Source: Adhaeribacter pallidiroseus
GTDB taxonomy: Bacteria; Bacteroidota; Bacteroidia; Cytophagales; Hymenobacteraceae
Assembly (NCBI RefSeq): GCF_003340495.1
Contig: NZ_QASA01000001.1
Location: forward strand, 2,914,001-2,978,000
Direction: 5' to 3'
Length of the DNA stretch: 64,000 nucleotides
Shown: piece after piece, positions 1-64,000 of the stretch
Layout: each line of letters opens with the position of its first letter
How positions within the stretch are numbered: the stretch's first letter is position 1
Program-made: the position numbers and the translations under genes
The notes under the pieces: model-generated
What the model was told of the DNA's origin: nothing
The model's database searches: none
What the model saw: only the letters and a program-made list of their open reading frames with translations

Positions 1-3000
1 CTGTTAATATAAAAGCATTATTACTGCTACATATAGTTTGATTAAAGGGAGACAAAGTAGTTACAGGACTTTCCATAACAGTAACAATTTTACTTCCTGA
101 AACAGAACAGCCATTTTGAGTAAAGGAATAAATTAAGGTGTGATTTCCAATTCCTGCTTCCAGAGGAGAGAAAATTCCCGTTGAACTTACTCCCTTTCCT
201 AACCAGGTTCCTCCGGCCGGACTAAATCCGCTTAGTTGAATTGTACCTGCACCTATACAAATTGACTGATCACTGCCGGCATTCACTTCTGGTGGGCTAG
301 TAATTGTTACAGCAATCTTGGTTCGCTTACTTTCACACCCATTTACCATCGTGGATATATAATAATCAGTTGTTCCAACTTTGTTGGATTTAGTAAGTAA
401 ACTTATATCCAAGGCAGAACCACCTTCAGGAACAGAGTACCACCTTATATAATCCTGGGTTCCTGCTAAAAGAGTGTCCACATGGGAGTCTAGGCAATAA
501 AACCATTTTGTAGGAACCTGTGGTGCTTGCGGCTCAGGAGTAACAATTATGTCTCTTGTGGCAGTGGTGGTACAACCATTTAGCGTATAAGAATAAGTAA
601 TAAGGTGAGTCCCTACTCCAGCTTCATGAGGGTTAAAAATTCCGTTGGAAACTCCATTGCCACTATACGTGCCGCCTTCAGGAAAACCACCCGTTAAATT
701 AATGACGGATTGGCCAAGGCATACCGGAATTAAAGACGCAAAGGAAACATTTGGTCGGCTTTTTACCATAACATCCAGGGTTGCTATACCGGTGCATCCA
801 TTACTGTTCGTATAAGTATAGATGATGGTATTTTTACCTATTTTAGCTAGTGCCGGATTAAATATTCCCCTGGTTACACCTGGACCTGAATAATTACCTC
901 CCGCGGGACTAGCCGCAGGTAAGTTAATGGGAGCCGCATCCTGGCATATAGGACCTAAACCGGTTAAAATTCTTACTTCTGGTGTAGGAATAACATTTAT
1001 GGTATGGTTTACCTTAGTTTCACAACCAGCCGCGTTTCTGCCGGTTACAGTTATGGTAGTATCTCTTTTTACATTAGTTAAACTAAATGATGCGCCAGTT
1101 TTGCCATTGCCCCAATTGTAGGTGCTGGCTCCGGATGCAGTTAAAGTTAAATCAGTTCCCTCACAAACTATTCCAGGAGAGATTCTGATTACAGGAAAAT
1201 CTTCGACCATTATTTTTTTACTATAGGTGTTTCCGGTTCCTATTGCATTAGTAGAAGTTAATGATACGGTGTAAGTTCCTGGCTTTTCAAACTTTATCTG
1301 TGGATTTCTTTCGGAAGAAGCTGCGGGAACAGCTCCCGGTATACTCCAGTTCCAGGAACTTGGATTTTCACTGGATGCATCCGAAAATTGAATAGTACCT
1401 CCTACACAAATAGAGTTTGCCGAAGTAAAATAAGAAACCGGAGGTACTGGCCGGAATAGTAAAGCCAAATCTGAGCGGAAGGAAATAATGTTACTCTGAA
1501 AACTAAAAATCGGCTTTATGTTTATTTCCTGGTTTAATATCAATCCCCTTTTTAAAGGCAAAGCAAATAAAACATTATCCTGTTTTTTTGAAAAAGAAAT
1601 TAAATTGTTATGATAATTTAAATAAGAATCAACCCCATCATTAATTTTAACTAACCTCATATTTTCTGTGGCACTAGTATCCGTTAAACCAACAAAACTT
1701 CCGCCCGCAGCAAAGTTTAGGTTATCGCGGTATGTTTTATCGGGCAAGCGGTTATAGGAAATGTTGTTCCCAGCAGTTTTACCAAACAAAATTATTTTGT
1801 CATTTTTCACGTCCATGCCTTTTAAAGGTTCCTCTTCAGACGTACCAACCTGTTTCAACCAACTTAGCGAACCCGACTTATTTAACTTACCTAAAAATAT
1901 ATCTTTATGCCCATCCGCGGGATTATAGTTATTTGAAAGTGAATACTTATCGAGTGCAAATTCTCCTGCAAAAATACCCGATACATACAAATTATCTTGC
2001 TTGTCCAGGTTAAGGTACAAAGGTGTAATGTGCAGGGCTGCTTCTCCTATTTTCACGGGAGGATTGGATCTGAACAAAACATTTCCGGACGCATCATATT
2101 TATCTAATACTAAAGCATCAACCCGCAAACCCCAGATTTTGCTTTGACTATCTATTTTAAGATCAGAATATCCCTGAGCTTTGGTCCACAAAATTTTTCC
2201 GTTTTTATCTAACTTGCAAAGCTTCGTTTCACTACCACAATACACATTTAAATTATTGTCTAAAGCTAAAGTTGTTTTAGAAGTAGTATAGGTATCTAAG
2301 TAAGTAGCATGCCATTGAAGAATGCCATTTTTGTTGTATTTTAAAATAACTACTGCCGTGTTATTATGCCCGTCATGAGGAGGATCAAATATTACAGAAC
2401 TGCCATCTGTCGAAAAGGCTTGTATACTATCCAGGTGTTCACCGTGGAAATAAGAAACGTAAACATTACCTTCTACATCCGTTTTTACATCACCTCCTTT
2501 TACCCAATTAGATGCGTGACTTAAATAAGTCGCCCATTGGACTAAACCTTTTGAATTATATTTAACAAGCGTCTGCCAGTTATCCCGGTGATTCGCAGAT
2601 TGTTTCTTTACTACCAGATCATCGCCAGCCGGGCTATAATGATACGTACCATACTGCGCAAATTCGCTTTTCAAGAAAGTATAGCTATTTTCTTCTGAAT
2701 CATATGTACTTCCGATAGCAGCCATTTCTCCATATACCGAACTTAACGAATAGGATTGCGGTGCTGGCGTTACCGGATTAATGACTGTTACGGTGCGGAT
2801 CGTCACATCTACACAACCATCCGGACCAGTACAAGTTAATGTTATATTATAGGTACCCGGTGTAGGGTAAGTAATTGTTGCAGGATTTTTTTCGGTAGAA
2901 TTAAGGATGGAAGCCCCCGGCCCAAAATTCCATTCGTATTTTCCGTTTTCATTTAAGGAAGAATTTAAAATTGTAACGGCTTCGCCTACTTCCGGATTGT

Positions 3001-5383
3001 AGGTATTAACTGTAAAGTAAGCCGATGGTCCGGAAACTTTCACTGTAACTGTTTGCAATAAAGTGGTGGTGCAATAACTTTTTTTGGCAGCTACGCTAAA
3101 CGTAGTAGCTTTCGAGAGGGGACCGGTTTGAAATTTTAACGTGTCCCCGTTTCCCATTTGCGGAGCACCAATATCCAGAAAACCATTTTGCAACTGATAC
3201 AAAACCTCTGGTTCTGATTTTACAACATAAATTACAGGAGCTTCCTTTTTACAGATAACTGGAGTATTTGTTTGTACTTTAATATGGGGATTTACAAACA
3301 AGTTAAAAAAATACTTTTTACTAAGTGTATCCGAACCACATTCGTTTAAAGCGGTTCCTTTTACCCGTATATAGGTATTTTCTTTAATTGGATTGGTAAA
3401 AAAATCAGTATAAGTATTTTCGGGATAGATGGTATCAATGAGTTGGTTACCTTGGTAGATTTCGTACTTAGCCCTAGGCACAACATTATAAAGTACTACT
3501 CTTGTATAACTGCCATAGCATAAAATATCTTGGTTAGCCTGTATGGTAAAGTCGGTAATCTTGGGTAATGGAGTAACCTGAATGGTTTTTACGGCCGATT
3601 TATTACAAAAAGTATAGGTAAGGCGATGCTCTCCTACGCCAGCCATTGCCGGATTAAACATACCGGCAGAACTAACACCCTTACCTGACCAGGTACCGCC
3701 TAATGGAGCATATCCGGTTATAAGCCGGGGTAAAGCATTTACACAAATTGTTTCGTTTAAACCTAAATCTATATTAGTGGGAGTGGCTTGAACTTCTATA
3801 ACCTCTGAATAAGGGGAGTAACATCCGGCCGCATCTTTAACTCTTAACCGGTAAAAACCCGAACTGGAAACCATAATTTTTTCTGTACTCTGACCATTAC
3901 TCCACTGATAACCTGCCATACCAGTTGGTCCGGAAAGTTGTACTTGCCCTCCTGCACAAAAAACGGTTGGTCCAGCGGCCTGAATAGATGGTTTAGCCAA
4001 AGTGGGTAATTGGATGTCCACCAAAGCGGTATCATTCAGAAAATAATCCGGGCAGCCTAAATTTCTTACTTTTACTTTAATTACATTTTTACCAATTGCT
4101 AAAAAATCCGGGTATAGATTAATAGTTAATGAACCTGTCTTACCATCTTTCATGTCGCTAACAGGCGTATTGCCAATATAAGCGACATAGCTTGTCCCTA
4201 CTTCGGTGCGAGGTAAACTTATGGTGGCAGACTTCCCGTTACAATTAACACTCCCATTAACTGCCAACGTTTTATCCGCTGGCCGGCAAAAAGTATAACC
4301 ATCCTGCAAAGCCAGAAAACAAAGGTTACTTGCCCCGTTTCCGGTTGTAAAGGACCCTCCCGCCAACAATACCGTTCCATCCGGAAGTAAATTAGCCGTA
4401 GCCAGATGCGCTCCGAAGGAACTAGTTTTATTGGCGGTCCAATTTCCACCAGGATTATACACCTGGATGGATTTAGTATCTAAAGGATTGGTAATATCGC
4501 CGAGGCTGTAAAGTAAGACCCTACCATCAGATAAAGTAACCATGGACGCCACTCCCACATTGGTTAACAAATTTCCCGTTCGGGCAAAATACTCCCCTTG
4601 CGGATTGTAAACCTCGGCACCTAACTGATCGGTAGAATTAAACTCCTGCGTTCCTACCAGCAAAAAATATCCTGAATTTAGCCGTACTATGGAATGAAAA
4701 GAGTGTTTATAAACCGTAGGTGCACTTAGTAACGCCCATTTCTGAGATACGGGATCAAAGATTTCGGCCCGATTAGGATTGTATTGACCACCGGTGGCTA
4801 ATACTTTGCCATTGTCCAGCATAACCATGGCTAAACCAGCCCCATGCTCCAGTTGCATGTCCCCTGAAGCAGTCCAGGAATCCTCCGCAGGATTGTAAAT
4901 TTCGGACTTAGTGCCATTAAGACCTCCTGCTACTAGAACTCTGCCATCGCGTAATTTCACCGCGGCATGATGGCTGCGTGGTGTAAGCATATTACTTACA
5001 TTCCGCCAGCTTCCCGATGTGGCGTTATATACTTCACAGGATGAAATTGACTCTTCTTTTTGGTTCATTCCACCTATGGCCAACACGCTGCCATCATGCA
5101 GTATAACCGAAGGAAACTCTTCTCTTGCCTCGTGCAAACTTCCGGTTAAACTCCAAGTTTTAGTGTTAGAATCATAAACCTCAGCTGATGAGAGTATGAT
5201 CTTATTTTGCATATACCCGTTATTGCCTCCAAAAATGAGTACGTTGCCATTAGAAAGTACTTGCGACTCATGGTCCCAGCGGGCTACCTTTAAAGAACCG
5301 GTCGGGGATATTGTTTGAGCGAAAGTAGGCAGGTAATAGAAAAAAATAAAAACTATTAGTAGAGGTATTCTCGATAAACGCAC
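1..5383 (-). CDS. Giant secreted multidomain surface protein, 3' end beyond the window
   Basis: I read this minus-strand frame codon by codon from 5383 to the left edge and found no stop, so at least 1,794 residues are encoded and the C-terminus lies outside. The start is a GTG at 5383 (an in-frame TAG lies four codons upstream), followed by a clear signal peptide ending near the residues PTFAQ. Kelch/galactose-oxidase-like repeats fill about residues 25-370, with recurring GxVLxxGG-type blades. A PKD-like domain lies at about 785-865, a second propeller-like region (repeated DxxxNxYV and KxDKNGxxxW motifs) at about 900-1300, and another PKD at about 1312-1385. Four adhesin-like repeats (core GGTWxGxGVxxxGxFNP) lie near 555-595, 1487-1528, 1565-1608 and 1720-1767. 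Such proteins are usually exported by the type IX system, and the sorting domain would lie off the edge. The role is probably adhesion or surface polymer binding; no enzyme function can be assigned. Confidence 0.9.
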   Translation of the reverse strand, partial: MRLSRIPLLIVFIFFYYLPTFAQTISPTGSLKVARWDHESQVLSNGNVLIFGGNNGYMQNKIILSSAEVYDSNTKTWSLTGSLHEAREEFPSVILHDGSVLAIGGMNQKEESISSCEVYNATSGSWRNVSNMLTPRSHHAAVKLRDGRVLVAGGLNGTKSEIYNPAEDSWTASGDMQLEHGAGLAMVMLDNGKVLATGGQYNPNRAEIFDPVSQKWALLSAPTVYKHSFHSIVRLNSGYFLLVGTQEFNSTDQLGAEVYNPQGEYFARTGNLLTNVGVASMVTLSDGRVLLYSLGDITNPLDTKSIQVYNPGGNWTANKTSSFGAHLATANLLPDGTVLLAGGSFTTGNGASNLCFLALQDGYTFCRPADKTLAVNGSVNCNGKSATISLPRTEVGTSYVAYIGNTPVSDMKDGKTGSLTINLYPDFLAIGKNVIKVKVRNLGCPDYFLNDTALVDIQLPTLAKPSIQAAGPTVFCAGGQVQLSGPTGMAGYQWSNGQSTEKIMVSSSGFYRLRVKDAAGCYSPYSEVIEVQATPTNIDLGLNETICVNALPRLITGYAPLGGTWSGKGVSSAGMFNPAMAGVGEHRLTYTFCNKSAVKTIQVTPLPKITDFTIQANQDILCYGSYTRVVLYNVVPRAKYEIYQGNQLIDTIYPENTYTDFFTNPIKENTYIRVKGTALNECGSDTLSKKYFFNLFVNPHIKVQTNTPVICKKEAPVIYVVKSEPEVLYQLQNGFLDIGAPQMGNGDTLKFQTGPLSKATTFSVAAKKSYCTTTLLQTVTVKVSGPSAYFTVNTYNPEVGEAVTILNSSLNENGKYEWNFGPGASILNSTEKNPATITYPTPGTYNITLTCTGPDGCVDVTIRTVTVINPVTPAPQSYSLSSVYGEMAAIGSTYDSEENSYTFLKSEFAQYGTYHYSPAGDDLVVKKQSANHRDNWQTLVKYNSKGLVQWATYLSHASNWVKGGDVKTDVEGNVYVSYFHGEHLDSIQAFSTDGSSVIFDPPHDGHNNTAVVILKYNKNGILQWHATYLDTYTTSKTTLALDNNLNVYCGSETKLCKLDKNGKILWTKAQGYSDLKIDSQSKIWGLRVDALVLDKYDASGNVLFRSNPPVKIGEAALHITPLYLNLDKQDNLYVSGIFAGEFALDKYSLSNNYNPADGHKDIFLGKLNKSGSLSWLKQVGTSEEEPLKGMDVKNDKIILFGKTAGNNISYNRLPDKTYRDNLNFAAGGSFVGLTDTSATENMRLVKINDGVDSYLNYHNNLISFSKKQDNVLFALPLKRGLILNQEINIKPIFSFQSNIISFRSDLALLFRPVPPVSYFTSANSICVGGTIQFSDASSENPSSWNWSIPGAVPAASSERNPQIKFEKPGTYTVSLTSTNAIGTGNTYSKKIMVEDFPVIRISPGIVCEGTDLTLTASGASTYNWGNGKTGASFSLTNVKRDTTITVTGRNAAGCETKVNHTINVIPTPEVRILTGLGPICQDAAPINLPAASPAGGNYSGPGVTRGIFNPALAKIGKNTIIYTYTNSNGCTGIATLDVMVKSRPNVSFASLIPVCLGQSVINLTGGFPEGGTYSGNGVSNGIFNPHEAGVGTHLITYSYTLNGCTTTATRDIIVTPEPQAPQVPTKWFYCLDSHVDTLLAGTQDYIRWYSVPEGGSALDISLLTKSNKVGTTDYYISTMVNGCESKRTKIAVTITSPPEVNAGSDQSICIGAGTIQLSGFSPAGGTWLGKGVSSTGIFSPLEAGIGNHTLIYSFTQNGCSVSGSKIVTVMESPVTTLSPFNQTICSSNNAFILT

Positions 5384-6101
5384 TTTTAAAATCTAAATGT
5401 AATACTTAATCAGTCTAAATTTTTAATTTATTTTCATTGATTTACCCGATAACTGATTCAAGGTAATCTTGAAATTGTTCCTGTACTTAGCCAATAATAT
5501 TCCAAGTTAATTTATATATTTAGATGAATAATTATACCACTTGTATATTACTTAGTAAAAGCTAAGTATCGGGTTTTGTATTATCATTATATCGGAATAA
5601 TGCTAATTTAAATTTTACCTGATAGCAGGTTAACAAAAATGCCTTATAGCATGTATCTCGGAAGAGCAGCAAATTCAGATTGCGTAATCCCAAAATAGAC
5701 AGCAGTGATATTTCCCAGTCCGAAGTCTATACTAATTCTGAAATTGCTTTTGTGGGAATTGTAATCAATGAGCAAGAACTACGACTGCATTTCAATGAAA
5801 ATGATTCAGCCAGTATAAAACGTTACAGTAGTCTTTTTTAAGGAGACTAACCCGTAACTTATTGCATTTACAACCAACCTGATTAAGTTGTATACCGAAT
5901 AACAGGGTCTTTTTTTACAGTCTAATTTCTCTTTAATTTATTTTTCTTAAATTTTTCTATTGACACAGAGTTAAAGTCGGAGCATTTATTATAGAACGAA
6001 TTGACATTCCAGAAAGCTTTGTTCGGTGGGTTGTAGCCCGATGAATTTTAAAGACTGTCTCCTTATAATTTTTATTTTTATCCCTTGTAAGCTATATAAA
6101 T
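5384..6101. other. Intergenic stretch with a possible dead gene fragment
   Basis: This is an AT-rich spacer upstream of the giant surface gene and must hold its promoter. On the minus strand TACATTTA, close to the TAnnTTTG box of Bacteroidota, lies just before the GTG start. A short open frame at 5650-5841 (separate entry) is the only coding-like part. The similar words AAGGAGACTAA near 5841 and CTGTCTCCTTATAA near 6053 are in opposite orientation but too imperfect to call element ends. Confidence 0.4.
5650..5841 (+). pseudogene. Possible C-terminal gene fragment without a start codon
   Basis: An open frame of about 63 codons begins after a TAG at 5647-5649 and ends with TAA at 5839-5841. 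It has no ATG, GTG or TTG at a sensible position. Its residues are protein-like (the end reads SASIKRYSSLF, with a hydrophobic FVGIVI strand before it) and composition is balanced, which suggests the remnant of a gene whose 5' part was lost. I do not recognise a family. It could equally be a chance open frame. Confidence 0.2.
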
Positions 6102-6287
6102 ATGATGGCCAGAAATGCGCTTGATTACAAAAAGAGGCAGTTTAGATACAAAATTTGTGAAAAAGAATCAGAATTTCTACGTGAATCAAAAAGAGTTATT
6201 CTTAATCATTTTTCATTTGAGATGAAATTTGCCTTCGCATATCAATTACTCGCCGCTAACAACGCTTTCATTTTTAGTTTTCGCTGA
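6102..6287 (+). CDS. Possible 61-residue basic hypothetical protein
   Basis: This short ATG-started frame encodes a Lys/Arg/Phe-rich peptide (many KK, KR and ESE groups) of 61 residues. No domain, membrane segment or RBS is apparent, and base composition is as AT-rich as the spacer around it. Its stop lies just before the terminator hairpin at 6291-6324, but that hairpin's T-tract faces the minus strand and serves the gene on the other side. It may be a degraded or chance ORF. Confidence 0.2.
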   Translation: MMARNALDYKKRQFRYKICEKESEFLRESKRVILNHFSFEMKFAFAYQLLAANNAFIFSFR

Positions 6288-6290
6288 TCA

Positions 6291-6324
6291 TAAAAAAAAC
6301 CGACAGGTTAGGTCCCCGTCGGTT
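6291..6324 (-). terminator. Rho-independent terminator
   Basis: The arms AACCGAC (6298-6304) and GTCGGTT (6318-6324) form a stem with further inner G-C pairs. On the minus strand it is followed by eight T. It lies 30 bp past the stop of the minus-strand gene at 6355-6909 and closes the transcript that starts at the alcohol dehydrogenase. Confidence 0.75.
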
Positions 6325-6354
6325 ATTTTATTTTTATTAAAATGTAAAATTTAT

Positions 6355-6909
6355 TTAGGAATCGTAGGCGTCGTAGCGATCCAGGTCGTCGTAGGCATTT
6401 AATTGATCATAATCGTCGTCATCTTCGTCTTTATTACTTAACAATATAACCACGCCAGCTACAACGGCGGCGGCTACGGCAAATTTGGTTATCAGGCCAA
6501 TTTTGTCGTGCTTCCATTCGGCTTTGTAACCTTTTTCGGCGAAAATGTTGGGTACGTGACCGTTTTTAAAATCATCGATTACGCCTTCTACTACGTTTAC
6601 CCGGTCGGCTAAAATTAAGGGTAGCCAATGCAGGTAGCTGTTTTCGCTGTAACGGAATGCAAACCGGCGAATCATGCCACTTAAACCTGATGGCGGGGAA
6701 GCGGTGCCAAACACCGCCGATATATTCGGGCGCTCGATGGAATGCAATATTTCCACATCTACGGGTTGTAACGTGGGTCGCTCCCAGCTATAGCCGGATT
6801 GTTCCGCATCGGTGCGGTGGGGCTTCATGGGGTACGTCGGATCGTTTTGCGGATCGGCATCAATGCCCCAGCCTTTGATATGCGAAAAGTCTTTTCTTAA
6901 ATTTTCCAT
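6355..6909 (-). CDS. Hypothetical single-span membrane protein with acidic tail
   Basis: This protein of 184 residues is not assigned to a family I can name. The first 135 residues are soluble and rich in Pro, Asp and His (motifs such as GWGIDADPQNDPTYP). One hydrophobic segment follows at about residues 139-160 (TKFAVAAAVVAGVVILL). The last 24 residues are strongly acidic (DEDDDDYDQ and repeated YD/DD pairs). The gene starts 13 bp after the stop of the zinc alcohol dehydrogenase, so both are almost certainly co-transcribed and end at the hairpin at 6291-6324. It may be a membrane-anchored partner or electron-transfer accessory of the dehydrogenase; that is inference from position only. Confidence 0.8.
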   Translation of the reverse strand: MENLRKDFSHIKGWGIDADPQNDPTYPMKPHRTDAEQSGYSWERPTLQPVDVEILHSIERPNISAVFGTASPPSGLSGMIRRFAFRYSENSYLHWLPLILADRVNVVEGVIDDFKNGHVPNIFAEKGYKAEWKHDKIGLITKFAVAAAVVAGVVILLSNKDEDDDDYDQLNAYDDLDRYDAYDS

Positions 6910-6921
6910 AGTTTTTATACT

Positions 6922-8076
6922 TTACATGCGGGCAGATGGAGGAATAAGAACCGGTTTAATACAGTTGTCCAGTTTAGCCGAAAATAAGCGGTAGCCATCA
7001 GCCACCTCTTCCAGCGGAATGCGGTGCGTAATCAACGCTTTCGGATTGATGATGCCGTTTTGTACGTGCTCAATTAAGCGGGGCAGCAAGCGTTTCACCG
7101 AGGCCTGGTTGGCCCGGATGGTTAATCCTTTGTTCAGCACATTCCCGATAGGTACCAGGTTATCGGTTGGTCCGTATACGCCCACAATCGAAACTATACC
7201 GCCTTTTTTAACCGAATTAATGGCCCAATGCAACGCAGTAGCCGAACCGGCTTGCAATAAGGTTTTCCGACCGGTTATGGTTTGCATGGTATTACCGGCG
7301 GCTTCGGCGCCAACGGCATCAATTACCACATCGGCCCCCATCCAGTCGGTTGTTTTTTTAATAAAAACCACCGGATCTTCCATGTCCCGGAAGTTATAGG
7401 CTTCGCACTGCGCGTAGTTCCGGACAAATTCTAAACGGTATTCGACGTGGTCGATGGAAATAACGCGGCCAGCGCCAAAAAGCCAGGCGCATTTCGCCGC
7501 CATAATTCCTACCGGGCCCGCGCCAAATACGACTACCGTATCACCCGGCTGAATACCGGCCATTTCGGCGGCCTGGTAGCCGGTAGGCACTACGTCGGTG
7601 AGCATTACGGCATCTTCTATATCCATGCCTTCTGGTATAACGGTGGGGCTCACGTTGGCGTAAGGTACCCGTACGTATTCGGCTTGGCCTCCGTGGAAAC
7701 CACCTGCGGTGTGTGAGTAACCAAAAATTCCACCTACCGCTGTAGCCATCGGGTTCGATTCGTGGCAGTTACCAAACAAACCTTGTTTACAAAAATGACA
7801 ACGGCCGCAGGCAATATTAAAAGGTACCAGCACGTGGTCGCCAACTTTTAATTTAGTTACTTCGGAGCCAACTTCTTCTACTACGCCCACAAATTCGTGG
7901 CCGAAGGTTGTGCCGACCCGGGTATCGGGTACGTTACCGTTGTATAAGTGCAAATCCGACCCACAAATGCAGGAGCGGGTAACCCGAACAATGGCATCTT
8001 CGGGATGCTTTATTTCGGGCATTGGCTTTTGTGTGACACGAACCCGTTTTGGTCCGCGATAATCCATTGCTAGCAT
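6922..8076 (-). CDS. Zinc-dependent alcohol dehydrogenase, formaldehyde-dehydrogenase-like
   Basis: This 384-residue medium-chain dehydrogenase oxidises an alcohol or aldehyde adduct with NAD(P). Visible features are the catalytic zinc ligands C38 (in CGSDLH) and H60-E61 (in GHEFVG), the four structural-zinc cysteines C90, C93, C96 and C104, and the Rossmann motif GAGPVG near residue 188. Length and the long insertion around residues 230-280 fit the glutathione-independent formaldehyde dehydrogenase/threonine-dehydrogenase-like branch. The start ATG is at 8076; a second ATG three codons later is an alternative. It is followed after 13 bp by the acidic-tailed membrane protein, so the two form an operon. 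The exact substrate cannot be read from the sequence. Confidence 0.9.
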   Translation of the reverse strand: MLAMDYRGPKRVRVTQKPMPEIKHPEDAIVRVTRSCICGSDLHLYNGNVPDTRVGTTFGHEFVGVVEEVGSEVTKLKVGDHVLVPFNIACGRCHFCKQGLFGNCHESNPMATAVGGIFGYSHTAGGFHGGQAEYVRVPYANVSPTVIPEGMDIEDAVMLTDVVPTGYQAAEMAGIQPGDTVVVFGAGPVGIMAAKCAWLFGAGRVISIDHVEYRLEFVRNYAQCEAYNFRDMEDPVVFIKKTTDWMGADVVIDAVGAEAAGNTMQTITGRKTLLQAGSATALHWAINSVKKGGIVSIVGVYGPTDNLVPIGNVLNKGLTIRANQASVKRLLPRLIEHVQNGIINPKALITHRIPLEEVADGYRLFSAKLDNCIKPVLIPPSARM

Positions 8077-8627
8077 ACGCTTTTGTTTTTCAGTTTAAAA
8101 TAGACCTATTGTACAAATAGAAGCATTCCGGTAATTTCCTGATTTAATTCTAGTTCCGGAACAGTGTTATACAGTACTTGTCTATTCTGGTAAAGTTACA
8201 ACTGGTGCTTTAATCCGCTGCTTTTACGTATTTATACGGTAAATTTTAAATTTTACACGTACTTGTACGCCTATTTCTAACGAATTCGTGCCACGCAAGA
8301 AAAGTTTTGGAAATGGTATTGCTAGTGGCTGATTGTCGTGGGGGCATTTTTCTATTTCCAGGCCCCAAGGATCTCCTTTTTACCTCTCCCTTTTCGAAAC
8401 CTCCCCTAAATACAGGAGATGGGGTTGATCTTGTTTTCTTCTTGCCTTGCTTTGGCTATGGAATGTAACTTTACACCACACCGGAAGCTTAGCTCCGCCT
8501 TGAACGAAACGGCCCTTGTTTATTCTTAGCTGATGTTTCCCTGGATAACTTATTGGTTTAATTAATCCGAATGTGTACTAATCGGGCGATGCTTTAGATT
8601 TAAAGGCGGTTTTTACTTTTTACTGAT
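8077..8627. other. Gene-free spacer, nothing recognisable
   Basis: About 550 bp lie between the dehydrogenase start and the end of the GH30 gene. I see no ORF of quality, no RNA gene and no strong terminator. The segment around 8335-8370 has a short GGGGC/GCCCC inverted pair of uncertain meaning. Confidence 0.5.
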
Positions 8628-10211
8628 TTATTCATTAATTACCAGGGTGGTTATAGATCGGGGTGGTAAAGCAACAGGCTGCGTGACTTTACCCATTGGA
8701 TAAGCTTTCAGATTTTCATCGGGAGTAGCGGTAGTAACGTAGCGTTTATAAGTAGTTCCTTTTTTTAAATTTTTAACATCCAGCTGCAAATTTTGAGCTT
8801 GCGTTTCGTAGTTGATGGCTACCACTACCAGCTTACCAGCAGCGTGGGCATACGCCGAAACCATTACTTTTTGGGCTGCTTCTACGGCCGACAAATGATC
8901 TTGACGGTTTAAGAGTAAGCGATGCATGCCGGGCCGGATAAACAAACTATAATGCCCTAAAGCCCACAGGTTTTTGGTAGGCTGGAACCCGCCATTGGTG
9001 TGGTTGGCATTGGGTTGTAAGGCAATTAAATAATAACGCGTATCAAAATCGGGTTTGCCAGGCTCAAAGCCATTCCAGAACTGCCAGGCCGAAGCATTGG
9101 CTACGGTTAAGTCTTGATGAATCATTTTGGCCAAAAACAAGCCGCAGTCCATGGCAGATCGGCGGGCTTTAGTACCTTCCCGGAAACCATCGGCCAACAT
9201 GGAATACTCCGATTGCCAAAACTGCACCCCGTACTTTTGGGTAGTATCGGCTACTTGCTGGCGAATGGCCACTGTTGCTTGGTCGCCTTCGTCGGTGAAA
9301 TAGCTGTGGCCCACCACCAGTTTAGGTAAGTGGTTTAGATTTCCCAGGTAATCAGAACTGTTTTTTTTAAAAAATGCCTGTACTTGTTGCGACGTTTGGG
9401 TGGTATCGCCGTACAGAAATGTAAGCTTTGCCGCTTCGGGTAAAATAATTTGGCTAATTAAACTCTTCTGTTGCAGCGCAACATCCAGGGCTTTTACCAC
9501 GCGGCTGATTTCGAAATTGCGCCAAGGACTTCCCTCCTGCTTGGCCTCGCCTACTTTACCCATCCAATCCCACTGCGGTTCGTTTACCGGGCTGATATAA
9601 TCAAAACCTAAACCTTGTTTTTGGTAATGCAGCAGTACTTCGGTTAAAAAATCAGCATACGCTTCGTATTTATCAGGTTTTAAGTTTGCTTTAAAATCTT
9701 TCACGGTTTTAAAGCCTAAACCGTTTTGGGTGTATTGCACGGGTGGCGTATTGGAGAATGCAATTAATTTCTCGACACCGTAACTTTTTGCTTTTTGCAA
9801 AAACCAAGTATAGCCGATTTGTTTGTTCCAGTTGTAGGTACCATCGTCTTGCAGAAAACCTTCTACCCGGCGGTTTACATCTATTATACCGCTTTTATCG
9901 CCTTGCTCGGCGGTGCCGCCGCCAATGTTAAAGCGCCAGGCCGATAACCCAATGCCCCGCGGATTGCCTTGAGCATCTAACTTTTGGCTGAATAATAATT
10001 CGGCTATTTTTTCTTTTTTGGCCGTAGGCCAATGCTTGCCAATACCTTCGGCGTACCAGCAACCCGCCGCCCCAAAATTATCCATGGTTTGCGCTTGCTT
10101 TTTCCTGTTAACGGTTATTACCAGGGGTTTTTGGTTTTGCGCCCAACTGAGCACCGGGAGTGTATTTGCCATAACTAAGGCAAGCAGAATTCTGATGGCT
10201 AGAAAGGTCAT
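8628..10211 (-). CDS. Secreted GH30-type glycoside hydrolase
   Basis: This is a 527-residue glycosidase with an N-terminal signal peptide (hydrophobic residues 5-22, cleavage after SWAQ). The order of motifs is typical of clan A family GH30: NFGAAGCWY near residue 45, RFNIGGGT near 93, the acid/base glutamate E211 in SPVNEPQWDW, and the probable nucleophile E335 in FWQSEYS. The last 90 residues form the beta-sandwich side domain expected in GH30 (AVEAAQKVMVSAYAHAAGKLVVVAINYE region). The NEPQW signature and length resemble endo-beta-1,6-galactanases, so cleavage of beta-1,6-linked galactan or a related glycan is likely, though GH30 also includes xylanases and glucanases. It stands alone and is probably periplasmic or secreted. 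Confidence 0.85.
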   Translation of the reverse strand: MTFLAIRILLALVMANTLPVLSWAQNQKPLVITVNRKKQAQTMDNFGAAGCWYAEGIGKHWPTAKKEKIAELLFSQKLDAQGNPRGIGLSAWRFNIGGGTAEQGDKSGIIDVNRRVEGFLQDDGTYNWNKQIGYTWFLQKAKSYGVEKLIAFSNTPPVQYTQNGLGFKTVKDFKANLKPDKYEAYADFLTEVLLHYQKQGLGFDYISPVNEPQWDWMGKVGEAKQEGSPWRNFEISRVVKALDVALQQKSLISQIILPEAAKLTFLYGDTTQTSQQVQAFFKKNSSDYLGNLNHLPKLVVGHSYFTDEGDQATVAIRQQVADTTQKYGVQFWQSEYSMLADGFREGTKARRSAMDCGLFLAKMIHQDLTVANASAWQFWNGFEPGKPDFDTRYYLIALQPNANHTNGGFQPTKNLWALGHYSLFIRPGMHRLLLNRQDHLSAVEAAQKVMVSAYAHAAGKLVVVAINYETQAQNLQLDVKNLKKGTTYKRYVTTATPDENLKAYPMGKVTQPVALPPRSITTLVINE

Positions 10212-10673
10212 ACAACTTTTTGTAAATTTTAAAAAATAAGTAGCCGGAGTACCAATTAAGTTTAAATTCCAAAATATCCTTCATCCCTGGCTTATTGGTA
10301 AACAAGCTTTTAAAGCTAAAGGGTTTTTTAAATTTTTTACTTAGAAAGAGTAGTAACCTCAACAAATGCGGAATTCAGGAATGCCAATCTTGCAATAAAA
10401 TTTATTTTTGAAAATAGCTAATAGCCTAAGCCTGGTTACGGCTTGTTATTAGGGCCTTTTCAGGTCTTTACGGATAAACGGCTACTTTCAAAGTAAATCC
10501 TTCTTTATCTCACTTAGCTAGTCTACTGGCTTATTCTTGCGGTTACCGTCATCAGGCAAGCATCGGGTGCAAACAAAACAATTCAGCGGTAAAAATACCA
10601 AATGCTTCCCGCGCGGCTATCTGATTTTAGATCTTGGTTTACTACAGAAAATTACCGCAACCAGTCCGCAAAA
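10212..10673. other. Spacer with a weak cruciform and an AAATTTAAAAAA-family copy
   Basis: A copy of the repeated dodecamer lies at 10324-10335. An interrupted stem (CTAATA 10418-10423 with TATTAG 10447-10452, inner AAGCC/GGCTT) lies about 220 bp past the minus-strand operon that ends at 10674, too far to be called its terminator with confidence. Confidence 0.35.
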
Positions 10674-10907
10674 TTAAAATTCGTACTTGTCGCAGCGGTC
10701 TTCGTACCAGGATTTTAGAAAATCTTCTAATGTATCGAGATAAGAGTTAATTTCATTCGTGCCACGCACAAAATCGGCATCGTATTGTATTTGGGGTTCC
10801 TGGAGTTCTGGATTTAGTACTAACGCATAGGTAATGACCATGGTAGCCAAACGGTTTTCCCACATGGTAACTTCGGGGGTGTTTACCGGATATTGCAAAA
10901 GAAGCAT
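10674..10907 (-). CDS. Small hypothetical acidic protein in the deaminase operon
   Basis: The 77-residue product is acidic and rich in Glu, Asp and aromatic residues (DTLEDFLKSWYEDRCDKYEF at the C-terminus), with no signal peptide or membrane segment. The ATG lies 7 bp after the stop of the nucleoside deaminase gene, which supports a real, translationally coupled gene. No domain is recognised. Confidence 0.65.
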   Translation of the reverse strand: MLLLQYPVNTPEVTMWENRLATMVITYALVLNPELQEPQIQYDADFVRGTNEINSYLDTLEDFLKSWYEDRCDKYEF

Positions 10908-10913
10908 GGTGGT

Positions 10914-11375
10914 TTATTTTTTAAATTTTTGTTTATAGGCTTGGCTAAGCGCCTGGCAAGCTTCGGCTAACACGCCTGTTACCAGGTGCGGCGGAGCAAC
11001 CCAAATACTTATGTCGGGCGCAGATAACAAGGGGTACGCCGAAGAACTGCCGCCCACTTCCGGCACAGTGGTTCCTACTACTACCCGGCTGATTTTATGG
11101 TGCCGGATGACGTAGGAGCACATGATGCACGGCTCATGAGTAGAATAAAGAATACAATTTTGCAAGTCAGCTGTATTAATTGTTTGCCGGGCATCCCGGA
11201 TAGCTTCCATTTCGGCGTGGCAGGTAATATCTTTTTTCAATTGGCCAGCTTCTACTCCCTGACCAATTAGCTTACCTTTTTGTACGACTACTGCGCCTAC
11301 CGGAAAATCGCCTTGCTGTAAAGCTTGCTGCGCTAAATTCAGGCACCAGTGCATCCATTTTTCGTGTTCTTCCAT
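10914..11375 (-). CDS. Nucleoside deaminase (cytidine/deoxycytidylate deaminase family)
   Basis: This 153-residue zinc hydrolase removes the amino group from a free base, nucleoside or nucleotide. The signature is complete: HAEMEAI (zinc His and proton-shuttle Glu) near residues 53-59 and PCIMC (two zinc Cys) near 82-86, separated as in the guanine deaminase/TadA fold. The N-terminal MHWCLNLAQQALQQGDFPVGAVVV is typical of this family. The tail is longer and the tRNA-contact residues of TadA are not obvious, so a guanine- or cytosine-type free-base deaminase is as likely as a tRNA enzyme. The small gene at 10674-10907 follows at 7 bp. Confidence 0.85.
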   Translation of the reverse strand: MEEHEKWMHWCLNLAQQALQQGDFPVGAVVVQKGKLIGQGVEAGQLKKDITCHAEMEAIRDARQTINTADLQNCILYSTHEPCIMCSYVIRHHKISRVVVGTTVPEVGGSSSAYPLLSAPDISIWVAPPHLVTGVLAEACQALSQAYKQKFKK

Positions 11376-11510
11376 CGGCTATTTTTGAAAAATTTTGATC
11401 GGGAGCCAGCAGTATTTTAAATTTTCAGCGGTATTGCCAAAAACTAGCCGGAGCTTTCAATAGAACCGTACAGCCTATCCTGTTTTAATCCGGCAACCTC
11501 TATCCAGGAG

Positions 11511-12425
11511 TTAGTCGGGGTTAAAAGGGGAGTAATCCTGAAAAGTCCAAGTAAAGTTTTTTAAATTTTCCAGTATCACCCACTCTTTTACCTTAAAAAT
11601 CCAGGAAAGAACGGTGTGGTTAGTGGTTGCTATTTCTGAAGGTGCCGGCCATTGAACTTGGGCTGTGCCCGATAGTTGCAAGGTGCGTTGGGCATTAAAA
11701 TCAATAAAAAGCAAACCGGCCGCCGGATAATTTAAAAAATTACCCAAGGTATTGTACATGCCGTTGCCCACGTAATCGGGAATGCGTAAAGACGTAGCAT
11801 TTATAACTTCAACAAAACCCGGATTACCACCCCGGTGCGAGGTATCCATATCATGCTGGTTGTTGCTGCTGCCCACATAAAAAGTATCGGCCGCTGTTAT
11901 CCAGTTTTGTAGCTCCTTGGTCAGGATGGTTCCGGTAATGGCCGCGGGTGAGTAAATACTTTTGGCCGTTTGTTCGCTAGTTCGACGCTGGATGTATTTG
12001 GGGCAGTTAACGTACGCTTGTTTTATGGTAATTAGCAATTGCGCCTGCTTTCGGAAAACCTGACCATTTACCCGGTAGCGGCGGCGCGTGCTTGGTTCGA
12101 TAAAAAGCATTCCGATTGCGGCTTGCGCCTGTATATTTTTCCAAAAAATATCTGCCGGATTAGCGTGCAAATCCCTCTCATCCAACACCAGCCTTTGGTC
12201 ATCGATTACTTTTATAAAACCGGCGCTCCCCGCCAGAATAGAAGTCCAAACCTGACCGCTGCCATCCTGAGTGCTCACCATTACAAAAGTTTGTTGAGCT
12301 ATAAATCTATCGGCCCTAGGAGCCAAGTAAGGAACGATCAATCGGGCATTGCGGCCGGCCGGCAATGCTGCTCCTGTTTTTTGCTGCATTTCTAATTCAC
12401 CGGAATGATAAGGAGAAGCTGCCAT
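11511..12425 (-). CDS. Pyridoxamine 5'-phosphate oxidase-like flavoprotein
   Basis: The 304-residue protein contains the split-barrel FMN-binding fold: FVMVSTQDGSGQVWTSILAGSAGFIKV (residues 47-73) and IGMLFIEPSTRRRYRVNGQV (about 102-121) are the usual FMN-contact strands, and a second related half (VEVINATSLRIPDYVGNGMYNTLGNFL, LLFIDF) follows, so two barrel halves are present. The CPKYIQRR motif near residue 140 is common in bacterial PNPOx-like proteins fused to or near ferredoxin reductase domains. No reductase domain is present here. The true substrate is unknown; the gene stands alone. Confidence 0.8.
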   Translation of the reverse strand: MAASPYHSGELEMQQKTGAALPAGRNARLIVPYLAPRADRFIAQQTFVMVSTQDGSGQVWTSILAGSAGFIKVIDDQRLVLDERDLHANPADIFWKNIQAQAAIGMLFIEPSTRRRYRVNGQVFRKQAQLLITIKQAYVNCPKYIQRRTSEQTAKSIYSPAAITGTILTKELQNWITAADTFYVGSSNNQHDMDTSHRGGNPGFVEVINATSLRIPDYVGNGMYNTLGNFLNYPAAGLLFIDFNAQRTLQLSGTAQVQWPAPSEIATTNHTVLSWIFKVKEWVILENLKNFTWTFQDYSPFNPD

Positions 12426-12942
12426 TGCTTATTAAATATTTAGTTAATTGGCCCGGAATGTGGCTATTTTTTTAATAACGATATTTCTGCTGAGTCAATT
12501 CGTGAAAGAAGTAACCACCATCCTGATGGCGGGAGTAGTACTGGCGGTGGTAGTTGGTTTTTTACCGATAATTTTCCGGTTATCACGCGCCATCTGTATT
12601 TATATGTAACAGGACAAAATTAAGTTGATAAAAACCTGAGTTTAAGTAATTGATCATTAATTCATTAACGATCGAACAACGAACAACTAAAAACGACTAA
12701 CTACTTATTTTTATCCGTTACGAAAGTTCGGCTGGAAACAAAATATTGATATAAAATTTTCAGATGACCGTGGCTGGTACAAAAGCAAATGAGCCAATAG
12801 GTGATCTTTTAAAAAATTAATTCGAAAGTTGGGCTCCGTAAATCTCCCTAACTAAGCAACTTTACAAATACAGTAATTTTGATTTTTTAATATCAGATAA
12901 AATTATCTTACCAACTAATTTTTTAAAATTTTTGTCCAGCGA
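12426..12942. other. Spacer with a repeat word and a possible micro-ORF
   Basis: The spacer holds the 12-mer AACAACGAACAA at 12675-12686, which recurs at 35885 and, inverted, at 59168. A possible small membrane protein frame lies at 12460-12609 (separate entry). The remainder is AT-rich with no clear signal. Confidence 0.45.
12460..12609 (+). CDS. Possible 49-residue small membrane protein
   Basis: A GTG-started frame encodes 49 residues with two hydrophobic stretches (AIFLITIFLLS and ILMAGVVLAVVVGFLPIIF) flanked by charged residues, ending in TAA at 12607-12609. It reads as a plausible two-span micro-protein. No RBS is visible, the start is not ATG and no neighbour supports it, so it may be chance or the remainder of a longer transporter. 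Confidence 0.2.
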   Translation: MAIFLITIFLLSQFVKEVTTILMAGVVLAVVVGFLPIIFRLSRAICIYM

Positions 12943-14025
12943 TTACAAAGCTACTACCTGCCCCGTACGTACAGATTCGTCGCAGGCAAAAGCAATGCGC
13001 AGGCTGTTCACCGCATCGGCCACATGGTCAGTTAGATTAATATCTTCGCGGATGGCTTGCAAAAAATACAGCTGTTCGCGGTTGCATAATTCCTGGTGGT
13101 CGGGTTCGTCTTCCATACTAATCCAGGCATCCTCTAGCTTGAGTTCTTCTTTTTCGTTTAAATCGGCCCGGTGATACCGCAACCATTCGGTTTTGGTATG
13201 TGCTTCTACCGAATCGGATTTACCGGCGCCGCCGGCATCTTTCGCCACAATCGATATGGCACCTTTTGGCCCGATGACGTCCTTCACAAAAAAAGCAGTT
13301 TCGCTGATCATGGGCCCCCAACCGGCTTCGTACCAACCTACCGAGCCATCCGCGAAACGGATTTGCAGCTGACCATAGTTGTAATTACCCGCTGGTATAT
13401 CCTCCGTTAGACGGGCGCCAATAGCACTCACCTGAATGGGCCGCGAACGGGTCATCTGGCACATTACATCAATGTAATGCACCCCGCAGTCCACAATCGG
13501 GCTCAAGCTTTTCATTAAATTGCGGTGCACCGCCCAGGCAGCTCCGTGGCTTTGCTGGTTTAAATTCATGCGCATGACCAAGGGTTTCCCCAACTCCCGG
13601 GATAATTCTACAAATTGGATCCAAGAAGGATGGTGGCGCAGAATATACCCGATCACCAATTTTTTACCCGTGCGTTGGGCCGTTTCGGCTACCCGCACCG
13701 CGCCGGCCACCGAATCAGCAATGGGTTTTTCCAGGAAAACGTGGCAGCCACTTTCCAAGGCTTTAATAGCATAACTTTCGTGTGTATCCGGATAAGTAGA
13801 AATGCAAACCGCGTCGGGTTGGGTAGTATGCAAAGCTTCCTCAAAATCGGTGAACAAAGGATAACTGCCGCCTAATTTTTGATTTAAAACTTCTTTACTT
13901 TTGCCGGTAGAAACAATGCCGCAAATTTGAAAACCATCCAACGTGTGGTATGCACTGGCGTGCGAGGTGCCCATATTACCGCAACCCACCACGAGTACGC
14001 GTAGAAGCTTGGTATTTTCAGTCAT
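12943..14025 (-). CDS. Gfo/Idh/MocA-family oxidoreductase
   Basis: This 360-residue NAD(P)-dependent dehydrogenase acts on a sugar or inositol-like substrate. The N-terminal Rossmann fold carries VVGCGNMGTSHASAYH (residues 11-26), the family EKPIA motif lies near residue 98, and the C-terminal alpha/beta domain includes DCGVHYIDVM, the substrate-binding/catalytic His region. There is no signal peptide, so the enzyme is cytoplasmic, unlike the Tat-targeted relative at 44579-45967. It is monocistronic. A near-copy of the repeated dodecamer (with AAAA in the centre) lies just after its stop. Confidence 0.85.
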   Translation of the reverse strand: MTENTKLLRVLVVGCGNMGTSHASAYHTLDGFQICGIVSTGKSKEVLNQKLGGSYPLFTDFEEALHTTQPDAVCISTYPDTHESYAIKALESGCHVFLEKPIADSVAGAVRVAETAQRTGKKLVIGYILRHHPSWIQFVELSRELGKPLVMRMNLNQQSHGAAWAVHRNLMKSLSPIVDCGVHYIDVMCQMTRSRPIQVSAIGARLTEDIPAGNYNYGQLQIRFADGSVGWYEAGWGPMISETAFFVKDVIGPKGAISIVAKDAGGAGKSDSVEAHTKTEWLRYHRADLNEKEELKLEDAWISMEDEPDHQELCNREQLYFLQAIREDINLTDHVADAVNSLRIAFACDESVRTGQVVAL

Positions 14026-14101
14026 GATATGTTTTTTGAAGCAAATGTTAAAAATATTGGAAACAAAGCAAAAATTAAATAATAAACTATGGTGAGAATT
14101 C

Positions 14102-14151
14102 TTTTAAACGAAAAAGCCGCTAGGTTCTACTAGCGGCTTTTTCGTTTAAAA
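14102..14151. terminator. Bidirectional terminator, perfect 22-bp palindrome arms
   Basis: The arms at 14102-14123 and 14130-14151 are perfectly complementary over 22 bp with a six-base loop. The GC core is GCCGCTAG, flanked by A5/T5 and TTTTAAACG/CGTTTAAAA. It lies about 50 bp past the stop of the minus-strand gene at 14204. Confidence 0.85.
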
Positions 14152-14203
14152 CCCTTATGATATAAATCTTCAGTTAGAACATTATTCTGGTAAAGTAAAT
14201 TTA

Positions 14204-14824
14204 TTATAAACGGCTAATTTCATTAATATGTTTGTCTGAATAGCTAATCAAATAATCTTTCAGAACTTTGTTTTTCTTAGTCTCATTCGTAAAATCTTCT
14301 AATAACGCAGCATCTTTCGCTATAATTTCTTTTAAGGTTTTTTTACTTAAAATTGTAATTTCTCCCGTATTTATATCTAGTGCTTTCTCAGCTAAATAAG
14401 TATTTGATGCCATTCCATTACCAGTTGGAACTGATTTATACATCAAATCTTCAAAATAACAGTAACGTCCGAGATAATCTAGTTTACTAAACTTCATGTT
14501 GGGCCGGAACACAGAAATCTCCGGGTTAAGGTAAATACTTTTCCCATCGCAAAATCCGTAAACGTTACCTATTTTCCTTGCCAAACTTTTTTCCATGCTC
14601 ACCCGATAATAAACAACTTCGCCGGTAGCATTTAAAAAACCATATCCTTTAGTAACAGTAGTTAAAGGAGAATTATTGAAGGCAACAGAAGGACTATTTG
14701 TTTTAAACTCCTGAAAATCCCGGTAGAATCCAGGTTTTAAAACAACCTCTTTGTCCACGATATATTCCTGTTTATCGGACTTTAAAAAAAAGAAAGAGGC
14801 AATAAAAAGCAGTAAAATTTTCAT
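14204..14824 (-). CDS. Hypothetical secreted protein
   Basis: I start the gene at the ATG at 14824, giving 206 residues with a signal peptide (MKILLLFIASFFFLKSD). An upstream ATG at 14890 would add 22 residues before the signal peptide and is unlikely. The mature part has no domain I recognise; it contains several YxG/FxD patches (GYGFLNATGEVVYYRVSM, GKSIYLNPEISVF) suggesting beta structure, and a Lys/Asp-rich helical end. It is periplasmic or secreted. It stands alone and is closed by the palindrome at 14102-14151. Confidence 0.7.
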   Translation of the reverse strand: MKILLLFIASFFFLKSDKQEYIVDKEVVLKPGFYRDFQEFKTNSPSVAFNNSPLTTVTKGYGFLNATGEVVYYRVSMEKSLARKIGNVYGFCDGKSIYLNPEISVFRPNMKFSKLDYLGRYCYFEDLMYKSVPTGNGMASNTYLAEKALDINTGEITILSKKTLKEIIAKDAALLEDFTNETKKNKVLKDYLISYSDKHINEISRL

Positions 14825-15066
14825 TACAAATGTTCTTGGCTTAAATAAATTTAATAAGTGATTGGATGTAAATTTATAAATAAGACACAAGTATAATGCT
14901 AAAAGAAGCTACTACATTGCCTTGCTAATTAGGCTATTATAATTTATTTTAAAAGTAGACAAACTCTTTCTAAAATTACATTTCCTTCTTTTCAGGTTTA
15001 TATAATCCGAACATATGGAAGGTAAAATAAAACGATCGGGATGTAATTTTTTAAATTTTAAAAATC

Positions 15067-16047
15067 TTAAGCGGCCACTAATTCCCGGTTGTATTTACTG
15101 CGGTATTGCACGGGCGAAAGGCCGGTGATTTTTTTAAAGGTGTCCCGGAAAGCTTTCGGGTCGGAGTAGCCTACTTGGTACATGACTTCGTTTACGTTTT
15201 CGCGGGAAGTTTCCAGGCTCATTTTGGCGGCTTCTATTTTCACCCGTTGAATGTATTCGACTACCGTATTGGCGGTGGCTTTTTTAAACCGGCGTTCCAG
15301 GTTACGGCGACTCAGCGCTAAAGTGTCGGCCAGTTGATCTACGTTTATTTTCTCGGTGACGCTTTTTTCAATGATTTCCTGCGCTTTTTTAATAGCCTCG
15401 TCTTCGTGGTCTTTTTGGCCGGCAAATATTACAAACGGCGACTGGCTCCGGCGCTCAATATCTATCTGGAAAGCCTTGGACATAAAGACAGCAATGTCGC
15501 GGCCCACGTATTTTTCGATGAGGTACAAAATTAAATTAAGATAGGAAAATGCGCCCCCGCTGGAATAAATCCCTTGTTCATCGGTGATAATTTTATCTTC
15601 TACCAGGTTTACTTCCGGGAACATCTTCCGGAAATCTTTAGCCGCCATCCAGTGGGTTGCGCATTTTTTGCCGGTTACCAGGCCCGTAGCCGCTAACAAA
15701 AATGCCCCCACGCATAAACTACCCACTTCGGCTCCTGCTTGGTGTTGCTGCACAATCCAGGGAATAAAGTCTTGGTTGCTTTCAATCGTTTTCACCATAT
15801 CGCCATCCAGGGCCGGAATGATAATTAAATCGGTTTTGGCTATTTCGGGCGCTATTACATCCGTAAACACCTTGTAAATCCCCCCGGCGGCCGGTACTTC
15901 TTTCGTCAGACCTACCAACTGTACTTGAAATAAAGCCGGTTTGCCCATGCTTTTTAAAAGTTTATTAACTTCGGTTAATACTTGCCGCGGACCTTCGATA
16001 CTGCCCAGAACTGCTCCTTTCGGAACCAGGATAGATATATGTTTCAT
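15067..16047 (-). CDS. GlxA-type AraC transcriptional regulator
   Basis: The 326-residue protein joins a DJ-1/PfpI-like domain (residues 1-190; the nucleophile-elbow-like region reads GSLCVGAFLLAATGL) to a C-terminal AraC double helix-turn-helix (about 225-320), with the usual second-helix signature YSDPKAFRDTFKKITGLSPVQYR. Regulators of this layout sense small metabolites or stress signals. It is transcribed away from the SRPBCC gene at 16288, and with it opens the array at 16-22 kb, so control of that array is a reasonable inference. A dodecamer copy lies at 15047-15058, directly after the stop. Confidence 0.85.
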   Translation of the reverse strand: MKHISILVPKGAVLGSIEGPRQVLTEVNKLLKSMGKPALFQVQLVGLTKEVPAAGGIYKVFTDVIAPEIAKTDLIIIPALDGDMVKTIESNQDFIPWIVQQHQAGAEVGSLCVGAFLLAATGLVTGKKCATHWMAAKDFRKMFPEVNLVEDKIITDEQGIYSSGGAFSYLNLILYLIEKYVGRDIAVFMSKAFQIDIERRSQSPFVIFAGQKDHEDEAIKKAQEIIEKSVTEKINVDQLADTLALSRRNLERRFKKATANTVVEYIQRVKIEAAKMSLETSRENVNEVMYQVGYSDPKAFRDTFKKITGLSPVQYRSKYNRELVAA

Positions 16048-16154
16048 GGATGTTAAATAAATTTGAAAGAGTAGCCAAAAACAAACTAGAACGGTTACAA
16101 GGTAAACAGAATTGTTGTCGCAATCAACCCCTTAGATTGCCGGAAATATACCCC

Positions 16155-16183
16155 TTTGTTGCCAATAATTACTAATATATTTG
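16155..16183 (+). promoter_or_regulatory. Candidate Bacteroidota promoter for the 16288 gene
   Basis: TTTG at 16155-16158 and TATATTTG at 16176-16183 (matches the TAnnTTTG box) are 17 bp apart, close to the 19-bp norm for primary-sigma promoters of this phylum. The predicted transcript would have a leader of about 100 nt before the ATG at 16288. Confidence 0.4.
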
Positions 16184-16287
16184 TCTTAATCTAAATGGTT
16201 TAGCAACCCAGATCTCTGCCGGAAGGCTCTGCAGCTCCTGTTTGCCTAGATTACGAAACCTAAATTTTTAACTATAAACCTGATACC

Positions 16288-16731
16288 ATGGAAACTCAAA
16301 TTATTAAAAAATCAATCGAGATTAACGCTCCCGCCGCTAAAATCTGGGATGTATTGCTCCTGGACCAGTATAACCGCATCTGGTTCGCCGAGTTCAGTCC
16401 GGGTACATTTGCTGATACCGATTGGCAAGAAGGTAGCAAAGTAGTTTTTAAAGACGACAGTGGTAGTGGTATTATTGGTACCATCGTTGCCAACCAATTT
16501 GGCAAATTACTATCTGTTGAATACACCGGGATTTTAAAAGCCGATGCCGAAGATTACGCAAGTAAAGAAGCCCAGCAAGTAAAAGGCGGTCGCGAAATTT
16601 ACCGGGTCGCGGAGAATAATGGCGCTACGCAACTAGAAATTGAAGCCGACATGGGCGCAGAAATGTACGAGATGATGGCCGGCGCCTGGGACCAAGCTTT
16701 GCTAAAAATTAAAGATTTGGCCGAGGCGTAA
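16288..16731 (+). CDS. SRPBCC (START-like) domain protein
   Basis: This 147-residue single-domain protein has the helix-grip fold. The N-terminal strand IIKKSIEINAPAAKIWDVLL is diagnostic of SRPBCC/AHSA1-like proteins, and the C-terminal helix (MMAGAWDQALLKIKDLAEA) closes the cavity. Such proteins bind hydrophobic small molecules; some act as cyclases or chaperone activators. No catalytic residues can be named. It is divergent from the AraC regulator and followed by a DoxX gene. Confidence 0.85.
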   Translation: METQIIKKSIEINAPAAKIWDVLLLDQYNRIWFAEFSPGTFADTDWQEGSKVVFKDDSGSGIIGTIVANQFGKLLSVEYTGILKADAEDYASKEAQQVKGGREIYRVAENNGATQLEIEADMGAEMYEMMAGAWDQALLKIKDLAEA

Positions 16732-16855
16732 GCAGCACAGATTCGTAAACCGGGTGCGCTCGGGCCAACCGGTTATGGGGAGTACTGCATTTGCTACAAG
16801 TGGATAATAAATTTAAAAAATTCTGCCATTAGTAATCATAAAATTCTAAATTACC

Positions 16856-17287
16856 ATGCCCATGAAACCGAAATCAATTAAAATTACTTACTGGATTATT
16901 ACAGGTCTTTTTGCTCTTTTTATGCTTTTCGCTGGCATCACCGAAGCCATGCAGCACGAATCGGGCCGGCAGATTATGCAACACCTGGGCTACCCGGCGC
17001 ACGTGTTACTGGTGCTGGGCGCAGGCAAGATTTTAGCCGCTTTGGCGCTCATCCAAAATAAATTTAAAATTATAAAAGAATGGGCCTACGCGGGTCTTAC
17101 CTTTAACTTTATCGGGGCTTGTGTGGCCCGGGCTTACGGTCAGGATAGTCTTGGCTTAATTCTTTCGCCACTTCTTTTTATGGCGGCAATGTTTGCTTCT
17201 TATTATTTATGGAAGAAAATAACGCATCCTCCCGTTAAACAACTCCGCCTGGTGCCTTCCCCGGAGCCGATGGCTCAAATAGCTTAA
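16856..17287 (+). CDS. DoxX-like four-span membrane protein (copy 1)
   Basis: The 143-residue protein has four hydrophobic segments (about residues 9-30, 48-65, 72-92 and 97-117). The pattern ITYWIITGLFALFMLFAG and the EWAYAGLTFNFIGA segment are typical of the DoxX-like family. These proteins sit in the inner membrane and in some bacteria belong to oxidative-stress or thiosulfate-linked complexes. A second gene of the same layout lies at 19795-20202; both share the KEWAYAGL motif and LGYP in loop 1, so they are probably paralogues from a local duplication. The start could be the first or second ATG (MPMKPK). Confidence 0.8.
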   Translation: MPMKPKSIKITYWIITGLFALFMLFAGITEAMQHESGRQIMQHLGYPAHVLLVLGAGKILAALALIQNKFKIIKEWAYAGLTFNFIGACVARAYGQDSLGLILSPLLFMAAMFASYYLWKKITHPPVKQLRLVPSPEPMAQIA

Positions 17288-17355
17288 TAAGTGGCATTTC
17301 TCGCATTACGCTATTGCTTATTTTAAATAATTTATCACTCTAAAACTTAAATAAA

Positions 17356-17898
17356 ATGCTGGTAAACATCTTAATGGGCGCAGGTGCTCTTATTACCTTG
17401 TTGTTAATCGTAGCCTTGTTTGTGAAAAAACATTATGCCATCGAACGCGAAATAACGATTAACAAGTCTAAAGCAGAAGTTTTCGGCTTTATCAAACATC
17501 TTAAAAACCAGGATAAATACAGCAAATGGGTACAAACAGACCCGGACATGGAAAAAGATTATCGCGGCATTGATGGCACCGTTGGCTTTGTATACGCCTG
17601 GAACGGGAATAAGAAAGCCGGCCAGGGCGAACAAGAAATTAAAGCTATTAACGAAGGCGAAAAGTTAGAAGTAGAAGTTAGGTTTATCCGGCCATTTGCC
17701 GGAGTAGCACAAACCCCTTTTTTCACCGAAGCAATTGCGCCTAATCAAACCAAAGTGAAATGGGGCATGCGCGGTGCGAATCCGTATCCTCTTAATTTAA
17801 TGAATTTGTTTATGACTGGCATGCTCGGCAAAGATTTAGAAATAAGTTTAACTAACCTGAAAACCATTCTGGAAAAATCTCCTGTTTCTAAAAATTAA
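17356..17898 (+). CDS. SRPBCC/polyketide-cyclase-like protein with N-terminal membrane anchor
   Basis: Residues 1-23 (LVNILMGAGALITLLLIVALFV) form a membrane anchor or uncleaved signal. The helix-grip domain follows from about residue 30, starting with the family strand AIEREITINKSKAEVFGFIKHLKNQDKYSKWV and ending with a helix containing LTNLKTILEK. Such anchored SRPBCC proteins are common in Bacteroidota; ligand and partners are unknown. The order DoxX then SRPBCC suggests co-transcription with 16856-17287 (68-bp gap). Confidence 0.85.
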   Translation: MLVNILMGAGALITLLLIVALFVKKHYAIEREITINKSKAEVFGFIKHLKNQDKYSKWVQTDPDMEKDYRGIDGTVGFVYAWNGNKKAGQGEQEIKAINEGEKLEVEVRFIRPFAGVAQTPFFTEAIAPNQTKVKWGMRGANPYPLNLMNLFMTGMLGKDLEISLTNLKTILEKSPVSKN

Positions 17899-18081
17899 CT
17901 TTTTTGGTTAAAATCTGAATTAAACACGATTAAAAATTTAAAAATTAGTTTCTTTTCCCGCTGCGGTTTTATATGTTTTGAGTAAGAACATCCTCTTCCT
18001 ATCCCCAGGGTTTAGGTAAATTTAAAAAATTAAAATTATTGCCTGATCAACGAAAAACGCTTTTTCTAAAACTTTAAATTT

Positions 18082-18513
18082 ATGGTACAAGTAAATCCTT
18101 ATTTAAATTTTAACGGTACTACCGAAGCCGCTTTCACTTTTTACCAATCCATTTTCGGGGGCGCATTTGTAAACGTTACGCGCTTTAAAGACACGCCGGC
18201 CGGTGATAAACTTTCTGCCACCGACCGGGAAAAAATAATGCACATGGCTTTACCCATTGGCCAAGGCACGATCTTAATGGCCACCGACGCCCTCGAGGCC
18301 ATGGGCCACCATGTAAATCCAGGCAATAATTTTCATTTAACGGTAAGTCCAGGTAGCGAAGCAGAGGCAGATCAGTTGTTTCGGGCCCTTTCGGAAAATG
18401 GCCAGGTAAATCTGCCGTTACGAAAAGAATTTTGGGGAGCTTATTTTGGCATGCTTACCGACCAGTTTGGCATACAATGGATGGTTAGCTACGACCCGAA
18501 TTTATCCGCCTGA
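18082..18513 (+). CDS. PhnB-like VOC-superfamily protein (copy 1)
   Basis: The 143-residue protein opens with VNPYLNFNGTTEAAFTFYQSIFGG, the hallmark of the PhnB/3-demethylubiquinone-methyltransferase-like branch of the VOC fold, and ends with the WGAYFGMLTDQFGIQWMV motif. Despite old annotation names, this branch has no proven methyltransferase activity. The gene at 21995-22432 encodes a close relative (INPHINFNGNAEEAFTFYKSVFGG). A dodecamer copy lies at 18018-18029 in its leader. Confidence 0.85.
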   Translation: MVQVNPYLNFNGTTEAAFTFYQSIFGGAFVNVTRFKDTPAGDKLSATDREKIMHMALPIGQGTILMATDALEAMGHHVNPGNNFHLTVSPGSEAEADQLFRALSENGQVNLPLRKEFWGAYFGMLTDQFGIQWMVSYDPNLSA

Positions 18514-18832
18514 TTTTACCAACCGTTTGTGTCTGACAAAAACAATTTAATTTTTGCTTTTAGATATTAGCTACTTACTTCTACCTGATGCTGAACCGCT
18601 TTAGTTCAGGTTGCCCCCGCCCGTAAGTTCTACTTTGTTACGATAATAGCTTAAACGCAATCTGATAATTATTAATTAAGGCAGAAACTTTACCTGAAAA
18701 TCAGTAATCCCGTTCAGCCTTTTTCTGTTTATAAAAACAAATCTCGATTGTCGTAAATTCACCTAGATCTGTCGTGTTCACCCCCATGCCACCAAAAGGT
18801 TTCCTTTATCTTTGGTACATAAAGAAAGATAC
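18514..18832. other. Spacer upstream of the ArsR gene
   Basis: About 320 bp of mixed composition without an ORF. The last part carries the -7-like box described at 18807-18814. Nothing else stands out. Confidence 0.4.
18807..18814 (+). promoter_or_regulatory. Candidate -7 box deciding the start of the ArsR gene
   Basis: TATCTTTG at 18807-18814 matches TAnnTTTG. Transcription would then begin near 18821, downstream of the possible TTG start at 18812, which leaves the ATG at 18833 as the real start. No good -33 TTTG is visible at the right spacing. Confidence 0.35.
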
Positions 18833-19171
18833 ATGAGACGAGATGTATTTCGGGCCATTGCCGACCCAACCCGAAGAGAAATCATTCATTTGGTAGCTGA
18901 GCAACCCCTAAACATGGAAGCAATTGCCGGGAATTTTAAAAAAAGCCGGTCGGCCATTTACAAACACATTAAAATACTAACCGAATGCGGCCTGCTAGTT
19001 ATTCGCACAAAAGGCCGCGAAAGGTATTGCGAGGTCAAACTGGAAAAGTTAGGCGACCTGGTGGTTTGGGTAGAACCATATCGCCACAGCTGGCAAAGCC
19101 GCCTGATTTCTTTAGAAAGGTTAATCACCCAATCCAAGGCTGCTTATTTGCCCGAAAGCGGGGCTCCCTAG
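18833..19171 (+). CDS. ArsR-family winged-helix transcriptional regulator
   Basis: From the ATG at 18833 the product has 112 residues. The winged helix is classic: RDVFRAIADPTRREIIHLV (residues 3-21), then NFKKSRSAIYKHIKILTECGLL as recognition helix region and a basic wing (RTKGRERYCEV). No metal-binding Cys pair (ELCVCDL type) is present, so it belongs to the metal-independent branch often paired with SRPBCC/AHSA1 genes. It lies among such genes and is likely to control some of them. A TTG-started form seven codons longer is unlikely because it overlaps a promoter-like box. AAAGAAAG precedes the ATG. Confidence 0.85.
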   Translation: MRRDVFRAIADPTRREIIHLVAEQPLNMEAIAGNFKKSRSAIYKHIKILTECGLLVIRTKGRERYCEVKLEKLGDLVVWVEPYRHSWQSRLISLERLITQSKAAYLPESGAP

Positions 19172-19272
19172 CTTCGCGATAGACGCGCAAACAGGGGGCA
19201 GAAAGCACCATTTAATTACCGAAAAAATAAAATTTTAAAAAATTAGCGTTAAACAAAAAACAAACCTAAACA

Positions 19273-19680
19273 ATGGCCACTCAGATTTTCGTGAATTTAC
19301 CCGTGAAAGATTTAGATAGATCCGTCGCGTTTTTTACGCAACTTGGTTACACTTTTAACCCGCAGTTTACCGACGAGAACGCTACCTGCATGATTGTGAG
19401 CGACAATATTTATGTAATGCTGCTGGTAGAAGAGTTTTTTAAATCTTTTACCAAAAAAGATATTCCGGATACAGCTGCCAACGCGCAAGTAATTATTGCT
19501 TTATCTTCCGAAAGCCGGGAGCAAGTAGATGCGTGGGTAAACAAAGCCGTAGCGGCGGGCGCCACCACTCCCAACGAAAAACAAGACCAAGGTTTTATGT
19601 ACGGCTGGGGATTTCAGGATTTAGATGGCCACCTCTGGGAAACCATGTACATGGACCCGCACGCGCTGCACCAAGGATAA
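19273..19680 (+). CDS. VOC-family glyoxalase-like protein
   Basis: The 135-residue single VOC domain begins QIFVNLPVKDLDRSVAFFTQLGY and ends with the metal-side motif DLDGHLWETMYMD. The Glu/His pair of this last motif is compatible with a metal site. Family members act in glyoxalase, dioxygenase or antibiotic-resistance roles; none can be chosen here. It follows the ArsR gene by 101 bp. Confidence 0.85.
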   Translation: MATQIFVNLPVKDLDRSVAFFTQLGYTFNPQFTDENATCMIVSDNIYVMLLVEEFFKSFTKKDIPDTAANAQVIIALSSESREQVDAWVNKAVAAGATTPNEKQDQGFMYGWGFQDLDGHLWETMYMDPHALHQG

Positions 19681-19794
19681 ATACCTGCTTCACTAAGTTT
19701 AGGAATGCCCTTTTCCCAACCCAAATTTTCTTTGCTATTACTACCAACTTTTGCTCTTATTTTCTCAATCACAATTATTTTTAAAACTACTATC

Positions 19795-20202
19795 ATGAAA
19801 AAGACAAAAATTATTTACTGGATTTTTACCGGGTTAATCACTGCTATGTTGGGCATAGGCTCGGTTTATGATGCCATTTCGGCACCCGAGGCCATGGAGT
19901 ACGTAATGCGTTTAGGGTATCCGGGCTATTTGGTTCCTTTTTTAGGAGTGGCCAAGTTGTTGGGCTTAATCGCTATTTTAGTACCAGGCTATCCACGGGT
20001 AAAAGAATGGGCCTACGCCGGTTTAATGTTTGATTTAATTGGCGCCATGTATTCGCATATATCCCGGGGCGATGCTCCCCAAAACTGGGCCCCTATTTTA
20101 TTACCCATCTTGCTGGTAGCGGGCTCGTACATCTATTACCACAAACTGCAAAAAACCACCGAAACCAACAACCTGTCCCGGGTTAGCTTATCGGGCAATT
20201 AA
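19795..20202 (+). CDS. DoxX-like four-span membrane protein (copy 2)
   Basis: I choose the ATG at 19795, which aligns this 135-residue protein with the copy at 16856 (TKIIYWIFTGLITAMLGIG; RLGYPGYLVPFLGVAKLLG; VKEWAYAGLMFDLIGA). An upstream ATG at 19705 would add a 30-residue hydrophobic leader that is probably not translated. Four membrane spans are visible. It is likely co-transcribed with the VOC gene before it and the small gene after it. Confidence 0.8.
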   Translation: MKKTKIIYWIFTGLITAMLGIGSVYDAISAPEAMEYVMRLGYPGYLVPFLGVAKLLGLIAILVPGYPRVKEWAYAGLMFDLIGAMYSHISRGDAPQNWAPILLPILLVAGSYIYYHKLQKTTETNNLSRVSLSGN

Positions 20203-20259
20203 ACCACCTGGGTGTAATTTATTAAAAAATACCTGAACAGCTGAAAAGGCCAAGAGCGC

Positions 20260-20484
20260 ATGGTAGAAGTATTTCGTACAAACGTAAAAGACCAGGACCA
20301 CGCTGTTATCCTGCTCGACCACATTCACCAAACCTTCCGGGGCTACCACGCGAACTTCGACCTGGAAGATTGTGATAATATTTTGCGGGTGGCCAGTAAT
20401 CAGGAATTTATCCGGGCCACCTGCCTCATTAAACTTTTAAGCGAGTTTGGTTACGAAGCCGAGATTTTACCGGACGATTTTTAA
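20260..20484 (+). CDS. Small conserved-looking hypothetical protein
   Basis: This 74-residue soluble protein has alternating beta and helix pattern (EVFRTNV; DHAVILLDHIHQTF; YHANFDLEDCDNILRVAS; AEILPD), which suggests a small ferredoxin-like alpha/beta fold such as heavy-metal-associated-like domains, but without a CxxC. It lies 57 bp after the DoxX gene and 58 bp before a VOC gene on the same strand. I know of similar small proteins in other Bacteroidota but no function. Confidence 0.75.
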   Translation: MVEVFRTNVKDQDHAVILLDHIHQTFRGYHANFDLEDCDNILRVASNQEFIRATCLIKLLSEFGYEAEILPDDF

Positions 20485-20542
20485 ATAAGGGTAATCAAGT
20501 TTTGTTTCAGTCTAAATTTAAACCTTAACTATAGCCAATATT

Positions 20543-20932
20543 ATGTTCAAAAATAGCCATGCATTTAGTGGTTTTTCGGTCGATGATCTGGAAAAAGCCA
20601 AACAATTTTACAGCCAGGTGCTGGAACAGGAAGTTACAGAAGATAACACCATGGGCTTGCTGCAATTGCACTTGGCCGGCCATACCCAGGTGTTAATTTA
20701 CCCCAAGCCTAACCACGAACCGGCTACTTTTACCATTCTTAACTTTCCGGTTGATAACATTGACGAAGCCGTGCAGGAATTAAAAAAACGGGGTGTTGTT
20801 TTTGAAACCTACCAGGAAGAATACTTACAAACGGACGAAAATAATATTTCCAGGAGCAGCCTGGTAGATGTGGCCTGGTTTAAAGATCCGGCCGGTAATA
20901 TCTTGTCGGTTTTGCAGACAAAAGAAGCTTGA
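20543..20932 (+). CDS. VOC-family protein
   Basis: This 129-residue VOC domain contains [21 protein letters not shown] at residues 10-30 and the terminal [16 protein letters not shown] motif. It resembles small bleomycin-resistance/glyoxalase-like proteins. The stop codon is immediately followed by a dodecamer copy at 20932-20943, so the repeat begins inside the stop codon itself. Confidence 0.85.
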
Positions 20933-21274
20933 AATTTAAAAAAATCCGGTTACCAGGCTTGGTTCTAAAATAGCTGACGCGTAATAATAGATTCCAGGCC
21001 ATCCTGTTTATACGCGTAACAAAAAAGATGTTAGCAGGTCAGTTTTAACTTCTCAGATTATTATCTATTACAAAATTAATAAACAGTTAGTTGAAATTTT
21101 CACACGCTTCGACAATAGACAGAAGCCATCTAAATTGAAAGTGTAAAAGGAAACACGTTGCCTAATGGGTATAGAAATCCTTGCTTCGCTCCAGTTTTTG
21201 CATATACTACCCGTTAACGATCATTGTAACGAGATAATAACAAACCATAGATAATAATTAAAAAATAGAACTAT
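20933..21274. other. Spacer before the RibD-like gene
   Basis: It contains an imperfect inverted pair of ACGCGTA words near 20977 and 21013 and a CCGTTAACG word at 21211. No ORF or terminator of quality is visible. Confidence 0.35.
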
Positions 21275-21847
21275 ATGCGAAAAATAATTTCCTTCATGCA
21301 CGTATCGCTCGACGGTTTTGTAGCCGGACTGAACGGAGAAATGGACTGGATTAAAGTAGATGAAGAAATATTTGATTATGTCGGTAAGCGGATAAGCGAA
21401 GGCGACACGGCCTTGTATGGACGGATGACTTATCAAATGATGGAGAATTACTGGCCTACTGCAGGAACCGAGCCGAACGCGTCCAAGCACGATCTGGAAC
21501 ATTCCAGGTGGTATAACCAGGTTCACAAAGTGGTCTTATCCCAAACCATGAAAGACGCAGGTTCAACCAACACTACCATTATTAGCGATAATCTTGCGGA
21601 TAACATAATTAAGATAAAACAACAGGGCGATAAAGACATCTTGCTTTTCGGTAGCCCCACCGCCACCCATTCCTTAATTCAACTAAACTTAATTGACGGC
21701 TACTGGCTGTTTGTTAATCCAATTGTTCTTGGGCGAGGCATTCCATTGTTCACCGGTATCAAAGAACAGATAAAACTAAAATTATTGACTACTCGACCAT
21801 TTACTGGCGGGGTAACGGAACTAAATTACACCGTAGACAGGCCATAA
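21275..21847 (+). CDS. RibD C-terminal/dihydrofolate reductase-like protein
   Basis: The 190-residue protein begins RKIISFMHVSLDGFVAG, the diagnostic strand of the RibD-C/DHFR-like family, followed by LYGRMTYQMMENYW (substrate/NADPH side) and ILLFGSPTATHSLIQLNLIDGYWLFVNPIVLGRGIPLF, the NADPH-binding second half. It is probably a small NADPH-dependent reductase of unknown substrate; a true folate or riboflavin role is unproven. A GC-rich structured segment follows its stop. Confidence 0.85.
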   Translation: MRKIISFMHVSLDGFVAGLNGEMDWIKVDEEIFDYVGKRISEGDTALYGRMTYQMMENYWPTAGTEPNASKHDLEHSRWYNQVHKVVLSQTMKDAGSTNTTIISDNLADNIIKIKQQGDKDILLFGSPTATHSLIQLNLIDGYWLFVNPIVLGRGIPLFTGIKEQIKLKLLTTRPFTGGVTELNYTVDRP

Positions 21848-21930
21848 CCACCAATGGCGCGCCCGGATTTTGCTTCAGGGGCTGCCGTGCAACCTGGAAG
21901 CGCGGTGCCCCGAAACCGTTAGCGTTGGTT
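21845..21930 (+). repeat. GC-rich structured intergenic segment, attC-like in appearance only
   Basis: This stretch is much richer in G+C than other spacers and can fold: ACCAA/TTGGT at the base and GGGGC/GCCCC inside. It ends with AACCGTTAGC (21914-21923), the same decamer that lies before the orphan gene at 34021. The RYYYAAC/GTTRRRY ends of integron attC sites are not met, so I do not call it attC. Confidence 0.3.
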
Positions 21931-21994
21931 GTATTGGAACACTCTGCGCTCGGACATTCAGAATACTAATTAAAAAAAACTTAAAATAAAAATT

Positions 21995-22432
21995 ATGGCA
22001 CTTATCAACCCTCACATTAACTTCAACGGAAATGCCGAAGAAGCATTCACTTTTTACAAATCAGTATTTGGCGGAGAGTTCGCCACTATTATGCGTTTCC
22101 AGGACATAGCCAGCCCGGAACAGCCCATAGCAGAACATGAAGCCAACAAGATCATGCACATTGCTTTGCCCATTGGTAAAAATGTTTTAATGGCCAATGA
22201 TGTGCCGGAAAGTATGGGCCGGGTAAATGAAAACGAAAACAGATCCAAGATATCCGTTAGCGCCGAAAGTCGGGAAGAAGCCGACAAGTTATTTAACGGC
22301 CTTTCCGCCGGCGGAAACACGGAAGTACCTATTGGCGACAGTCCCTGGGGCTCTTATTTTGGAATGTTTCGAGATAAATTCGGCATTGAATGGATGGTAG
22401 ATTTTGACCCAAAATACAAGGGAAAAATATAG
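21995..22432 (+). CDS. PhnB-like VOC-superfamily protein (copy 2)
   Basis: The 145-residue protein matches the gene at 18082 in length and motifs (INPHINFNGNAEEAFTFYKSVFGGEF at the N-terminus, IMHIALPIG in the centre, WGSYFGMFRDKFGIEWMVDFDP at the end). Duplication within this array is likely. It converges with the minus-strand gene at 22452 with only 19 bp between stops and no obvious terminator. Confidence 0.85.
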   Translation: MALINPHINFNGNAEEAFTFYKSVFGGEFATIMRFQDIASPEQPIAEHEANKIMHIALPIGKNVLMANDVPESMGRVNENENRSKISVSAESREEADKLFNGLSAGGNTEVPIGDSPWGSYFGMFRDKFGIEWMVDFDPKYKGKI

Positions 22433-22451
22433 GCCGAAAACAAAAAACAGC

Positions 22452-22853
22452 TTATTCTACTGCCCGGAAGTAAATATGCTCCGGAAATTTACCAAGGGCA
22501 AATAAGGTAACATCGCAGAGCCAAACCGATTGAATCGCATGATTTTCCGGTTTGTAATAAGCGCCGCCCCCGGGCTCCCCTACTTTCACCCGGTTTAAAG
22601 CTAAGGCACCGGTAAATGGTTGTTCGCTCATTGCCACTACCACCCGGTTTTTGCCTTTTGCCAGAAAATCCAACATATCGTCGGCACCGGCCACCATGGC
22701 CAGGTTGCCTTTTGGCCCCGGATAATCGGGTAAGTCGATGTACCAGGTACCGTGCGGTTCTTTGTAAAAGGCAAATTGTATGGGCTCAAATGCAGTTCTG
22801 GCCCAACCAACCAGCAGTGCAGCGCCCATCAATAATGGCATCCATCCGATCAT
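22452..22853 (-). CDS. Hypothetical protein, possibly DUF6717-like
   Basis: The 133-residue protein starts with a hydrophobic stretch (MPLLMGAALLVGWA) and then has a conserved-looking soluble domain with WYIDLPDYPGPKGNLAMVAGADDMLDFLA and a C-terminal LFPEH-like end (LGKFPEHIYFRAVE). I recall DUF6717 proteins with the WYIDLP...GPKGNLAMVAGAD pattern, but this assignment is from memory. Function is unknown. It lies upstream of the GH63-type gene in the same direction, separated by a hairpin. Confidence 0.7.
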   Translation of the reverse strand: MIGWMPLLMGAALLVGWARTAFEPIQFAFYKEPHGTWYIDLPDYPGPKGNLAMVAGADDMLDFLAKGKNRVVVAMSEQPFTGALALNRVKVGEPGGGAYYKPENHAIQSVWLCDVTLFALGKFPEHIYFRAVE

Positions 22854-22916
22854 AGCTGGTAAACAAAGCCTTATTTTTGAAAGTTTCGCGCAGAATGAAA
22901 CGGACTTATTTAAATT

Positions 22917-22953
22917 AAAATAGTCTATTTAAAAAAATTAAATAGACTATTTT
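22917..22953 (-). terminator. AT-rich perfect hairpin after the GH63-type gene
   Basis: AAAATAGTCTATTTAA (22917-22932) and its exact complement (22938-22953) form a 16-bp stem with a five-A loop. It lies 17 bp past the stop of the gene at 22971 and is followed on the minus strand by TTTAATTTAAA. The stem is weak in GC, so termination efficiency is uncertain. Confidence 0.5.
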
Positions 22954-22970
22954 TAAAATTTGCTGCTATT

Positions 22971-25595
22971 CTAATCTTCTTCTTCGGCCATTTCCAGTAA
23001 TAAATTGGCGATTAAAGCCGTCCAGCCGGTTTGGTGCGAGGCACCTAAGCCCTGGCCGGTATCGCCGTTAAAAAATTCGTAAAATAAATGTTGATCTTTA
23101 AAATGCGGGTCCGCTTGGTAGGGCTCATGGTGAGAATGGTAATGCACTTTACCCGTTTCGTCTTTCTCGAAAAGGTGCAGCAAGCGCCGGGTTAATTCGC
23201 GGGCAATTTGTTTTAAATTTAATTTGTTGCCGGAGCCAGTCGGGAACTCGTAAATGTATTCTTTACCGTAGTATTTATAATATTTCCGGAGAGATTGAAT
23301 AATTAAATAATTTAACGGAAACCAAATAGGGCCCCGCCAGTTAGAATTACCCCCGAACATCGAACTGGAGCTTTCGCCGGGCTCGTATTGAATCGAATGC
23401 TGACGGCCCTGGTAGGTAAACAAGTAAGGATTTTGCTCGTGGTATTTCGATAAAGACCGGATGCCGTAGTTCGATAAAAACTCGGCTTCATCGAGTAAGC
23501 GCTTCAGTACGTTCTCTAACCGGAAACCCCGCATGATCGAAAATAAATGATAACCATTACCATTTTGCGCTTCGATGTGCGAAATGAGTTGCGCTAAATC
23601 GGGGCGGGTCCGGATAATGCCTACAGCGCGCCGCTTAAACTCGGTCATCTGGTTAAAGATTTTGCTATTAATTACCTCCACGGCCAACAACGGAATAACG
23701 CCTACCAAAGAACGAATTCTTAAACGCTGGCTCTTGCCATTATCTAATTGTACAGCATCGTAATAAAAATTATCTTCATCGTCCCAGAGCGAGATATTTC
23801 GTTCGCCAATATTATCCATGGCCCAGCCAATATTTAAAAAATGCCGGAAAAACTTGGCCGCTGACTCTTCGTAAGCCGGGTTTCGTTTGGCTAACTCCAA
23901 CGAAATCCGGAGCATGTTTAACGAGAACATGGCCATCCAACTAGTGGCATCGGCTTGCTGCAAACTTTTAATACCCGGTGGCAAACTGTTGCGGTCGAAT
24001 ACCCCAATATTATCTAAACCCAGGAAGCCACCTTCAAAAATATCGTTGCCGTTGACGTCTTTCCGGTTGACCCACCAGGTAAAGTTCATGAGCAATTTTT
24101 GAAAAGCCCGCTCCAGAAAATCCAAGTCCGAAACCCCGGTTTTTTTCTGGTCAATATCGTACACCTGCCACACCCCCCAGGCATGTACCGGCGGATTGAC
24201 ATCGCTGAAATTCCATTCGTAAGAAGGGATTTGCCCGTTGGGGTGCATGTAATATTCCCGGAGCATGAGTAATAATTGCTGCTTGGCAAAATTTGGATCG
24301 ATGTGGGCGAAGGTGGTGGCATGAAATGCTAAATCCCAGGCGGCATACCACGGGTATTCCCATTTATCAGGCATGGAAATAATGTTACGATTGGTGAGGT
24401 GCACCCAGCCTACGTTTCGTTTATCCAGGCGATAAGGTGCTTTTTCCTTTAATTCCCCGTAGAGCCAACGGTGTACATCAAAATAATAAAATTGCTTCGT
24501 CCAGAGTAGTCCGCCAAAGGCTTTCCGAATTAAATCCTGTTGGGCGGGTTCCATTTTTTCCGGCAGAATAAATTCCCGGTAAAAAGTATCGGTTTCGGCC
24601 CGGCGGCGTTCAAATACGCGGTTAAAGTTAGCCCAGGGTTCAATAATCCGGTTACGCACCAAACGCACTTTAAAAATTACCGAAGATTTTCCGGGCACAA
24701 CGGCTTGCAGCCAAACAGCTGCTTTGGTGCCTTGTTTTTCCGGGTTAACAGTTTCTTTTTGGTTGATGATGTAATCGTTGATACCATCCTTCACAAACGG
24801 AGTTAAGTTAGCCGACTTGTAAATGCGTTCGTTGTTGGTTTCGTTTTCGCAAAATAACTGTTCTCCGGCCTGATCGTGGTACAAGAAAAACGCGCCATTA
24901 CGGGAGGAAGTAGCTTTTAAACAATCCGGGCTTAAAGCTGTTATTAGCGGCCGGGGGTATTCGGGGCTGTGTTTCCAGTAATTTCTAAACCACAAATGGG
25001 GCAATACGTGAATAGGAGCCGCTTCCCCGCCGCGATTATGCACGGTTACCTGCATTAAAATATCGTGCGTGTCAGCTTTGGCGTATTCAATTACAATATC
25101 AAAGTAGCGGCCATCTTTAAATATATCGGTATCCAGCAGTTCAAATTCGGGTTGCCAACGGTCGCGCTTGTTTTTTTCTACTAAATCCGCATAAGGGAAA
25201 GTAGTTTGTGGGTATTTGTACAAATACTTGCAATACGAATGGGTAGGCGACGAATCCAGATGAAAGTACAGCTCTTTTACGTCTTCGCCGTGGTTGCCCT
25301 GGCCATTGGTAAGGCCAAATAATCGTTCTTTTAAAATAGGATCTTGTCCGTTCCAGAAAGCCGGCGCCAAGCACAAAATCTGCTGGTAATCGCAAAAACC
25401 CGCAATGCCTTCTTCGCCCCAACGGTAGGCATTGCTGCGGGCTAAATCGTGGGTCACAAAATTCCAGGCATCCCCGTTGGGGCTATAATCCTCGCGGACG
25501 GTTCCCCATTGACGTTCGGCCAAGTAGGGTCCCCAGCTTTTCCAGTTTCTGTTATTAGGCGATTGTTCTAACCGTTCGTATTCGTTGGTATCCAT
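22971..25595 (-). CDS. GH63/MGH1-like glucosidase
   Basis: This 874-residue enzyme lacks a signal peptide and is cytoplasmic. N-terminal motifs (WGPYLAERQWGTVREDYS, residues 21-38) and the (alpha/alpha)6-barrel region with WEYPWYAAWDLAFHATTFAHIDP (about residue 415) and FEGGFLGLDNIGVFDR (about 525) are typical of bacterial GH63-type proteins related to mannosyl-oligosaccharide glucosidase and YgjK. The Asp in AWD is a likely catalytic acid. C-terminal GHSIQYEPGESSSSMFGGNSNWRGP-like and GDTGQGLGASHQTGWTALIA motifs complete the barrel. Substrate may be an alpha-glucoside or glucosylglycerate; not decidable. Gene start ATG at 25595. Confidence 0.85.
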   Translation of the reverse strand: MDTNEYERLEQSPNNRNWKSWGPYLAERQWGTVREDYSPNGDAWNFVTHDLARSNAYRWGEEGIAGFCDYQQILCLAPAFWNGQDPILKERLFGLTNGQGNHGEDVKELYFHLDSSPTHSYCKYLYKYPQTTFPYADLVEKNKRDRWQPEFELLDTDIFKDGRYFDIVIEYAKADTHDILMQVTVHNRGGEAAPIHVLPHLWFRNYWKHSPEYPRPLITALSPDCLKATSSRNGAFFLYHDQAGEQLFCENETNNERIYKSANLTPFVKDGINDYIINQKETVNPEKQGTKAAVWLQAVVPGKSSVIFKVRLVRNRIIEPWANFNRVFERRRAETDTFYREFILPEKMEPAQQDLIRKAFGGLLWTKQFYYFDVHRWLYGELKEKAPYRLDKRNVGWVHLTNRNIISMPDKWEYPWYAAWDLAFHATTFAHIDPNFAKQQLLLMLREYYMHPNGQIPSYEWNFSDVNPPVHAWGVWQVYDIDQKKTGVSDLDFLERAFQKLLMNFTWWVNRKDVNGNDIFEGGFLGLDNIGVFDRNSLPPGIKSLQQADATSWMAMFSLNMLRISLELAKRNPAYEESAAKFFRHFLNIGWAMDNIGERNISLWDDEDNFYYDAVQLDNGKSQRLRIRSLVGVIPLLAVEVINSKIFNQMTEFKRRAVGIIRTRPDLAQLISHIEAQNGNGYHLFSIMRGFRLENVLKRLLDEAEFLSNYGIRSLSKYHEQNPYLFTYQGRQHSIQYEPGESSSSMFGGNSNWRGPIWFPLNYLIIQSLRKYYKYYGKEYIYEFPTGSGNKLNLKQIARELTRRLLHLFEKDETGKVHYHSHHEPYQADPHFKDQHLFYEFFNGDTGQGLGASHQTGWTALIANLLLEMAEEED

Positions 25596-25901
25596 GCGGG
25601 TGTGGTAAGCGTTGCGTTAAATTAAATAAAATTATTAGGTTAATGGTTAAGGTAAGTAAAGCGGGGCCGGATAAATTGTGCGTCAAGAAAATCAGGCCAT
25701 GTTTAAATTTAATTAAGTAGATGTTTACAAGCTTGTTCCTATTTACCAATCCAGTTATTATCTTTTTAAAATCTGAATAGTACGGATGATCCATTTACCT
25801 ATTATAAATGATTCTTTTATTTACGCAATGACCTCTGACCAGTAATCCGAGAAAATGCAGTAGCTTTTCGGTGATTTTTATTAGTTTAACTATTGCGCGG
25901 A
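25596..25901. other. Divergent promoter region
   Basis: About 300 AT-rich bp separate the divergent GH63-type and DUF5060 genes and must hold both promoters. I cannot name a convincing box in it. Confidence 0.35.
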
Positions 25902-28382
25902 ATGAAAAAGTTATTTACTGCTTTTTTTAAATTTTTGATCATGGTTAACCTGGTTTGCCTGGTGCTGCTTTTAAGGGTGAGCCCTGCTTCCGGATTGCCG
26001 AAAAATTTAAAAATCTCTTCTCTGGAAGTTAATAAAAACAAGGTTTTTAGCTTGGATTCTACTAATGAGTCTCCGGTTGTTCTTCAAAGGCCCGCAAACC
26101 AAACCTTAATGCTCAACACCAGCTTTTACTTTGCGGCCGGCGCGTTTACCGACTCTAATAGCTCCGGCCAGCTTACTTATACCGCGAGCCGAACCGACGG
26201 CACTGCCTTACCGACGTGGTTAAAGTTTAATCGCCGTCACCTGAGTTTCCGGGGCATTGCGCCTGCAACAGCTATTACCGTAAATGTCCGGATTACGGCT
26301 ACGGACCCTCATCAAGCTACGGCAAGTACTACTTTTCGCGTGCGGGTTCAGCCGGCCGAACCCGTTGAAATAACCGGCGAGTTGCGAAAGTGGCACAAAA
26401 TAACGTTTACCTTTGCCGGCCCTTTAACCAGCGAGTTAGATTCTATAAATCCGTTTTTAGATTATCGCTTAAACGTAATTTTTAAAAAAGGGACCCGCCA
26501 GGTAATCGTGCCGGGCTATTATACCGCCGATGGTAAATCTTCCGGCACCGGGGCAAATTATGGCAACAAGTGGCGAGCGCATTTTACCCCCGACGAAACC
26601 GGAGAATGGACCTACCAGGTGTCGTTCCGGACCGGTTCCGAACTAGCGATAAGCACCTTTGCGTACCAAGGCCAGCCGGTTAGTTTTGATAATTTAAGCG
26701 GAAGCTTTACCGTAGAAAACTCCGATAAAACCGGTCGGGATTTCCGGGCGCAGGGTCGTTTGCAATACACCGGTAAACATTACCTGCAATTTGCCGAATC
26801 GAAAAAGTATTTTTTAAAAGGCGGTGCCGGCAGCCCGGAGAATTTTTTAGCTTACCGCGATTTTGATAATACCTACAGCCAGAAATCAACCGCAGATTAC
26901 ACCAAGACCTACGCCGCCCACATCCGCGATTGGAAACCCGGTGACCCGGTTTGGCGGGGTAACAAGGGTAAAGGCATTATTGGGGCCATAAATTATTTGG
27001 CCAGTAAAGGCATGAACTCGGTTTATTTCTTAACGCTAAACGTAAACGGCGACGGCCAAGACGTGTGGCCCTGGATTTCGCCGACGGAAAAGTTGCGCTA
27101 CGATGTTTCTAAACTAGCACAATGGGAAACCGTTTTTTCACACATGGATGAGCTAGGCCTGATGTTGCACGTAATTACGCAGGAACAGGAAAACGACCAA
27201 TTACTGGATGGTGGCAATTTAAAAACCCAACGGAAATTGTATTACCGCGAATTGATAGCCCGCTTTGGCCACCATTTGGGCATCACCTGGAACTTGGGCG
27301 AAGAAAACACTAATACCAATCAACAGCGCAAAGCGTTCAGTTATTATCTCCGGTTCCTTGATCCTTACAAAAGTCCGATTGACGTACACAGTTTTCCAGA
27401 AGCTAAAAACTCGGTTTTCACCCCTTTACTGGGATACAAAAATATGGAAGGCGCCTCGCTCCAAATCGCTAAAATCGCCGAGGCGCACCAACAAACCCAG
27501 AATTGGGTAAATCAATCAGCCAATAGCGGGCGCAACTGGGTCGTAACTTTAGATGAAATTGGTCCTTCTTACCGCGGTGTTTTGCCCGACTCCCAGGATT
27601 ACGCGCACGACCTGGTGCGAAAACAAGCTTTATGGGGACATTTAATGGCCGGGGGTGGCGGCGTAGAATGGTATTTTGGGTACCGCTATGCCCACTCCGA
27701 TTTAACCGCCGAAGATTGGCGCTCCCGCAAACACCTATGGGAATTAACGAACAATGCCCTGTGGTTTTTTAACCAATACCTGCCGTTCTGGGATATGAAA
27801 AGCGCCGATACGTTAACCACCGCAACTACGGATTATTGTTTGGCCGCGGCCAATAACGTTTATGCTATTTATCTACCAACGGGCGGAACCACCGACTTAA
27901 ACGTAGGCAGTAGTTTCGGGAATTATCAGGTACATTGGTTTAATCCCCGCACCCGAAAAGAGTTGCAAAAAGGTTCGGTGTTACAGATTCAGGGCACGGG
28001 TTGGCAATCTATTGGGGTGCCGCCCCAAAACGACGGCCAAGATTGGGTTTGTTTAGTAACCCAAACACCGGTTGATTTTTCGAGAAATGAAACAGGTACT
28101 ACTAATGCTACATTAACCCAAAGCCCCGCAAACAGTTTTTCGCTGGCAGTTTACCCCAACCCTGTGCAGGATTACCTTACTATTCAAACTAACGCCACCC
28201 AAAACTCTCCCCTGGAAATTACCCTGCTGGATGTAACCGGAAAACAGATATTAAATCAAACGGCTTTACCAACGTTGAATAAGCCTACCTTACTAAATAT
28301 CCGTTCCTTAATGCCTGGTGTTTATTTTTTGCGGGTAAAACAAGGAGCCGCTTTTCTGAATCAGAAAATAGTGAAATATTAA
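25902..28382 (+). CDS. T9SS-exported DUF5060/DUF4038-like glycosidase candidate
   Basis: I use the ATG at 25902 (826 residues); a TTG three codons upstream is the only alternative. A signal peptide comes first. Residues about 65-150 form a cadherin-like/putative Ig (He_PIG) domain (RPANQTLMLNTSFYFAAGAF). A DUF5060 domain follows near 155-265 (EITGELRKWHKITFTFAGP). A TIM-barrel-like region spans about 275-640 (GNKGKGIIGAINYLASKGMNSVYFLTLNVNGDG; HLGITWNLGEEN, whose Glu pair could be catalytic; RNWVVTLDEIGPS). The last 80 residues are a type IX secretion sorting domain (LAVYPNPVQDYLTI; GVYFLRVKQGAAFLNQKIVKY). It should be released outside the outer membrane and act on a polysaccharide. A dodecamer copy codes for part of the signal peptide. 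Confidence 0.8.
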   Translation: MKKLFTAFFKFLIMVNLVCLVLLLRVSPASGLPKNLKISSLEVNKNKVFSLDSTNESPVVLQRPANQTLMLNTSFYFAAGAFTDSNSSGQLTYTASRTDGTALPTWLKFNRRHLSFRGIAPATAITVNVRITATDPHQATASTTFRVRVQPAEPVEITGELRKWHKITFTFAGPLTSELDSINPFLDYRLNVIFKKGTRQVIVPGYYTADGKSSGTGANYGNKWRAHFTPDETGEWTYQVSFRTGSELAISTFAYQGQPVSFDNLSGSFTVENSDKTGRDFRAQGRLQYTGKHYLQFAESKKYFLKGGAGSPENFLAYRDFDNTYSQKSTADYTKTYAAHIRDWKPGDPVWRGNKGKGIIGAINYLASKGMNSVYFLTLNVNGDGQDVWPWISPTEKLRYDVSKLAQWETVFSHMDELGLMLHVITQEQENDQLLDGGNLKTQRKLYYRELIARFGHHLGITWNLGEENTNTNQQRKAFSYYLRFLDPYKSPIDVHSFPEAKNSVFTPLLGYKNMEGASLQIAKIAEAHQQTQNWVNQSANSGRNWVVTLDEIGPSYRGVLPDSQDYAHDLVRKQALWGHLMAGGGGVEWYFGYRYAHSDLTAEDWRSRKHLWELTNNALWFFNQYLPFWDMKSADTLTTATTDYCLAAANNVYAIYLPTGGTTDLNVGSSFGNYQVHWFNPRTRKELQKGSVLQIQGTGWQSIGVPPQNDGQDWVCLVTQTPVDFSRNETGTTNATLTQSPANSFSLAVYPNPVQDYLTIQTNATQNSPLEITLLDVTGKQILNQTALPTLNKPTLLNIRSLMPGVYFLRVKQGAAFLNQKIVKY

Positions 28383-28591
28383 CCAGCCTACACCTGTTTT
28401 TTTAAATTTTTCGGCAGCGATGCTTTGGTGATGAAGAGTTGTGCGGAGATAAAGCCCAGTTCGTACCGGTTACTGCCTGTAATTAGGTTTATTCTGGGGT
28501 TTAAAATTTAAAATTAGGCGCGAATGAATCTTTATTACTAATTTATAGCCCGCTTCTGAGCTAAGATTTACTCCGTGATTAAAAGCCTACT

Positions 28592-29878
28592 ATGACGAAC
28601 TCCAGAACAGGAAATTACCGCTGGGTGGTATGCGCCCTTTTATTCTTTGCCACTACTATTAATTACATCGACCGGCAAGTTATTGGTTTGCTTAAACCTA
28701 CCCTGGAAAAAGCGTTCAGCTGGACCGAATCGGATTACGGCAATATTGTAATGGTTTTTGCGTCTTGTTATGCCTTGGGCTACATAATCTTTGGCAATTT
28801 TATAGACAAAATTGGTACTAAACTCGGCTACACCATTTCTATCATTATCTGGAGCGTGGCGGCCATGTTGCACGCTTTGGTAAAAAGCACCTTTGGTTTT
28901 AGCGTAGTACGCGGCTTATTAGGTTTAGGCGAAGCGGGTAACTTCCCGGCGGCCGTAAAAGCCGTAGCCGAATGGTTTCCGAAAAAAGAACGCGCCCTGG
29001 CTACGGGTATTTTTAACTCTGGCACCAGCATTGGCGCAGTGGTAGCACCTATTCTGGTACCCTGGATTCTAGGAGCATACGGCTGGCAGGAAGCTTTTTT
29101 AATTACCGGCGCCATTGGCTTTATCTGGCTAATATTCTGGTGGATCTTTTACGAAATACCTTCCCGGCACAAAAAAATCACACCCGAGGAGTTTACCTAC
29201 ATCCACAGCGATAACGAGGCGGCACCTGCCGAAAATTCGAACCCAATAAAATGGAGCCGCTTGCTGGGCCTTAAACAAACCTGGGTATTTATTCTGGGCA
29301 AAGTGCTCACCGATCCGGTTTGGTGGTTTTTTCTGTTTTGGTTGCCTTCTTATTTTGCTACTACTTTTAATCTGGACTTAAAAAAGCCCAGCTTGCATTT
29401 AGCTATTGTGTATACCGCTACAACATTTGGCAGCATCGGCGGCGGTTATTTATCTTCTTACTTAATTAAACGCGGTTGGCCGGTCTTAAAAGCCCGCAAA
29501 GCAACTTTACTCCTCGTGGCTTTTGCGGTGTTACCGATTATTGGGGCCCGCTACGCGCCTAATATTTGGGTGGCCGTAGGCATTATTAGTCTGGCCGCGG
29601 CCGCGCACCAGGCCTGGAGCGCCAATATTTTTACCATTGTATCGGATATTGTACCCAAAAAAGCGGTGAGCTCGGTGGTGGGTATTGGCGGCATGGCGGG
29701 GTCAATCGCTTCCGCGTTATTTCCGTTGTTAGTAGGTTCGCTCCTGGATTCGTATAAAGCCGTGGGTAACATTAGTGCGGGCTATAATATTCTGTTTATT
29801 ATTTGCGGTTTGGCTTACTTTGTCGCCTGGTTTATTGTTCATTATCTGACTTCCCGCCTGAAACCGGTAGATTTGTAA
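28592..29878 (+). CDS. MFS transporter, ACS/hexuronate-type
   Basis: The 428-residue protein has twelve membrane spans. The first span carries NYIDRQVIGLLKPTLEKAF, the typical start of the anion:cation symporter family (ExuT-like), and loop 4 carries GLGEAGNFPAAVKAVAEWFPKKERA, also a family hallmark. It likely imports a sugar acid by proton symport. It precedes the cytochrome c dehydrogenase gene by 152 bp on the same strand; the same pairing recurs at 38-44 kb, supporting a role in uptake or exchange of the dehydrogenase substrate or product. Confidence 0.85.
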   Translation: MTNSRTGNYRWVVCALLFFATTINYIDRQVIGLLKPTLEKAFSWTESDYGNIVMVFASCYALGYIIFGNFIDKIGTKLGYTISIIIWSVAAMLHALVKSTFGFSVVRGLLGLGEAGNFPAAVKAVAEWFPKKERALATGIFNSGTSIGAVVAPILVPWILGAYGWQEAFLITGAIGFIWLIFWWIFYEIPSRHKKITPEEFTYIHSDNEAAPAENSNPIKWSRLLGLKQTWVFILGKVLTDPVWWFFLFWLPSYFATTFNLDLKKPSLHLAIVYTATTFGSIGGGYLSSYLIKRGWPVLKARKATLLLVAFAVLPIIGARYAPNIWVAVGIISLAAAAHQAWSANIFTIVSDIVPKKAVSSVVGIGGMAGSIASALFPLLVGSLLDSYKAVGNISAGYNILFIICGLAYFVAWFIVHYLTSRLKPVDL

Positions 29879-30030
29879 TTTGCTGGTGGCAAACCTTGGC
29901 CCGGAACTAACTGTACTGGATAACAGTTAAATAATTGTAAATTAATTTATTAGCGCGTAGCTAAACATTTTTTTAAATTTTTACCCGGTTTAACCGTGCA
30001 CTGCGCTTAAACCTGAAGTCCGAGATTAGT

Positions 30031-32346
30031 ATGATTAAATTTAAGCCGTTTCTTTTAGTTTTTCTTACTTGTTTTTTAGTTTACTGCCACACCAACAAGC
30101 CGCTTCAGGTAACGGGTACCGCCGCTCCGGTTGCCAATCCCCTACTCGAAACCGAAAAAGTAGATTTAAGTGCTTCCCCTGTTTTACCGGCCCAAGAAGC
30201 CATTAGTAAAATGCAGGTAGAACCCGGTTTTGAAGTAAAGTTAGTGGCGGCCGAACCTTTAGTAAGTACCCCGGTAGCCGTTACTTTTGATAATAAAGCG
30301 CGCCTGTGGGTAGTAGAAATGGACAACTACATGCCCGATACTATAGGTACCGGTGAAGACATTCCTACCGGGAAGATTGTGATTCTGGAAGACACCGACA
30401 ATGATGGCATCGCCAATACGCGTCAGGTTTTTCTGGATTCGCTGGTGTTGCCCCGGGCCATTTGCCTCATTGAAAACGGCATTCTGGTGGCCGAACCGCC
30501 GAGCTTATATTATTACGAAATTAAAAACAGTAAACCCGGTAAAAAAACCCTGGTGGATGCTGCATACGCCGAAGGCGGTAACGTAGAACACCAACCTAAT
30601 GGTTTATACCGGGCTTTAGATAACTGGATTTATAACGCTAAATTGAGTAAACGCTACCGCAAAAACGGCAGTAACTGGCTGGTGGAACGCACGCATTTCC
30701 GGGGGCAATGGGGCATTAGCCAGGATAATTATGGCCGCTTGTATTACAACACCAACTCCGAAAATTTACTCGGCGACTATTTTTCGCCGGGTTTGGGCGC
30801 TACTAATAAAAACCAACGACGTGTGGCCGGGTATGTGCAAAAAGTGGTGGCCGATAATAAAGTATATCCGAGCCGGCCTACTCCCGGGGTAAACCGGGGC
30901 TACATGAAAGGTGTTTTAAATGCCGATCAGCGTTTAGTAGATTTTACCGCGGCTTGCGGGCCTTTGGTTTACCGCGGTGACTTGTTTGATGAAACATATG
31001 CCTCCAATGTTTTTGTGGCCGAACCTTCGGCTAATTTAATCAAAAGAAACATCATCAAAGATCAGGAATTGATTAGTACCGGAAAACAGGCTTATCCAGG
31101 ACGAGAATTTTTAAGCAGCACCGACGAACGTTTCCGGCCGGTAAACTTGTATGATGGTCCGGATGGCGCCATGTACGTGGTGGATATGTACCGCGGCATC
31201 ATTCAGCACAAAACTTACCTGACCACTTACCTGAAAAAAGAAATCGGAAAACGGGAGTTAACTCAACCTTTAAACTGCGGCCGGATTTACAAAATTGTAC
31301 CGACTGGCAAAAATGCAAAAGCAGTAACTTTACCGGATGATGCGGCCCAACTCGTAACTTTACTGGGTCACCGCAACGGTTGGGTACGCGATAAAGCCCA
31401 GCAAATGCTGATTGACGGAAAATACACCTCGGCCGTTCCGGCTTTAAAGCAAGCTTTAAAGGATAAAAACAATCCCTTATTAGTAATGCATGCCCTCTGG
31501 ACCCTGGAAGGTTTAGGCAGTTTGCAAACGAATGAGGTAACCACTTTATTAAAGCAACCTACCTGGCAAATGCGTACGCAGGCCTTAAGCGTTTTGCCTT
31601 CGGTTTTAACTAAAACTTCTTATAAGAGTTATTTGCCCGTATTGCAGCAATTAGTGGCCAGCAAAGATTCTTTAGCGGCTCCTTACGTAGCTTTCCTGTT
31701 ACCTACTTTGCAGCCTCTGGACCAGAAAGCTACTAAAAATTTACGGCAGCAATTAGTTAAAAATTTCTCCAACAACCCTTACGTAACCGATGCCATTATC
31801 AGCACCTTGCAGGACCACGAAGAAACGTTTCAGAAAGAATTGCTGGCCTTGGCCCCTGATAGCAGTTTAGTCATTAACCAGCACTTGCAGGGAGTAATTG
31901 CCAATATTAAAAGCGCCCGCGCCAACAAAGATCCAAAGGTGTTATTGAAAGAATTTCCGAAAGGAGCCGCTATGTTTGCCACCAGCTGCCAAACCTGCCA
32001 CGGCCCCGATGGCAACGGTGTTGCTGGTTTAGCGCCGCCTTTAAATGGCTCGGAGTGGGTAACCGGCGATAAGAACAAGCTAATTTCGATTGTGTTGTTT
32101 GGCTTAACCGGCCCGGTACAAGTAAAAGGCCATTTGTACAAAGCGCCCGAAATTAACGGCGACATGCCCGGCATTGGCTACGACAAAGATTTGCCCAACG
32201 AAGACGTGGCCCAGGTACTCAGCTTTATCCGGCGGTCCTGGCAAAACAACGCCGATAAGGTTAGCGCCGAAGAAGTAGGCAAAGTACGCCAGGAACTGAA
32301 AACCCGCCAGAAAGCCTTTACCACCGAAGAATTAAGTAAATTATAA
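30031..32346 (+). CDS. Lipoprotein dehydrogenase with fused cytochrome c (TIGR02604 type), copy 1
   Basis: The 771-residue protein starts with a lipoprotein-like leader (Cys at residue 19, LVYC). The N-terminal two thirds form the putative membrane-bound dehydrogenase beta-propeller (FEVKLVAAEPLVSTPVAVTFDNKARLWVVEMDNYMPD near residue 68; GPDGAMYVVDMYRGIIQHKTY near 382). HEAT-like helices follow (about 440-620). A single cytochrome c domain ends the protein, with heme motif CQTCH at residues 653-657 and distal Met in MPGIGYD or nearby. It most likely oxidises a sugar or alcohol in the periplasm and passes electrons to the respiratory chain through the heme. The 855-residue protein at 41787 is a paralogue. 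No cofactor-specific motif (PQQ) can be proven. Confidence 0.85.
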   Translation: MIKFKPFLLVFLTCFLVYCHTNKPLQVTGTAAPVANPLLETEKVDLSASPVLPAQEAISKMQVEPGFEVKLVAAEPLVSTPVAVTFDNKARLWVVEMDNYMPDTIGTGEDIPTGKIVILEDTDNDGIANTRQVFLDSLVLPRAICLIENGILVAEPPSLYYYEIKNSKPGKKTLVDAAYAEGGNVEHQPNGLYRALDNWIYNAKLSKRYRKNGSNWLVERTHFRGQWGISQDNYGRLYYNTNSENLLGDYFSPGLGATNKNQRRVAGYVQKVVADNKVYPSRPTPGVNRGYMKGVLNADQRLVDFTAACGPLVYRGDLFDETYASNVFVAEPSANLIKRNIIKDQELISTGKQAYPGREFLSSTDERFRPVNLYDGPDGAMYVVDMYRGIIQHKTYLTTYLKKEIGKRELTQPLNCGRIYKIVPTGKNAKAVTLPDDAAQLVTLLGHRNGWVRDKAQQMLIDGKYTSAVPALKQALKDKNNPLLVMHALWTLEGLGSLQTNEVTTLLKQPTWQMRTQALSVLPSVLTKTSYKSYLPVLQQLVASKDSLAAPYVAFLLPTLQPLDQKATKNLRQQLVKNFSNNPYVTDAIISTLQDHEETFQKELLALAPDSSLVINQHLQGVIANIKSARANKDPKVLLKEFPKGAAMFATSCQTCHGPDGNGVAGLAPPLNGSEWVTGDKNKLISIVLFGLTGPVQVKGHLYKAPEINGDMPGIGYDKDLPNEDVAQVLSFIRRSWQNNADKVSAEEVGKVRQELKTRQKAFTTEELSKL

Positions 32347-33278
32347 TGGTATGCAAGCGGAGCCTAGCCCGGAAATAACGTTCCTCTTAAAACCAAGCCC
32401 AAAAACTAATGCGAGCTTGCCTCTTAAAAAAACATCCGAATAGTAGCGAACCTGCTAGAGCTTACCTTCCGGATTTACCTTCCTTTGTTGAATCTGAAAA
32501 TAATAATAACTTAAATCAATCCTGCTTTACTCGTATTTAATCTAAACTGCTGTGATTCTTCCCCTAAATGAAAAAATAGCAATAATCTTAAAAATAAGCA
32601 TTGAAACGGTTTTTAGTCCTAAAAAAAGCTTTTTGGAGCGCAATATTATATTGAGCCTGTTGCGTGTTTTAGTATTTAATTTTAAAAATAAACTAACCCG
32701 AGAAAGCTAAAAGGGAAGGACCAGTTGAAGCTCTGTTTTGATATTTAAGTAGATGAGCAAAGTTTTAAAAATTTAACGGGCATACGCTTGTTCCATAACC
32801 TTTCTTTTTTTAAATAATTCGCTCTAAGGATTAACATAATCCTGGTTAGTTGCCCCATCTTAAATATTTACGCCTTATCGGACTGAAAACTTCGTCGATT
32901 CTTCCTTTTTAATTCTGCTTAGCCGTGTAATAAACGGCTATAAACGCTTTTTTATGCGTCTATGTCTCTTGGAAAATTAGTTTTAGCCCATTTAGGTTAT
33001 CTGTTTTTAAATTAAACAACTGGCCAAAAACAAAGAAAAGCGAAATAAAAGGCAACGTTAAAACTTAAAGATAATTTGTTTCGGTAAAAGTGTATTTTAA
33101 AAGAACTACTATTCATAAAATGTTGGGCATATTTTCTATATATTACTTCTAGTATAAAACAAGTAGCTTCAACCCGTTTAAAAGCCATTACAAGCCTAAT
33201 GAAAGCAAGTGTGTTTACTCCGCACATTATGCAGATAACCGGAACTACTCCGTATATCCGTAGTTACCTGCAATTTAA
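32347..33278. other. Long AT-rich gene-free spacer at the edge of the AT-rich island
   Basis: More than 900 bp without a convincing gene. A 71-codon minus-strand frame at 33012-33227 is low in coding quality. An imperfect palindrome (AACTAC 33242-33247 with GTAGTT 33259-33264) lies just before the gene at 33279 and could be an operator. A decayed gene cannot be excluded. Confidence 0.4.
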
Positions 33279-33977
33279 ATGAAGAACAGGAAAGCCACAT
33301 ATTTAATTTCAGGCCTAATTTATTTCATAGCTATATGTTCAATTTCTCCATTGCTAGGAAAGAAAGATCAGGTTGATTGGTTTGGTACATCAATTTATCA
33401 GGTGCTTTTACTAATTGGTTGGATTTCCTTTTTCCTAATTTTTCTTTTCATAGGCTTTATTTTAAATAAAAGCAGATGGAAAACTTCTTGGAGTAAAATA
33501 CTTTCAGTATTTAAGATTTCTATTTTGGGAACAATTCTCATTGTTGGATTAGGGAGTATAAATTACTCAATTGATTTCAATAATTGGCAAGAAAAATCAA
33601 TGGCTGAAAGAGAGGAATTTGAGAAAGGAGAAGAATTAAAATTTATTTCTACAGTTGATAGTTTACGAAGTATTATTGATTCTGATTCATCTAATTCAAA
33701 TGCTTTTTTTGTATTAGGATTAACATATAGACATAATGGTGAATGGGAACGTTCAGTTAAAAATTATAAGAAAGCAATCGAAGTTGACTCAACAAAAAGT
33801 AAATATCATTCAGAATTAGCATATAGTCTTAGTATTTTAGAAAGATTTGAAGAAGCAATCAAGCATTATGAAATAGCCTATTCATTGGACACAACACGCA
33901 AATGGATACAATCAGATATTGACAGGTGTAAAAAAATGAAAGAAAAAAAGCAGGTAACACAAGCTAAAAATCATTAA
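33279..33977 (+). CDS. Membrane-anchored TPR protein
   Basis: The 232-residue protein has three hydrophobic segments in its first 105 residues (TYLISGLIYFIAICSIS; IYQVLLLIGWISFFLIFLFIGFIL; ISILGTILIVGLGSI), then two to three tetratricopeptide units (SNAFFVLGLTYRHNGEWERSVKNYKKAIEVD; SKYHSELAYSLSILERFEEAIKHYEIAYSLD) and a basic tail. TPR units on the end of a membrane anchor usually mediate protein contacts. Codon use is strongly AT-biased (AAT, GAA, TTA, ATA), unlike flanking genes, which suggests recent acquisition. It is followed after 43 bp by another AT-rich gene. Confidence 0.75.
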   Translation: MKNRKATYLISGLIYFIAICSISPLLGKKDQVDWFGTSIYQVLLLIGWISFFLIFLFIGFILNKSRWKTSWSKILSVFKISILGTILIVGLGSINYSIDFNNWQEKSMAEREEFEKGEELKFISTVDSLRSIIDSDSSNSNAFFVLGLTYRHNGEWERSVKNYKKAIEVDSTKSKYHSELAYSLSILERFEEAIKHYEIAYSLDTTRKWIQSDIDRCKKMKEKKQVTQAKNH

Positions 33978-33992
33978 AACGCTTTTTAGCCC

Positions 33993-34002
33993 AACCGTTA
34001 GC
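33993..34002 (+). repeat. AACCGTTAGC decamer between the two AT-rich genes
   Basis: The same ten bases occur at 21914-21923 after the RibD-like gene. Here they lie 19 bp before the ATG at 34021. The position between small unrelated genes recalls cassette junctions, but this is only suggestive. Confidence 0.3.
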
Positions 34003-34020
34003 TGAAATAGTATCTTTAGA

Positions 34021-34635
34021 ATGAAAAATCTATTTTTAAAGATTGAAAAAGCAAGAACATCTGATTATTTAGATATTTTAATTGAATCATATCCAAAGGT
34101 TTTTTCAGTGGTGAAGGACTTTGAATTAAAATACCCACGACTTCCCTTCAATTTCACTCTAAATGATCTACAAAAATTGAAGAGTAAAGGAATTATAACA
34201 GATGAGAATCTTTTGGATCTGCAGGTTGATTTACAGTTTACTGAACTTAAGCGATTACTTCTTGCTGTCTTATGGAAAAATGGCCACATTACTCGAATAC
34301 AATCTGTTTTGGATGGTATTGGAGGCACAATAAAGTCAAAAACTGATTATGGGGTTATTTTTCGCCAGTTTGGAAAAAGCTTGGCTGAACCAAATGAACC
34401 TATTGTTGATCAGCATGTCCTTCGAGCATATTGTGAATACGGAAATTTAAAAGATGTTATTGGTAGAAATAAAGTACCACGTAAATCTGTTTTCAAATCC
34501 TCGGATCAATCATTAATTGATAGTTATAGAAAGTGGCTAGCCAATATTCTTGCAAATGTTAAACCTGAAGAAAGGAATTCTTTTAAGTACAAGATTGATA
34601 AGATCATGTTTGCAATTGGAAAGCTGCTCGATTGA
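34021..34635 (+). CDS. Orphan AT-rich hypothetical protein
   Basis: The 204-residue soluble protein is mostly helical by composition and has no signal or membrane segment. The central part reads YGVIFRQFGKSLAEPN and PIVDQHVLRAYCEYG, followed by a basic linker and a Lys-rich C-terminus. The PIVDQHVLRA pattern faintly recalls helix-hairpin-helix DNA glycosylase-type proteins; I treat this as a weak impression. Base composition is unlike the chromosome average, and it forms an island with the TPR gene before it. An imperfect hairpin (TCAGCCA 34647-34653, TGGCTGA 34671-34677) follows its stop. Confidence 0.7.
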   Translation: MKNLFLKIEKARTSDYLDILIESYPKVFSVVKDFELKYPRLPFNFTLNDLQKLKSKGIITDENLLDLQVDLQFTELKRLLLAVLWKNGHITRIQSVLDGIGGTIKSKTDYGVIFRQFGKSLAEPNEPIVDQHVLRAYCEYGNLKDVIGRNKVPRKSVFKSSDQSLIDSYRKWLANILANVKPEERNSFKYKIDKIMFAIGKLLD

Positions 34636-34938
34636 TAACCCGCACTTCAGCCAATAATGGCTTGGCAATATGGCTGATTGTCTGCTTTTAGATAAAGAGA
34701 TTTTGGTTCAGGAATATTTCAACTTTAATCAAGCTGTGCAGTTAATATTCCGCCACATCACTAAATCTAAACGTTGGATACAATTTTAAAAATGAAATAT
34801 TTGTTTTATATTCTTAATAATAACCATTTGCCTATAACAGCAGATTCAACTAAAACAAAGATAGATTTGGCTACAGATATTTTTTAATTGCTCCGGACAT
34901 TTGTAAAGCAATGCCGCAACAATTAAAAAATTAAAAAA
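34636..34938. other. Spacer with imperfect hairpin and a doubtful micro-ORF
   Basis: It begins with a hairpin at 34647-34677 (TCAGCCA/TGGCTGA, alternative GCCAA/TTGGC). An ATG frame of 39 codons at 34670-34789 overlaps the hairpin and is not convincing as a gene. The end, before 34939, is A-rich and serves as the leader of the NmrA-type gene. Confidence 0.35.
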
Positions 34939-35805
34939 ATGAATAAAATATTAATAACCGGTGCCACCGGGCAAATGGGCCGCACCGTTCTGCAAACTTT
35001 ATTAAAAAAAATGCCGGCTTCGAACATCCATGTTCTATCCCGTAAAGCAGAAAAACTAACAGAACTACAATCAATCGGCTTAAACACATTTGTGGGTAGT
35101 TATGAAGATGTAACTTCCCTGGCAAAAGCAATGGAAGGCGTAGATACCGTACTTTTAATCTCGGCCGGCGACCAAGGCGACCGGATGCAAGAACATCGGA
35201 ATGTGGTGGACATGGCTAAACAATGCGGCGTACAAAACCTGGCCTATACCAGTAGAGCCCTCCGGGACAGAACAACGCTGCACAATCAACTCATGCACGA
35301 CCATTTTAACACCGAAGACTATATCCAGGAAAGTGGCTTGAATTATACTATATTTCAAAATGCTTTGTATACGGAGTTTCTGCAATTTGTTATTCATAAA
35401 GATCATCTGGAAAAAGGCATTTTGCTGCCCACCGGCGAAGGCAGAGTAGCCTTTACCTTGCGGGCGGACCAGGCCGAAGCAATTGCCCAGGTATTACTGA
35501 ACGAGCCATTTTTAAACAAAACGTATTTATTTACCGGCAACAAAACGTATTCTTTTTTCGAAGTAGCCCAGAGCTTATCTTTACTTGCGGGTAAAGAAAT
35601 AAAATATACCCCGGTAGAATTACCTGCCTTTGTAAAAACCATGCAACAACGCGGTTTACCCGATGCGGTTATTACCAAAATCAGCAGCTTTTTATTAGAT
35701 ATAAAAAATAATCAGGAAACAGTAATAACCCATGATTTGGAAAATAAACTGGGTCGTAAGCCAGCAACGTTGCCGGAAGGATTAAAAATGGTGTTTAACT
35801 TTTAA
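34939..35805 (+). CDS. NmrA/atypical SDR NAD(P)-binding protein
   Basis: This 288-residue protein has the Rossmann motif GATGQMGRTV at residues 7-16 and lacks the YxxxK catalytic pair in the standard position, as expected for the NmrA-like/quinone oxidoreductase-2 (YtfG) branch. The NYTIFQNALYTEFLQF segment near residue 135 corresponds to the substrate side. It may reduce quinones or act as a redox sensor. The AraC gene at 35921 follows on the same strand and is its likely regulator, a common arrangement. Confidence 0.85.
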   Translation: MNKILITGATGQMGRTVLQTLLKKMPASNIHVLSRKAEKLTELQSIGLNTFVGSYEDVTSLAKAMEGVDTVLLISAGDQGDRMQEHRNVVDMAKQCGVQNLAYTSRALRDRTTLHNQLMHDHFNTEDYIQESGLNYTIFQNALYTEFLQFVIHKDHLEKGILLPTGEGRVAFTLRADQAEAIAQVLLNEPFLNKTYLFTGNKTYSFFEVAQSLSLLAGKEIKYTPVELPAFVKTMQQRGLPDAVITKISSFLLDIKNNQETVITHDLENKLGRKPATLPEGLKMVFNF

Positions 35806-35920
35806 CAAATTTAAAATAAGTACGGCAACCAAGTTTGTTGGGCGTAGGATTCAGGAGAACCTACCAGCTAAATAAGGTATATGTAACAACGAACAAACCA
35901 CCAATAACCCCATTTTACCG

Positions 35921-36841
35921 ATGGCTACCCAAGCACCGCATAAATTTAAAACTATTAGCGAATACCATCAATTCATGGATTTACCCAAGCCCCAACACCC
36001 TTTGGTAAGTGTGGTGAAATTTGAAGATATAAAACGGCAGCCCCGTAATAACGCAATAAGTATTATCAACAGTTTTTATTCTATTGCTTTAAAAAAAACC
36101 TTTAATGCCAAATTAAAATACGGGCAGCAAGAATATGATTTTAAAGAAGGAATCCTGGCGTTTATTGCACCTAACCAAGTCATTAGTGTTATTCCAGAAG
36201 AAGATACGCCTTTGCAGCACACGGGTTGGTTACTGCTTTTCCACCCGGATTTTCTCTGGAACACGGCGTTAGCTTCTAAAATAAAGCTGTACGATTTTTT
36301 TGGTTACCACTTGCACGAAGCCTTACATCTTTCGGAAAAAGAAGAACTGATGCTCGTAAACATAATCGAAAGTATGAACCACGAATACCATTCCAACCTG
36401 GATAAATTTAGTCAGGAGGTCTTGAGCGTTCAATTAGAATTATTGCTTACCTACGCCGATCGGTTTTACCAAAGGCAGTTTTTTACCCGAAAAATAAATA
36501 ACCATACCATCCTTATGCAACTGGAAAACTTATTAGCCGAGTATTTTAAAAAAGACAACCTGACTCTAATCGGTTTACCAACCGTGCAATATATTTCCGA
36601 CGCTTTGCACGTATCACCTAATTATTTAAGCCGGCTACTCAAAACATTATCCGGACAAAGTACCCAGCACTTTATACACGATAAACTGATCGCGTGCGCC
36701 AAAGAAAAATTATCGACTACCGATTTATCCGTTAATGAAATTGCTTACACCTTAGGTTTTGAACATCCGCAATCTTTCAGTAAATTATTTAAAATTAAAA
36801 CCAACACTACCCCTTTGGAATTTAGACAAACCTTTAACTAA
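35921..36841 (+). CDS. AraC-family transcriptional regulator
   Basis: The 306-residue regulator has an N-terminal cupin-like sensing half (residues 1-190) and a C-terminal AraC DNA-binding half (about 205-303). The second helix-turn-helix is well conserved: DLSVNEIAYTLGFEHPQSFSKLFKIKTNTTPLEFR. It follows the NmrA-type gene by 115 bp; the 12-mer AACAACGAACAA lies between them at 35885-35896. Confidence 0.85.
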   Translation: MATQAPHKFKTISEYHQFMDLPKPQHPLVSVVKFEDIKRQPRNNAISIINSFYSIALKKTFNAKLKYGQQEYDFKEGILAFIAPNQVISVIPEEDTPLQHTGWLLLFHPDFLWNTALASKIKLYDFFGYHLHEALHLSEKEELMLVNIIESMNHEYHSNLDKFSQEVLSVQLELLLTYADRFYQRQFFTRKINNHTILMQLENLLAEYFKKDNLTLIGLPTVQYISDALHVSPNYLSRLLKTLSGQSTQHFIHDKLIACAKEKLSTTDLSVNEIAYTLGFEHPQSFSKLFKIKTNTTPLEFRQTFN

Positions 36842-37420
36842 CCAAATAAAACTAATTAAAACTTCCGTTTGGTAGTTTAATTTGCTTGAAAAAATAGTAG
36901 ATATTTTAATTGCGGTACTGGTGATTGATAAATTATTGACCATTAACCGAGCAGCTGTTTATTTTAATTATTCGGGTAATCATACGGACGAGCTTTGTTT
37001 CTATTATTGTTCCTGGAGAAATGAAAAAATTTAAAAAATCAAGCTAAACTGCCAAGATAATCCTAGCTTATCATTGCTCATTACTGATAAAATCTAGTAA
37101 AACTAGTTTAACCAGAGATTACCGGAACGCTAAATATAAAAAAGGAGAGCAGGTAATCTGGCGGTTATAAACAACATAAAGAATGCACCCAATCAGATTA
37201 TTATGCCAAGCCGCTCCGTTGCGCAGGGTGCAAAAATCATTTACAAAATACCTCGAAGTTAAAACAAATATTTCACCTGTAATGGGTTAGCTTTGCGATT
37301 CGTAAAGGCCAGCGTTAACAATGCGGCCTGGCCCGTTGCTTACACGAGAGCATTTAAACCAGAAATTTAAAAAAACATTCGCCAGACACAGTAAACTAAA
37401 CTTAACAAAGTAACAGAACT
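36842..37420. other. Spacer with two dodecamers and short inverted repeats
   Basis: Dodecamer copies lie at 37027-37038 and 37363-37374. TGCACCC (near 37184) is repeated inverted as GGGTGCA (near 37226), and GGCCAG/CTGGCC brackets a GCGTTAACAATGCGG word near 37308-37332. A TAGCTTTG box at 37288-37295 fits the -7 consensus for the gene at 37421 but has no clear -33 partner. Confidence 0.4.
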
Positions 37421-37837
37421 ATGGAGCAAACAAAAATTAAGATCGAAGCAACTATTGCCGCTGAAACAAGCAAAGTTTGGGAATACTATACTAACCCCGC
37501 ACATATTACGCAATGGAACTTTGCCACCAATGATTGGCTATGCCCAACCGCAGAAAATGATTTGAAACCGGGTGGGAAATATAACGCCCGCATGGAAGCA
37601 AAAGACGGCAGTTTTGGTTTCGACTTTGAAGCTACTTATAACGAAGTAATGGACCAGAAGAAGTTGACCTTCACCATGGCTGACGGCAGACAAGTAACTT
37701 CTGATTTCGAAAACCTGGACGGTACCACTAAAATTACGACCACTTTCGATCCTGAAAATACCAACGATGTAGAAATGCAACGGTCTGGATGGCAGGCCAT
37801 ATTGGATAATTTTAAAAAATATACCGAAAACAATTAA
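37421..37837 (+). CDS. SRPBCC/AHSA1-like domain protein
   Basis: The 138-residue helix-grip protein starts TKIKIEATIAAETSKVWEYYTNPAHITQWNFA, the standard AHSA1-type opening, and closes with the helix SGWQAILDNFKKYTE. It has the usual length and no extra domain. Ligand and partner are unknown. It is isolated from the array at 16-22 kb and is directly followed by a long inverted repeat. Confidence 0.85.
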   Translation: MEQTKIKIEATIAAETSKVWEYYTNPAHITQWNFATNDWLCPTAENDLKPGGKYNARMEAKDGSFGFDFEATYNEVMDQKKLTFTMADGRQVTSDFENLDGTTKITTTFDPENTNDVEMQRSGWQAILDNFKKYTENN

Positions 37838-37866
37838 AGGCTTTAGAAAACCACAACTGTGACCAG

Positions 37867-37976
37867 GGGGTATGCGTTCGTAGCAGTATCAAAACTCACA
37901 ATATATTAAAGTTCAAAGCATTGCAATTTTAAGCTAAGCTGATTGACTTTTATTGCTTCTACGAATGCATAGCCCC
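37867..37976. repeat. 110-bp element with about 33-bp imperfect inverted repeats
   Basis: The left arm (37867-37898, starting GGGGTATGCGTTCGTAGCAG) and the right arm (37944-37976, ending CTACGAATGCATAGCCCC) are complementary at most positions, with a few mismatches and one gap. The 45-bp centre is AT-rich. It begins 30 bp after the SRPBCC stop. It may be a MITE, a recombination site or a structured RNA. Confidence 0.6.
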
Positions 37977-38170
37977 TTTTAGCGGTATTTGGAACAGTAT
38001 AAAAGAATAACACTACTGCTACAGCCCGCTTGAAAATGCGGTAAGCTTTCAAAATTTAAAAGGTAGAATTAAATATGAAAAGCAGGGCAAAACAACAATT
38101 TTTTAAAATTTTGTTATGTTCCCGATGCATTTGCTACTAGCCTAGCCCTATTATAATAAAAGCTTTGTAC
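37977..38170. other. Spacer after the inverted-repeat element
   Basis: Contains TTTTTTAAAATTTT near 38100 (near-copy of the dodecamer, with AAAA). Otherwise no signal; it lies at the 3' side of the minus-strand sugar cluster. Confidence 0.3.
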
Positions 38171-39505
38171 TTAGGAGGCCGATAAAACTTTCGATTCTTT
38201 TTCCTCTAGTTTAGAAGTAGCCTGTTCGATGTTGCCCACCAGAAACAAATAGGAACAAGCACCAATTAAACCCAAGGCCCCGATAAAAACCAGGGCGGGT
38301 TTAAAGTCACCGTCTTTGGCCAGGTAACCAATTACAATAGGAACAATAATGGAGGCTAGGTTGCCCATAAAGTTAAAAACCCCGCCGGTTAAACCAATTA
38401 AATGCTTCGGCGACAAAATAGACACGAACACCCAGGAAATTAAGGCCATGCCAGCCCCAAAAAAGGCTAGCGCCATAAAAAATATGATAGCCGCCGTTTC
38501 GGTGCTATAATTAGCTCCCACAATGCTAGCCGAAACAATTAAACCAATTATAATGGGGGTTTTCCGGGCCATCGCCATAGATTTGCCTTGCCGGATTAAA
38601 TAATCCGACACAAAGCCCGACAAAAGCAAACCGGCGCAGGCGGCCAGAAAAGGAATAGAAGCCAGGTAACCCGATTTTATAAAACTTAAGCCCCGGTATT
38701 GCACCAGGTACGTCGGAAACCAAGTTAGAAAAAACCAGAGCATGGCATTCATAGCAAATTGGCCTATGTACACGCCCCATAAATTTCGACTGGCAATTAC
38801 TTGTTTTAAGTTGGCCCAGTTCCAGATAGAAGGTTGGTTTTTATCAATTTTCTTGCCTTCAATTAAGCCGCCACCTTTTTGAATGTAACTGAGTTCCTCG
38901 GTATTTACTCGCGGATGGTCCATTGGGTCGCGGTAAAAAAAATACCAGATTAAGCCCCAAGCTAGGCCCACTAATCCGGTGGTAACAAATAAACCTTTCC
39001 AGCCAGCATAATACTGAATGGTAACCAACACCGGGGTAAAAAAAGCTAGCCCAATAAACTGCCCCGATACGTACAAGGCAATGGCGGAAGCCCGTTCATG
39101 GTTCGGGAACCAGCTGGTTACAATACGGTTATTAATGGGGTAAGAAGGCGCTTCGAAGGCCCCGGTGGCAAGCCGTAAGCCAAATAAACTCACAAAACCG
39201 CGGGCAAACCCCTGGCATACCGTAGCTACAGACCAGGTTACTAAACAAAGGGCGTATAATACCCGCGGACCAACCCGGTCCGCCAATAGTCCCCCCGGAA
39301 TTTGCAGAATGGCGTAAGTCCAGCCAAAAGCCGAAAAAATTAAACCCATTTGTACCGTAGATAAACTTAAATCTTTGCTCAGGGCCGCCGCTGCTACCGC
39401 TAAATTGCTCCGGTCCAGATAATTAATCATCACGTTTACGAAAACGAGCGCCAGCATGGCGTAACGAATGTTGGTTTTTCGGATGGGGCCACTCTGTTTT
39501 TCCAT
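38171..39505 (-). CDS. MFS transporter, ACS family
   Basis: The 444-residue, twelve-span permease opens with YAMLALVFVNVMINYLDRSNLAVAA, the first-span signature of the ACS family (hexuronate, tartrate, galactonate carriers), and carries GLRLATGAFEAPSYPINNRIVTSWFPNHERA in the loop 4 region. It is last in a minus-strand cluster with an SDR, an isomerase/epimerase, the cytochrome c dehydrogenase and a Gfo/Idh/MocA enzyme, so it probably imports the oxidised sugar acid made in the periplasm. Confidence 0.85.
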   Translation of the reverse strand: MEKQSGPIRKTNIRYAMLALVFVNVMINYLDRSNLAVAAAALSKDLSLSTVQMGLIFSAFGWTYAILQIPGGLLADRVGPRVLYALCLVTWSVATVCQGFARGFVSLFGLRLATGAFEAPSYPINNRIVTSWFPNHERASAIALYVSGQFIGLAFFTPVLVTIQYYAGWKGLFVTTGLVGLAWGLIWYFFYRDPMDHPRVNTEELSYIQKGGGLIEGKKIDKNQPSIWNWANLKQVIASRNLWGVYIGQFAMNAMLWFFLTWFPTYLVQYRGLSFIKSGYLASIPFLAACAGLLLSGFVSDYLIRQGKSMAMARKTPIIIGLIVSASIVGANYSTETAAIIFFMALAFFGAGMALISWVFVSILSPKHLIGLTGGVFNFMGNLASIIVPIVIGYLAKDGDFKPALVFIGALGLIGACSYLFLVGNIEQATSKLEEKESKVLSAS

Positions 39506-39580
39506 GGATACCGGTTTGCTTGAGGTAAGTAAGGCGGTTAATTTTAAAAATAAGTAGATTTTTAAATTTGTGATCAGAAG

Positions 39581-40366
39581 CTAGCGCGCGGTCCAGCCGC
39601 CATCAACGGTGAGCATGGAACCGACCATATAACTACCCGCCTCACTGGCCAGGAAGATAGCCGCTCCTTGAATTTCGCGCATTTCGCCCCAACGACCCAA
39701 AGCCGTGGCACCCACTACAAACTTTTTACCTTCCTCGGTATCCGCAATGGGTAAATTCATTTCGGTTAAAAATGGACCGGGACAAATGGCATTTACGTTA
39801 ATATTAAAAGGGGCTAACTCCAGCGCCAGCGCCCGGGTCATTTGTACTACGGCGCCTTTACTGGAGGCATACGGTGTGCGATTCGATAAGCCTACTAAAC
39901 CCAGCGTACTGGCCAGATTAATGATACTACCCCGGCCGTTTTGTTTTAAATAAGGGGTTATGGCCCGGCAGCACAGCCAGGTTCCGTTTACGTTCACTTC
40001 CATTACTTTATTAAAGTCAGCGGGTGTTACTTCGTCAATAGCGCCCCGGATGTTGATTCCGGCGCTATTAATTAAAATATCAATCCGGCCAAAGGTGTCC
40101 ATAGCCGTGGTGGCCATGGCTTCGGTTTGTTCCTGGTTCGTAATATCGGCGCTATAAGCAATGGCCTGAATGCCAAATTCCTGACTTAGCTCCTGTGCAG
40201 CTTGGGTACCTTCTGCGGCATTCCGGTTTACCAACATAATATTTGCTCCGGCCGAAGCCAGACCAGCAGCCATCGCTAAACCTAAGCCTTTAGAGCCGCC
40301 CGTTACAACCGCCACTTTACCACTTAAATCAAATTGTTTAATACCAGGAAGTGTTTCTTTATTCAT
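39581..40366 (-). CDS. SDR-family dehydrogenase, gluconate 5-dehydrogenase-like
   Basis: This classical short-chain dehydrogenase has 261 residues. Cofactor motif VTGGSKGLGLAMAAGLASAGA at about residues 21-41, NSAGI near 99, catalytic Ser in NLASTLGLVG and YASSKGAVV (YxxxK) near 166-174 are all present. The resemblance to gluconate/idonate 5-dehydrogenases and the adjacent ACS permease suggest oxidation or reduction of a keto-sugar acid in the cytoplasm. It lies 75 bp upstream of the permease gene in the same direction. Confidence 0.85.
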   Translation of the reverse strand: MNKETLPGIKQFDLSGKVAVVTGGSKGLGLAMAAGLASAGANIMLVNRNAAEGTQAAQELSQEFGIQAIAYSADITNQEQTEAMATTAMDTFGRIDILINSAGINIRGAIDEVTPADFNKVMEVNVNGTWLCCRAITPYLKQNGRGSIINLASTLGLVGLSNRTPYASSKGAVVQMTRALALELAPFNINVNAICPGPFLTEMNLPIADTEEGKKFVVGATALGRWGEMREIQGAAIFLASEAGSYMVGSMLTVDGGWTAR

Positions 40367-40455
40367 GAAGAGAATCAGGCTTGTTAAATAAGTTTAAATT
40401 TTAGTAAAAAGTAATAATTTTTAAATATTTTATTCGTGTCATCCTAAGTATACCA

Positions 40456-41514
40456 TCAGGATTTTAAGGTATTCTTACTATAGTTCAGGCAAGCCAGAAT
40501 GTTGTTTTCTTCGGCGGCTAAGCGGCCTTCCGGATCTAGTTGCGAAACACGTGGCAGCCCCGAGGCATATTTGTGCTGCCGAACCAAGCGTAGCGTACGG
40601 GCTAAATCAGTGGCGGGAACGCCCGAAAAAGTTGCCCAATATTCGTCTTTTAAACAAGGAATTTCCAAAGGATCGCGGGTAATCATTTCCAGGTTAAAAG
40701 TTACGTTGGGGTTTTGTTGGCGGCACAAAGCAAACATTTTGGGCAAATCCAAGATACCTTTGCCCAGCGGTACCTCCGAGAGCAAAAACCCGTCAGCGTA
40801 TTCATCTAAGCCCATATCTTTCACGTGAGTAGTAAATACGTAAGGCACCAAGGTCTGAATGACTTCCATAGGTTCTTCCAAGAGGGCGATGCTATTGCCA
40901 AAGTCCAGAGTTACGCCGATCCATTCGCTGTTAAGTTGTTTCATTAAATCTACCAACTCCGGGGCCCGCCAATCTTTATGGTTTTCTACGGCTAGCTTCA
41001 TTTTGTACTTGCGTAAGATCGGTTCTGCCAGTTTTAAAGAAGCTACCGCCTTGTTTTGCAGTTCGGTAAAAGCTTCGGCTGAATGATAGGCGTCGTAACG
41101 GCGGCCGCTGGAGCAAACCGTACGCAGCACCTGCATACCGGCTTCTTTGGCGCTTTTTACTTCTTGCTCGAACCGGGCTACGTCTTCTGGTTTACCGGGT
41201 ACGCCAATAGAACCTTCCACGTAAAGTCCTAGCTTTTCGCGCCGGTCGCGTACTTTCTTAATTAAATCCGCAGACCAGTCTTTCACTACTACCTGCATGC
41301 CCCCCGCTCCTATTTTATAGCAGTGCTCTAACAAATCTACTGCATTGGCAAACCCCGGGTACTTATTGCTGGCTACTTTAGAATTCCAGCGACTACCGTA
41401 CGAATGCACCACAATGCCCATGGGCGCTTCTTTGGTAAAAGCGGGCAAGTTACCCGGAAAGGATAGCGCTAAGGCTCCCACTGTAGCTTTTTGGATAAAA
41501 TCTCGTCTGTCCAT
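40456..41514 (-). CDS. Tat-type sugar isomerase/epimerase-like TIM barrel protein
   Basis: The 352-residue protein begins MDRRDFIQKATVGALALSFPG, a twin-arginine-type signal, so it is probably exported. The rest is an AP-endonuclease-2-like (xylose-isomerase-like) TIM barrel: GAGGMQVVVKDW, LKLAVENHKDWRAPELVDLM, WIGVTLDFGNSIAL, TTHVKDM and FNLEMITRDP carry the acidic and His residues that bind metal in this family (E in VENH, D in LDFGN, H in THVKD, E in LEMI). It lies between the SDR and dehydrogenase genes. Substrate unknown. Confidence 0.8.
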   Translation of the reverse strand: MDRRDFIQKATVGALALSFPGNLPAFTKEAPMGIVVHSYGSRWNSKVASNKYPGFANAVDLLEHCYKIGAGGMQVVVKDWSADLIKKVRDRREKLGLYVEGSIGVPGKPEDVARFEQEVKSAKEAGMQVLRTVCSSGRRYDAYHSAEAFTELQNKAVASLKLAEPILRKYKMKLAVENHKDWRAPELVDLMKQLNSEWIGVTLDFGNSIALLEEPMEVIQTLVPYVFTTHVKDMGLDEYADGFLLSEVPLGKGILDLPKMFALCRQQNPNVTFNLEMITRDPLEIPCLKDEYWATFSGVPATDLARTLRLVRQHKYASGLPRVSQLDPEGRLAAEENNILACLNYSKNTLKS

Positions 41515-41786
41515 TATAACTATTTATTTAAAAAAGACTATTGTGAAAAGTGTAATAAGAAAACCATACTACTACTGGAACTTAAATTTTAAATAAAGAG
41601 AAAAATAAGGGTAGAGTAAATTTGTAATTTCTAAAAATGTCTTTCCGAAGGAAACAATTCTACAACGTAGCTAAATAGGTTTCCTAGGAATGACAAAAGA
41701 ATATTATTAATTATTACTCAACCACTTATCTTCAGATGCATTATGTTTCTTATTATTTAATGAGCATAGCGTTTTACCAAAACTAC

Positions 41787-44354
41787 TTATTTCGCTTCCG
41801 GCACTTTCGTCTCCAACACGTATTTTTTTAATTCTTCGGCTTTCCAGGGTACTACCCGGCCTTGGGAAGTTAAGCGCGTAGAACCAACGGTGCGTTTTCC
41901 GATGGGGCCGGCGTTGTTTCCCCATTCGTTGCGGATGTAGGTTAAAATAGCCGTAATGGACGCATCGTCCATAGTAATATGAGCCGGCATCACGGGTAAA
42001 ATTTCGGGCTTATCATACACTTTACCGGCTACTTCCACGGGGCCTTCCATGCCGTGCAACACAATTAAAGCCAATCGTTTTTCGTCGCCCAGCACCCAAT
42101 CGGAGCCGGCCAAAGGTGGGGCAAACCGGCTCATGCCGGCCCCATCGGTACCGTGGCACCCGGCGCAGGTAGTCAGGTAATGCTGGCGCCCTAGGGCATA
42201 TAGCTGTTGTTGCTCTTCGGTGAGCACACTTTTTTGCGTTGTACTTATCTTATTTGATTGGGCACTATGGCCGGGCCACTGGAACAAGGCGGCGAAGGCT
42301 TCTAAACGTGGTGCGTCTACTTTACCCGCTGCTTTCTGCATAATACCGGGAGCTTTGGGGAGGTTAATTGGGGCCATTTTACCAGCTCCTCCTCCGATGG
42401 ATAATCCGGTAATAATGGCTTTTTGCCGCCAGCCAAAATCCTGATCTTTTTGATCCAACAAAGCCAGCAGGCTGGTGAGTTCTCCTGGTTCTCTTTTCCG
42501 GATAACGGCGGTAGCTAGCATTTCCAGGAATATTTCTTTGGCAGGCGAGGCTTTTTGCCAATTCGGCGCGTTCCAGAGGGTTTGTAAAAAAGCAAATTCC
42601 TGGTTAGCCAAACTGCTTAAAACAGCATCCCGGATTAAGGCTGACTCGCCGTAACGATCGCTGATTGTGGCTAATAAAGGATGCGCCGTTGCCCCATTCA
42701 GCGATGAGGCGGATAGACTTATTTGTAAAATTTGTTCTGCGGGAGCATCTGCCACTATTTGTCGCAATTTTTGTTCAAAGCGAGCTTGTACGGCGGGATC
42801 AGCTTTAGCTAAAGGTTCCAATAACCGGACGGCTGTGGTACGGACTAAGGCATTATGATCGGAAAGTAAGCTTAGTAATACTTCGGGTTGACTTAGTTTT
42901 AAGCCATCTAAGGTCCACAGGGCATGAAATCGCCCTAGCGGATTACTACCAGTAGTAGCTAAACTTGTTAAAGCTGGTTCGATACCTTTATCGTTACGCT
43001 CTACCAGTAAGCGTTGCGCCATATCCCGGTACCAACCATTGCTATGGGATAAATAAGGAATTAACGCGGCAGTAGACTTCTCGGAAAGTTTAACAGGTTT
43101 GAAAGGACGCCAGTTTTCCGGTACTATGCGCCAGATGCGCCCGCGATGCACCGGCTGTACTAATTTGCGTGTAATAGTTTGCTCCCGCAAGTACGGGGTA
43201 ATGTACGCACTGTGTTGTACTAAGCCGCGGTACATGTCGGCTATGTATAAAGCTCCATCAGGCCCGTTGGCCAGGTGCACTGGCCGGAACCGCTCATCGG
43301 AGGAAGCTAAAAACTCTTTGCCTGGGTGCGGATCATGAGCGGTGAGCAGCAGACCATTTTCTTCTACCACGTTGCGCTTGATTAAATTACCCGAAGGTTC
43401 GCACACAAAAACATTGCTATAGAACTCCTGGGGCAAAGCATGACCCCGGTAAACCAGCGGCGAGCAGGCGGCCGTAAATTCTAACAGTTTTCCTTCTTTA
43501 TCCAGGGTGCCGGGTATGTAGCCCCGGTTAACGGCCGGGTTGGGCCGGATGGGATAAATGCGCCGGTCCACGGTTAAGCCGTGATCGATGCCGGTGGTAG
43601 GTTTATGGTTTTTATTCCGACCGAGATAATTTGGCGGAACCAGATCGGCGTGCAGCTGCGACCAGTTATAGTTGTAATATAATCGCCCTTTATCGTCGTG
43701 GCTAATGCCCCACTGGCCTCTGAATTCGGTACTATCGCGCTCCCATTTTCCGTTTAGTAAACGGTAACGAAACCGGGATTTGGCATTGTAATACCAATTA
43801 TCCGGATCGCGCCATAAACCGTTTCCGGAATGCTCGGGCAAAGGGCTGCCGGCGTAAACCGAATCCAGCAATGTTTTAGAATCGGCTTTCAGATCGTTAT
43901 TCTGATCCTGGGTCAGCCATAAAGCACCATTTTCGGCTACTAAAGCGCCGCCCGGTACTAAAGCTAAAGCTCGGGGCATCACTAGGCTATCGAGGTAAAT
44001 GGTACTTTTATCCATCTTGCCATCGTAGTTGGTATCTTCGAGCACCGATACGCGGCCAATAGGATCTTGTTCGCCGGTTCCGTCGATGGTGGGCATAAAA
44101 CCGCGCATTTCCACGGTCCAGAGCCGGCCATCCGGATCAAAGGTTATAATTACCGGGTCCTGCACCAAGGGTTCCGCAGCAACCAACTGAATCTTTAAAC
44201 CAGGTTCTACTTGAAAGGTCGCTAATTCCTCGGTGGGCGTATGAGGGGGTGAGGGACCTTCTTCCGGCTTGTTGGTAATTTTAGGATGGGCGCAGCTAAT
44301 TAGCCCACTCAGGCCGGCACTAAACCAGCAAAATTTAAAAAAAGGCTTCCACAT
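41787..44354 (-). CDS. Lipoprotein dehydrogenase with fused cytochrome c (TIGR02604 type), copy 2
   Basis: The 855-residue paralogue of the protein at 30031 has the same order: lipobox LISC (Cys 21), propeller (LKIQLVAAEPLVQDPVIITFDPDGRLWTVEMRGFMP; GPDGALYIADMYRGLVQHSAY), HEAT-like helices, then a cytochrome c domain with heme motif CAGCH near residue 729 and FAPPLAGSDWV after it. The extra length lies mainly in the helical part. The N-terminus includes a dodecamer copy (44331-44342) encoding FFKF. It is the probable electron-transferring oxidase of the cluster. Confidence 0.85.
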   Translation of the reverse strand: MWKPFFKFCWFSAGLSGLISCAHPKITNKPEEGPSPPHTPTEELATFQVEPGLKIQLVAAEPLVQDPVIITFDPDGRLWTVEMRGFMPTIDGTGEQDPIGRVSVLEDTNYDGKMDKSTIYLDSLVMPRALALVPGGALVAENGALWLTQDQNNDLKADSKTLLDSVYAGSPLPEHSGNGLWRDPDNWYYNAKSRFRYRLLNGKWERDSTEFRGQWGISHDDKGRLYYNYNWSQLHADLVPPNYLGRNKNHKPTTGIDHGLTVDRRIYPIRPNPAVNRGYIPGTLDKEGKLLEFTAACSPLVYRGHALPQEFYSNVFVCEPSGNLIKRNVVEENGLLLTAHDPHPGKEFLASSDERFRPVHLANGPDGALYIADMYRGLVQHSAYITPYLREQTITRKLVQPVHRGRIWRIVPENWRPFKPVKLSEKSTAALIPYLSHSNGWYRDMAQRLLVERNDKGIEPALTSLATTGSNPLGRFHALWTLDGLKLSQPEVLLSLLSDHNALVRTTAVRLLEPLAKADPAVQARFEQKLRQIVADAPAEQILQISLSASSLNGATAHPLLATISDRYGESALIRDAVLSSLANQEFAFLQTLWNAPNWQKASPAKEIFLEMLATAVIRKREPGELTSLLALLDQKDQDFGWRQKAIITGLSIGGGAGKMAPINLPKAPGIMQKAAGKVDAPRLEAFAALFQWPGHSAQSNKISTTQKSVLTEEQQQLYALGRQHYLTTCAGCHGTDGAGMSRFAPPLAGSDWVLGDEKRLALIVLHGMEGPVEVAGKVYDKPEILPVMPAHITMDDASITAILTYIRNEWGNNAGPIGKRTVGSTRLTSQGRVVPWKAEELKKYVLETKVPEAK

Positions 44355-44524
44355 ACTACCTGGTCGGGCTAATCTTGCATTCGGATACGCTGGTAATAAA
44401 TTGTATACTCTGCCTGTCTACATTACACAGGCTAAAAAGCGAGAACCCCTGATTCCCCATCCGGATGAAAGAGAAAAAATTAATAGCCAAAAGGCGGTTC
44501 AGGATCATGAATTATAAATGATAT

Positions 44525-44570
44525 AAAATTTACTCCCCGATTCTTTTGCAAGAACCGGGGAGTAAATTTT
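44525..44570 (-). terminator. Terminator after the Tat-type Gfo/Idh/MocA gene
   Basis: Arms AAAATTTACTCCCCG (44525-44539) and its complement (44556-44570) form a 15-bp stem extended inside by TTCTT/AAGAA around a TTGC loop with one mismatch. It lies 9 bp past the stop at 44579 (minus strand). Confidence 0.8.
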
Positions 44571-44578
44571 TAAATTTT

Positions 44579-45967
44579 TTAAACCCGTACGGGGTCCGGA
44601 TGAACATAGGGGGCCCGGTACTCGCGTTTAAGCAAAGCGGTTGCTTCGGCATCGCCCACTACTTCTCGCTTTTTCGGATCATACACCACCGGTCGGCCTA
44701 CTTTCATGGAAATATTAGCCAGAATACAACTAGCCGTAGAAATATGACCTTCTTCAATATCCGCTACGGGACGGCCATTTTTTTCAATAGCCGCTAGAAA
44801 ATCCTGCATGTGTAAGCGGGTAGCTGGCGCCGCATTTAATTCGATTTTAGGTTCGGTGGGTTCGGTTAAATCTTCGGGATATTTCTCTTTCTCGTAAACT
44901 ACATCTTTATGGATTTTTCTTCCCTCCGCTCCTTCGCCTAAAGGTACAAAATCGTACTGCATGGTAGAGGCAAACAAGGTTCCTTTGTCGCCGTAAATGG
45001 TTAAGGCCCACGGGTACTGCGGATTGGCCGGCGTGCCCCAGCTGCGGTGCTGCCACACACAATTCAGGCCGTCGTATTCAAACAGAGCCATTTGGGTATC
45101 CGAAATATTAGATTTTCCTTCTTTCTGCACGTAAATGCCTCCCGTCGAACTAATGCGTTTCGGCCAGCCTAGTTTTAGCATCCAACGGGCTGTGTCTAAC
45201 ATGTGTACGCACATATCCCCAACAATGCCATTGCCGTATTCCATAAAGGTACGCCACCAACGCACGTGCGGCAAACCATCGTAGGGCCGCAGGGGCGCCG
45301 GACCGGTCCACATTTCGTAATCCAGGAACGCTGGCACGGGTTGTTCGGGCGGGTTGCCGTTATTACGCATATGAAAATAACAGCACATTTCTACGTGCGA
45401 TATTTTGCCCAGAAGCCCAGCATCTACAATATTTTTTTTCGCTTCGATTAAATGGGGGGTGCTTTTCCGCTGGGTACCCACCTGTACTACTTTATTATAC
45501 TTGCGAGCCGCCGCTATCATGGCTTCGCCTTCCATCACATCTACGCTAATGGGTTTTTGCACGTATACGTGCGCCCCGGCTTTTATAGCGTCTATGGTTT
45601 GCAAGGCGTGCCAATGATCGGGGGTGCCGATTACCACAATATCTAATTTGTTCTCGGCCAGCATTTTCTTGTAATCGCCGTAGAGCTTCGGTTTCTTTTT
45701 TGATTGCTGACGCTGGCTTACCAGTTCGGCGGCGGCTTCCAGCATGTTTTTATCTACGTCACACAGCGCTACTACATTTACCGGTTCTACCTGAATCAGG
45801 CGCAGCAAATCGCTTTTACCGTACCAGCCCGTGCCAATTAGCGCTACCCGTAATGGTTTTTTAGGTGCATTGGTAAAACTCAGGCCTTGAGCCCCCAAAG
45901 CCGTGAGAGCCAGCGACGCCGAGGCTCCCTTCAGAAAGCGACGTCGATTTAATGTAAAATCACTCAT
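44579..45967 (-). CDS. Tat-exported Gfo/Idh/MocA-family oxidoreductase
   Basis: The 462-residue protein starts with a twin-arginine signal (LNRRRFLKGASASLALTALGAQG). The Rossmann fold follows (RVALIGTGWYGKSDLLRL, residues 39-56), then VVIGTPDHWHALQTIDAIKAGAHVYVQKPIS, in which the usual EKP is QKP, and a long C-terminal domain with WWRTFMEYGNGIVGDMCVHMLDTARWML, where His/Asp residues bind substrate. Exported members of this family carry a tightly bound NAD(P) and work as glycoside-modifying or lyase-like oxidoreductases. It is first in the minus-strand sugar cluster, but the terminator at 44525-44570 separates it from the next gene. Confidence 0.85.
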   Translation of the reverse strand: MSDFTLNRRRFLKGASASLALTALGAQGLSFTNAPKKPLRVALIGTGWYGKSDLLRLIQVEPVNVVALCDVDKNMLEAAAELVSQRQQSKKKPKLYGDYKKMLAENKLDIVVIGTPDHWHALQTIDAIKAGAHVYVQKPISVDVMEGEAMIAAARKYNKVVQVGTQRKSTPHLIEAKKNIVDAGLLGKISHVEMCCYFHMRNNGNPPEQPVPAFLDYEMWTGPAPLRPYDGLPHVRWWRTFMEYGNGIVGDMCVHMLDTARWMLKLGWPKRISSTGGIYVQKEGKSNISDTQMALFEYDGLNCVWQHRSWGTPANPQYPWALTIYGDKGTLFASTMQYDFVPLGEGAEGRKIHKDVVYEKEKYPEDLTEPTEPKIELNAAPATRLHMQDFLAAIEKNGRPVADIEEGHISTASCILANISMKVGRPVVYDPKKREVVGDAEATALLKREYRAPYVHPDPVRV

Positions 45968-46482
45968 GTAAATAGATATATTTAAGGTTAGTAGATCCTA
46001 CGTTTTAGTAAAGCAGTGGAGAAAGGCACTCAGAATAGATTTTTTAAAATTTCCATGCTTCCAATCAGCAATATACAAATTATCTGGATTGTACAAACAG
46101 AATTAAGAAGTTTATGAGTAGAAGGGAAAAGAGGTATAACCAGGAGCTTATTTTCACTACCAGCTAAGGTTTGATATATGCTATATTAAAAAACGTATTT
46201 GCGACACTCACGGGTTCTTAGCATGCGCAAACGCCCAGCGGGTAGGTAAAAACAAGCCATTTCTGAATTGCAGACCAGATAAAAGATTAATTTCAGATTT
46301 ATACTTTACCTGATCGCAACCATTTACCTTCCCTTTAGAATAAAGTAACCTTTTGTAATTTGATTCTTGGATCACCTTTGCAAATTAATAAAGGACTTGG
46401 CAACGACGTACCCCAGGCAAGTATTTTAAATTTTATTGATTCACCTTAACTCCTGGGCTACATAACCGTTATCTTTCCAACT
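45968..46482. other. Spacer upstream of the sugar cluster
   Basis: This 515-bp region should hold the promoter of the Tat-type oxidoreductase gene. It includes a near-copy of the dodecamer around 46040 but no ORF, RNA or hairpin I can support. Confidence 0.35.
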
Positions 46483-47502
46483 TTACGATTCCAGATACCA
46501 AACTGCTTCTGGGGGGATGGTAATAGAAACCAGATCGCCTTTTTTATAATTACCATTTTCAGTTCTTACTTTTAATTTTATTTTAGATAGTCTTACTTCT
46601 ATTTCGTAATAGGCGCCAAAAAAAGAAACTTGTTCTACTTTTCCCGGTAGTTCAGGAGCAAGGGCGGGTGTTATTTTTAAATTTTCGGGCCGTGTGAGTA
46701 AGCTTTTTTTCAAATAAAGCGGAGTGCCCATCATGTGAGAAAAAGATTTTGCCCGGGCAGCGGGTATTAGATTATAGTTGCCGAAAAGCCCGGCGGCGTA
46801 GGCATTTACCGGTTGGTGGTAAATTTGCGTGGGCGTACCTTGCTGAATAATTTTCCCGGCTTGCATCACAATAATTTCGTCGGCCCAGGGCAGTGTATCC
46901 AGTGGATCGTGAGAAATCAGAATGCAGGTAATTCCTAACAACGCCCTTACATCTTCAATTACCGTTTTTAAAATATTTTTATGAATACTGTCTAGGTTCG
47001 AGAACGGCTCGTCGAGTAATAACAAACGCGGGGAAGAAAGCACCAGGCGCGCTAAAGCAATGCGTTGTCGTTCCCCGCCCGATAAATGATCGGTGCGCCG
47101 GGAAAGTAAATGCGAAATTCGGCAAACTTCGTATAGATTTTCGGCGGTGGCAGGTTCTAATTTATTGGCGTACTGTAATATTTGCTCGACCCGTAAAAAC
47201 GGGGGCAACTCAAATTGTTGCGACAAATACACAATACCTGGGTGGCCCGGTATTAAATGTTCCTGCGGACCTTTAACGCGTTTCTGATCCAACCGAACTT
47301 CCCCGGAGCTGGGCTGCACCAAACCCGCAATGGTTTGCAACAAAGTACTTTTACCCGAGCCTGTTTCGCCCGCAATGGCTAATTTACTAAATTCTGGCTG
47401 GGTAAAACTTATATCCTGCAGCACTTGGTTACCGGCTTCCCGCAAATAGATGCGGGAAACTTGTAAAAAATTAGCAAGAGTTGGCGTTGCTTTGGTGGGC
47501 AT
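46483..47502 (-). CDS. ABC transporter ATP-binding protein with TOBE-like end
   Basis: From the ATG at 47502 the product has 339 residues (a TTG two codons upstream is the alternative). Walker A is GETGSGKST (about residues 45-53), Q-loop YLSQQFELPP near 92, signature LSGGERQR near 140, Walker B LLLLDEP near 160 and the switch His in LISHDP near 194. The C-terminal 90 residues resemble a TOBE regulatory domain, as in ferric, spermidine, sulfate or sugar importers (CUT1/POTF type). No permease or binding protein lies beside it, so its partner genes are elsewhere. Confidence 0.85.
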   Translation of the reverse strand: MPTKATPTLANFLQVSRIYLREAGNQVLQDISFTQPEFSKLAIAGETGSGKSTLLQTIAGLVQPSSGEVRLDQKRVKGPQEHLIPGHPGIVYLSQQFELPPFLRVEQILQYANKLEPATAENLYEVCRISHLLSRRTDHLSGGERQRIALARLVLSSPRLLLLDEPFSNLDSIHKNILKTVIEDVRALLGITCILISHDPLDTLPWADEIIVMQAGKIIQQGTPTQIYHQPVNAYAAGLFGNYNLIPAARAKSFSHMMGTPLYLKKSLLTRPENLKITPALAPELPGKVEQVSFFGAYYEIEVRLSKIKLKVRTENGNYKKGDLVSITIPPEAVWYLES

Positions 47503-47886
47503 AGTCAAATTATTAAATCTTATGAAATAGTTGGTTTAGCCCGAAAGTATACTGTGCGTGTGAGAAAAAAAGCACCAAACTATATTTTAATGGCAAACAC
47601 TACAGAAACTTGTCTTTACGAATGGAAGCTGGCTTTGCTGTGTTTATTATAAAATAGCCATGGATGAGGAATAATCAAACTTCTACCATATACGCTGCCT
47701 TGTAAAACAGAGATTCGGTATCTCGGGGGTGGTGGCTTTAATAAACTTTTCTGGCCTGGGGCATCTTTGTTTTTTAAATTTTTTATTTAAAATCTTCTTT
47801 ATTTTAAGCTATAAATTTATGAGTAAGGCTGGCATTAGTCCGGAATGCTGTTAATCTTGCGGCTTAAATAACTACTCTTTTCTGAT
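47503..47886. other. Divergent spacer between the ABC ATPase and esterase genes
   Basis: It contains a dodecamer copy at 47770-47781. No clear promoter boxes or small genes are visible. Confidence 0.35.
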
Positions 47887-48993
47887 ATGATTTCTAAATA
47901 CTTCCGTTTGGCCATAATCTACTGCCTGGTTTGCTTTAGTTGTGTCCCCACCAAGGTAAAAACCGAAACCTCCAACAACTTAGCTGCCACGGCTTTAAAA
48001 CCTTTCGGCCGTTTTTTTATAAATCCATCGCAGCAACTCGAATTAATAAGCTCAGCGGCTCATTTTGGTTTTAGTTTTGAGGGATCAGGCTGCGCTCTTT
48101 TTGCTTCTATCCCAAATAGCGAGGGGCACAATTATTTGCAATACGAACTCGACGGAGTTTACCAAAAAAGAATTAAAGTACACGGCAATGCCAAAGAACC
48201 CCTTGTCATCAGTGCTCCTGGCCCGGGTAAACATACCGTTTGGATTTACAAAGCTACCGAGGCGCACACTGGCCCCATTATAATCAAACAAATTAATGGT
48301 ACTAACTTAACCCCGCTTTCCCGGCCGGCCGCACCCATTATTGAGTTTATTGGCAACAGCATTACCTGCGGCGCCGCCGCTGACCCGTCGGAGGTACCCT
48401 GCGGCACAGGCGTGTACCACGATCAGCACAATGCGTATCAGGCTTACGGTCCGCGGGTAGCCCGGGCTTTGCAGGTTAATTATGTTTTAAGCAGCGTCAG
48501 CGGCATTGGCGTGTACCGCAACTGGAACAGCGATGGGCCTACTATGCCGCAGGTTTATGAAAAAATAGATTTCCAGAGCGGCAACCCGCAGTTGTGGGAT
48601 TTTAAAACTTTTACGCCGCAAATCGTGAGCATTGCTTTGGGCACCAACGATTTTAGTAATGGCGATGGTAAAAAACCCCGGTTGCCCTTTGATAGCGTTA
48701 ATTTTGTAACCAATTACGTGCGTTTTGTGCAAACAGTAAAAAGTAAATACCCCACCGCCCGTATTGCTTTATTAAGTAGCCCCATGATTAACGGCGCTAA
48801 CCGCACGCTTTTACAAAATTGCCTGAAAGGAGTTAAAAATAGCGTAGACGTTTTAAACCCAGCGGCTAAACCGGTCGAATTATTTTTCTTTCAGCCAATG
48901 CAAGCCCGCGGTTGCTCGGGCCACCCCAATGTGGAGGATCACGCCCTATTAGCGAAGGAATTAGAACCTTTTTTTAAAAAATTACTGCGTTAG
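47887..48993 (+). CDS. SGNH/CE2-like carbohydrate esterase lipoprotein
   Basis: The 368-residue protein has a lipoprotein leader (CLVCFSC, Cys 19). An N-terminal beta-sandwich (residues 40-140: FFINPSQQLELISSAAHFGFSFEGSGCALFA) precedes the SGNH hydrolase domain, the two-domain layout of family CE2 acetylxylan/glucomannan esterases. Block I is FIGNSITCG (nucleophile Ser 158), block II GIGVYRNW, block III GTNDFS near 252, block V GHPN (His 346). CE2 uses a Ser-His dyad, which agrees with the lack of Asp before this His. It probably removes acetyl groups from plant polysaccharide in the periplasm or at the surface. Confidence 0.85.
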   Translation: MISKYFRLAIIYCLVCFSCVPTKVKTETSNNLAATALKPFGRFFINPSQQLELISSAAHFGFSFEGSGCALFASIPNSEGHNYLQYELDGVYQKRIKVHGNAKEPLVISAPGPGKHTVWIYKATEAHTGPIIIKQINGTNLTPLSRPAAPIIEFIGNSITCGAAADPSEVPCGTGVYHDQHNAYQAYGPRVARALQVNYVLSSVSGIGVYRNWNSDGPTMPQVYEKIDFQSGNPQLWDFKTFTPQIVSIALGTNDFSNGDGKKPRLPFDSVNFVTNYVRFVQTVKSKYPTARIALLSSPMINGANRTLLQNCLKGVKNSVDVLNPAAKPVELFFFQPMQARGCSGHPNVEDHALLAKELEPFFKKLLR

Positions 48994-49015
48994 CAGATTG
49001 AAATTACTGCTTTAA

Positions 49016-49214
49016 TGTGCGTTCGAGCTAAGCAAAGCCTACCTGAAATATAAACTAATCTTCTTTATCACGGTCATTCTGGAAGAATCTAACCGGTTAC
49101 TTACTGGTTAGATTCTTCCAGAATGACCGTAATAGACGGGAAACACGATCGTTTTATCATTTTGACTAATACAGGGATGTTCTTTTGTTGGTAAGGGCTT
49201 AGCTCGAACGCACA
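49016..49214. repeat. 199-bp nested inverted-repeat element
   Basis: Perfect 18-bp terminal arms (TGTGCGTTCGAGCTAAGC at 49016-49033, complement at 49197-49214) enclose a perfect 24-bp hairpin (49071-49094 with 49106-49129, loop of 11). No ORF fits inside. It starts 23 bp after the esterase stop. It looks like a MITE or a folded recombination element. Confidence 0.7.
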
Positions 49215-49226
49215 CTGCTTTACCCC

Positions 49227-49277
49227 TAAAAAATAAGCAAGCCCCGGATTTACATTCCGGGGCTTGCTTATTTTTTA
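49227..49277. terminator. Bidirectional terminator, perfect 22-bp arms
   Basis: The arms 49227-49248 and 49256-49277 are exact complements with GC core AGCAAGCCCCGGA and flanking A6/T6. It lies 8 bp past the stop of the small minus-strand gene at 49285 and can also stop transcripts from the esterase side. Confidence 0.85.
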
Positions 49278-49284
49278 CAGATTC

Positions 49285-49467
49285 TTATTTTTTGGATTCC
49301 CGCAGGGCCTGGTACAAAACAGGGCTAAAAAAAGCTAAGTTTTCGAGCATACACACTACACTGTAAAATTTGTCGGGTGCCACTTCCGGGTGCTCGGCTA
49401 GTTGAGATAATACCAAATCAATGGTTTCCTGAAAATTTTGTTCAAATTCTTCTTTACTTATATGCAT
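49285..49467 (-). CDS. Small hypothetical acidic helical protein
   Basis: The 60-residue product is predicted helical and acidic (EEFEQNFQETIDLVLSQLAEHPE), ending in LYQALRESKK. No domain is known to me. The terminator directly after it and its own ATG support a real gene. It lies between the nested repeat and the M23 peptidase, on the same strand as the peptidase. Confidence 0.6.
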   Translation of the reverse strand: MHISKEEFEQNFQETIDLVLSQLAEHPEVAPDKFYSVVCMLENLAFFSPVLYQALRESKK

Positions 49468-49593
49468 GTACCGGGAAGGCTATTTTTGTAACCAGCTAAC
49501 CATTTCTAAATCCTTTTAATTTCCGGAAAGGCCATGAATTTAGTAAAGCTCTGATTTTTTTAAATTTTTACGTACTTAGCTGTTTTTAAGAGC

Positions 49594-50931
49594 TTAGCTT
49601 TTTTTGCCATTATCCACTACACCGGCGGCTAATAGCTTAGATTCTTCTTTATCGGCTGGATGCACGGATTCCATTCGCTGCACGAACAAGTCTTTAATTG
49701 CCATAAAGGCCATTTTGTTTTTGCGGGTTATAGGCTCAGCTAAAGGAAGTTTTACGCGTAAAGCATCCACCTGGCGGCCATTTTGCCAAAGACGGTAGCA
49801 CAGGTGCGGCCCCGTGGAAAGTCCGGTGCTACCTACATAACCAATGGTTTGCCCTTGTACCACCACTCTGCCCCGGCGAATGCCCTTGGCGAAACGCGAT
49901 AAGTGCAGGTACTGCGTAGCAAACGTTTTGTTATGCTGAATTTTTACGAAATAGCCATTTCCCCGGTTATAAGCGGCTTCCAATATAGTGCCCTCCCCTA
50001 CGCTTCGGATAGGCGTGCCCCGGGGGGCGGCAAAATCGGTGCCCAGGTGGGCCTTGTAGCGTTTCTGGACCGGGTGAAAGCGATTTTTGTTATAACGAGA
50101 ACTAATACGGGTGTACTCCAGGGGTTCTTTCAGAAAAGCTTTTTTAAAACTATTACCATCTTGGTCGTAATAAGTCATTCCTTTTCCCTGATCATACCCG
50201 ATGGCGTAGAGTGGTTTGCCGCTGCATTCAAAAAATGCCGCTTTTAACTCGCCATAATCAATAGCCACGCCATTTAGTTGTCTTTCTTCATAAATTAATT
50301 TAAACTGGTCGCCGGGTTGCAAACGGTTCAAATTTAAGCGCCAAGCGTAAATATCGGCTAACTTATTTACTAGCTGCGCCGTACCCCCGGCCGCAATTAT
50401 GGATTCGTACAAAGACCCTTTAATTATCCCGGAAAGCTCCCGTTCTACCAGCTGTATTTCCCGTAAGTGGCGGGTGACTTGCAAAGTATTGCGCAAATCG
50501 TAAATAACATACTGGGTTTCGTTGGGTTCGTAGATAAAATACTGGGCGGTTTGCGCAGAGTCCCGGGTATGCAGCAACACATAACTTCGTTCCGATTGAA
50601 TCCGCTTTACATTAAACACAGACTTAGCTTTTTGAGCTAGGTTATGGATCGTAGTGGCCGAAATGTTGTATGCATTTAAAATATCCGAAATACTTTCGCC
50701 TCTTTCCACAATTCCGTTTACCACCTCTAAAGAATCAGTGCCAATGCCGTATACCAGCGGAGCAGGCTTTTTTATTTCTTTTACTAAAGTAGGCTTATTT
50801 ACGGGAGCCTGCGTGGGCGTAGCCATTTTTAAAATCCGGTCAACATCTAGTTCAAGAGATTGGGCAGCCGAAAAGAAAATGAGTAAAGATAAGGCAAACA
50901 AAATAACTAAACCTTTATTTCGCTGAAACAT
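49594..50931 (-). CDS. M23-family peptidoglycan metallopeptidase, MepM-like, with Cys at a zinc-ligand position
   Basis: The 445-residue protein has an N-terminal membrane anchor (residues 7-23), an OapA/LysM-like central region (SLEVVNGIVERGESISDILNAYNIS) and a C-terminal LytM/M23 domain. By comparison with LytM, H295 and D299 (HLGTD) are zinc ligands, H343 and H376 are the catalytic pair, and the last zinc ligand, His in the usual HLH motif, is C378 (GPHLCYRLW). It should cleave peptide cross-links in the cell wall, or serve as a regulator if the change lowers activity. It lies downstream of no partner; TonB receptor gene follows after a terminator. Confidence 0.85.
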   Translation of the reverse strand: MFQRNKGLVILFALSLLIFFSAAQSLELDVDRILKMATPTQAPVNKPTLVKEIKKPAPLVYGIGTDSLEVVNGIVERGESISDILNAYNISATTIHNLAQKAKSVFNVKRIQSERSYVLLHTRDSAQTAQYFIYEPNETQYVIYDLRNTLQVTRHLREIQLVERELSGIIKGSLYESIIAAGGTAQLVNKLADIYAWRLNLNRLQPGDQFKLIYEERQLNGVAIDYGELKAAFFECSGKPLYAIGYDQGKGMTYYDQDGNSFKKAFLKEPLEYTRISSRYNKNRFHPVQKRYKAHLGTDFAAPRGTPIRSVGEGTILEAAYNRGNGYFVKIQHNKTFATQYLHLSRFAKGIRRGRVVVQGQTIGYVGSTGLSTGPHLCYRLWQNGRQVDALRVKLPLAEPITRKNKMAFMAIKDLFVQRMESVHPADKEESKLLAAGVVDNGKKS

Positions 50932-51444
50932 AAGCTATACACCTGGGTTTATTTATAAAGAAGGCGCAAAACTAGGTCGTAGGTTTTAGAAAAAAAAATC
51001 TAATTTTATACAATAAAACAAGATAACCGAATAATACTATCCCGAAATAAACTAAATCAAACTTCCGCAAGAGCCAAATTGCGGAATTATTAAAAGTAAA
51101 ATAATCCAAAATTACTAAGCCTTACTGGTTAGTTCACCGTTAATAATGGAGGCAAAATTTAAAATTTACACCGGTTAATAGCTCCGGTAAATTGTAAACC
51201 CGGAGTAGGATAGTAAGAAAGTAAAAAATTTAAAAAAAGCCATTCTTCTGCATTTGAAGAATGGCTTTTTTTAAATTTTTTACTCCAAAGGTAAGTACTG
51301 ATTTTGACTCCGATTAAAACGTAATTAAAGGTAATTGCTCTTTTTTACTTTTATGTTCTGATATTGCCGTACTCTTGCAAAAATCATGGATATGCCCTTT
51401 CATTTTAAAAGTTTACAAACGAACAGCCAGTAATAAATATCTAC
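50932..51444. other. Spacer holding the terminator of the TonB receptor gene
   Basis: Besides the long palindrome at 51220-51284, the region is AT-rich without ORFs. It must also contain the promoter of the M23 gene near 50940-51000. Confidence 0.4.
51220..51284. terminator. Perfect 29-bp-arm palindromic terminator built from two dodecamers
   Basis: Arms 51220-51248 and 51256-51284 are exact complements; the loop is TGCATTT. The core GCCATTCTTC is flanked on both sides by a dodecamer copy in opposite orientation. It lies 160 bp past the stop of the receptor gene (minus strand). Confidence 0.8.
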
Positions 51445-53889
51445 TTAATTACCACCGGCCCGGTTTAATTCTTCCAGGTTGGTGTTGCGTTTTTTCGCTT
51501 CAAATTTTTCTCCTTTGTTAAAGTTATAACGCAAATTCAGGCGCACACTTCTTTGGGCAAAATACTGGTTTATTTTATTTACATTGTTGTCTACGTTTGC
51601 CGTACCCGCAAAGCGACGGGTCCGGAAAATGTCGGTAACGTTAGCCGAAACTTCCAGCTGTTTGTTCCAGAACGCTCTTTTTAAGCCAGCATCAACCGCC
51701 CAATTTTGCTTTATCTGATAGGCCGCGTATACCCGGGGACCTTGATAATCTACGTTTACTTCTAACCGGATAGCGCGGGGTAATTGAATGTTGTTGGAAG
51801 ACCGGGCGTAAGTAAAAAGCTGATTATTGTTTATAACCTGGTTTTGCTCCGGTATCGCGATTCGGTACGTTTGGTAACCCACGGTAAAGTTATTGTTCAT
51901 GTCCCATTTAGGCGTAATTTTAATAGGTGCTACTAAACCTGCGTTTACATCGTTAAATTTATCGCCGTTGCGCTGCTGAAACACCATGGTGTTATTTTGA
52001 TTATTCTGCACCGGTACTTCGGCCATTACATCTTGCGTAGTAGAATAACCAATGGTTAAAATATAGGTGTCTTTCAGGGATTGCGTCATTTGAAACGAAT
52101 GCGTGTATTGCGGGCGTAAATACGGATTACCTTGGGCCGACGTATACGGATCGATGTAGAAGATGAACGGATTTAAATTACCGTAGTAAGGGCGGTTAAT
52201 GCGTCGGCTATAATTATAAGTAATTTTATAATTTTTATTTACCTGCTGCATCACAAACAAACTCGGAAACAGGTTTAGGTAGTTGCGGGTATTTACCGAA
52301 TCCTTGGTTACAGATTTACCTTCGGCAATTGTTTTTTCGGCGCGCAAACCTCCCTGTATTTTCCATTTTTCGCCCAAACTGGTACTAAAATTTGTATAAG
52401 CGGCGTAAATATTTTCGCGGTACAAAAAATGGTTGCTGCGTTTTTCATCTACAATTTGTTGATTATCGGCTACTTTAAAAAATGCCAGCTCGTTATCCGA
52501 CACTACATGGCTGGCTTTCGCCCCAACTTCCAGTTTGGTATTTTTAGAAAAAGGTTTGGTATAATCTACCTTGGCCGAGTAAATGCTAAAGCTGCTAGGG
52601 TTATTGCTAGCTAAATCTACCAAGCTGTCGGGCCGGGTTGGCGTTAAATACCGGAATTGATTGGCGTAAGTGGCCTCATCGTGGTCGTATAACCGAACAT
52701 AATCCAGGTCCGCGGATAAGGCAGTTCCCAGCGTGTCCAGTTTACCTACATAGTGGGCGTTTAAGGTGCCGTTCGCAAAAGTACCTTTAAGCAAATTATT
52801 ATTGCGTACCCATTTGTTATTGGCCGCTTCAGTATGGTATTCGAGCAAGGTTGAGTTAAAATCACTGGTCATATCCTGGTACACCAGGTTAGCCATTACT
52901 CCCACACTGTGTTTCGGAGAAAAATCGTAATCGGTTCCTAAGCGGAGCGATGGCGCGATCCGAATGGCTTTTTCTTTGGCCGATTGCGTTAATTGCGTGC
53001 TGCTTTCGGGCGAGTTAAACTCGCGGTATAACCGGGCATCCCGGATAAAAATCCGACGCGCTACATCGGCATTTACAAAAGAATTCCATTTGCCTTTTTT
53101 AACATTAACGTTACCACCGGCGGAGTAAGCGTGCCAGTTGTTGTACTGATAACCGCCGTACAAACTACCGTTTACGCCACTCAAGGTGTTCTTTTTTAAA
53201 TTTATGTTTATAATACCGGCGGTACCTTCCGCATCGTATTTAGCCGATGGATTGGTGATTAATTCCAGATCTTTTAAGTTTTCGGCGGCCATGCCTTGCA
53301 ACATGGTTTGCAATTCTTTACCGGATAAGTAAGTTAGTTTTCCGTCAATCATAATCCGGACCCCCGATTTACCATTAAGTTGAATATTACCATCCTGGTC
53401 CACAAAAACGCCCGGCGATTTAAGCAAAACCTCGTACGCCGTATTACCCGTCGACAGGGCGGTACCCTCCACGCTTACTACTATTTTATCCGGATGATTG
53501 ACGATGGTAGGACGTAATGCCTGTATATTTACTTCTTTTAACAGCTTGGTGTCTGCTTGTAAAACAATTACGCCAAAATCTTTACTGGCATTGGCTATCA
53601 GGTCAAAAGCTGGCGTTTCCAGCGTTATAAATCCTAGCGCACTAATACGCAACCGGTAAGTTCCGGCTGCGGCCACTTTAATTTTAAAAAATCCTTCCGC
53701 CTCGGAAGCGGTGCCCGTAACAACGGTACCATTGGCGGCTTGTACGACCGCTACCGTAGCATAACCAATAGCGGTTCCTTTTTCATCTTTTAAAATTCCG
53801 GTTAATCCATGGTCAGATTGAGCTACTACGGGAGGTTGGCCCACAATTATGATTAAGGCCATTAGTAAAAGTTTAAATACATTTTTCAT
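51445..53889 (-). CDS. TonB-dependent outer-membrane receptor (beta-barrel 3 type)
   Basis: I start at the ATG at 53889 (814 residues), directly before the signal peptide KNVFKLLLMALIIIVGQPPVVAQ; an ATG nine codons upstream is less likely. A carboxypeptidase-regulatory-like domain covers about residues 30-110 (LTGILKDEKGTAIGYATVAVV). A plug-like region follows at 120-235 (TAYEVLLKSPGVFVDQDGNIQLNGKSGVRIMIDGK; DLELITNPSAKYDAEGTAGIINI). The rest is an outer-membrane barrel ending in LNLRYNFNKGEKFEAKKRN. Receptors of this branch are often found without a SusD partner, as here. The ligand is unknown. Confidence 0.85.
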   Translation of the reverse strand: MKNVFKLLLMALIIIVGQPPVVAQSDHGLTGILKDEKGTAIGYATVAVVQAANGTVVTGTASEAEGFFKIKVAAAGTYRLRISALGFITLETPAFDLIANASKDFGVIVLQADTKLLKEVNIQALRPTIVNHPDKIVVSVEGTALSTGNTAYEVLLKSPGVFVDQDGNIQLNGKSGVRIMIDGKLTYLSGKELQTMLQGMAAENLKDLELITNPSAKYDAEGTAGIININLKKNTLSGVNGSLYGGYQYNNWHAYSAGGNVNVKKGKWNSFVNADVARRIFIRDARLYREFNSPESSTQLTQSAKEKAIRIAPSLRLGTDYDFSPKHSVGVMANLVYQDMTSDFNSTLLEYHTEAANNKWVRNNNLLKGTFANGTLNAHYVGKLDTLGTALSADLDYVRLYDHDEATYANQFRYLTPTRPDSLVDLASNNPSSFSIYSAKVDYTKPFSKNTKLEVGAKASHVVSDNELAFFKVADNQQIVDEKRSNHFLYRENIYAAYTNFSTSLGEKWKIQGGLRAEKTIAEGKSVTKDSVNTRNYLNLFPSLFVMQQVNKNYKITYNYSRRINRPYYGNLNPFIFYIDPYTSAQGNPYLRPQYTHSFQMTQSLKDTYILTIGYSTTQDVMAEVPVQNNQNNTMVFQQRNGDKFNDVNAGLVAPIKITPKWDMNNNFTVGYQTYRIAIPEQNQVINNNQLFTYARSSNNIQLPRAIRLEVNVDYQGPRVYAAYQIKQNWAVDAGLKRAFWNKQLEVSANVTDIFRTRRFAGTANVDNNVNKINQYFAQRSVRLNLRYNFNKGEKFEAKKRNTNLEELNRAGGN

Positions 53890-54530
53890 GGTTTTAGAGA
53901 AGTAAAGCTTAGTCATCGATAATCTGTCTGATTTTCAGTTAATTTTTCTGATACCCGCCAGTTGGGTTTAGCGAGCTCAGGTGGAAGAACAACACAAATA
54001 TAACATAAGGTACTATGCAAAGCAAGGTACTAAGTAACAAATAGTATTATATACTTGATAAAACCCAATTTAAATCAAATAGAGGGAGTTTTTAATTAAA
54101 AATATTTTTAAAAAGATTAATTGATCCGGAATAATACTTGGCATCAACCAAAATTAAAGAGTACCAAATGACGAATTGTTCCGCTGTAACAGAGCTGTGA
54201 GTTGTTAGCTGGCAATAAGAATGGATAAAATTAGAACCCGAAATTATAGCTAAGGGCTATAATTTATACTAAATAAAAATTCATCCTAATTACATGAACT
54301 TGGCATTTAAAAACCTATTCTCTTTAATTATCTTATTAATACAATTTTAAATTAAATAGATTCAATTTTTAAAATTTAAAAAATCTAATATTACTTTTCA
54401 AAAACATGATGCAGCTTTATCTAATCTAATTATTTGCCTCTTCATTTTGTAATTTAATCCATTATCTATAAATTACTTACTTAAATAACTTCTTAAGTTT
54501 TTCATATTTAAATAAAGAAATAAATTATCT
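53890..54530. other. AT-rich divergent spacer
   Basis: A 640-bp AT-rich region separates the receptor and GAF genes. A dodecamer copy lies at 54372-54383. No ORF, RNA gene or hairpin is convincing; two promoters are expected. Confidence 0.35.
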
Positions 54531-55280
54531 ATGTCGGAACTGTACCCTACTTCCAGTACTCCTTTTACCATGGATCAGGAATCTAAAAGATTAGAAGCCT
54601 TACACGCTTACCATATTTTAGATACTCCCGAAGAAGAACAATACAATAATTTAGTAATTTTAGCATCTTACATTTGCGGAACACCCATTTCTTTAATTAG
54701 CTTAATCACTCAAAACCGGCAATGGTTTAAAGCTAAAGTAGGTATTTCCAGTACCGAAACGCTCCGGACAGATTCTTTTTGCCAGTATGCCATTGAAAGC
54801 GATGATGTTCTGGAAATACCCGATACTTTAGAAGATATTCGTTTTTACAATAATCCGTACGTTACCGGCGATCCTAATATCCGTTTTTACGCCGGTGCTC
54901 CTTTAGTTACAAACGCGGGTTACCGTTTAGGCACTTTATGTGTAATCGATAATCAGCCGCGGGAACTTACCGAAGCTCAGAAAATGGCTTTAGCTACGCT
55001 TTCGGAGCAAGTAGTAGCTCATTTAGAGTTAAGGCAAAAAAAAGAAGAGCTGGAACAGGAAAAATACCAAATAAAGACCTTAAACAAAAAGTTGCATCAG
55101 GTTATGATGTTCGTGAATCAGCAATTACCAAACGCTATTAAAGAGTTAGAATTGGCCGAAAAACAACTAGTGCAAGATGCTACTCGAAAGGATTTTTTGG
55201 AGGTGGAAAGTATTCGGGCATTGCAGAAAAATCTCGCCCAATTAAAAAATATTCATTCGGTATTAAGTAAAAATCAGTAA
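54531..55280 (+). CDS. GAF-domain sensor-like protein with C-terminal coiled coil
   Basis: The 249-residue protein carries a GAF domain at about 20-170, with the typical start DQESKRLEALHAYHILDTPEEEQYNNLVILAS and the FYAGAPLVTNAGYRLGTLCVIDNQPREL core. Residues 172-245 form a long coiled coil (LELRQKKEELEQEKYQIKTLNKKL). There is no kinase or cyclase domain, so it must signal through a partner or by oligomerisation. GAF domains of this sub-type often bind a redox or tetrapyrrole ligand, but no chromophore Cys can be named. It stands alone. Confidence 0.8.
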   Translation: MSELYPTSSTPFTMDQESKRLEALHAYHILDTPEEEQYNNLVILASYICGTPISLISLITQNRQWFKAKVGISSTETLRTDSFCQYAIESDDVLEIPDTLEDIRFYNNPYVTGDPNIRFYAGAPLVTNAGYRLGTLCVIDNQPRELTEAQKMALATLSEQVVAHLELRQKKEELEQEKYQIKTLNKKLHQVMMFVNQQLPNAIKELELAEKQLVQDATRKDFLEVESIRALQKNLAQLKNIHSVLSKNQ

Positions 55281-55488
55281 GCCTAAATCATTCGAAAAAC
55301 AATCTTAAGGCCATTGGTTTTCATAATTGATACGAATAAGGCAATGCGTCTGAGGCCAACATCTTAACAGCTAAAAATAAAGTTGGAAAGAGTAAATTAT
55401 TAGCAAGAAGAATAAAATTTAAAAAAAGGCAACTTTTCTCTTAAATTCAGGCTAAAAGCTTCGGTAGATTGTCACAAAGCTTTTTCTC

Positions 55489-56565
55489 ATGAATCATTTA
55501 TTTAGCCCGCTCACCGTAAAGTCTATTACTTTTAAAAACCGGATAGTTGTTTCGCCGATGTGCCAGTATTCCAGCACCGATGGCTTTGCGAACGACTGGC
55601 ATTTGGTGCATCTGGGTAGTCGGGCAGTAGGCGGCGCCGCCTTAGTAATTGCCGAAGCCACAGCCGTTAACCCGGAAGGCCGGATTACACCCCACGACTT
55701 AGGCCTTTGGCAAGATGAGCATATTCCTTTTTTGCAACGCATCACTACTTTTATACAACAACAAGGCGCGGTACCGGGAGTTCAACTGGCTCATGCCGGT
55801 CGCAAAGCCAGTAAAAGCTCGCCTTGGACCGGCAGCTTGCATCTATCGCCCACCGAAGGGGGTTGGGAAAACGTAATGGCGCCCAGTCCGGTGCCCATCA
55901 ATCAGGAAACCCCACCACCGCAGGAATTGACCTTAGAACAAATTGCAAACGTAATAGCCGATTTTAAAGCGGCCGCTGCCCGGGCTTTAACGGCCGGATT
56001 TAAGGTAATTGAAATTCACGGCGCCCATGGTTATTTATTGCACGAATTTTTGTCGCCGCTTACCAACCAACGAACCGATGCCTACGGGGGGTCTTTCGAA
56101 AACCGAACCCGGCTTGTTTTAGAAGTAGTGCAAGCCATAATGGAAGTATGGCCCGCCGATTTACCGTTATTCGTTCGCTTATCGGCCACCGATTGGGTTC
56201 CCGACCAAAACTCCTGGAAGCTAGAAGACTCGGTAGAACTTGCCCGTCAGTTAAAATCTTTAGGAGTTGATTTAATTGATTGCTCTTCGGGCGGAAACGT
56301 ACCAGTGCAACAAATAAAACCCGGCCCCGGCTACCAAACCCCTTTTGCCCAAGCTATCCGGAAAGAAGCCGCTGTTTTAACCGGTGCCGTTGGTTTAATT
56401 ACTTCTTCCCTGCAGGCCGATCACATCATCCGCTCGGAGCAAGCCGATATGGTATTTATTGCCCGGGAATTTCTCCGCGATCCGTATTTTGGCTTAACCG
56501 CCGCTTCGGAACTGCACCAACCGCAAAGCTGGCCCGTGCAATACGAACGGGCCAAACCCCGGTAA
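55489..56565 (+). CDS. Old-yellow-enzyme family NADH:flavin oxidoreductase, YqjM-like
   Basis: The 358-residue FMN enzyme reduces activated alkenes or similar xenobiotics. VVSPMCQYSSTDGFANDWHLVHLGSRAVGG near residues 21-50 carries the redox-tuning Cys of the YqjM class, and VIEIHGAHGYLLHEFLSPLTNQRTDAYGGSFENR near 178-210 carries the substrate His pair and the NADPH side. GYQTPFAQAIRKEA and ADMVFIAREFLRDPYF bind FMN phosphate. It stands alone; a dodecamer copy lies at 56587-56598 after its stop. Confidence 0.9.
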   Translation: MNHLFSPLTVKSITFKNRIVVSPMCQYSSTDGFANDWHLVHLGSRAVGGAALVIAEATAVNPEGRITPHDLGLWQDEHIPFLQRITTFIQQQGAVPGVQLAHAGRKASKSSPWTGSLHLSPTEGGWENVMAPSPVPINQETPPPQELTLEQIANVIADFKAAAARALTAGFKVIEIHGAHGYLLHEFLSPLTNQRTDAYGGSFENRTRLVLEVVQAIMEVWPADLPLFVRLSATDWVPDQNSWKLEDSVELARQLKSLGVDLIDCSSGGNVPVQQIKPGPGYQTPFAQAIRKEAAVLTGAVGLITSSLQADHIIRSEQADMVFIAREFLRDPYFGLTAASELHQPQSWPVQYERAKPR

Positions 56566-56635
56566 ATAGGCAGCGCTACGTTGCCAAAATTTAAAAAAAC
56601 AGCTGTTTTCGCGAAGAGAAGGGCTTAGATGGTGT

Positions 56636-57295
56636 TTACTCCAGTAAGCGAAAAGATAGATCCTGTAAAAAACCAGGATAAGAATTAGATTGCTGGTGGT
56701 GTAGATTATTTACGGCTAAAGCGGGCAAAGTATGCTGGAGCGTTAACTCTAAGTTGCGATGCTCTTGCTGGGTTTTGCTGAACGCCTCTAAACCAAACGT
56801 ATAGAATATTTGCCGATGAACTCTAATCCGGGTTAACTCTACGCCACAACCTTCTTCGGGCCACGAATTTGCCGCGACTTGCTTGAGGCTATTGTCTGGA
56901 TTTATCCCCATTTTAATAAGTAATCGTTCCTTATCCACCCGCACCCAGAGCTGCTCATTTGAATTTAACGGCTGTTCACTGAACTGCTGGAGCAAGTTTA
57001 GGTTTTCTGCGTCTGATTCTAGTAGCCCAAAGCTGTACTTTACCCAATCATTAGCTAACCCAGAATTAGCGTTCATTAAAGGCACTACTCCCCGCTCTGC
57101 TAATAAAATCTTTACTTCAACCTTTCCTTCCCGAATCTTTACGCCAATCTTACTTAAACCGGGTTGCCATAAGTAAATATCCGCGCGATCCCATTTGTCC
57201 GTAAAAAACTGCTGGTGAGCATTAAACCAATGTTCTATTGATTCGGTTTCGGTCCGATTTTTAAAAAACCATCGTATCTCGGCACTGTAAACCAT
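56636..57295 (-). CDS. Hypothetical protein
   Basis: The 219-residue soluble protein has no domain I can name with confidence. The opening YSAEIRWFFKN and alternating charged strands (IGVKIREGKVEVKILLAERG; LWVRVDKERLLIKMG; GVELTRIRVHRQIFYTFGLEAF) suggest a beta-barrel of the CYTH/triphosphate-tunnel type, but the ExExK signature is not clearly present. Transcribed convergently with the OYE gene and in the same direction as purE, 101 bp upstream of which it ends the run of minus-strand genes. Confidence 0.65.
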   Translation of the reverse strand: MVYSAEIRWFFKNRTETESIEHWFNAHQQFFTDKWDRADIYLWQPGLSKIGVKIREGKVEVKILLAERGVVPLMNANSGLANDWVKYSFGLLESDAENLNLLQQFSEQPLNSNEQLWVRVDKERLLIKMGINPDNSLKQVAANSWPEEGCGVELTRIRVHRQIFYTFGLEAFSKTQQEHRNLELTLQHTLPALAVNNLHHQQSNSYPGFLQDLSFRLLE

Positions 57296-57396
57296 ATTAT
57301 ACGGCTAACTTAAAAAGAATGGCATGGCCGCCATTAATTACCAGTAGACTGGCGCCCGACAAGTACCTTAATACAAAATCCGGGTCAGCTAATAGC

Positions 57397-57930
57397 TTAA
57401 TCATCGTCGCGCTCGCCGCGGCGGAGTTCGTCTACGGAACGCATTACTTTTTCCCGGAGCGAGTTGCGGTATTTTTCTAAACGGTCGGCGATAGCCGCAT
57501 TAAATGTACCCAGAATTTGCGCGGCCAGTAAACCGGCATTTTGGGCGCCGTTTAAAGCTACCGTAGCCACTGGTATGCCACCCGGCATTTGCAAAATAGA
57601 TAACACCGAGTCCCACCCATCAATAGAGTTACTGGATTTCACCGGTACGCCAATTACGGGCAAAGTAGTCAGGGAGGCCACCATACCGGGTAAATGAGCT
57701 GCCCCTCCGGCACCGGCAATAATTACCCGCAACCCGCGCTTGCGGGCATTTTCGGCGTATTCTACCATGCGGTGCGGCGTTCGGTGCGCCGACACAATAG
57801 TTAACTCAAACGGAATATTCATTACCTCTAAGATTTCGGCGGCGGGCTCCATTACTTTTAAATCAGATTGGCTGCCCATAATAATCCCGATTAATGGAGT
57901 GGATTGATTACTAGCGGATGTTTCGGTCAT
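57397..57930 (-). CDS. purE: 5-(carboxyamino)imidazole ribonucleotide mutase
   Basis: The 177-residue class I PurE converts N5-CAIR to CAIR in purine synthesis. The phosphate/substrate motif [11 protein letters not shown] (about residues 17-27), SAHRTPHRM (catalytic His of the AHR motif) and [15 protein letters not shown] are complete. The start codon overlaps the purK stop by four bases (57927-57930), the usual translational coupling. The C-terminal tail is rich in Arg and Asp. Confidence 0.95.
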
Positions 57931-59057
57931 GCTTTTACTTTAATTACTTCTTTTACCTTATTTGCTTTTTGCGTGGCTTCGGCTACCGTAGCCGCCGTAA
58001 TAATTACGTGTCCCATTTTCCGGGCCGGCCGGGTAAATTTCTTACCGTATAAATGAATACTGACTCCCGGAATAGCCAAAGCTTCCGGCAAACCTTCGTA
58101 TTGCGCCAGGCCCGAAAAACCCGGTTCTCCGAGTAAGTTGAGCATTACGGCGGCGCTATGGCCCTGGGTATTTCCTAAAGGTAAATTTAAAATAGCCCGT
58201 AAGTGCTGTTCAAACTGCGACGTAAGATTAGCTTTATACGTATGGTGCCCGCTGTTATGCGGCCGAGGGGCCACCTCGTTTACTAATATTTCACCTTCTT
58301 TGGTCAGGAACATTTCTACGGCGAGTAAACCTACCATGTTTAAGGCCTGAATAACTTGTTTAGCAATTTCCTGGGCTTGTGCGGCTATTTCCGGCGAAAT
58401 AGCCGCCGGCGAAAATAAATAATCTACCAGGTTGTGCACCGGATGAAATACCAGTTCCACTGCCGGAAAACAGCTTACCTCCCCGTTCGGATTACGGGCT
58501 ACCAACACGGCCAGTTCTTTATCGTAATCCACTAATTTCTCCAGTACCGTGGGCGCTTCAAATCCCTTCTCGAAATCAGTGGGACTCGTCAGGCGAGTTA
58601 CTCCGCGGCCGTCGTAGCCCAAGGTGCGTAATTTTTGAAAGGCTGGCAAAAAATCAGCTTGTTCTAATAATTCTGTTTTGTTCTGGAGCAACCGAAAATC
58701 GGCGGTGGGTATTGCGTTATTTTTATAAAATTCTTTTTGTAAGCCTTTGTCCTGAATGATTTTTATTACTTCAGGCTCCGGAAACACGTGTACGCCTTCT
58801 TGTTTTAATTGCAACAGAGCCGCGGTATTTACGTGTTCAATCTCGATGGTTACTACGTTACACTTTTTTCCGAAAGCATAAACGGTATCGTAATCGGCAA
58901 AGCTACCCACCACGAATTCGTTACATAATGATTGGCAGGGGGCTTCCGGGTCCGGATCCAGAATTAACGTGTATAAATTTAAATCAATCCCGGCTTGCAG
59001 CAGCATCCGGCCCAATTGGCCGCCCCCTAAAATACCGAGTTTAATTTCTCCTTGCAT
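57927..59057 (-). CDS. purK: 5-(carboxyamino)imidazole ribonucleotide synthase
   Basis: The 376-residue ATP-grasp enzyme carboxylates AIR to N5-CAIR with ATP and bicarbonate. The N-terminal preATP-grasp domain has [17 protein letters not shown] (residues 7-23). The ATP-grasp core has [10 protein letters not shown] near 147 and [27 protein letters not shown] near 250-276, with acidic Mg ligands. It is first in the purK-purE operon. Length is normal. Confidence 0.95.
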
Positions 59058-59399
59058 GGTTGTTTTTTATTTAACGGATGAAGCCCAAAAGTAAGCAATT
59101 TATTTATTTGCCAAAGTATCAGCCAGCAGCCGTGCCATAAACTAACTAACTGTTCACTATTATTTATTTGTTCGTTGTTGGTATAAATAATTTTAAATAA
59201 TTAAAACGCAAAATAGCCTGTTCGCTGCAAAGATTTCGGTGAAATATTGATTACTTACTTTCATTATTAAACACGTGCGGGCTTTCTCCATTTTACGTTC
59301 TTACCATTTATAACACGCTTTTAAAACAACCGTATGGGCCAGTTATAAACTATTACTACCTTTACTTTTATTTTTTAAATTTTAATCAGGCTCCGGTTC
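59058..59399. other. Divergent spacer with repeat words
   Basis: The inverted copy of the 12-mer AACAACGAACAA lies at 59168-59179, and a dodecamer copy at 59371-59382, 18 bp before the MarC-family start. Promoters of purK and the MarC-family gene are expected here. Confidence 0.4.
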
Positions 59400-60017
59400 A
59401 TGGAAATTTTGCTGGCTACCTTTTCGGCGCTTTTCTCGGTGGTAAATCCTTTTGGAGCTATGCCGGTATTTTTAACGCTTACCCAAGACGACACCCCGGA
59501 ACGCCGGCGGCAACAGGCCTTAAGGGCCTGCTTATACATGATCGGCATTTTAGCGGTATTTTTCTTAGCCGGCCAGTATATTTTAAATTTTTTCGGTTTA
59601 CGCATTCACGATTTACGCATTGCCGGCGGAATCATGATTTTAAAAGCCGGAATAGATTTACTCAACACCAAGTCTGACGCGGGCCGTAAAGTATCGAAAG
59701 ATGCCGTGGAGGAAAGCATAAGCAAGCCCGATATTTCTTTTACGCCGCTCGCCATGCCCATGCTATCTGGCCCTGGTGCTATTGCCGTAAGTATTGGTTT
59801 GTTTACCCAATCTTTGTCGTACACCGATATGGCTTTAATTATTCTGGCCATTGTGCTGTTGGCCATTCCCACGTATTATATTTTAATTTTTTCGCCGAAA
59901 CTTATCCGGGTAATGGGCAAAGCCGGTTTAGAGGCCTTATCTAAAATCATGGGTTTTATCGTGCTTTCGCTGGGGGTGAATTTCATTACCTCAGCTTTAA
60001 TTGCGTTGTTTAAGTAG
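59400..60017 (+). CDS. MarC-family integral membrane protein
   Basis: The 205-residue protein has six hydrophobic segments. The first, ILLATFSALFSVVNPFGAMPVFLTLT, contains the NPxGxxPxFL motif that is diagnostic of the MarC/UPF0056 family; TPLAMPMLSGPGAIAVSIGL in the middle is the second conserved motif. Despite the name, no role in multiple antibiotic resistance is established. The stop codon (TAG at 60015-60017) overlaps the first base pairs of an inverted repeat (60017-60031). Confidence 0.9.
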   Translation: MEILLATFSALFSVVNPFGAMPVFLTLTQDDTPERRRQQALRACLYMIGILAVFFLAGQYILNFFGLRIHDLRIAGGIMILKAGIDLLNTKSDAGRKVSKDAVEESISKPDISFTPLAMPMLSGPGAIAVSIGLFTQSLSYTDMALIILAIVLLAIPTYYILIFSPKLIRVMGKAGLEALSKIMGFIVLSLGVNFITSALIALFK

Positions 60018-60348
60018 TCCACAGTCCACAGGTTAAAGTTTTTAGTTGGTAGTTGTTGGTTGATGGTTTAACACCTCCGTTTTTAAATTATTTGTGCTCC
60101 ACAAGCCATAATTTAATTTTTTAAATTTTCGGCGCGTCAGGTGAGTTTTTGATATACTAAAATTTAAAAATAAAGGAATCTTCAACTTTAGACTTTTAAT
60201 TAGTGCCTACAGCCCATAGTTTTAAAACCAGAAACCAGAGACCATACACAATCAACCGCAGACTATGTACCATCCGACTGTGTACTACGACCCCTCAACT
60301 GTGGACTGTGGACCATGGACTATCGACTAAAACTATTACCTTTGCCGC
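60018..60348. repeat. Spacer bracketed by inverted GTCCACAGTCC words
   Basis: GTCCACAGTCCACAG at 60017-60031 is repeated inverted at 60299-60313 (15 bp exact). Inside lie degenerate variants (GACTATG, GGACTGTGTACT-like words at 60260-60290) and a GTTGGTAGTTGTTGG stretch near 60050. A dodecamer copy is at 60117-60128. Confidence 0.5.
60337..60344 (+). promoter_or_regulatory. TACCTTTG box immediately before hemE
   Basis: The TAnnTTTG match ends four bases before the hemE ATG. If it is used, the mRNA would be leaderless or nearly so. No -33 TTTG is visible upstream, where the inverted repeat lies. Confidence 0.3.
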
Positions 60349-61404
60349 ATGGAGTTAAAGAATGATTTAATATTACGAGCCGCCGCCGGCGAACCAACGG
60401 AACGGACTCCCGTCTGGCTCATGCGGCAAGCGGGCCGGATTTTACCGGAATACCGGGCAGTGCGGAGCAGCGTAAGTGGCTTTAAAGAATTAGTAGAAAC
60501 CCCCGAGCTCGCCTCCGAAGTAACCATTCAGCCGGTAGATATTTTGGGCGTAGATGCCGCCATAATTTTTTCGGACATTTTGGTGGTACCGGAAGCCATG
60601 GGCTGCACCTACGAGATGATCGAACAACGTGGGCCCATTTTTCCGCAAACCATTCAAACTCCCGATGATGTTAAAAACTTACGCGTAGAAGAAGCCCATT
60701 TTCAACTGCACTACGTGTACGAAGCTATCCGGATAACTAAACGCGCCTTAAACGGCCGGGTACCTTTAATTGGGTTTGCTGGCGCTCCCTGGACTATTCT
60801 GGCTTACATGGTGGAAGGCAGCGGTTCTAAAACATTTTCCAAAGCCCGTAAACTTCTTTACACTTCGCCGGAATTAGCGCATACACTACTCGATAAAATT
60901 ACCACGGTTACCATTAATTACCTGCAAGCCCAGGTGGATGCCGGAGCCGCGATGTTACAAATTTTTGACTCTTGGGCAGGCATTTTGCCGCCGGCGCACT
61001 ACCACGAATTTTCTACCCGGTATATTGCCCGCATCTGCGATGCCATTACAACGGTGCCCGTTACTGTTTTTGCCAAAGGCGCTTTTTTTGCCTTGTCTGA
61101 ATTTGCCCAATTAGATTGTCAAACCATTGGTTTGGACTGGAACATGAATATAGCCGATTCCCGGGCCGCGATTGGCTTTAACAAAACTTTACAAGGTAAT
61201 TTAGATCCCTGCGCTTTATACGGTTCTTTCGATAATATCCGGCAAGAAACCATCGCCATGCTGCAAGCTTTCGGGCCTACCCGGCACATCGCTAATTTAG
61301 GTCACGGCGTTTACCCCGATACCGACCCCGATAAGGTGAAATGTTTTGTAGATACTATAAAAGAATACAGCAGCAAAATAAACGAGCCACAATCTGTAAC
61401 GTAG
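60349..61404 (+). CDS. hemE: Uroporphyrinogen decarboxylase
   Basis: The 351-residue enzyme removes four carboxylates from uroporphyrinogen III in heme synthesis, in the cytoplasm. The family signature [17 protein letters not shown] (residues 19-35) and [23 protein letters not shown] (about 141-163) are complete; the catalytic Asp is in [12 protein letters not shown]. The C-terminal [12 protein letters not shown] and [15 protein letters not shown] complete the barrel. Standard length. Heme need is consistent with the two cytochrome c proteins in this window. Confidence 0.95.
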
Positions 61405-61649
61405 CGCTTATTTTGGCGATTTCGGATTAAGCCTACTTGTTAGCGCCTAGATAAATGGAACTCATAACATTTGTTTTAATTCACCTGATAACTCCAGCGT
61501 TTGGCTTAGCAAGCTATCTTTTTTAAAAAAAGGAAAATTTTAAAAGAATTAGTTGAAAACCCTCCTCTAATCGACTTTTTTTTATTTTTAGTATTTACGG
61601 CGGAATACTGCTAATTATTTTAACCGAAATATTTTGGAAATGGTCCGCT

Positions 61650-61835
61650 ATGGCTTCTTTAGGTGCATTTTTCCTGATAGTTCCGGGTATGCTTATGATG
61701 GGCTTAATTGCTTACAGAAACTATAAACTCAGGTATATTTCTGTTTACCATAACTTCGCCTTTAAAAGCGGATTATTTTATTGTTTTATGATGGCGGGTA
61801 TTTTTTTGGTTGGTAACCTTTTATATAAAGGTTAA
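61650..61835 (+). CDS. Small two-span membrane protein
   Basis: The 61-residue product has two hydrophobic segments (about residues 3-21 and 42-58) joined by a basic, aromatic loop (YRNYKLRYISVYHNFAFK). The frame stays open upstream to 61554 and encodes another hydrophobic stretch (GGILLIILTEIF) without an ATG, so the real protein could be longer with an unusual start. No family recognised. Confidence 0.5.
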   Translation: MASLGAFFLIVPGMLMMGLIAYRNYKLRYISVYHNFAFKSGLFYCFMMAGIFLVGNLLYKG

Positions 61836-61916
61836 ATACTCGTGCAGTTATTTGATAAACCAAACCTTTAATTTACGGCGGATTTTGTATTAACTCCATC
61901 ATGCGCAAAGTAAATC

Positions 61917-61970
61917 TTATCAAAATTTAAAAAAGCCGCTTTTTAAAGCGGCTTTTTTAAATTTTGATAA
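61917..61970. terminator. Perfect 26-bp-arm bidirectional terminator
   Basis: Arms 61917-61942 and 61945-61970 are exact complements with a two-base loop. The GC core is GCCGC; each arm contains one dodecamer copy (61923-61934 and 61953-61964). It lies between convergent genes at 61835 and 61978 and serves both. Confidence 0.85.
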
Positions 61971-61977
61971 TCTATCG

Positions 61978-62898
61978 CTATTCTAATGGCTCGTCGTCTT
62001 CGTTGTTTTCCGGGTTGCTTTCGTTCTCTTCTTCGCCGGCATCTTGCCGAAGTACCGTATCTGAATCATCCGTAAGCGCATCTAATAACTTATTTACTTC
62101 CGTAGCTTTTTCTGTTTCGTTTAATTTCTCGAACGATACCGCTAAGTTGCGCAACGCTCGTTTAATAATGTCCGGATTAGAGCAAGGCTCATAAAAGATA
62201 TCGACCGGGTGCAAGTTTAGCTGCAAAATATACGAATCAATATCGGCTTTCGATAAGATTAAGCCTCGGTTATACACATTAATATAAAACTGGTAGCCGT
62301 CCTTTTTGTAAGTCAGAATAAATAAGTTCGGCAGATTAACCCCGTAAACCGGCAAGCCTAGCTTTTGCGCCACGGTCAGGTAAATAACGCATAAAGTTAA
62401 CGGATTGCCTCTTTGCGTTTCTAGTGCCAGGTGCAGCATGGAATTAGCCGGCGAATGAAAATTTTTAGTGTTAGCCGAAAACTTATAAATGCGGAATAAA
62501 ACGTGATTTAAGGCTTTGATTTGGTCGTAAGGATGCATATCTGGTTTAATGTGCAACCAGGCTTCGTAATAAATCTGGTCCAGCGTTTTATTAATTACCG
62601 CTAAATCAGCATCTGGGTATTGGTAAGTATTCACTAACCACATGCCCTCGATTAAACTCTGTCCTCCTGTTTTTCGCCAAGTGGCTAATCTACTTAATAA
62701 AGATTCATACTGTAGTTTATGAATCAGATCTTCGATTTTTTTCTGTACCTCGGGGTTAATGCTTTCTTCCCAGTGTTCTTCTAAAAAAGGAATTACCGGC
62801 TCACCCAGCGATACAATTTTATCTTCTACGTGTACGGATATTTCCTGGTCCTCGTCGTCGAGTAAAGATATTAAAGCTTTTATTTCTTGATTTGTCAC
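61978..62898 (-). CDS. SirB1/transglutaminase-like protein
   Basis: The 306-residue protein starts with GTG at 62898; no better ATG is close. The N-terminal 75 residues are HEAT-like helices. The middle (about residues 85-235) matches the SirB1/UPF0162 transglutaminase-like domain: SPANSMLHLALETQRGNPLTLCVIYLTVAQKLGLPVYGVNLPNLFIL, including the Cys of TLCVIY and later His/Asp positions. The C-terminus is very acidic (EEENESNPENNEDDE). Function is unknown; the family is widespread in Proteobacteria and Bacteroidota. Confidence 0.8.
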   Translation of the reverse strand: MTNQEIKALISLLDDEDQEISVHVEDKIVSLGEPVIPFLEEHWEESINPEVQKKIEDLIHKLQYESLLSRLATWRKTGGQSLIEGMWLVNTYQYPDADLAVINKTLDQIYYEAWLHIKPDMHPYDQIKALNHVLFRIYKFSANTKNFHSPANSMLHLALETQRGNPLTLCVIYLTVAQKLGLPVYGVNLPNLFILTYKKDGYQFYINVYNRGLILSKADIDSYILQLNLHPVDIFYEPCSNPDIIKRALRNLAVSFEKLNETEKATEVNKLLDALTDDSDTVLRQDAGEEENESNPENNEDDEPLE

Positions 62899-63092
62899 TC
62901 TTTAATAATTAGAAATTAAAAATTAGAAATCCATTCCATATTGTTTTCTTATTTCTGATTAACACTAACAAAATTACCTGATCCCTGCGTTTCCTTTTTG
63001 CCGCGCTACTTAAAAAGAATTTTCGCTTCTTTCAAACGAAGGAAGGCGTACAAATTTCTAATTTTAAATTTTTAATTTCTAATTTATTTTCT
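62899..63092. repeat. Spacer bracketed by inverted TTAGAAATT words
   Basis: AATTAGAAATTAAAAATT (62907-62924) is repeated inverted at 63067-63084 (18 bp exact), and AGAAAT/ATTTCT extends the pairing. The right block is itself degenerate tandem (ATTTCTAATTTT near 63054). Such low-complexity inverted blocks resemble the pair flanking 60018-60348. Confidence 0.5.
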
Positions 63093-64000
63093 TCAGGTTT
63101 GAATAACACCCACATTAAATGGTTTTTCGATGGGGGCATGGTTGGCCGCCGCAATGCCTAAAGATATTACCTGGCGCGTTTCTAATGGATCAATTATCCC
63201 GTCTACCCACAGACGGGCTGCCGCGTAATACGGCGAGAGTTGTTCGTTGTAGCTAGTAGTAATTTTATCTAATAATTCTTTTTCGGCCGTGGGCGTAATG
63301 GTTTCGCCTTTACTTTTTAATGAAGCTACCTGAATTTGCAATAAAGTATTCGCGGCGGCCGCTCCACTCATTACGGCCATTTGCGCGGTGGGCCAGGCGA
63401 AAATCAATCGCGGATCGTAGGCTTTGCCGCACATGGCGTAGTTGCCAGCCCCGTATGAGTTACCAATGATAATCGTAAACTTAGGTACTACCGAGTTTGC
63501 CATGGCATTTACCATTTTAGCCCCGTCTTTTATAATGCCGCCTTGTTCGGCTTTGCTACCTACCATAAATCCCGATACATCCTGCAGAAAAATCAAAGGT
63601 ATTTTTTTCTGATTACAGTTCATGATAAACCGGGCCGCCTTATCGGCCGAGTCCGAATAAATGACCCCACCCATTTGCAGCTCGCCTTTTTTGGTTTTTA
63701 CCATTTTCCGCTGATTAGCCACAATGCCCACGGCCCAACCGTCAACGCGGGCCAGGCCACAAATTAAAGTTTGCCCGTATAATTCTTTATAAGGTTCAAA
63801 CTCCGAATGATCTACCAGCCGCCGGATGATTTCCAGCATATCGTAGGGCTTCACGCGGTCTGCGGGCAAGTAGCCGTAAATTTCAGCTGGCTTTAATTGC
63901 GGCGGTGCCGGAGTTGTGCGGTTGAAACCGGCTTTTTGGGGCTCGCCTATTTTATCGAAAATATTGCGAATGGCATCTAGACATTCCTGGTCATTTTTAA
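63093..64000 (-). CDS. Acyl-CoA carboxylase carboxyltransferase (beta) subunit, 5' end beyond the window
   Basis: The frame is open to the right edge; about 302 codons are seen. A TTG at 63869 could be taken for a start, but the frame continues upstream with family-typical sequence (NDQECLDAIRNIF; PAEIYGYLPADRVKPYDML). It is the C-terminal part of a biotin-dependent carboxyltransferase: VNxRKMVKTKKGELQMGGVIYSDSADKAARF, IPLIFLQDVSGFMVG, GAKMVNAMANSVVPKFTIIIGNSYGAGNYAMCG and PTAQMAVMSG bind acyl-CoA and form the oxyanion holes. It resembles propionyl- or methylcrotonyl-CoA carboxylase beta subunits; which one cannot be decided. Confidence 0.9.
   Translation of the reverse strand, partial: KNDQECLDAIRNIFDKIGEPQKAGFNRTTPAPPQLKPAEIYGYLPADRVKPYDMLEIIRRLVDHSEFEPYKELYGQTLICGLARVDGWAVGIVANQRKMVKTKKGELQMGGVIYSDSADKAARFIMNCNQKKIPLIFLQDVSGFMVGSKAEQGGIIKDGAKMVNAMANSVVPKFTIIIGNSYGAGNYAMCGKAYDPRLIFAWPTAQMAVMSGAAAANTLLQIQVASLKSKGETITPTAEKELLDKITTSYNEQLSPYYAAARLWVDGIIDPLETRQVISLGIAAANHAPIEKPFNVGVIQT

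Follow-up and report, generated by a model that had tools for sequence, protein, structure and literature searches.

The window, as we call the whole 64-kb stretch analyzed here, contains many copies of one dodecamer built of A and T only. The preliminary description had reported at least 23 copies; all 23 coordinates are exact, and three further copies, at 8761, 10917 and 11557, bring the total to 26. By the gene calls of this analysis 21 of the 26 are intergenic and five genic, close to the earlier estimate of about 20 lying between genes, and a by-eye count finds a flanking gene end at most 60 bp away for 11 of the 21; distances of 10-60 bp from a start or stop had been described as frequent. 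The two pairs of copies read as outer arms of terminators do lie in real hairpins (51220-51284 and 61917-61970), both 100% complementary. The excess over chance is equally clear: 100 dinucleotide shuffles of the window gave a mean of 0.60 copies and a maximum of three, and Markov models fitted to the window predict 0.54-1.12 copies at orders 1-5, rising to 2.9 at order 6 and 8.6 at order 7, two orders that already hold most of the word. The copies, the hairpins and the variants of the 13-bp core are the following.

8761..8773, minus strand: core AAAATTTAAAAAA, inside gene 8628-10211
10324..10336, minus strand: core AAAATTTAAAAAA, tandem intergenic
10917..10929, minus strand: core AAAATTTAAAAAA, 3' end of gene 10914-11375
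11557..11569, minus strand: core AAAATTTAAAAAA, inside gene 11511-12425
15047..15059, minus strand: core AAAATTTAAAAAA, 8 bp beyond the stop end of gene 15067-16047
16809..16820, plus strand: 12-mer copy preceded by T, intergenic
17933..17945, plus strand: core variant AAAATTTAAAAAT
18018..18029, plus strand: 12-mer copy preceded by T, intergenic
20932..20943, plus strand: 12-mer copy preceded by G, overlapping the last base of gene 20543-20932
25923..25935, minus strand: core AAAATTTAAAAAA, divergent intergenic; within ORF 25893-28382 if a TTG start is used
26002..26014, plus strand: core variant AAAATTTAAAAAT
28398..28410, minus strand: core AAAATTTAAAAAA, stop 15 bp before
29969..29981, minus strand: core AAAATTTAAAAAA; exact core at the orthologous place in the sister species, with a small alignment gap within
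37026..37038, plus strand: core AAAATTTAAAAAA, intergenic
37363..37374, plus strand: 12-mer copy preceded by G, intergenic
44330..44342, plus strand: core AAAATTTAAAAAA, 5' end of gene 41787-44354
44566..44578, minus strand: core variant AAAATTTAAAAAT
46673..46685, minus strand: core variant AAAATTTAAAAAT
47770..47782, minus strand: core AAAATTTAAAAAA, divergent intergenic
49556..49568, minus strand: core AAAATTTAAAAAA, intergenic
51220..51284, no strand: terminator-like inverted repeat, 29-nt arms, 100% complementary, two cores in the arms
51225..51237, plus strand: core AAAATTTAAAAAA, outer arm of terminator-like hairpin 51220-51284
51267..51279, minus strand: core AAAATTTAAAAAA, opposite arm of hairpin 51220-51284
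53192..53203, minus strand: 12-mer copy, inside gene 51445-53862
54371..54383, plus strand: core AAAATTTAAAAAA, divergent intergenic
55414..55426, plus strand: core AAAATTTAAAAAA, intergenic
56586..56598, plus strand: core AAAATTTAAAAAA, convergent intergenic
59371..59383, minus strand: core AAAATTTAAAAAA, divergent intergenic
60117..60129, minus strand: core AAAATTTAAAAAA, intergenic
60159..60171, plus strand: core variant AAAATTTAAAAAT, 42 bp from the copy at 60117
61917..61970, no strand: terminator-like inverted repeat, 26-nt arms, 100% complementary, two cores in the arms
61922..61934, plus strand: core AAAATTTAAAAAA, outer arm of terminator-like hairpin 61917-61970
61953..61965, minus strand: core AAAATTTAAAAAA, opposite arm of hairpin 61917-61970

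The dodecamer occurs 1,476 times in the 6.43-Mb genome and is used evenly on the two strands (728 forward and 748 reverse). A sister species has 874 copies, and no more than 97 occur in any of 295 other genomes of the phylum. Its own reverse, a fairer contrast than a Markov model for A/T runs, is 4.5 times rarer, with 327 copies (161 + 166). In 224 kb of called intergenic DNA AAAATTTAAAAAW was seen 237 times against 6.1 expected from an order-3 Markov model, so that the count is not equal to the intergenic expectation, the comparison that the preliminary description had proposed. The mirror pattern WAAAAATTTAAAA was seen 97 times in the same 224 kb against 6.0 expected; this excess, owed in part to the overlap of the pattern with longer forms of the core, indicates that the order-3 model understates A/T runs generally. 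The true core of the repeated word is AAAATTTAAAAAW. Single C or G swaps at core positions 2-13 are found in 0-4 copies each (0.3-0.8 expected) against 104 + 44 for the core, and a T run of exactly three forms a discrete peak. Two small contigs carry no core in 166 kb, although 164 AT runs of at least 13 are present there. Extrapolation from samples gives about 1,840 copies of the 13-mer chromosome-wide, in round numbers 2,000, and roughly 4,000 per chromosome for all A-T-A dialect words together.

Core density is highest 0-20 bp past stop codons and, among intergenic classes, in convergent regions; divergent regions hold 0.95 cores per kb, and no enrichment is seen within 45 bp of starts. Gene interiors (565 genes, minimum length 600 nt, with the ends cut off) contain 25 + 19 cores compared with 2.6 + 2.4 in synonymous-codon shuffles, about nine times more, whereas the mirror word appears there twice against 1.4 in the shuffles.

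GC content around intergenic cores oscillates with a period of about 10.75 bp and ceases to do so beyond about ±66 bp; in this genome the phasing is strong upstream and weak downstream of the core. It was tested over the zone of 20-66 bp, with overlapping words counted once, at a period of 10.75 bp that was chosen after similar periods had already appeared in the data. In this genome p was 0.002 upstream and 0.032 downstream for the core (n=261), and 0.006 and 0.002 for T4/T5 words (n=87); in the sister species the values were 0.002 and 0.146 for the core (n=160), and 0.178 and 0.008 for T4/T5 words (n=260). Both sides thus fall below 0.05 in the two sets of this genome, and one side only in the two sets of the sister species. 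The phase is common to both species, though less clear in the sister species: in all four sets GC peaks at -62.8 to -64.3 and at +20.2 to +21.1, and the zone of 67-113 bp is unphased (p 0.19 or more). In two separate halves of the data from this genome the peaks fall at -19.8/+19.4 and -19.7/+20.3. About the core, mirror symmetry is best at zero shift in this genome (r=0.63; second set r=0.48) and poor in the sister species (zero-shift r=0.24 and 0.14). Upstream phasing in this genome remains where every stop is over 80 bp away (130 sites, p=0.003), and is absent from near-stop sites of the sister species (p=0.47); downstream phasing in this genome reached significance neither in half B (p=0.12) nor in any of three position subsets (0.11-0.41).

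For other AT runs between genes, 12-16 bp long (n=703 and 782), the amplitude is at most 0.010, and the lowest p, 0.04, belongs to an upstream signal that is weak but in the same phase as that of the core; the ordinary A/T runs tested reach about a sixth of the upstream amplitude of the core. The mirror word is partly phased (upstream p=0.010 in this genome, n=41; downstream p=0.024 in the sister species, n=35), with GC maxima displaced about 2-4 bp from those of the core. Phasing in the main control, too, makes the pattern a property of A-T-A words at large and not of the exact core alone. Sites inside genes show faint phasing in this genome (n=69, upstream p=0.024, downstream 0.39) and p values of 0.080 and 0.46 in the sister species (n=122); two in-gene far zones, with overlaps still included, gave p=0.006 and 0.046. 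The in-gene upstream profile correlates with its intergenic counterpart (r=0.46, 3 of 1000 nulls), and the downstream profile does not.

We consider it about an even chance (probability roughly 0.5) that the dodecamer is the center of a chromosome-wide, double-stranded site for a putative DNA-bending or DNA-wrapping protein, read largely through DNA shape. The helically phased GC around the core supports the architectural site, of bent DNA or a nucleoid protein, suggested in the preliminary description, and the repeated word looks like a real chromosome-organizing signal. The putative protein would bind at the core, would be symmetric and would wrap about 130 bp; the sites may help to organize or supercoil the chromosome near gene ends, and the hairpin arms of terminators would be a secondary use of some copies. 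A more specific form of the proposal is tentative: some 2,000 (13-mer) to 4,000 (A-T-A words) elements might resemble nucleosome-positioning sequences, each with a sharp A/T dyad and phased flanks of about 130 bp wrapping a dedicated symmetric protein, the dyad dialect differing in close relatives while the wrap phase is kept. The search for the protein yielded no candidate, which counts against the wrapping-protein reading: this genome has one HU-family gene, as do most members of the genus.

The core is also sharper than expected of a shape-read site, an observation that counts against shape recognition.

It is conceivable, if unlikely, that the core sites are strong DNA gyrase sites, about 130 bp being wrapped round two arms with the phased flanks as wrap signal, and that they are kept near gene ends to absorb transcription supercoils. 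The E. coli gyrase motif is described as 130 bp long and symmetric; its center spans -16 to 19, and its flanks show a 10.75-bp periodicity that reaches about 66 bp (PMC6379681). The GC phasing here has a similar period and extent, with two phased flanks in this genome and one in each set of the sister species; symmetry, seen here only in this genome, and a preference for DNA that follows genes are further likenesses to the motif and the strong site of phage Mu. Enrichment downstream of highly transcribed operons is reported for E. coli gyrase sites (PMC6379681), comparable to the density peak past stops. In phage Mu, the annotated gyrase cut has two of six plus-strand T5+A3+ tracts (seven places on both strands) at a distance of 11-41 bp, a post hoc observation. 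However, the sharp 13-bp center is all A/T and lacks -4G/+8C, described as a determinant common to gyrase and Topo IV (PMC10117906), and the E. coli motif, GC-rich and depleted in AT-rich intergenic DNA according to the same source, is in this the opposite of an A/T-only core enriched between genes. A preprint also reports A/T-rich sequence with long A/T-only stretches as not wrapped (PMC12393610), which weighs against gyrase wrapping, and the phase template of the core fails to single out the Mu site: among 36585 positions the annotated cut ranks no higher than 2837 (z 1.4). As the central bases are missing and the Mu test failed, the core is not filed as a gyrase site, and another nucleoid protein is the more likely partner.

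Distinctly improbable is a DNA uptake sequence that spread through preferential import of self-DNA, as in Neisseria and Haemophilus. Like the Neisseria DUS and the Pasteurellaceae USS, as outlined in the sources drawn on here, the core is one sharp short word in over 1,000 copies, genic and intergenic, with a dialect that differs in the sister species and some inverted pairs reused as terminator arms; none lies on the small contigs. ComEC is encoded in all eight genus members but also in 10 of 14 control genomes, and hence is not specific. Within the Bacteroidota, Riemerella columbina is reported to transform preferentially with its own DNA (PMC7965970), a precedent for such a preference. Unlike those signals, the core has no G or C and both its flanks are phased; two-sided phasing over about 130 bp is not a feature reported for uptake signals in those sources. 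Neither this genome nor the sister species matches PF00437, the pilus/secretion-type ATPase, and none of the eight genomes searched has a match over the cut-off, four having weak partial ones; type IV pili are used by Neisseria and Haemophilus, and other bacteria are described as importing DNA without them (PMC7965970).

A mutational or compositional artefact, in which A/T runs grew in the intergenic DNA of this lineage, is very unlikely. The words are all A/T, their run lengths vary in the sister species, and the mirror pattern also exceeds the order-3 model; several genomes from another family of the class hold 40-97 copies of the dodecamer, about twice their control. Against this, A6 runs are equally common in seven sampled genus members (258-287 per 100 kb), the reversed word is far rarer, gene interiors are enriched beyond synonymous shuffles, and run growth alone predicts no phased flanks out to 66 bp, of which ordinary A/T runs show so little.

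Still less credible is a transcription terminator or 3'-end element with the hairpins of the window as typical case. The part of the earlier suggestion of a genome-wide terminator or leader component that stands concerns a minority: inverted pairs in hairpins, and 58 sense copies at most 40 bp past stops that are followed by stable, terminator-like structure (t=-5.0); the density peak past stops also fits. The suggestion fails for the 130 of 262 intergenic copies with no stop within 80 bp, which have no clear folding excess (t=-1.6 and -0.4), and the divergent regions and gene interiors that hold cores also speak against it. Dodecamers in tandem regions favor one orientation, 45 to 20 (464 kb), but the 13-mer does so by only 68 to 58 (864 kb). 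An intrinsic terminator part, for which a stem-loop beside the T run would be expected at most copies, was rejected, those 130 sites having no clear extra structure and copies lying within gene interiors.

The UP-like promoter element once suggested does not agree with the lack of enrichment at starts, the convergent maximum and the in-gene excess, nor mobile-unit debris with flanks that share only weak base biases and no longer repeat or palindromic unit, or with 37 copies aligned to the sister species that reveal no clean 13-bp insertion, several being aligned too poorly to judge. The findings disfavor a promoter element, a general part of terminators, the debris of a mobile unit and an artefact of composition alike. 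REP/BIME elements, some of which are bound by gyrase in E. coli (PMC6379681), are likewise high-copy and intergenic, but were rejected, the core having no shared GC-rich palindromic unit and being present inside genes. HIP1 of cyanobacteria is also a short word iterated across the genome; unlike the core, it is a palindrome, GCGATCGC, described as linked to methyltransferases (PMC4390886).

In E. coli the length and degeneracy of the gyrase wrap pattern are said to defeat standard motif finders, and the pattern was seen only after mapping (PMC6379681). If the dodecamer is the center of a site for a bending or wrapping protein, a sharp, countable word at the center of a wrap pattern would make the sites listable from sequence alone, the protein that reads them testable, and the change of the code trackable between sister species. 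Were the partner gyrase, supercoiling control would be tied to a visible sequence code; were it a nucleoid protein, this lineage would have a new one awaiting discovery.

All 23 positions that the preliminary description listed for the dodecamer AAATTTAAAAAA proved correct, and three more copies exist, giving 26 in the window on either strand, where chance would supply about 0.6 (100 dinucleotide shuffles) to 1.1 (Markov orders 1-5). The whole genome (G000; 6,425,974 bases in three contigs, with the window at 2,914,001-2,978,000 of contig 1) holds 728 forward and 748 reverse copies, against 161 and 166 of the same letters read backwards. Base composition is identical in this control word, and its dinucleotides are those of the dodecamer backwards, so the 4.5-fold excess is not a matter of simple composition. 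In 464 kb of G000, 84% of the 122 copies have an A directly 5' of the dodecamer; run-length tables for G000 single out T runs of exactly three, with A runs of 4-5 and 5-7 on either side, as a discrete peak; and AAAATTTAAAAAA carrying a single C or G at positions 2-13 occurs 0-4 times for each change (expected 0.3-0.8), against 104 copies unaltered and 44 of the T-ending form. Together these define the core, a 13-bp word made of A and T only, as AAAATTTAAAAAW. In the sister species (G298) the T run is three to five long (AAATTTTTAAAAA 89, AAATTTTAAAAAA 65 and AAAATTTAAAAAA 90 copies in 720 kb). The seven genus members sampled have A6 runs at equal frequency. T5A5, which has a TpA step, reaches 30.6 per 100 kb in G000 and 49.5 in G298, versus 0-11.2 in the other five, and A5T5 shows no such rise. 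As an order-3 background takes no account of run length, unsupervised EM refinement slid towards a wide class of words in which A runs and T runs alternate, and its site count was not used.

The cores are concentrated between predicted genes, the gene calls being throughout those of our own ORF and hexamer caller. Over 864 kb their density per kb is 1.88 in convergent, 1.21 in tandem and 0.95 in divergent intergenic regions, and 0.08 in genes. Over 1.124 Mb it falls from 5.9 per kb at 0-10 bp past stops to 3.0 in the next 10 bp, about 1.0 at 90-240 bp and 0.2 beyond 800 bp; upstream of starts it is 0.6-1.4 within 45 bp versus 1.5-1.9 at 90-180 bp. Orientation in tandem regions is 68 versus 58 for the core (864 kb) and leans 45 versus 20 for the 12-mer (464 kb), and 188 copies in sum lie along the GC-skew strand of their replichore and 143 opposite. 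Copies within genes are sense in 50 cases and antisense in 14, a preference that codon constraints may explain. The interiors of 565 genes of at least 600 nt contain 44 cores versus 5.0 in synonymous-codon shuffles, and the mirror word (the core letters reversed) 2 versus 1.4. Judged by this distribution, the signal appears to work at the level of double-stranded DNA, without a tie to transcripts. Furthermore, two small contigs taken to be plasmids are free of cores in the sequence covered (100,000 of 103,146 bases of C2 and all 66,047 of C3), where the density of the chromosome would predict about 49. Intergenic density beside genes of atypical codon usage is 0.75 versus about 1.3 per kb elsewhere, and in-gene density has no trend with codon usage. 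The chromosome (C1) also has a stretch of 33.6 kb lacking any core, at 416,579-450,171; its second half (about 429-450 kb), with several low-scoring gene calls of lower GC and 8 kb without calls, is possibly a recently gained island.

Other elements occur in the window and elsewhere. A second dispersed family has at least 19 matches of AACGAACAACTAA, 18 of the 19 intergenic, many of them inside a longer common stretch of about 75-90 bp that starts with AACCTGAGTTTAAGTA and ends with CCAACTACTTA; it is probably one of the short interspersed repeats of G000. In another genome of the genus, G322, intergenic DNA of stretches L094-L096 holds an extended (TAAG)n tetranucleotide array as well as the word GATCCTTCGACAGGCTCAGGATGAC, dispersed over four places in 60 kb. 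Within our window, 32400-34900 has low GC (0.35 at 32001-34000) and no called gene, although ORFs exist at 33279-33977 and 34021-34635; it may be foreign DNA. Four strong inverted repeats probably serve as terminators; the longest may instead be a palindromic element of another kind.

Features of the window other than the core
Around 12678 (+) and 63238 (-): AACGAACAACTAA matches, with more in G000 C1:1-660000 and 2714001-3178000
14102-14151: inverted repeat, arm 22 nt, intergenic, without core
44525-44570: inverted repeat, arm 21 nt, intergenic, touching a core variant at 44566
49066-49134: inverted repeat, arm 32 nt, intergenic, without core
49227-49277: inverted repeat, arm 22 nt, intergenic, without core
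25893-28382: protein with a T9SS sorting domain
30031-32346: PVC-type heme-binding CxxCH protein (TIGR02604), cytochrome c-like end
41787-44354: PVC-type heme-binding CxxCH protein (TIGR02604), cytochrome c-like end

The flanks of 262 intergenic cores have no longer repeat in common and only weak base biases (for instance A in 52% at -9), and their composition is periodic. AT content 5' of these cores peaks at about -9, -20 and -30 with dips between, and the upstream profile of 467 other AT runs, each 13-15 bp long, is flat; GC maxima lie near 20, 31, 42, 52 and 63 bp from the core middle on each side. Phasing was tested at a fixed period of 10.75 bp in the zone 20-66 bp, counting overlapping words once, against 500 circular-shift nulls (floor p=0.002), in 18% of the G000 chromosome (1.124 of 6.26 Mb) and 1.12 Mb of G298.

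Phasing of the flanks at 20-66 bp (T4/T5 words have longer T runs)
G000 core, n=261: p=0.002 upstream, 0.032 downstream
G000 T4/T5 words, n=87: p=0.006 upstream, 0.002 downstream
G298 core, n=160: p=0.002 upstream, 0.146 downstream
G298 T4/T5 words, n=260: p=0.178 upstream, 0.008 downstream

The phase is identical in all four sets, and phasing is absent from all four at 67-113 bp. Because similar periods had been seen before 10.75 bp was fixed, this extent and agreement in phase alone are near-independent. For other AT runs, 12-16 bp long (n=703 and 782), the amplitude does not exceed 0.010, and one upstream value reaches p=0.04 in the same phase. When the G000 data are split into halves, the two results fall within 1 bp of each other (p=0.003 for each upstream; 0.043 and 0.12 downstream). 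The upstream signal in G000 holds for any orientation or stop distance, at p=0.003 in each of three subsets, whose downstream values are 0.11-0.41. Mirror symmetry about the core is r=0.63 at zero shift in G000 and weak in G298 (r=0.24 and 0.14), where near-stop sites have no upstream phasing (p=0.47). Phasing of in-gene sites is faint, and two far zones with p=0.006 and 0.046 were taken as noise. The mirror word (n=41 in G000, 35 in G298) itself shows phasing in both genomes, each time on a single side and with maxima shifted by about 2-4 bp. The flank pattern is thus a property of the whole class of A-T-A words (A run, T run, A run), the core being their most frequent form in G000.

DNA that is wrapped or bent around a protein shows GC content in phase with the helix to either side of a central point. 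The closest published pattern found is the E. coli DNA gyrase motif, which PMC6379681 describes as 130 bp long, with a central part from -16 to 19 and flanks of 10.75-bp periodicity, and the cores could accordingly be gyrase sites. However, a centre made of A and T alone leaves no place for the -4G/+8C determinant common to gyrase and Topo IV, and the E. coli motif is said to be rich in GC and scarce in intergenic DNA (both from PMC10117906); a preprint (PMC12393610) reports one A/T-rich sequence that was not wrapped. The phase template also fails to single out the annotated phage Mu cut; its best position in Mu, 17975, is some 95 bp from that cut and was given no weight. In view of these objections we put the probability that the core works like a wrapping site at about 0.5, and consider gyrase sites unlikely. 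A DNA uptake signal is unlikely: the core is like those of Neisseria and Haemophilus in copy number, sharpness, dialects and terminator use, as described in PMC1852404 and PMC7811141, but G000 lacks a pilus-type ATPase and the core lacks any G or C. Terminators as a general explanation were rejected on the gene-interior cores and on folding by stop distance, and a promoter element on density by region type and just before starts. Folding excess around the whole set of 262 is t=-2.5 and -3.4 upstream and larger downstream (t=-5.2 and -5.7); hairpins were judged an unlikely source of the phased flanks, as upstream phasing persists far from stops.

As to what might bind a wrapping site, G000 has one HU-type gene, as do most relatives, and no protein partner of the core was identified in it; an AT-hook search was uninformative, with no match anywhere, controls included. 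Literature matches listed for the exact core words include no title on a bacterial chromosome motif, none were found on Adhaeribacter intergenic motifs, and the one on gyrase, Bacteroidetes and nucleoid was unrelated, judged by title.

Comparison with G298 bears on how copies originate. Among 37 copies in aligned stretches, an exact core stands in register in 8 and no further than about 10 bp away in another 3. The remainder show a few changed letters or short indels, or in several cases align too poorly to judge, and no clean 13-bp insertion opposite an empty site was found among the 37. Copies thus appear to arise in place through small changes. A mobile mini-insert was rejected, there being no longer repeat in common and the well-aligned copies differing by point changes and short indels. 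In a comparison of 48 copies that fall in such stretches (11 in genes, 30 between genes and 7 at edges), 6 are identical, and identity of motif and flanks is 0.88 and 0.73 in genes, 0.76 and 0.59 between genes and 0.69 and 0.65 at edges; for other AT words it is 0.85 and 0.80 (n=174), 0.71 and 0.65 (n=152) and 0.67 and 0.74 (n=14). On conservation between the species these figures are suggestive, not decisive.

A search of 296 genomes of the phylum including G000 gave a maximum of 97 copies of AAATTTAAAAAA (46 + 51, in G289) among the 295 others, most of which have fewer than 20, as estimated by eye. Some genomes of another family of the class (f7) have 40-97 copies, roughly double their control; a mild preference for the dodecamer is therefore more widespread. 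Among 192 further genomes of the family to which G000 belongs, all outside its genus, there are 0-17 copies. Within the genus (8 genomes), G000 has 1,476 and G298 874, with 117 in G303 (control 58), 118 in G317 (control 69) and 17-32, close to their controls, in the remaining four (members near background for the word include G307, G312 and G322); the relaxed word AAAWTTTWAAAAW occurs 2,928 times in G000 (control 1,318) and 4,132 times in G298 (control 1,955). The expansion is therefore common mainly to A. pallidiroseus and its sister species.
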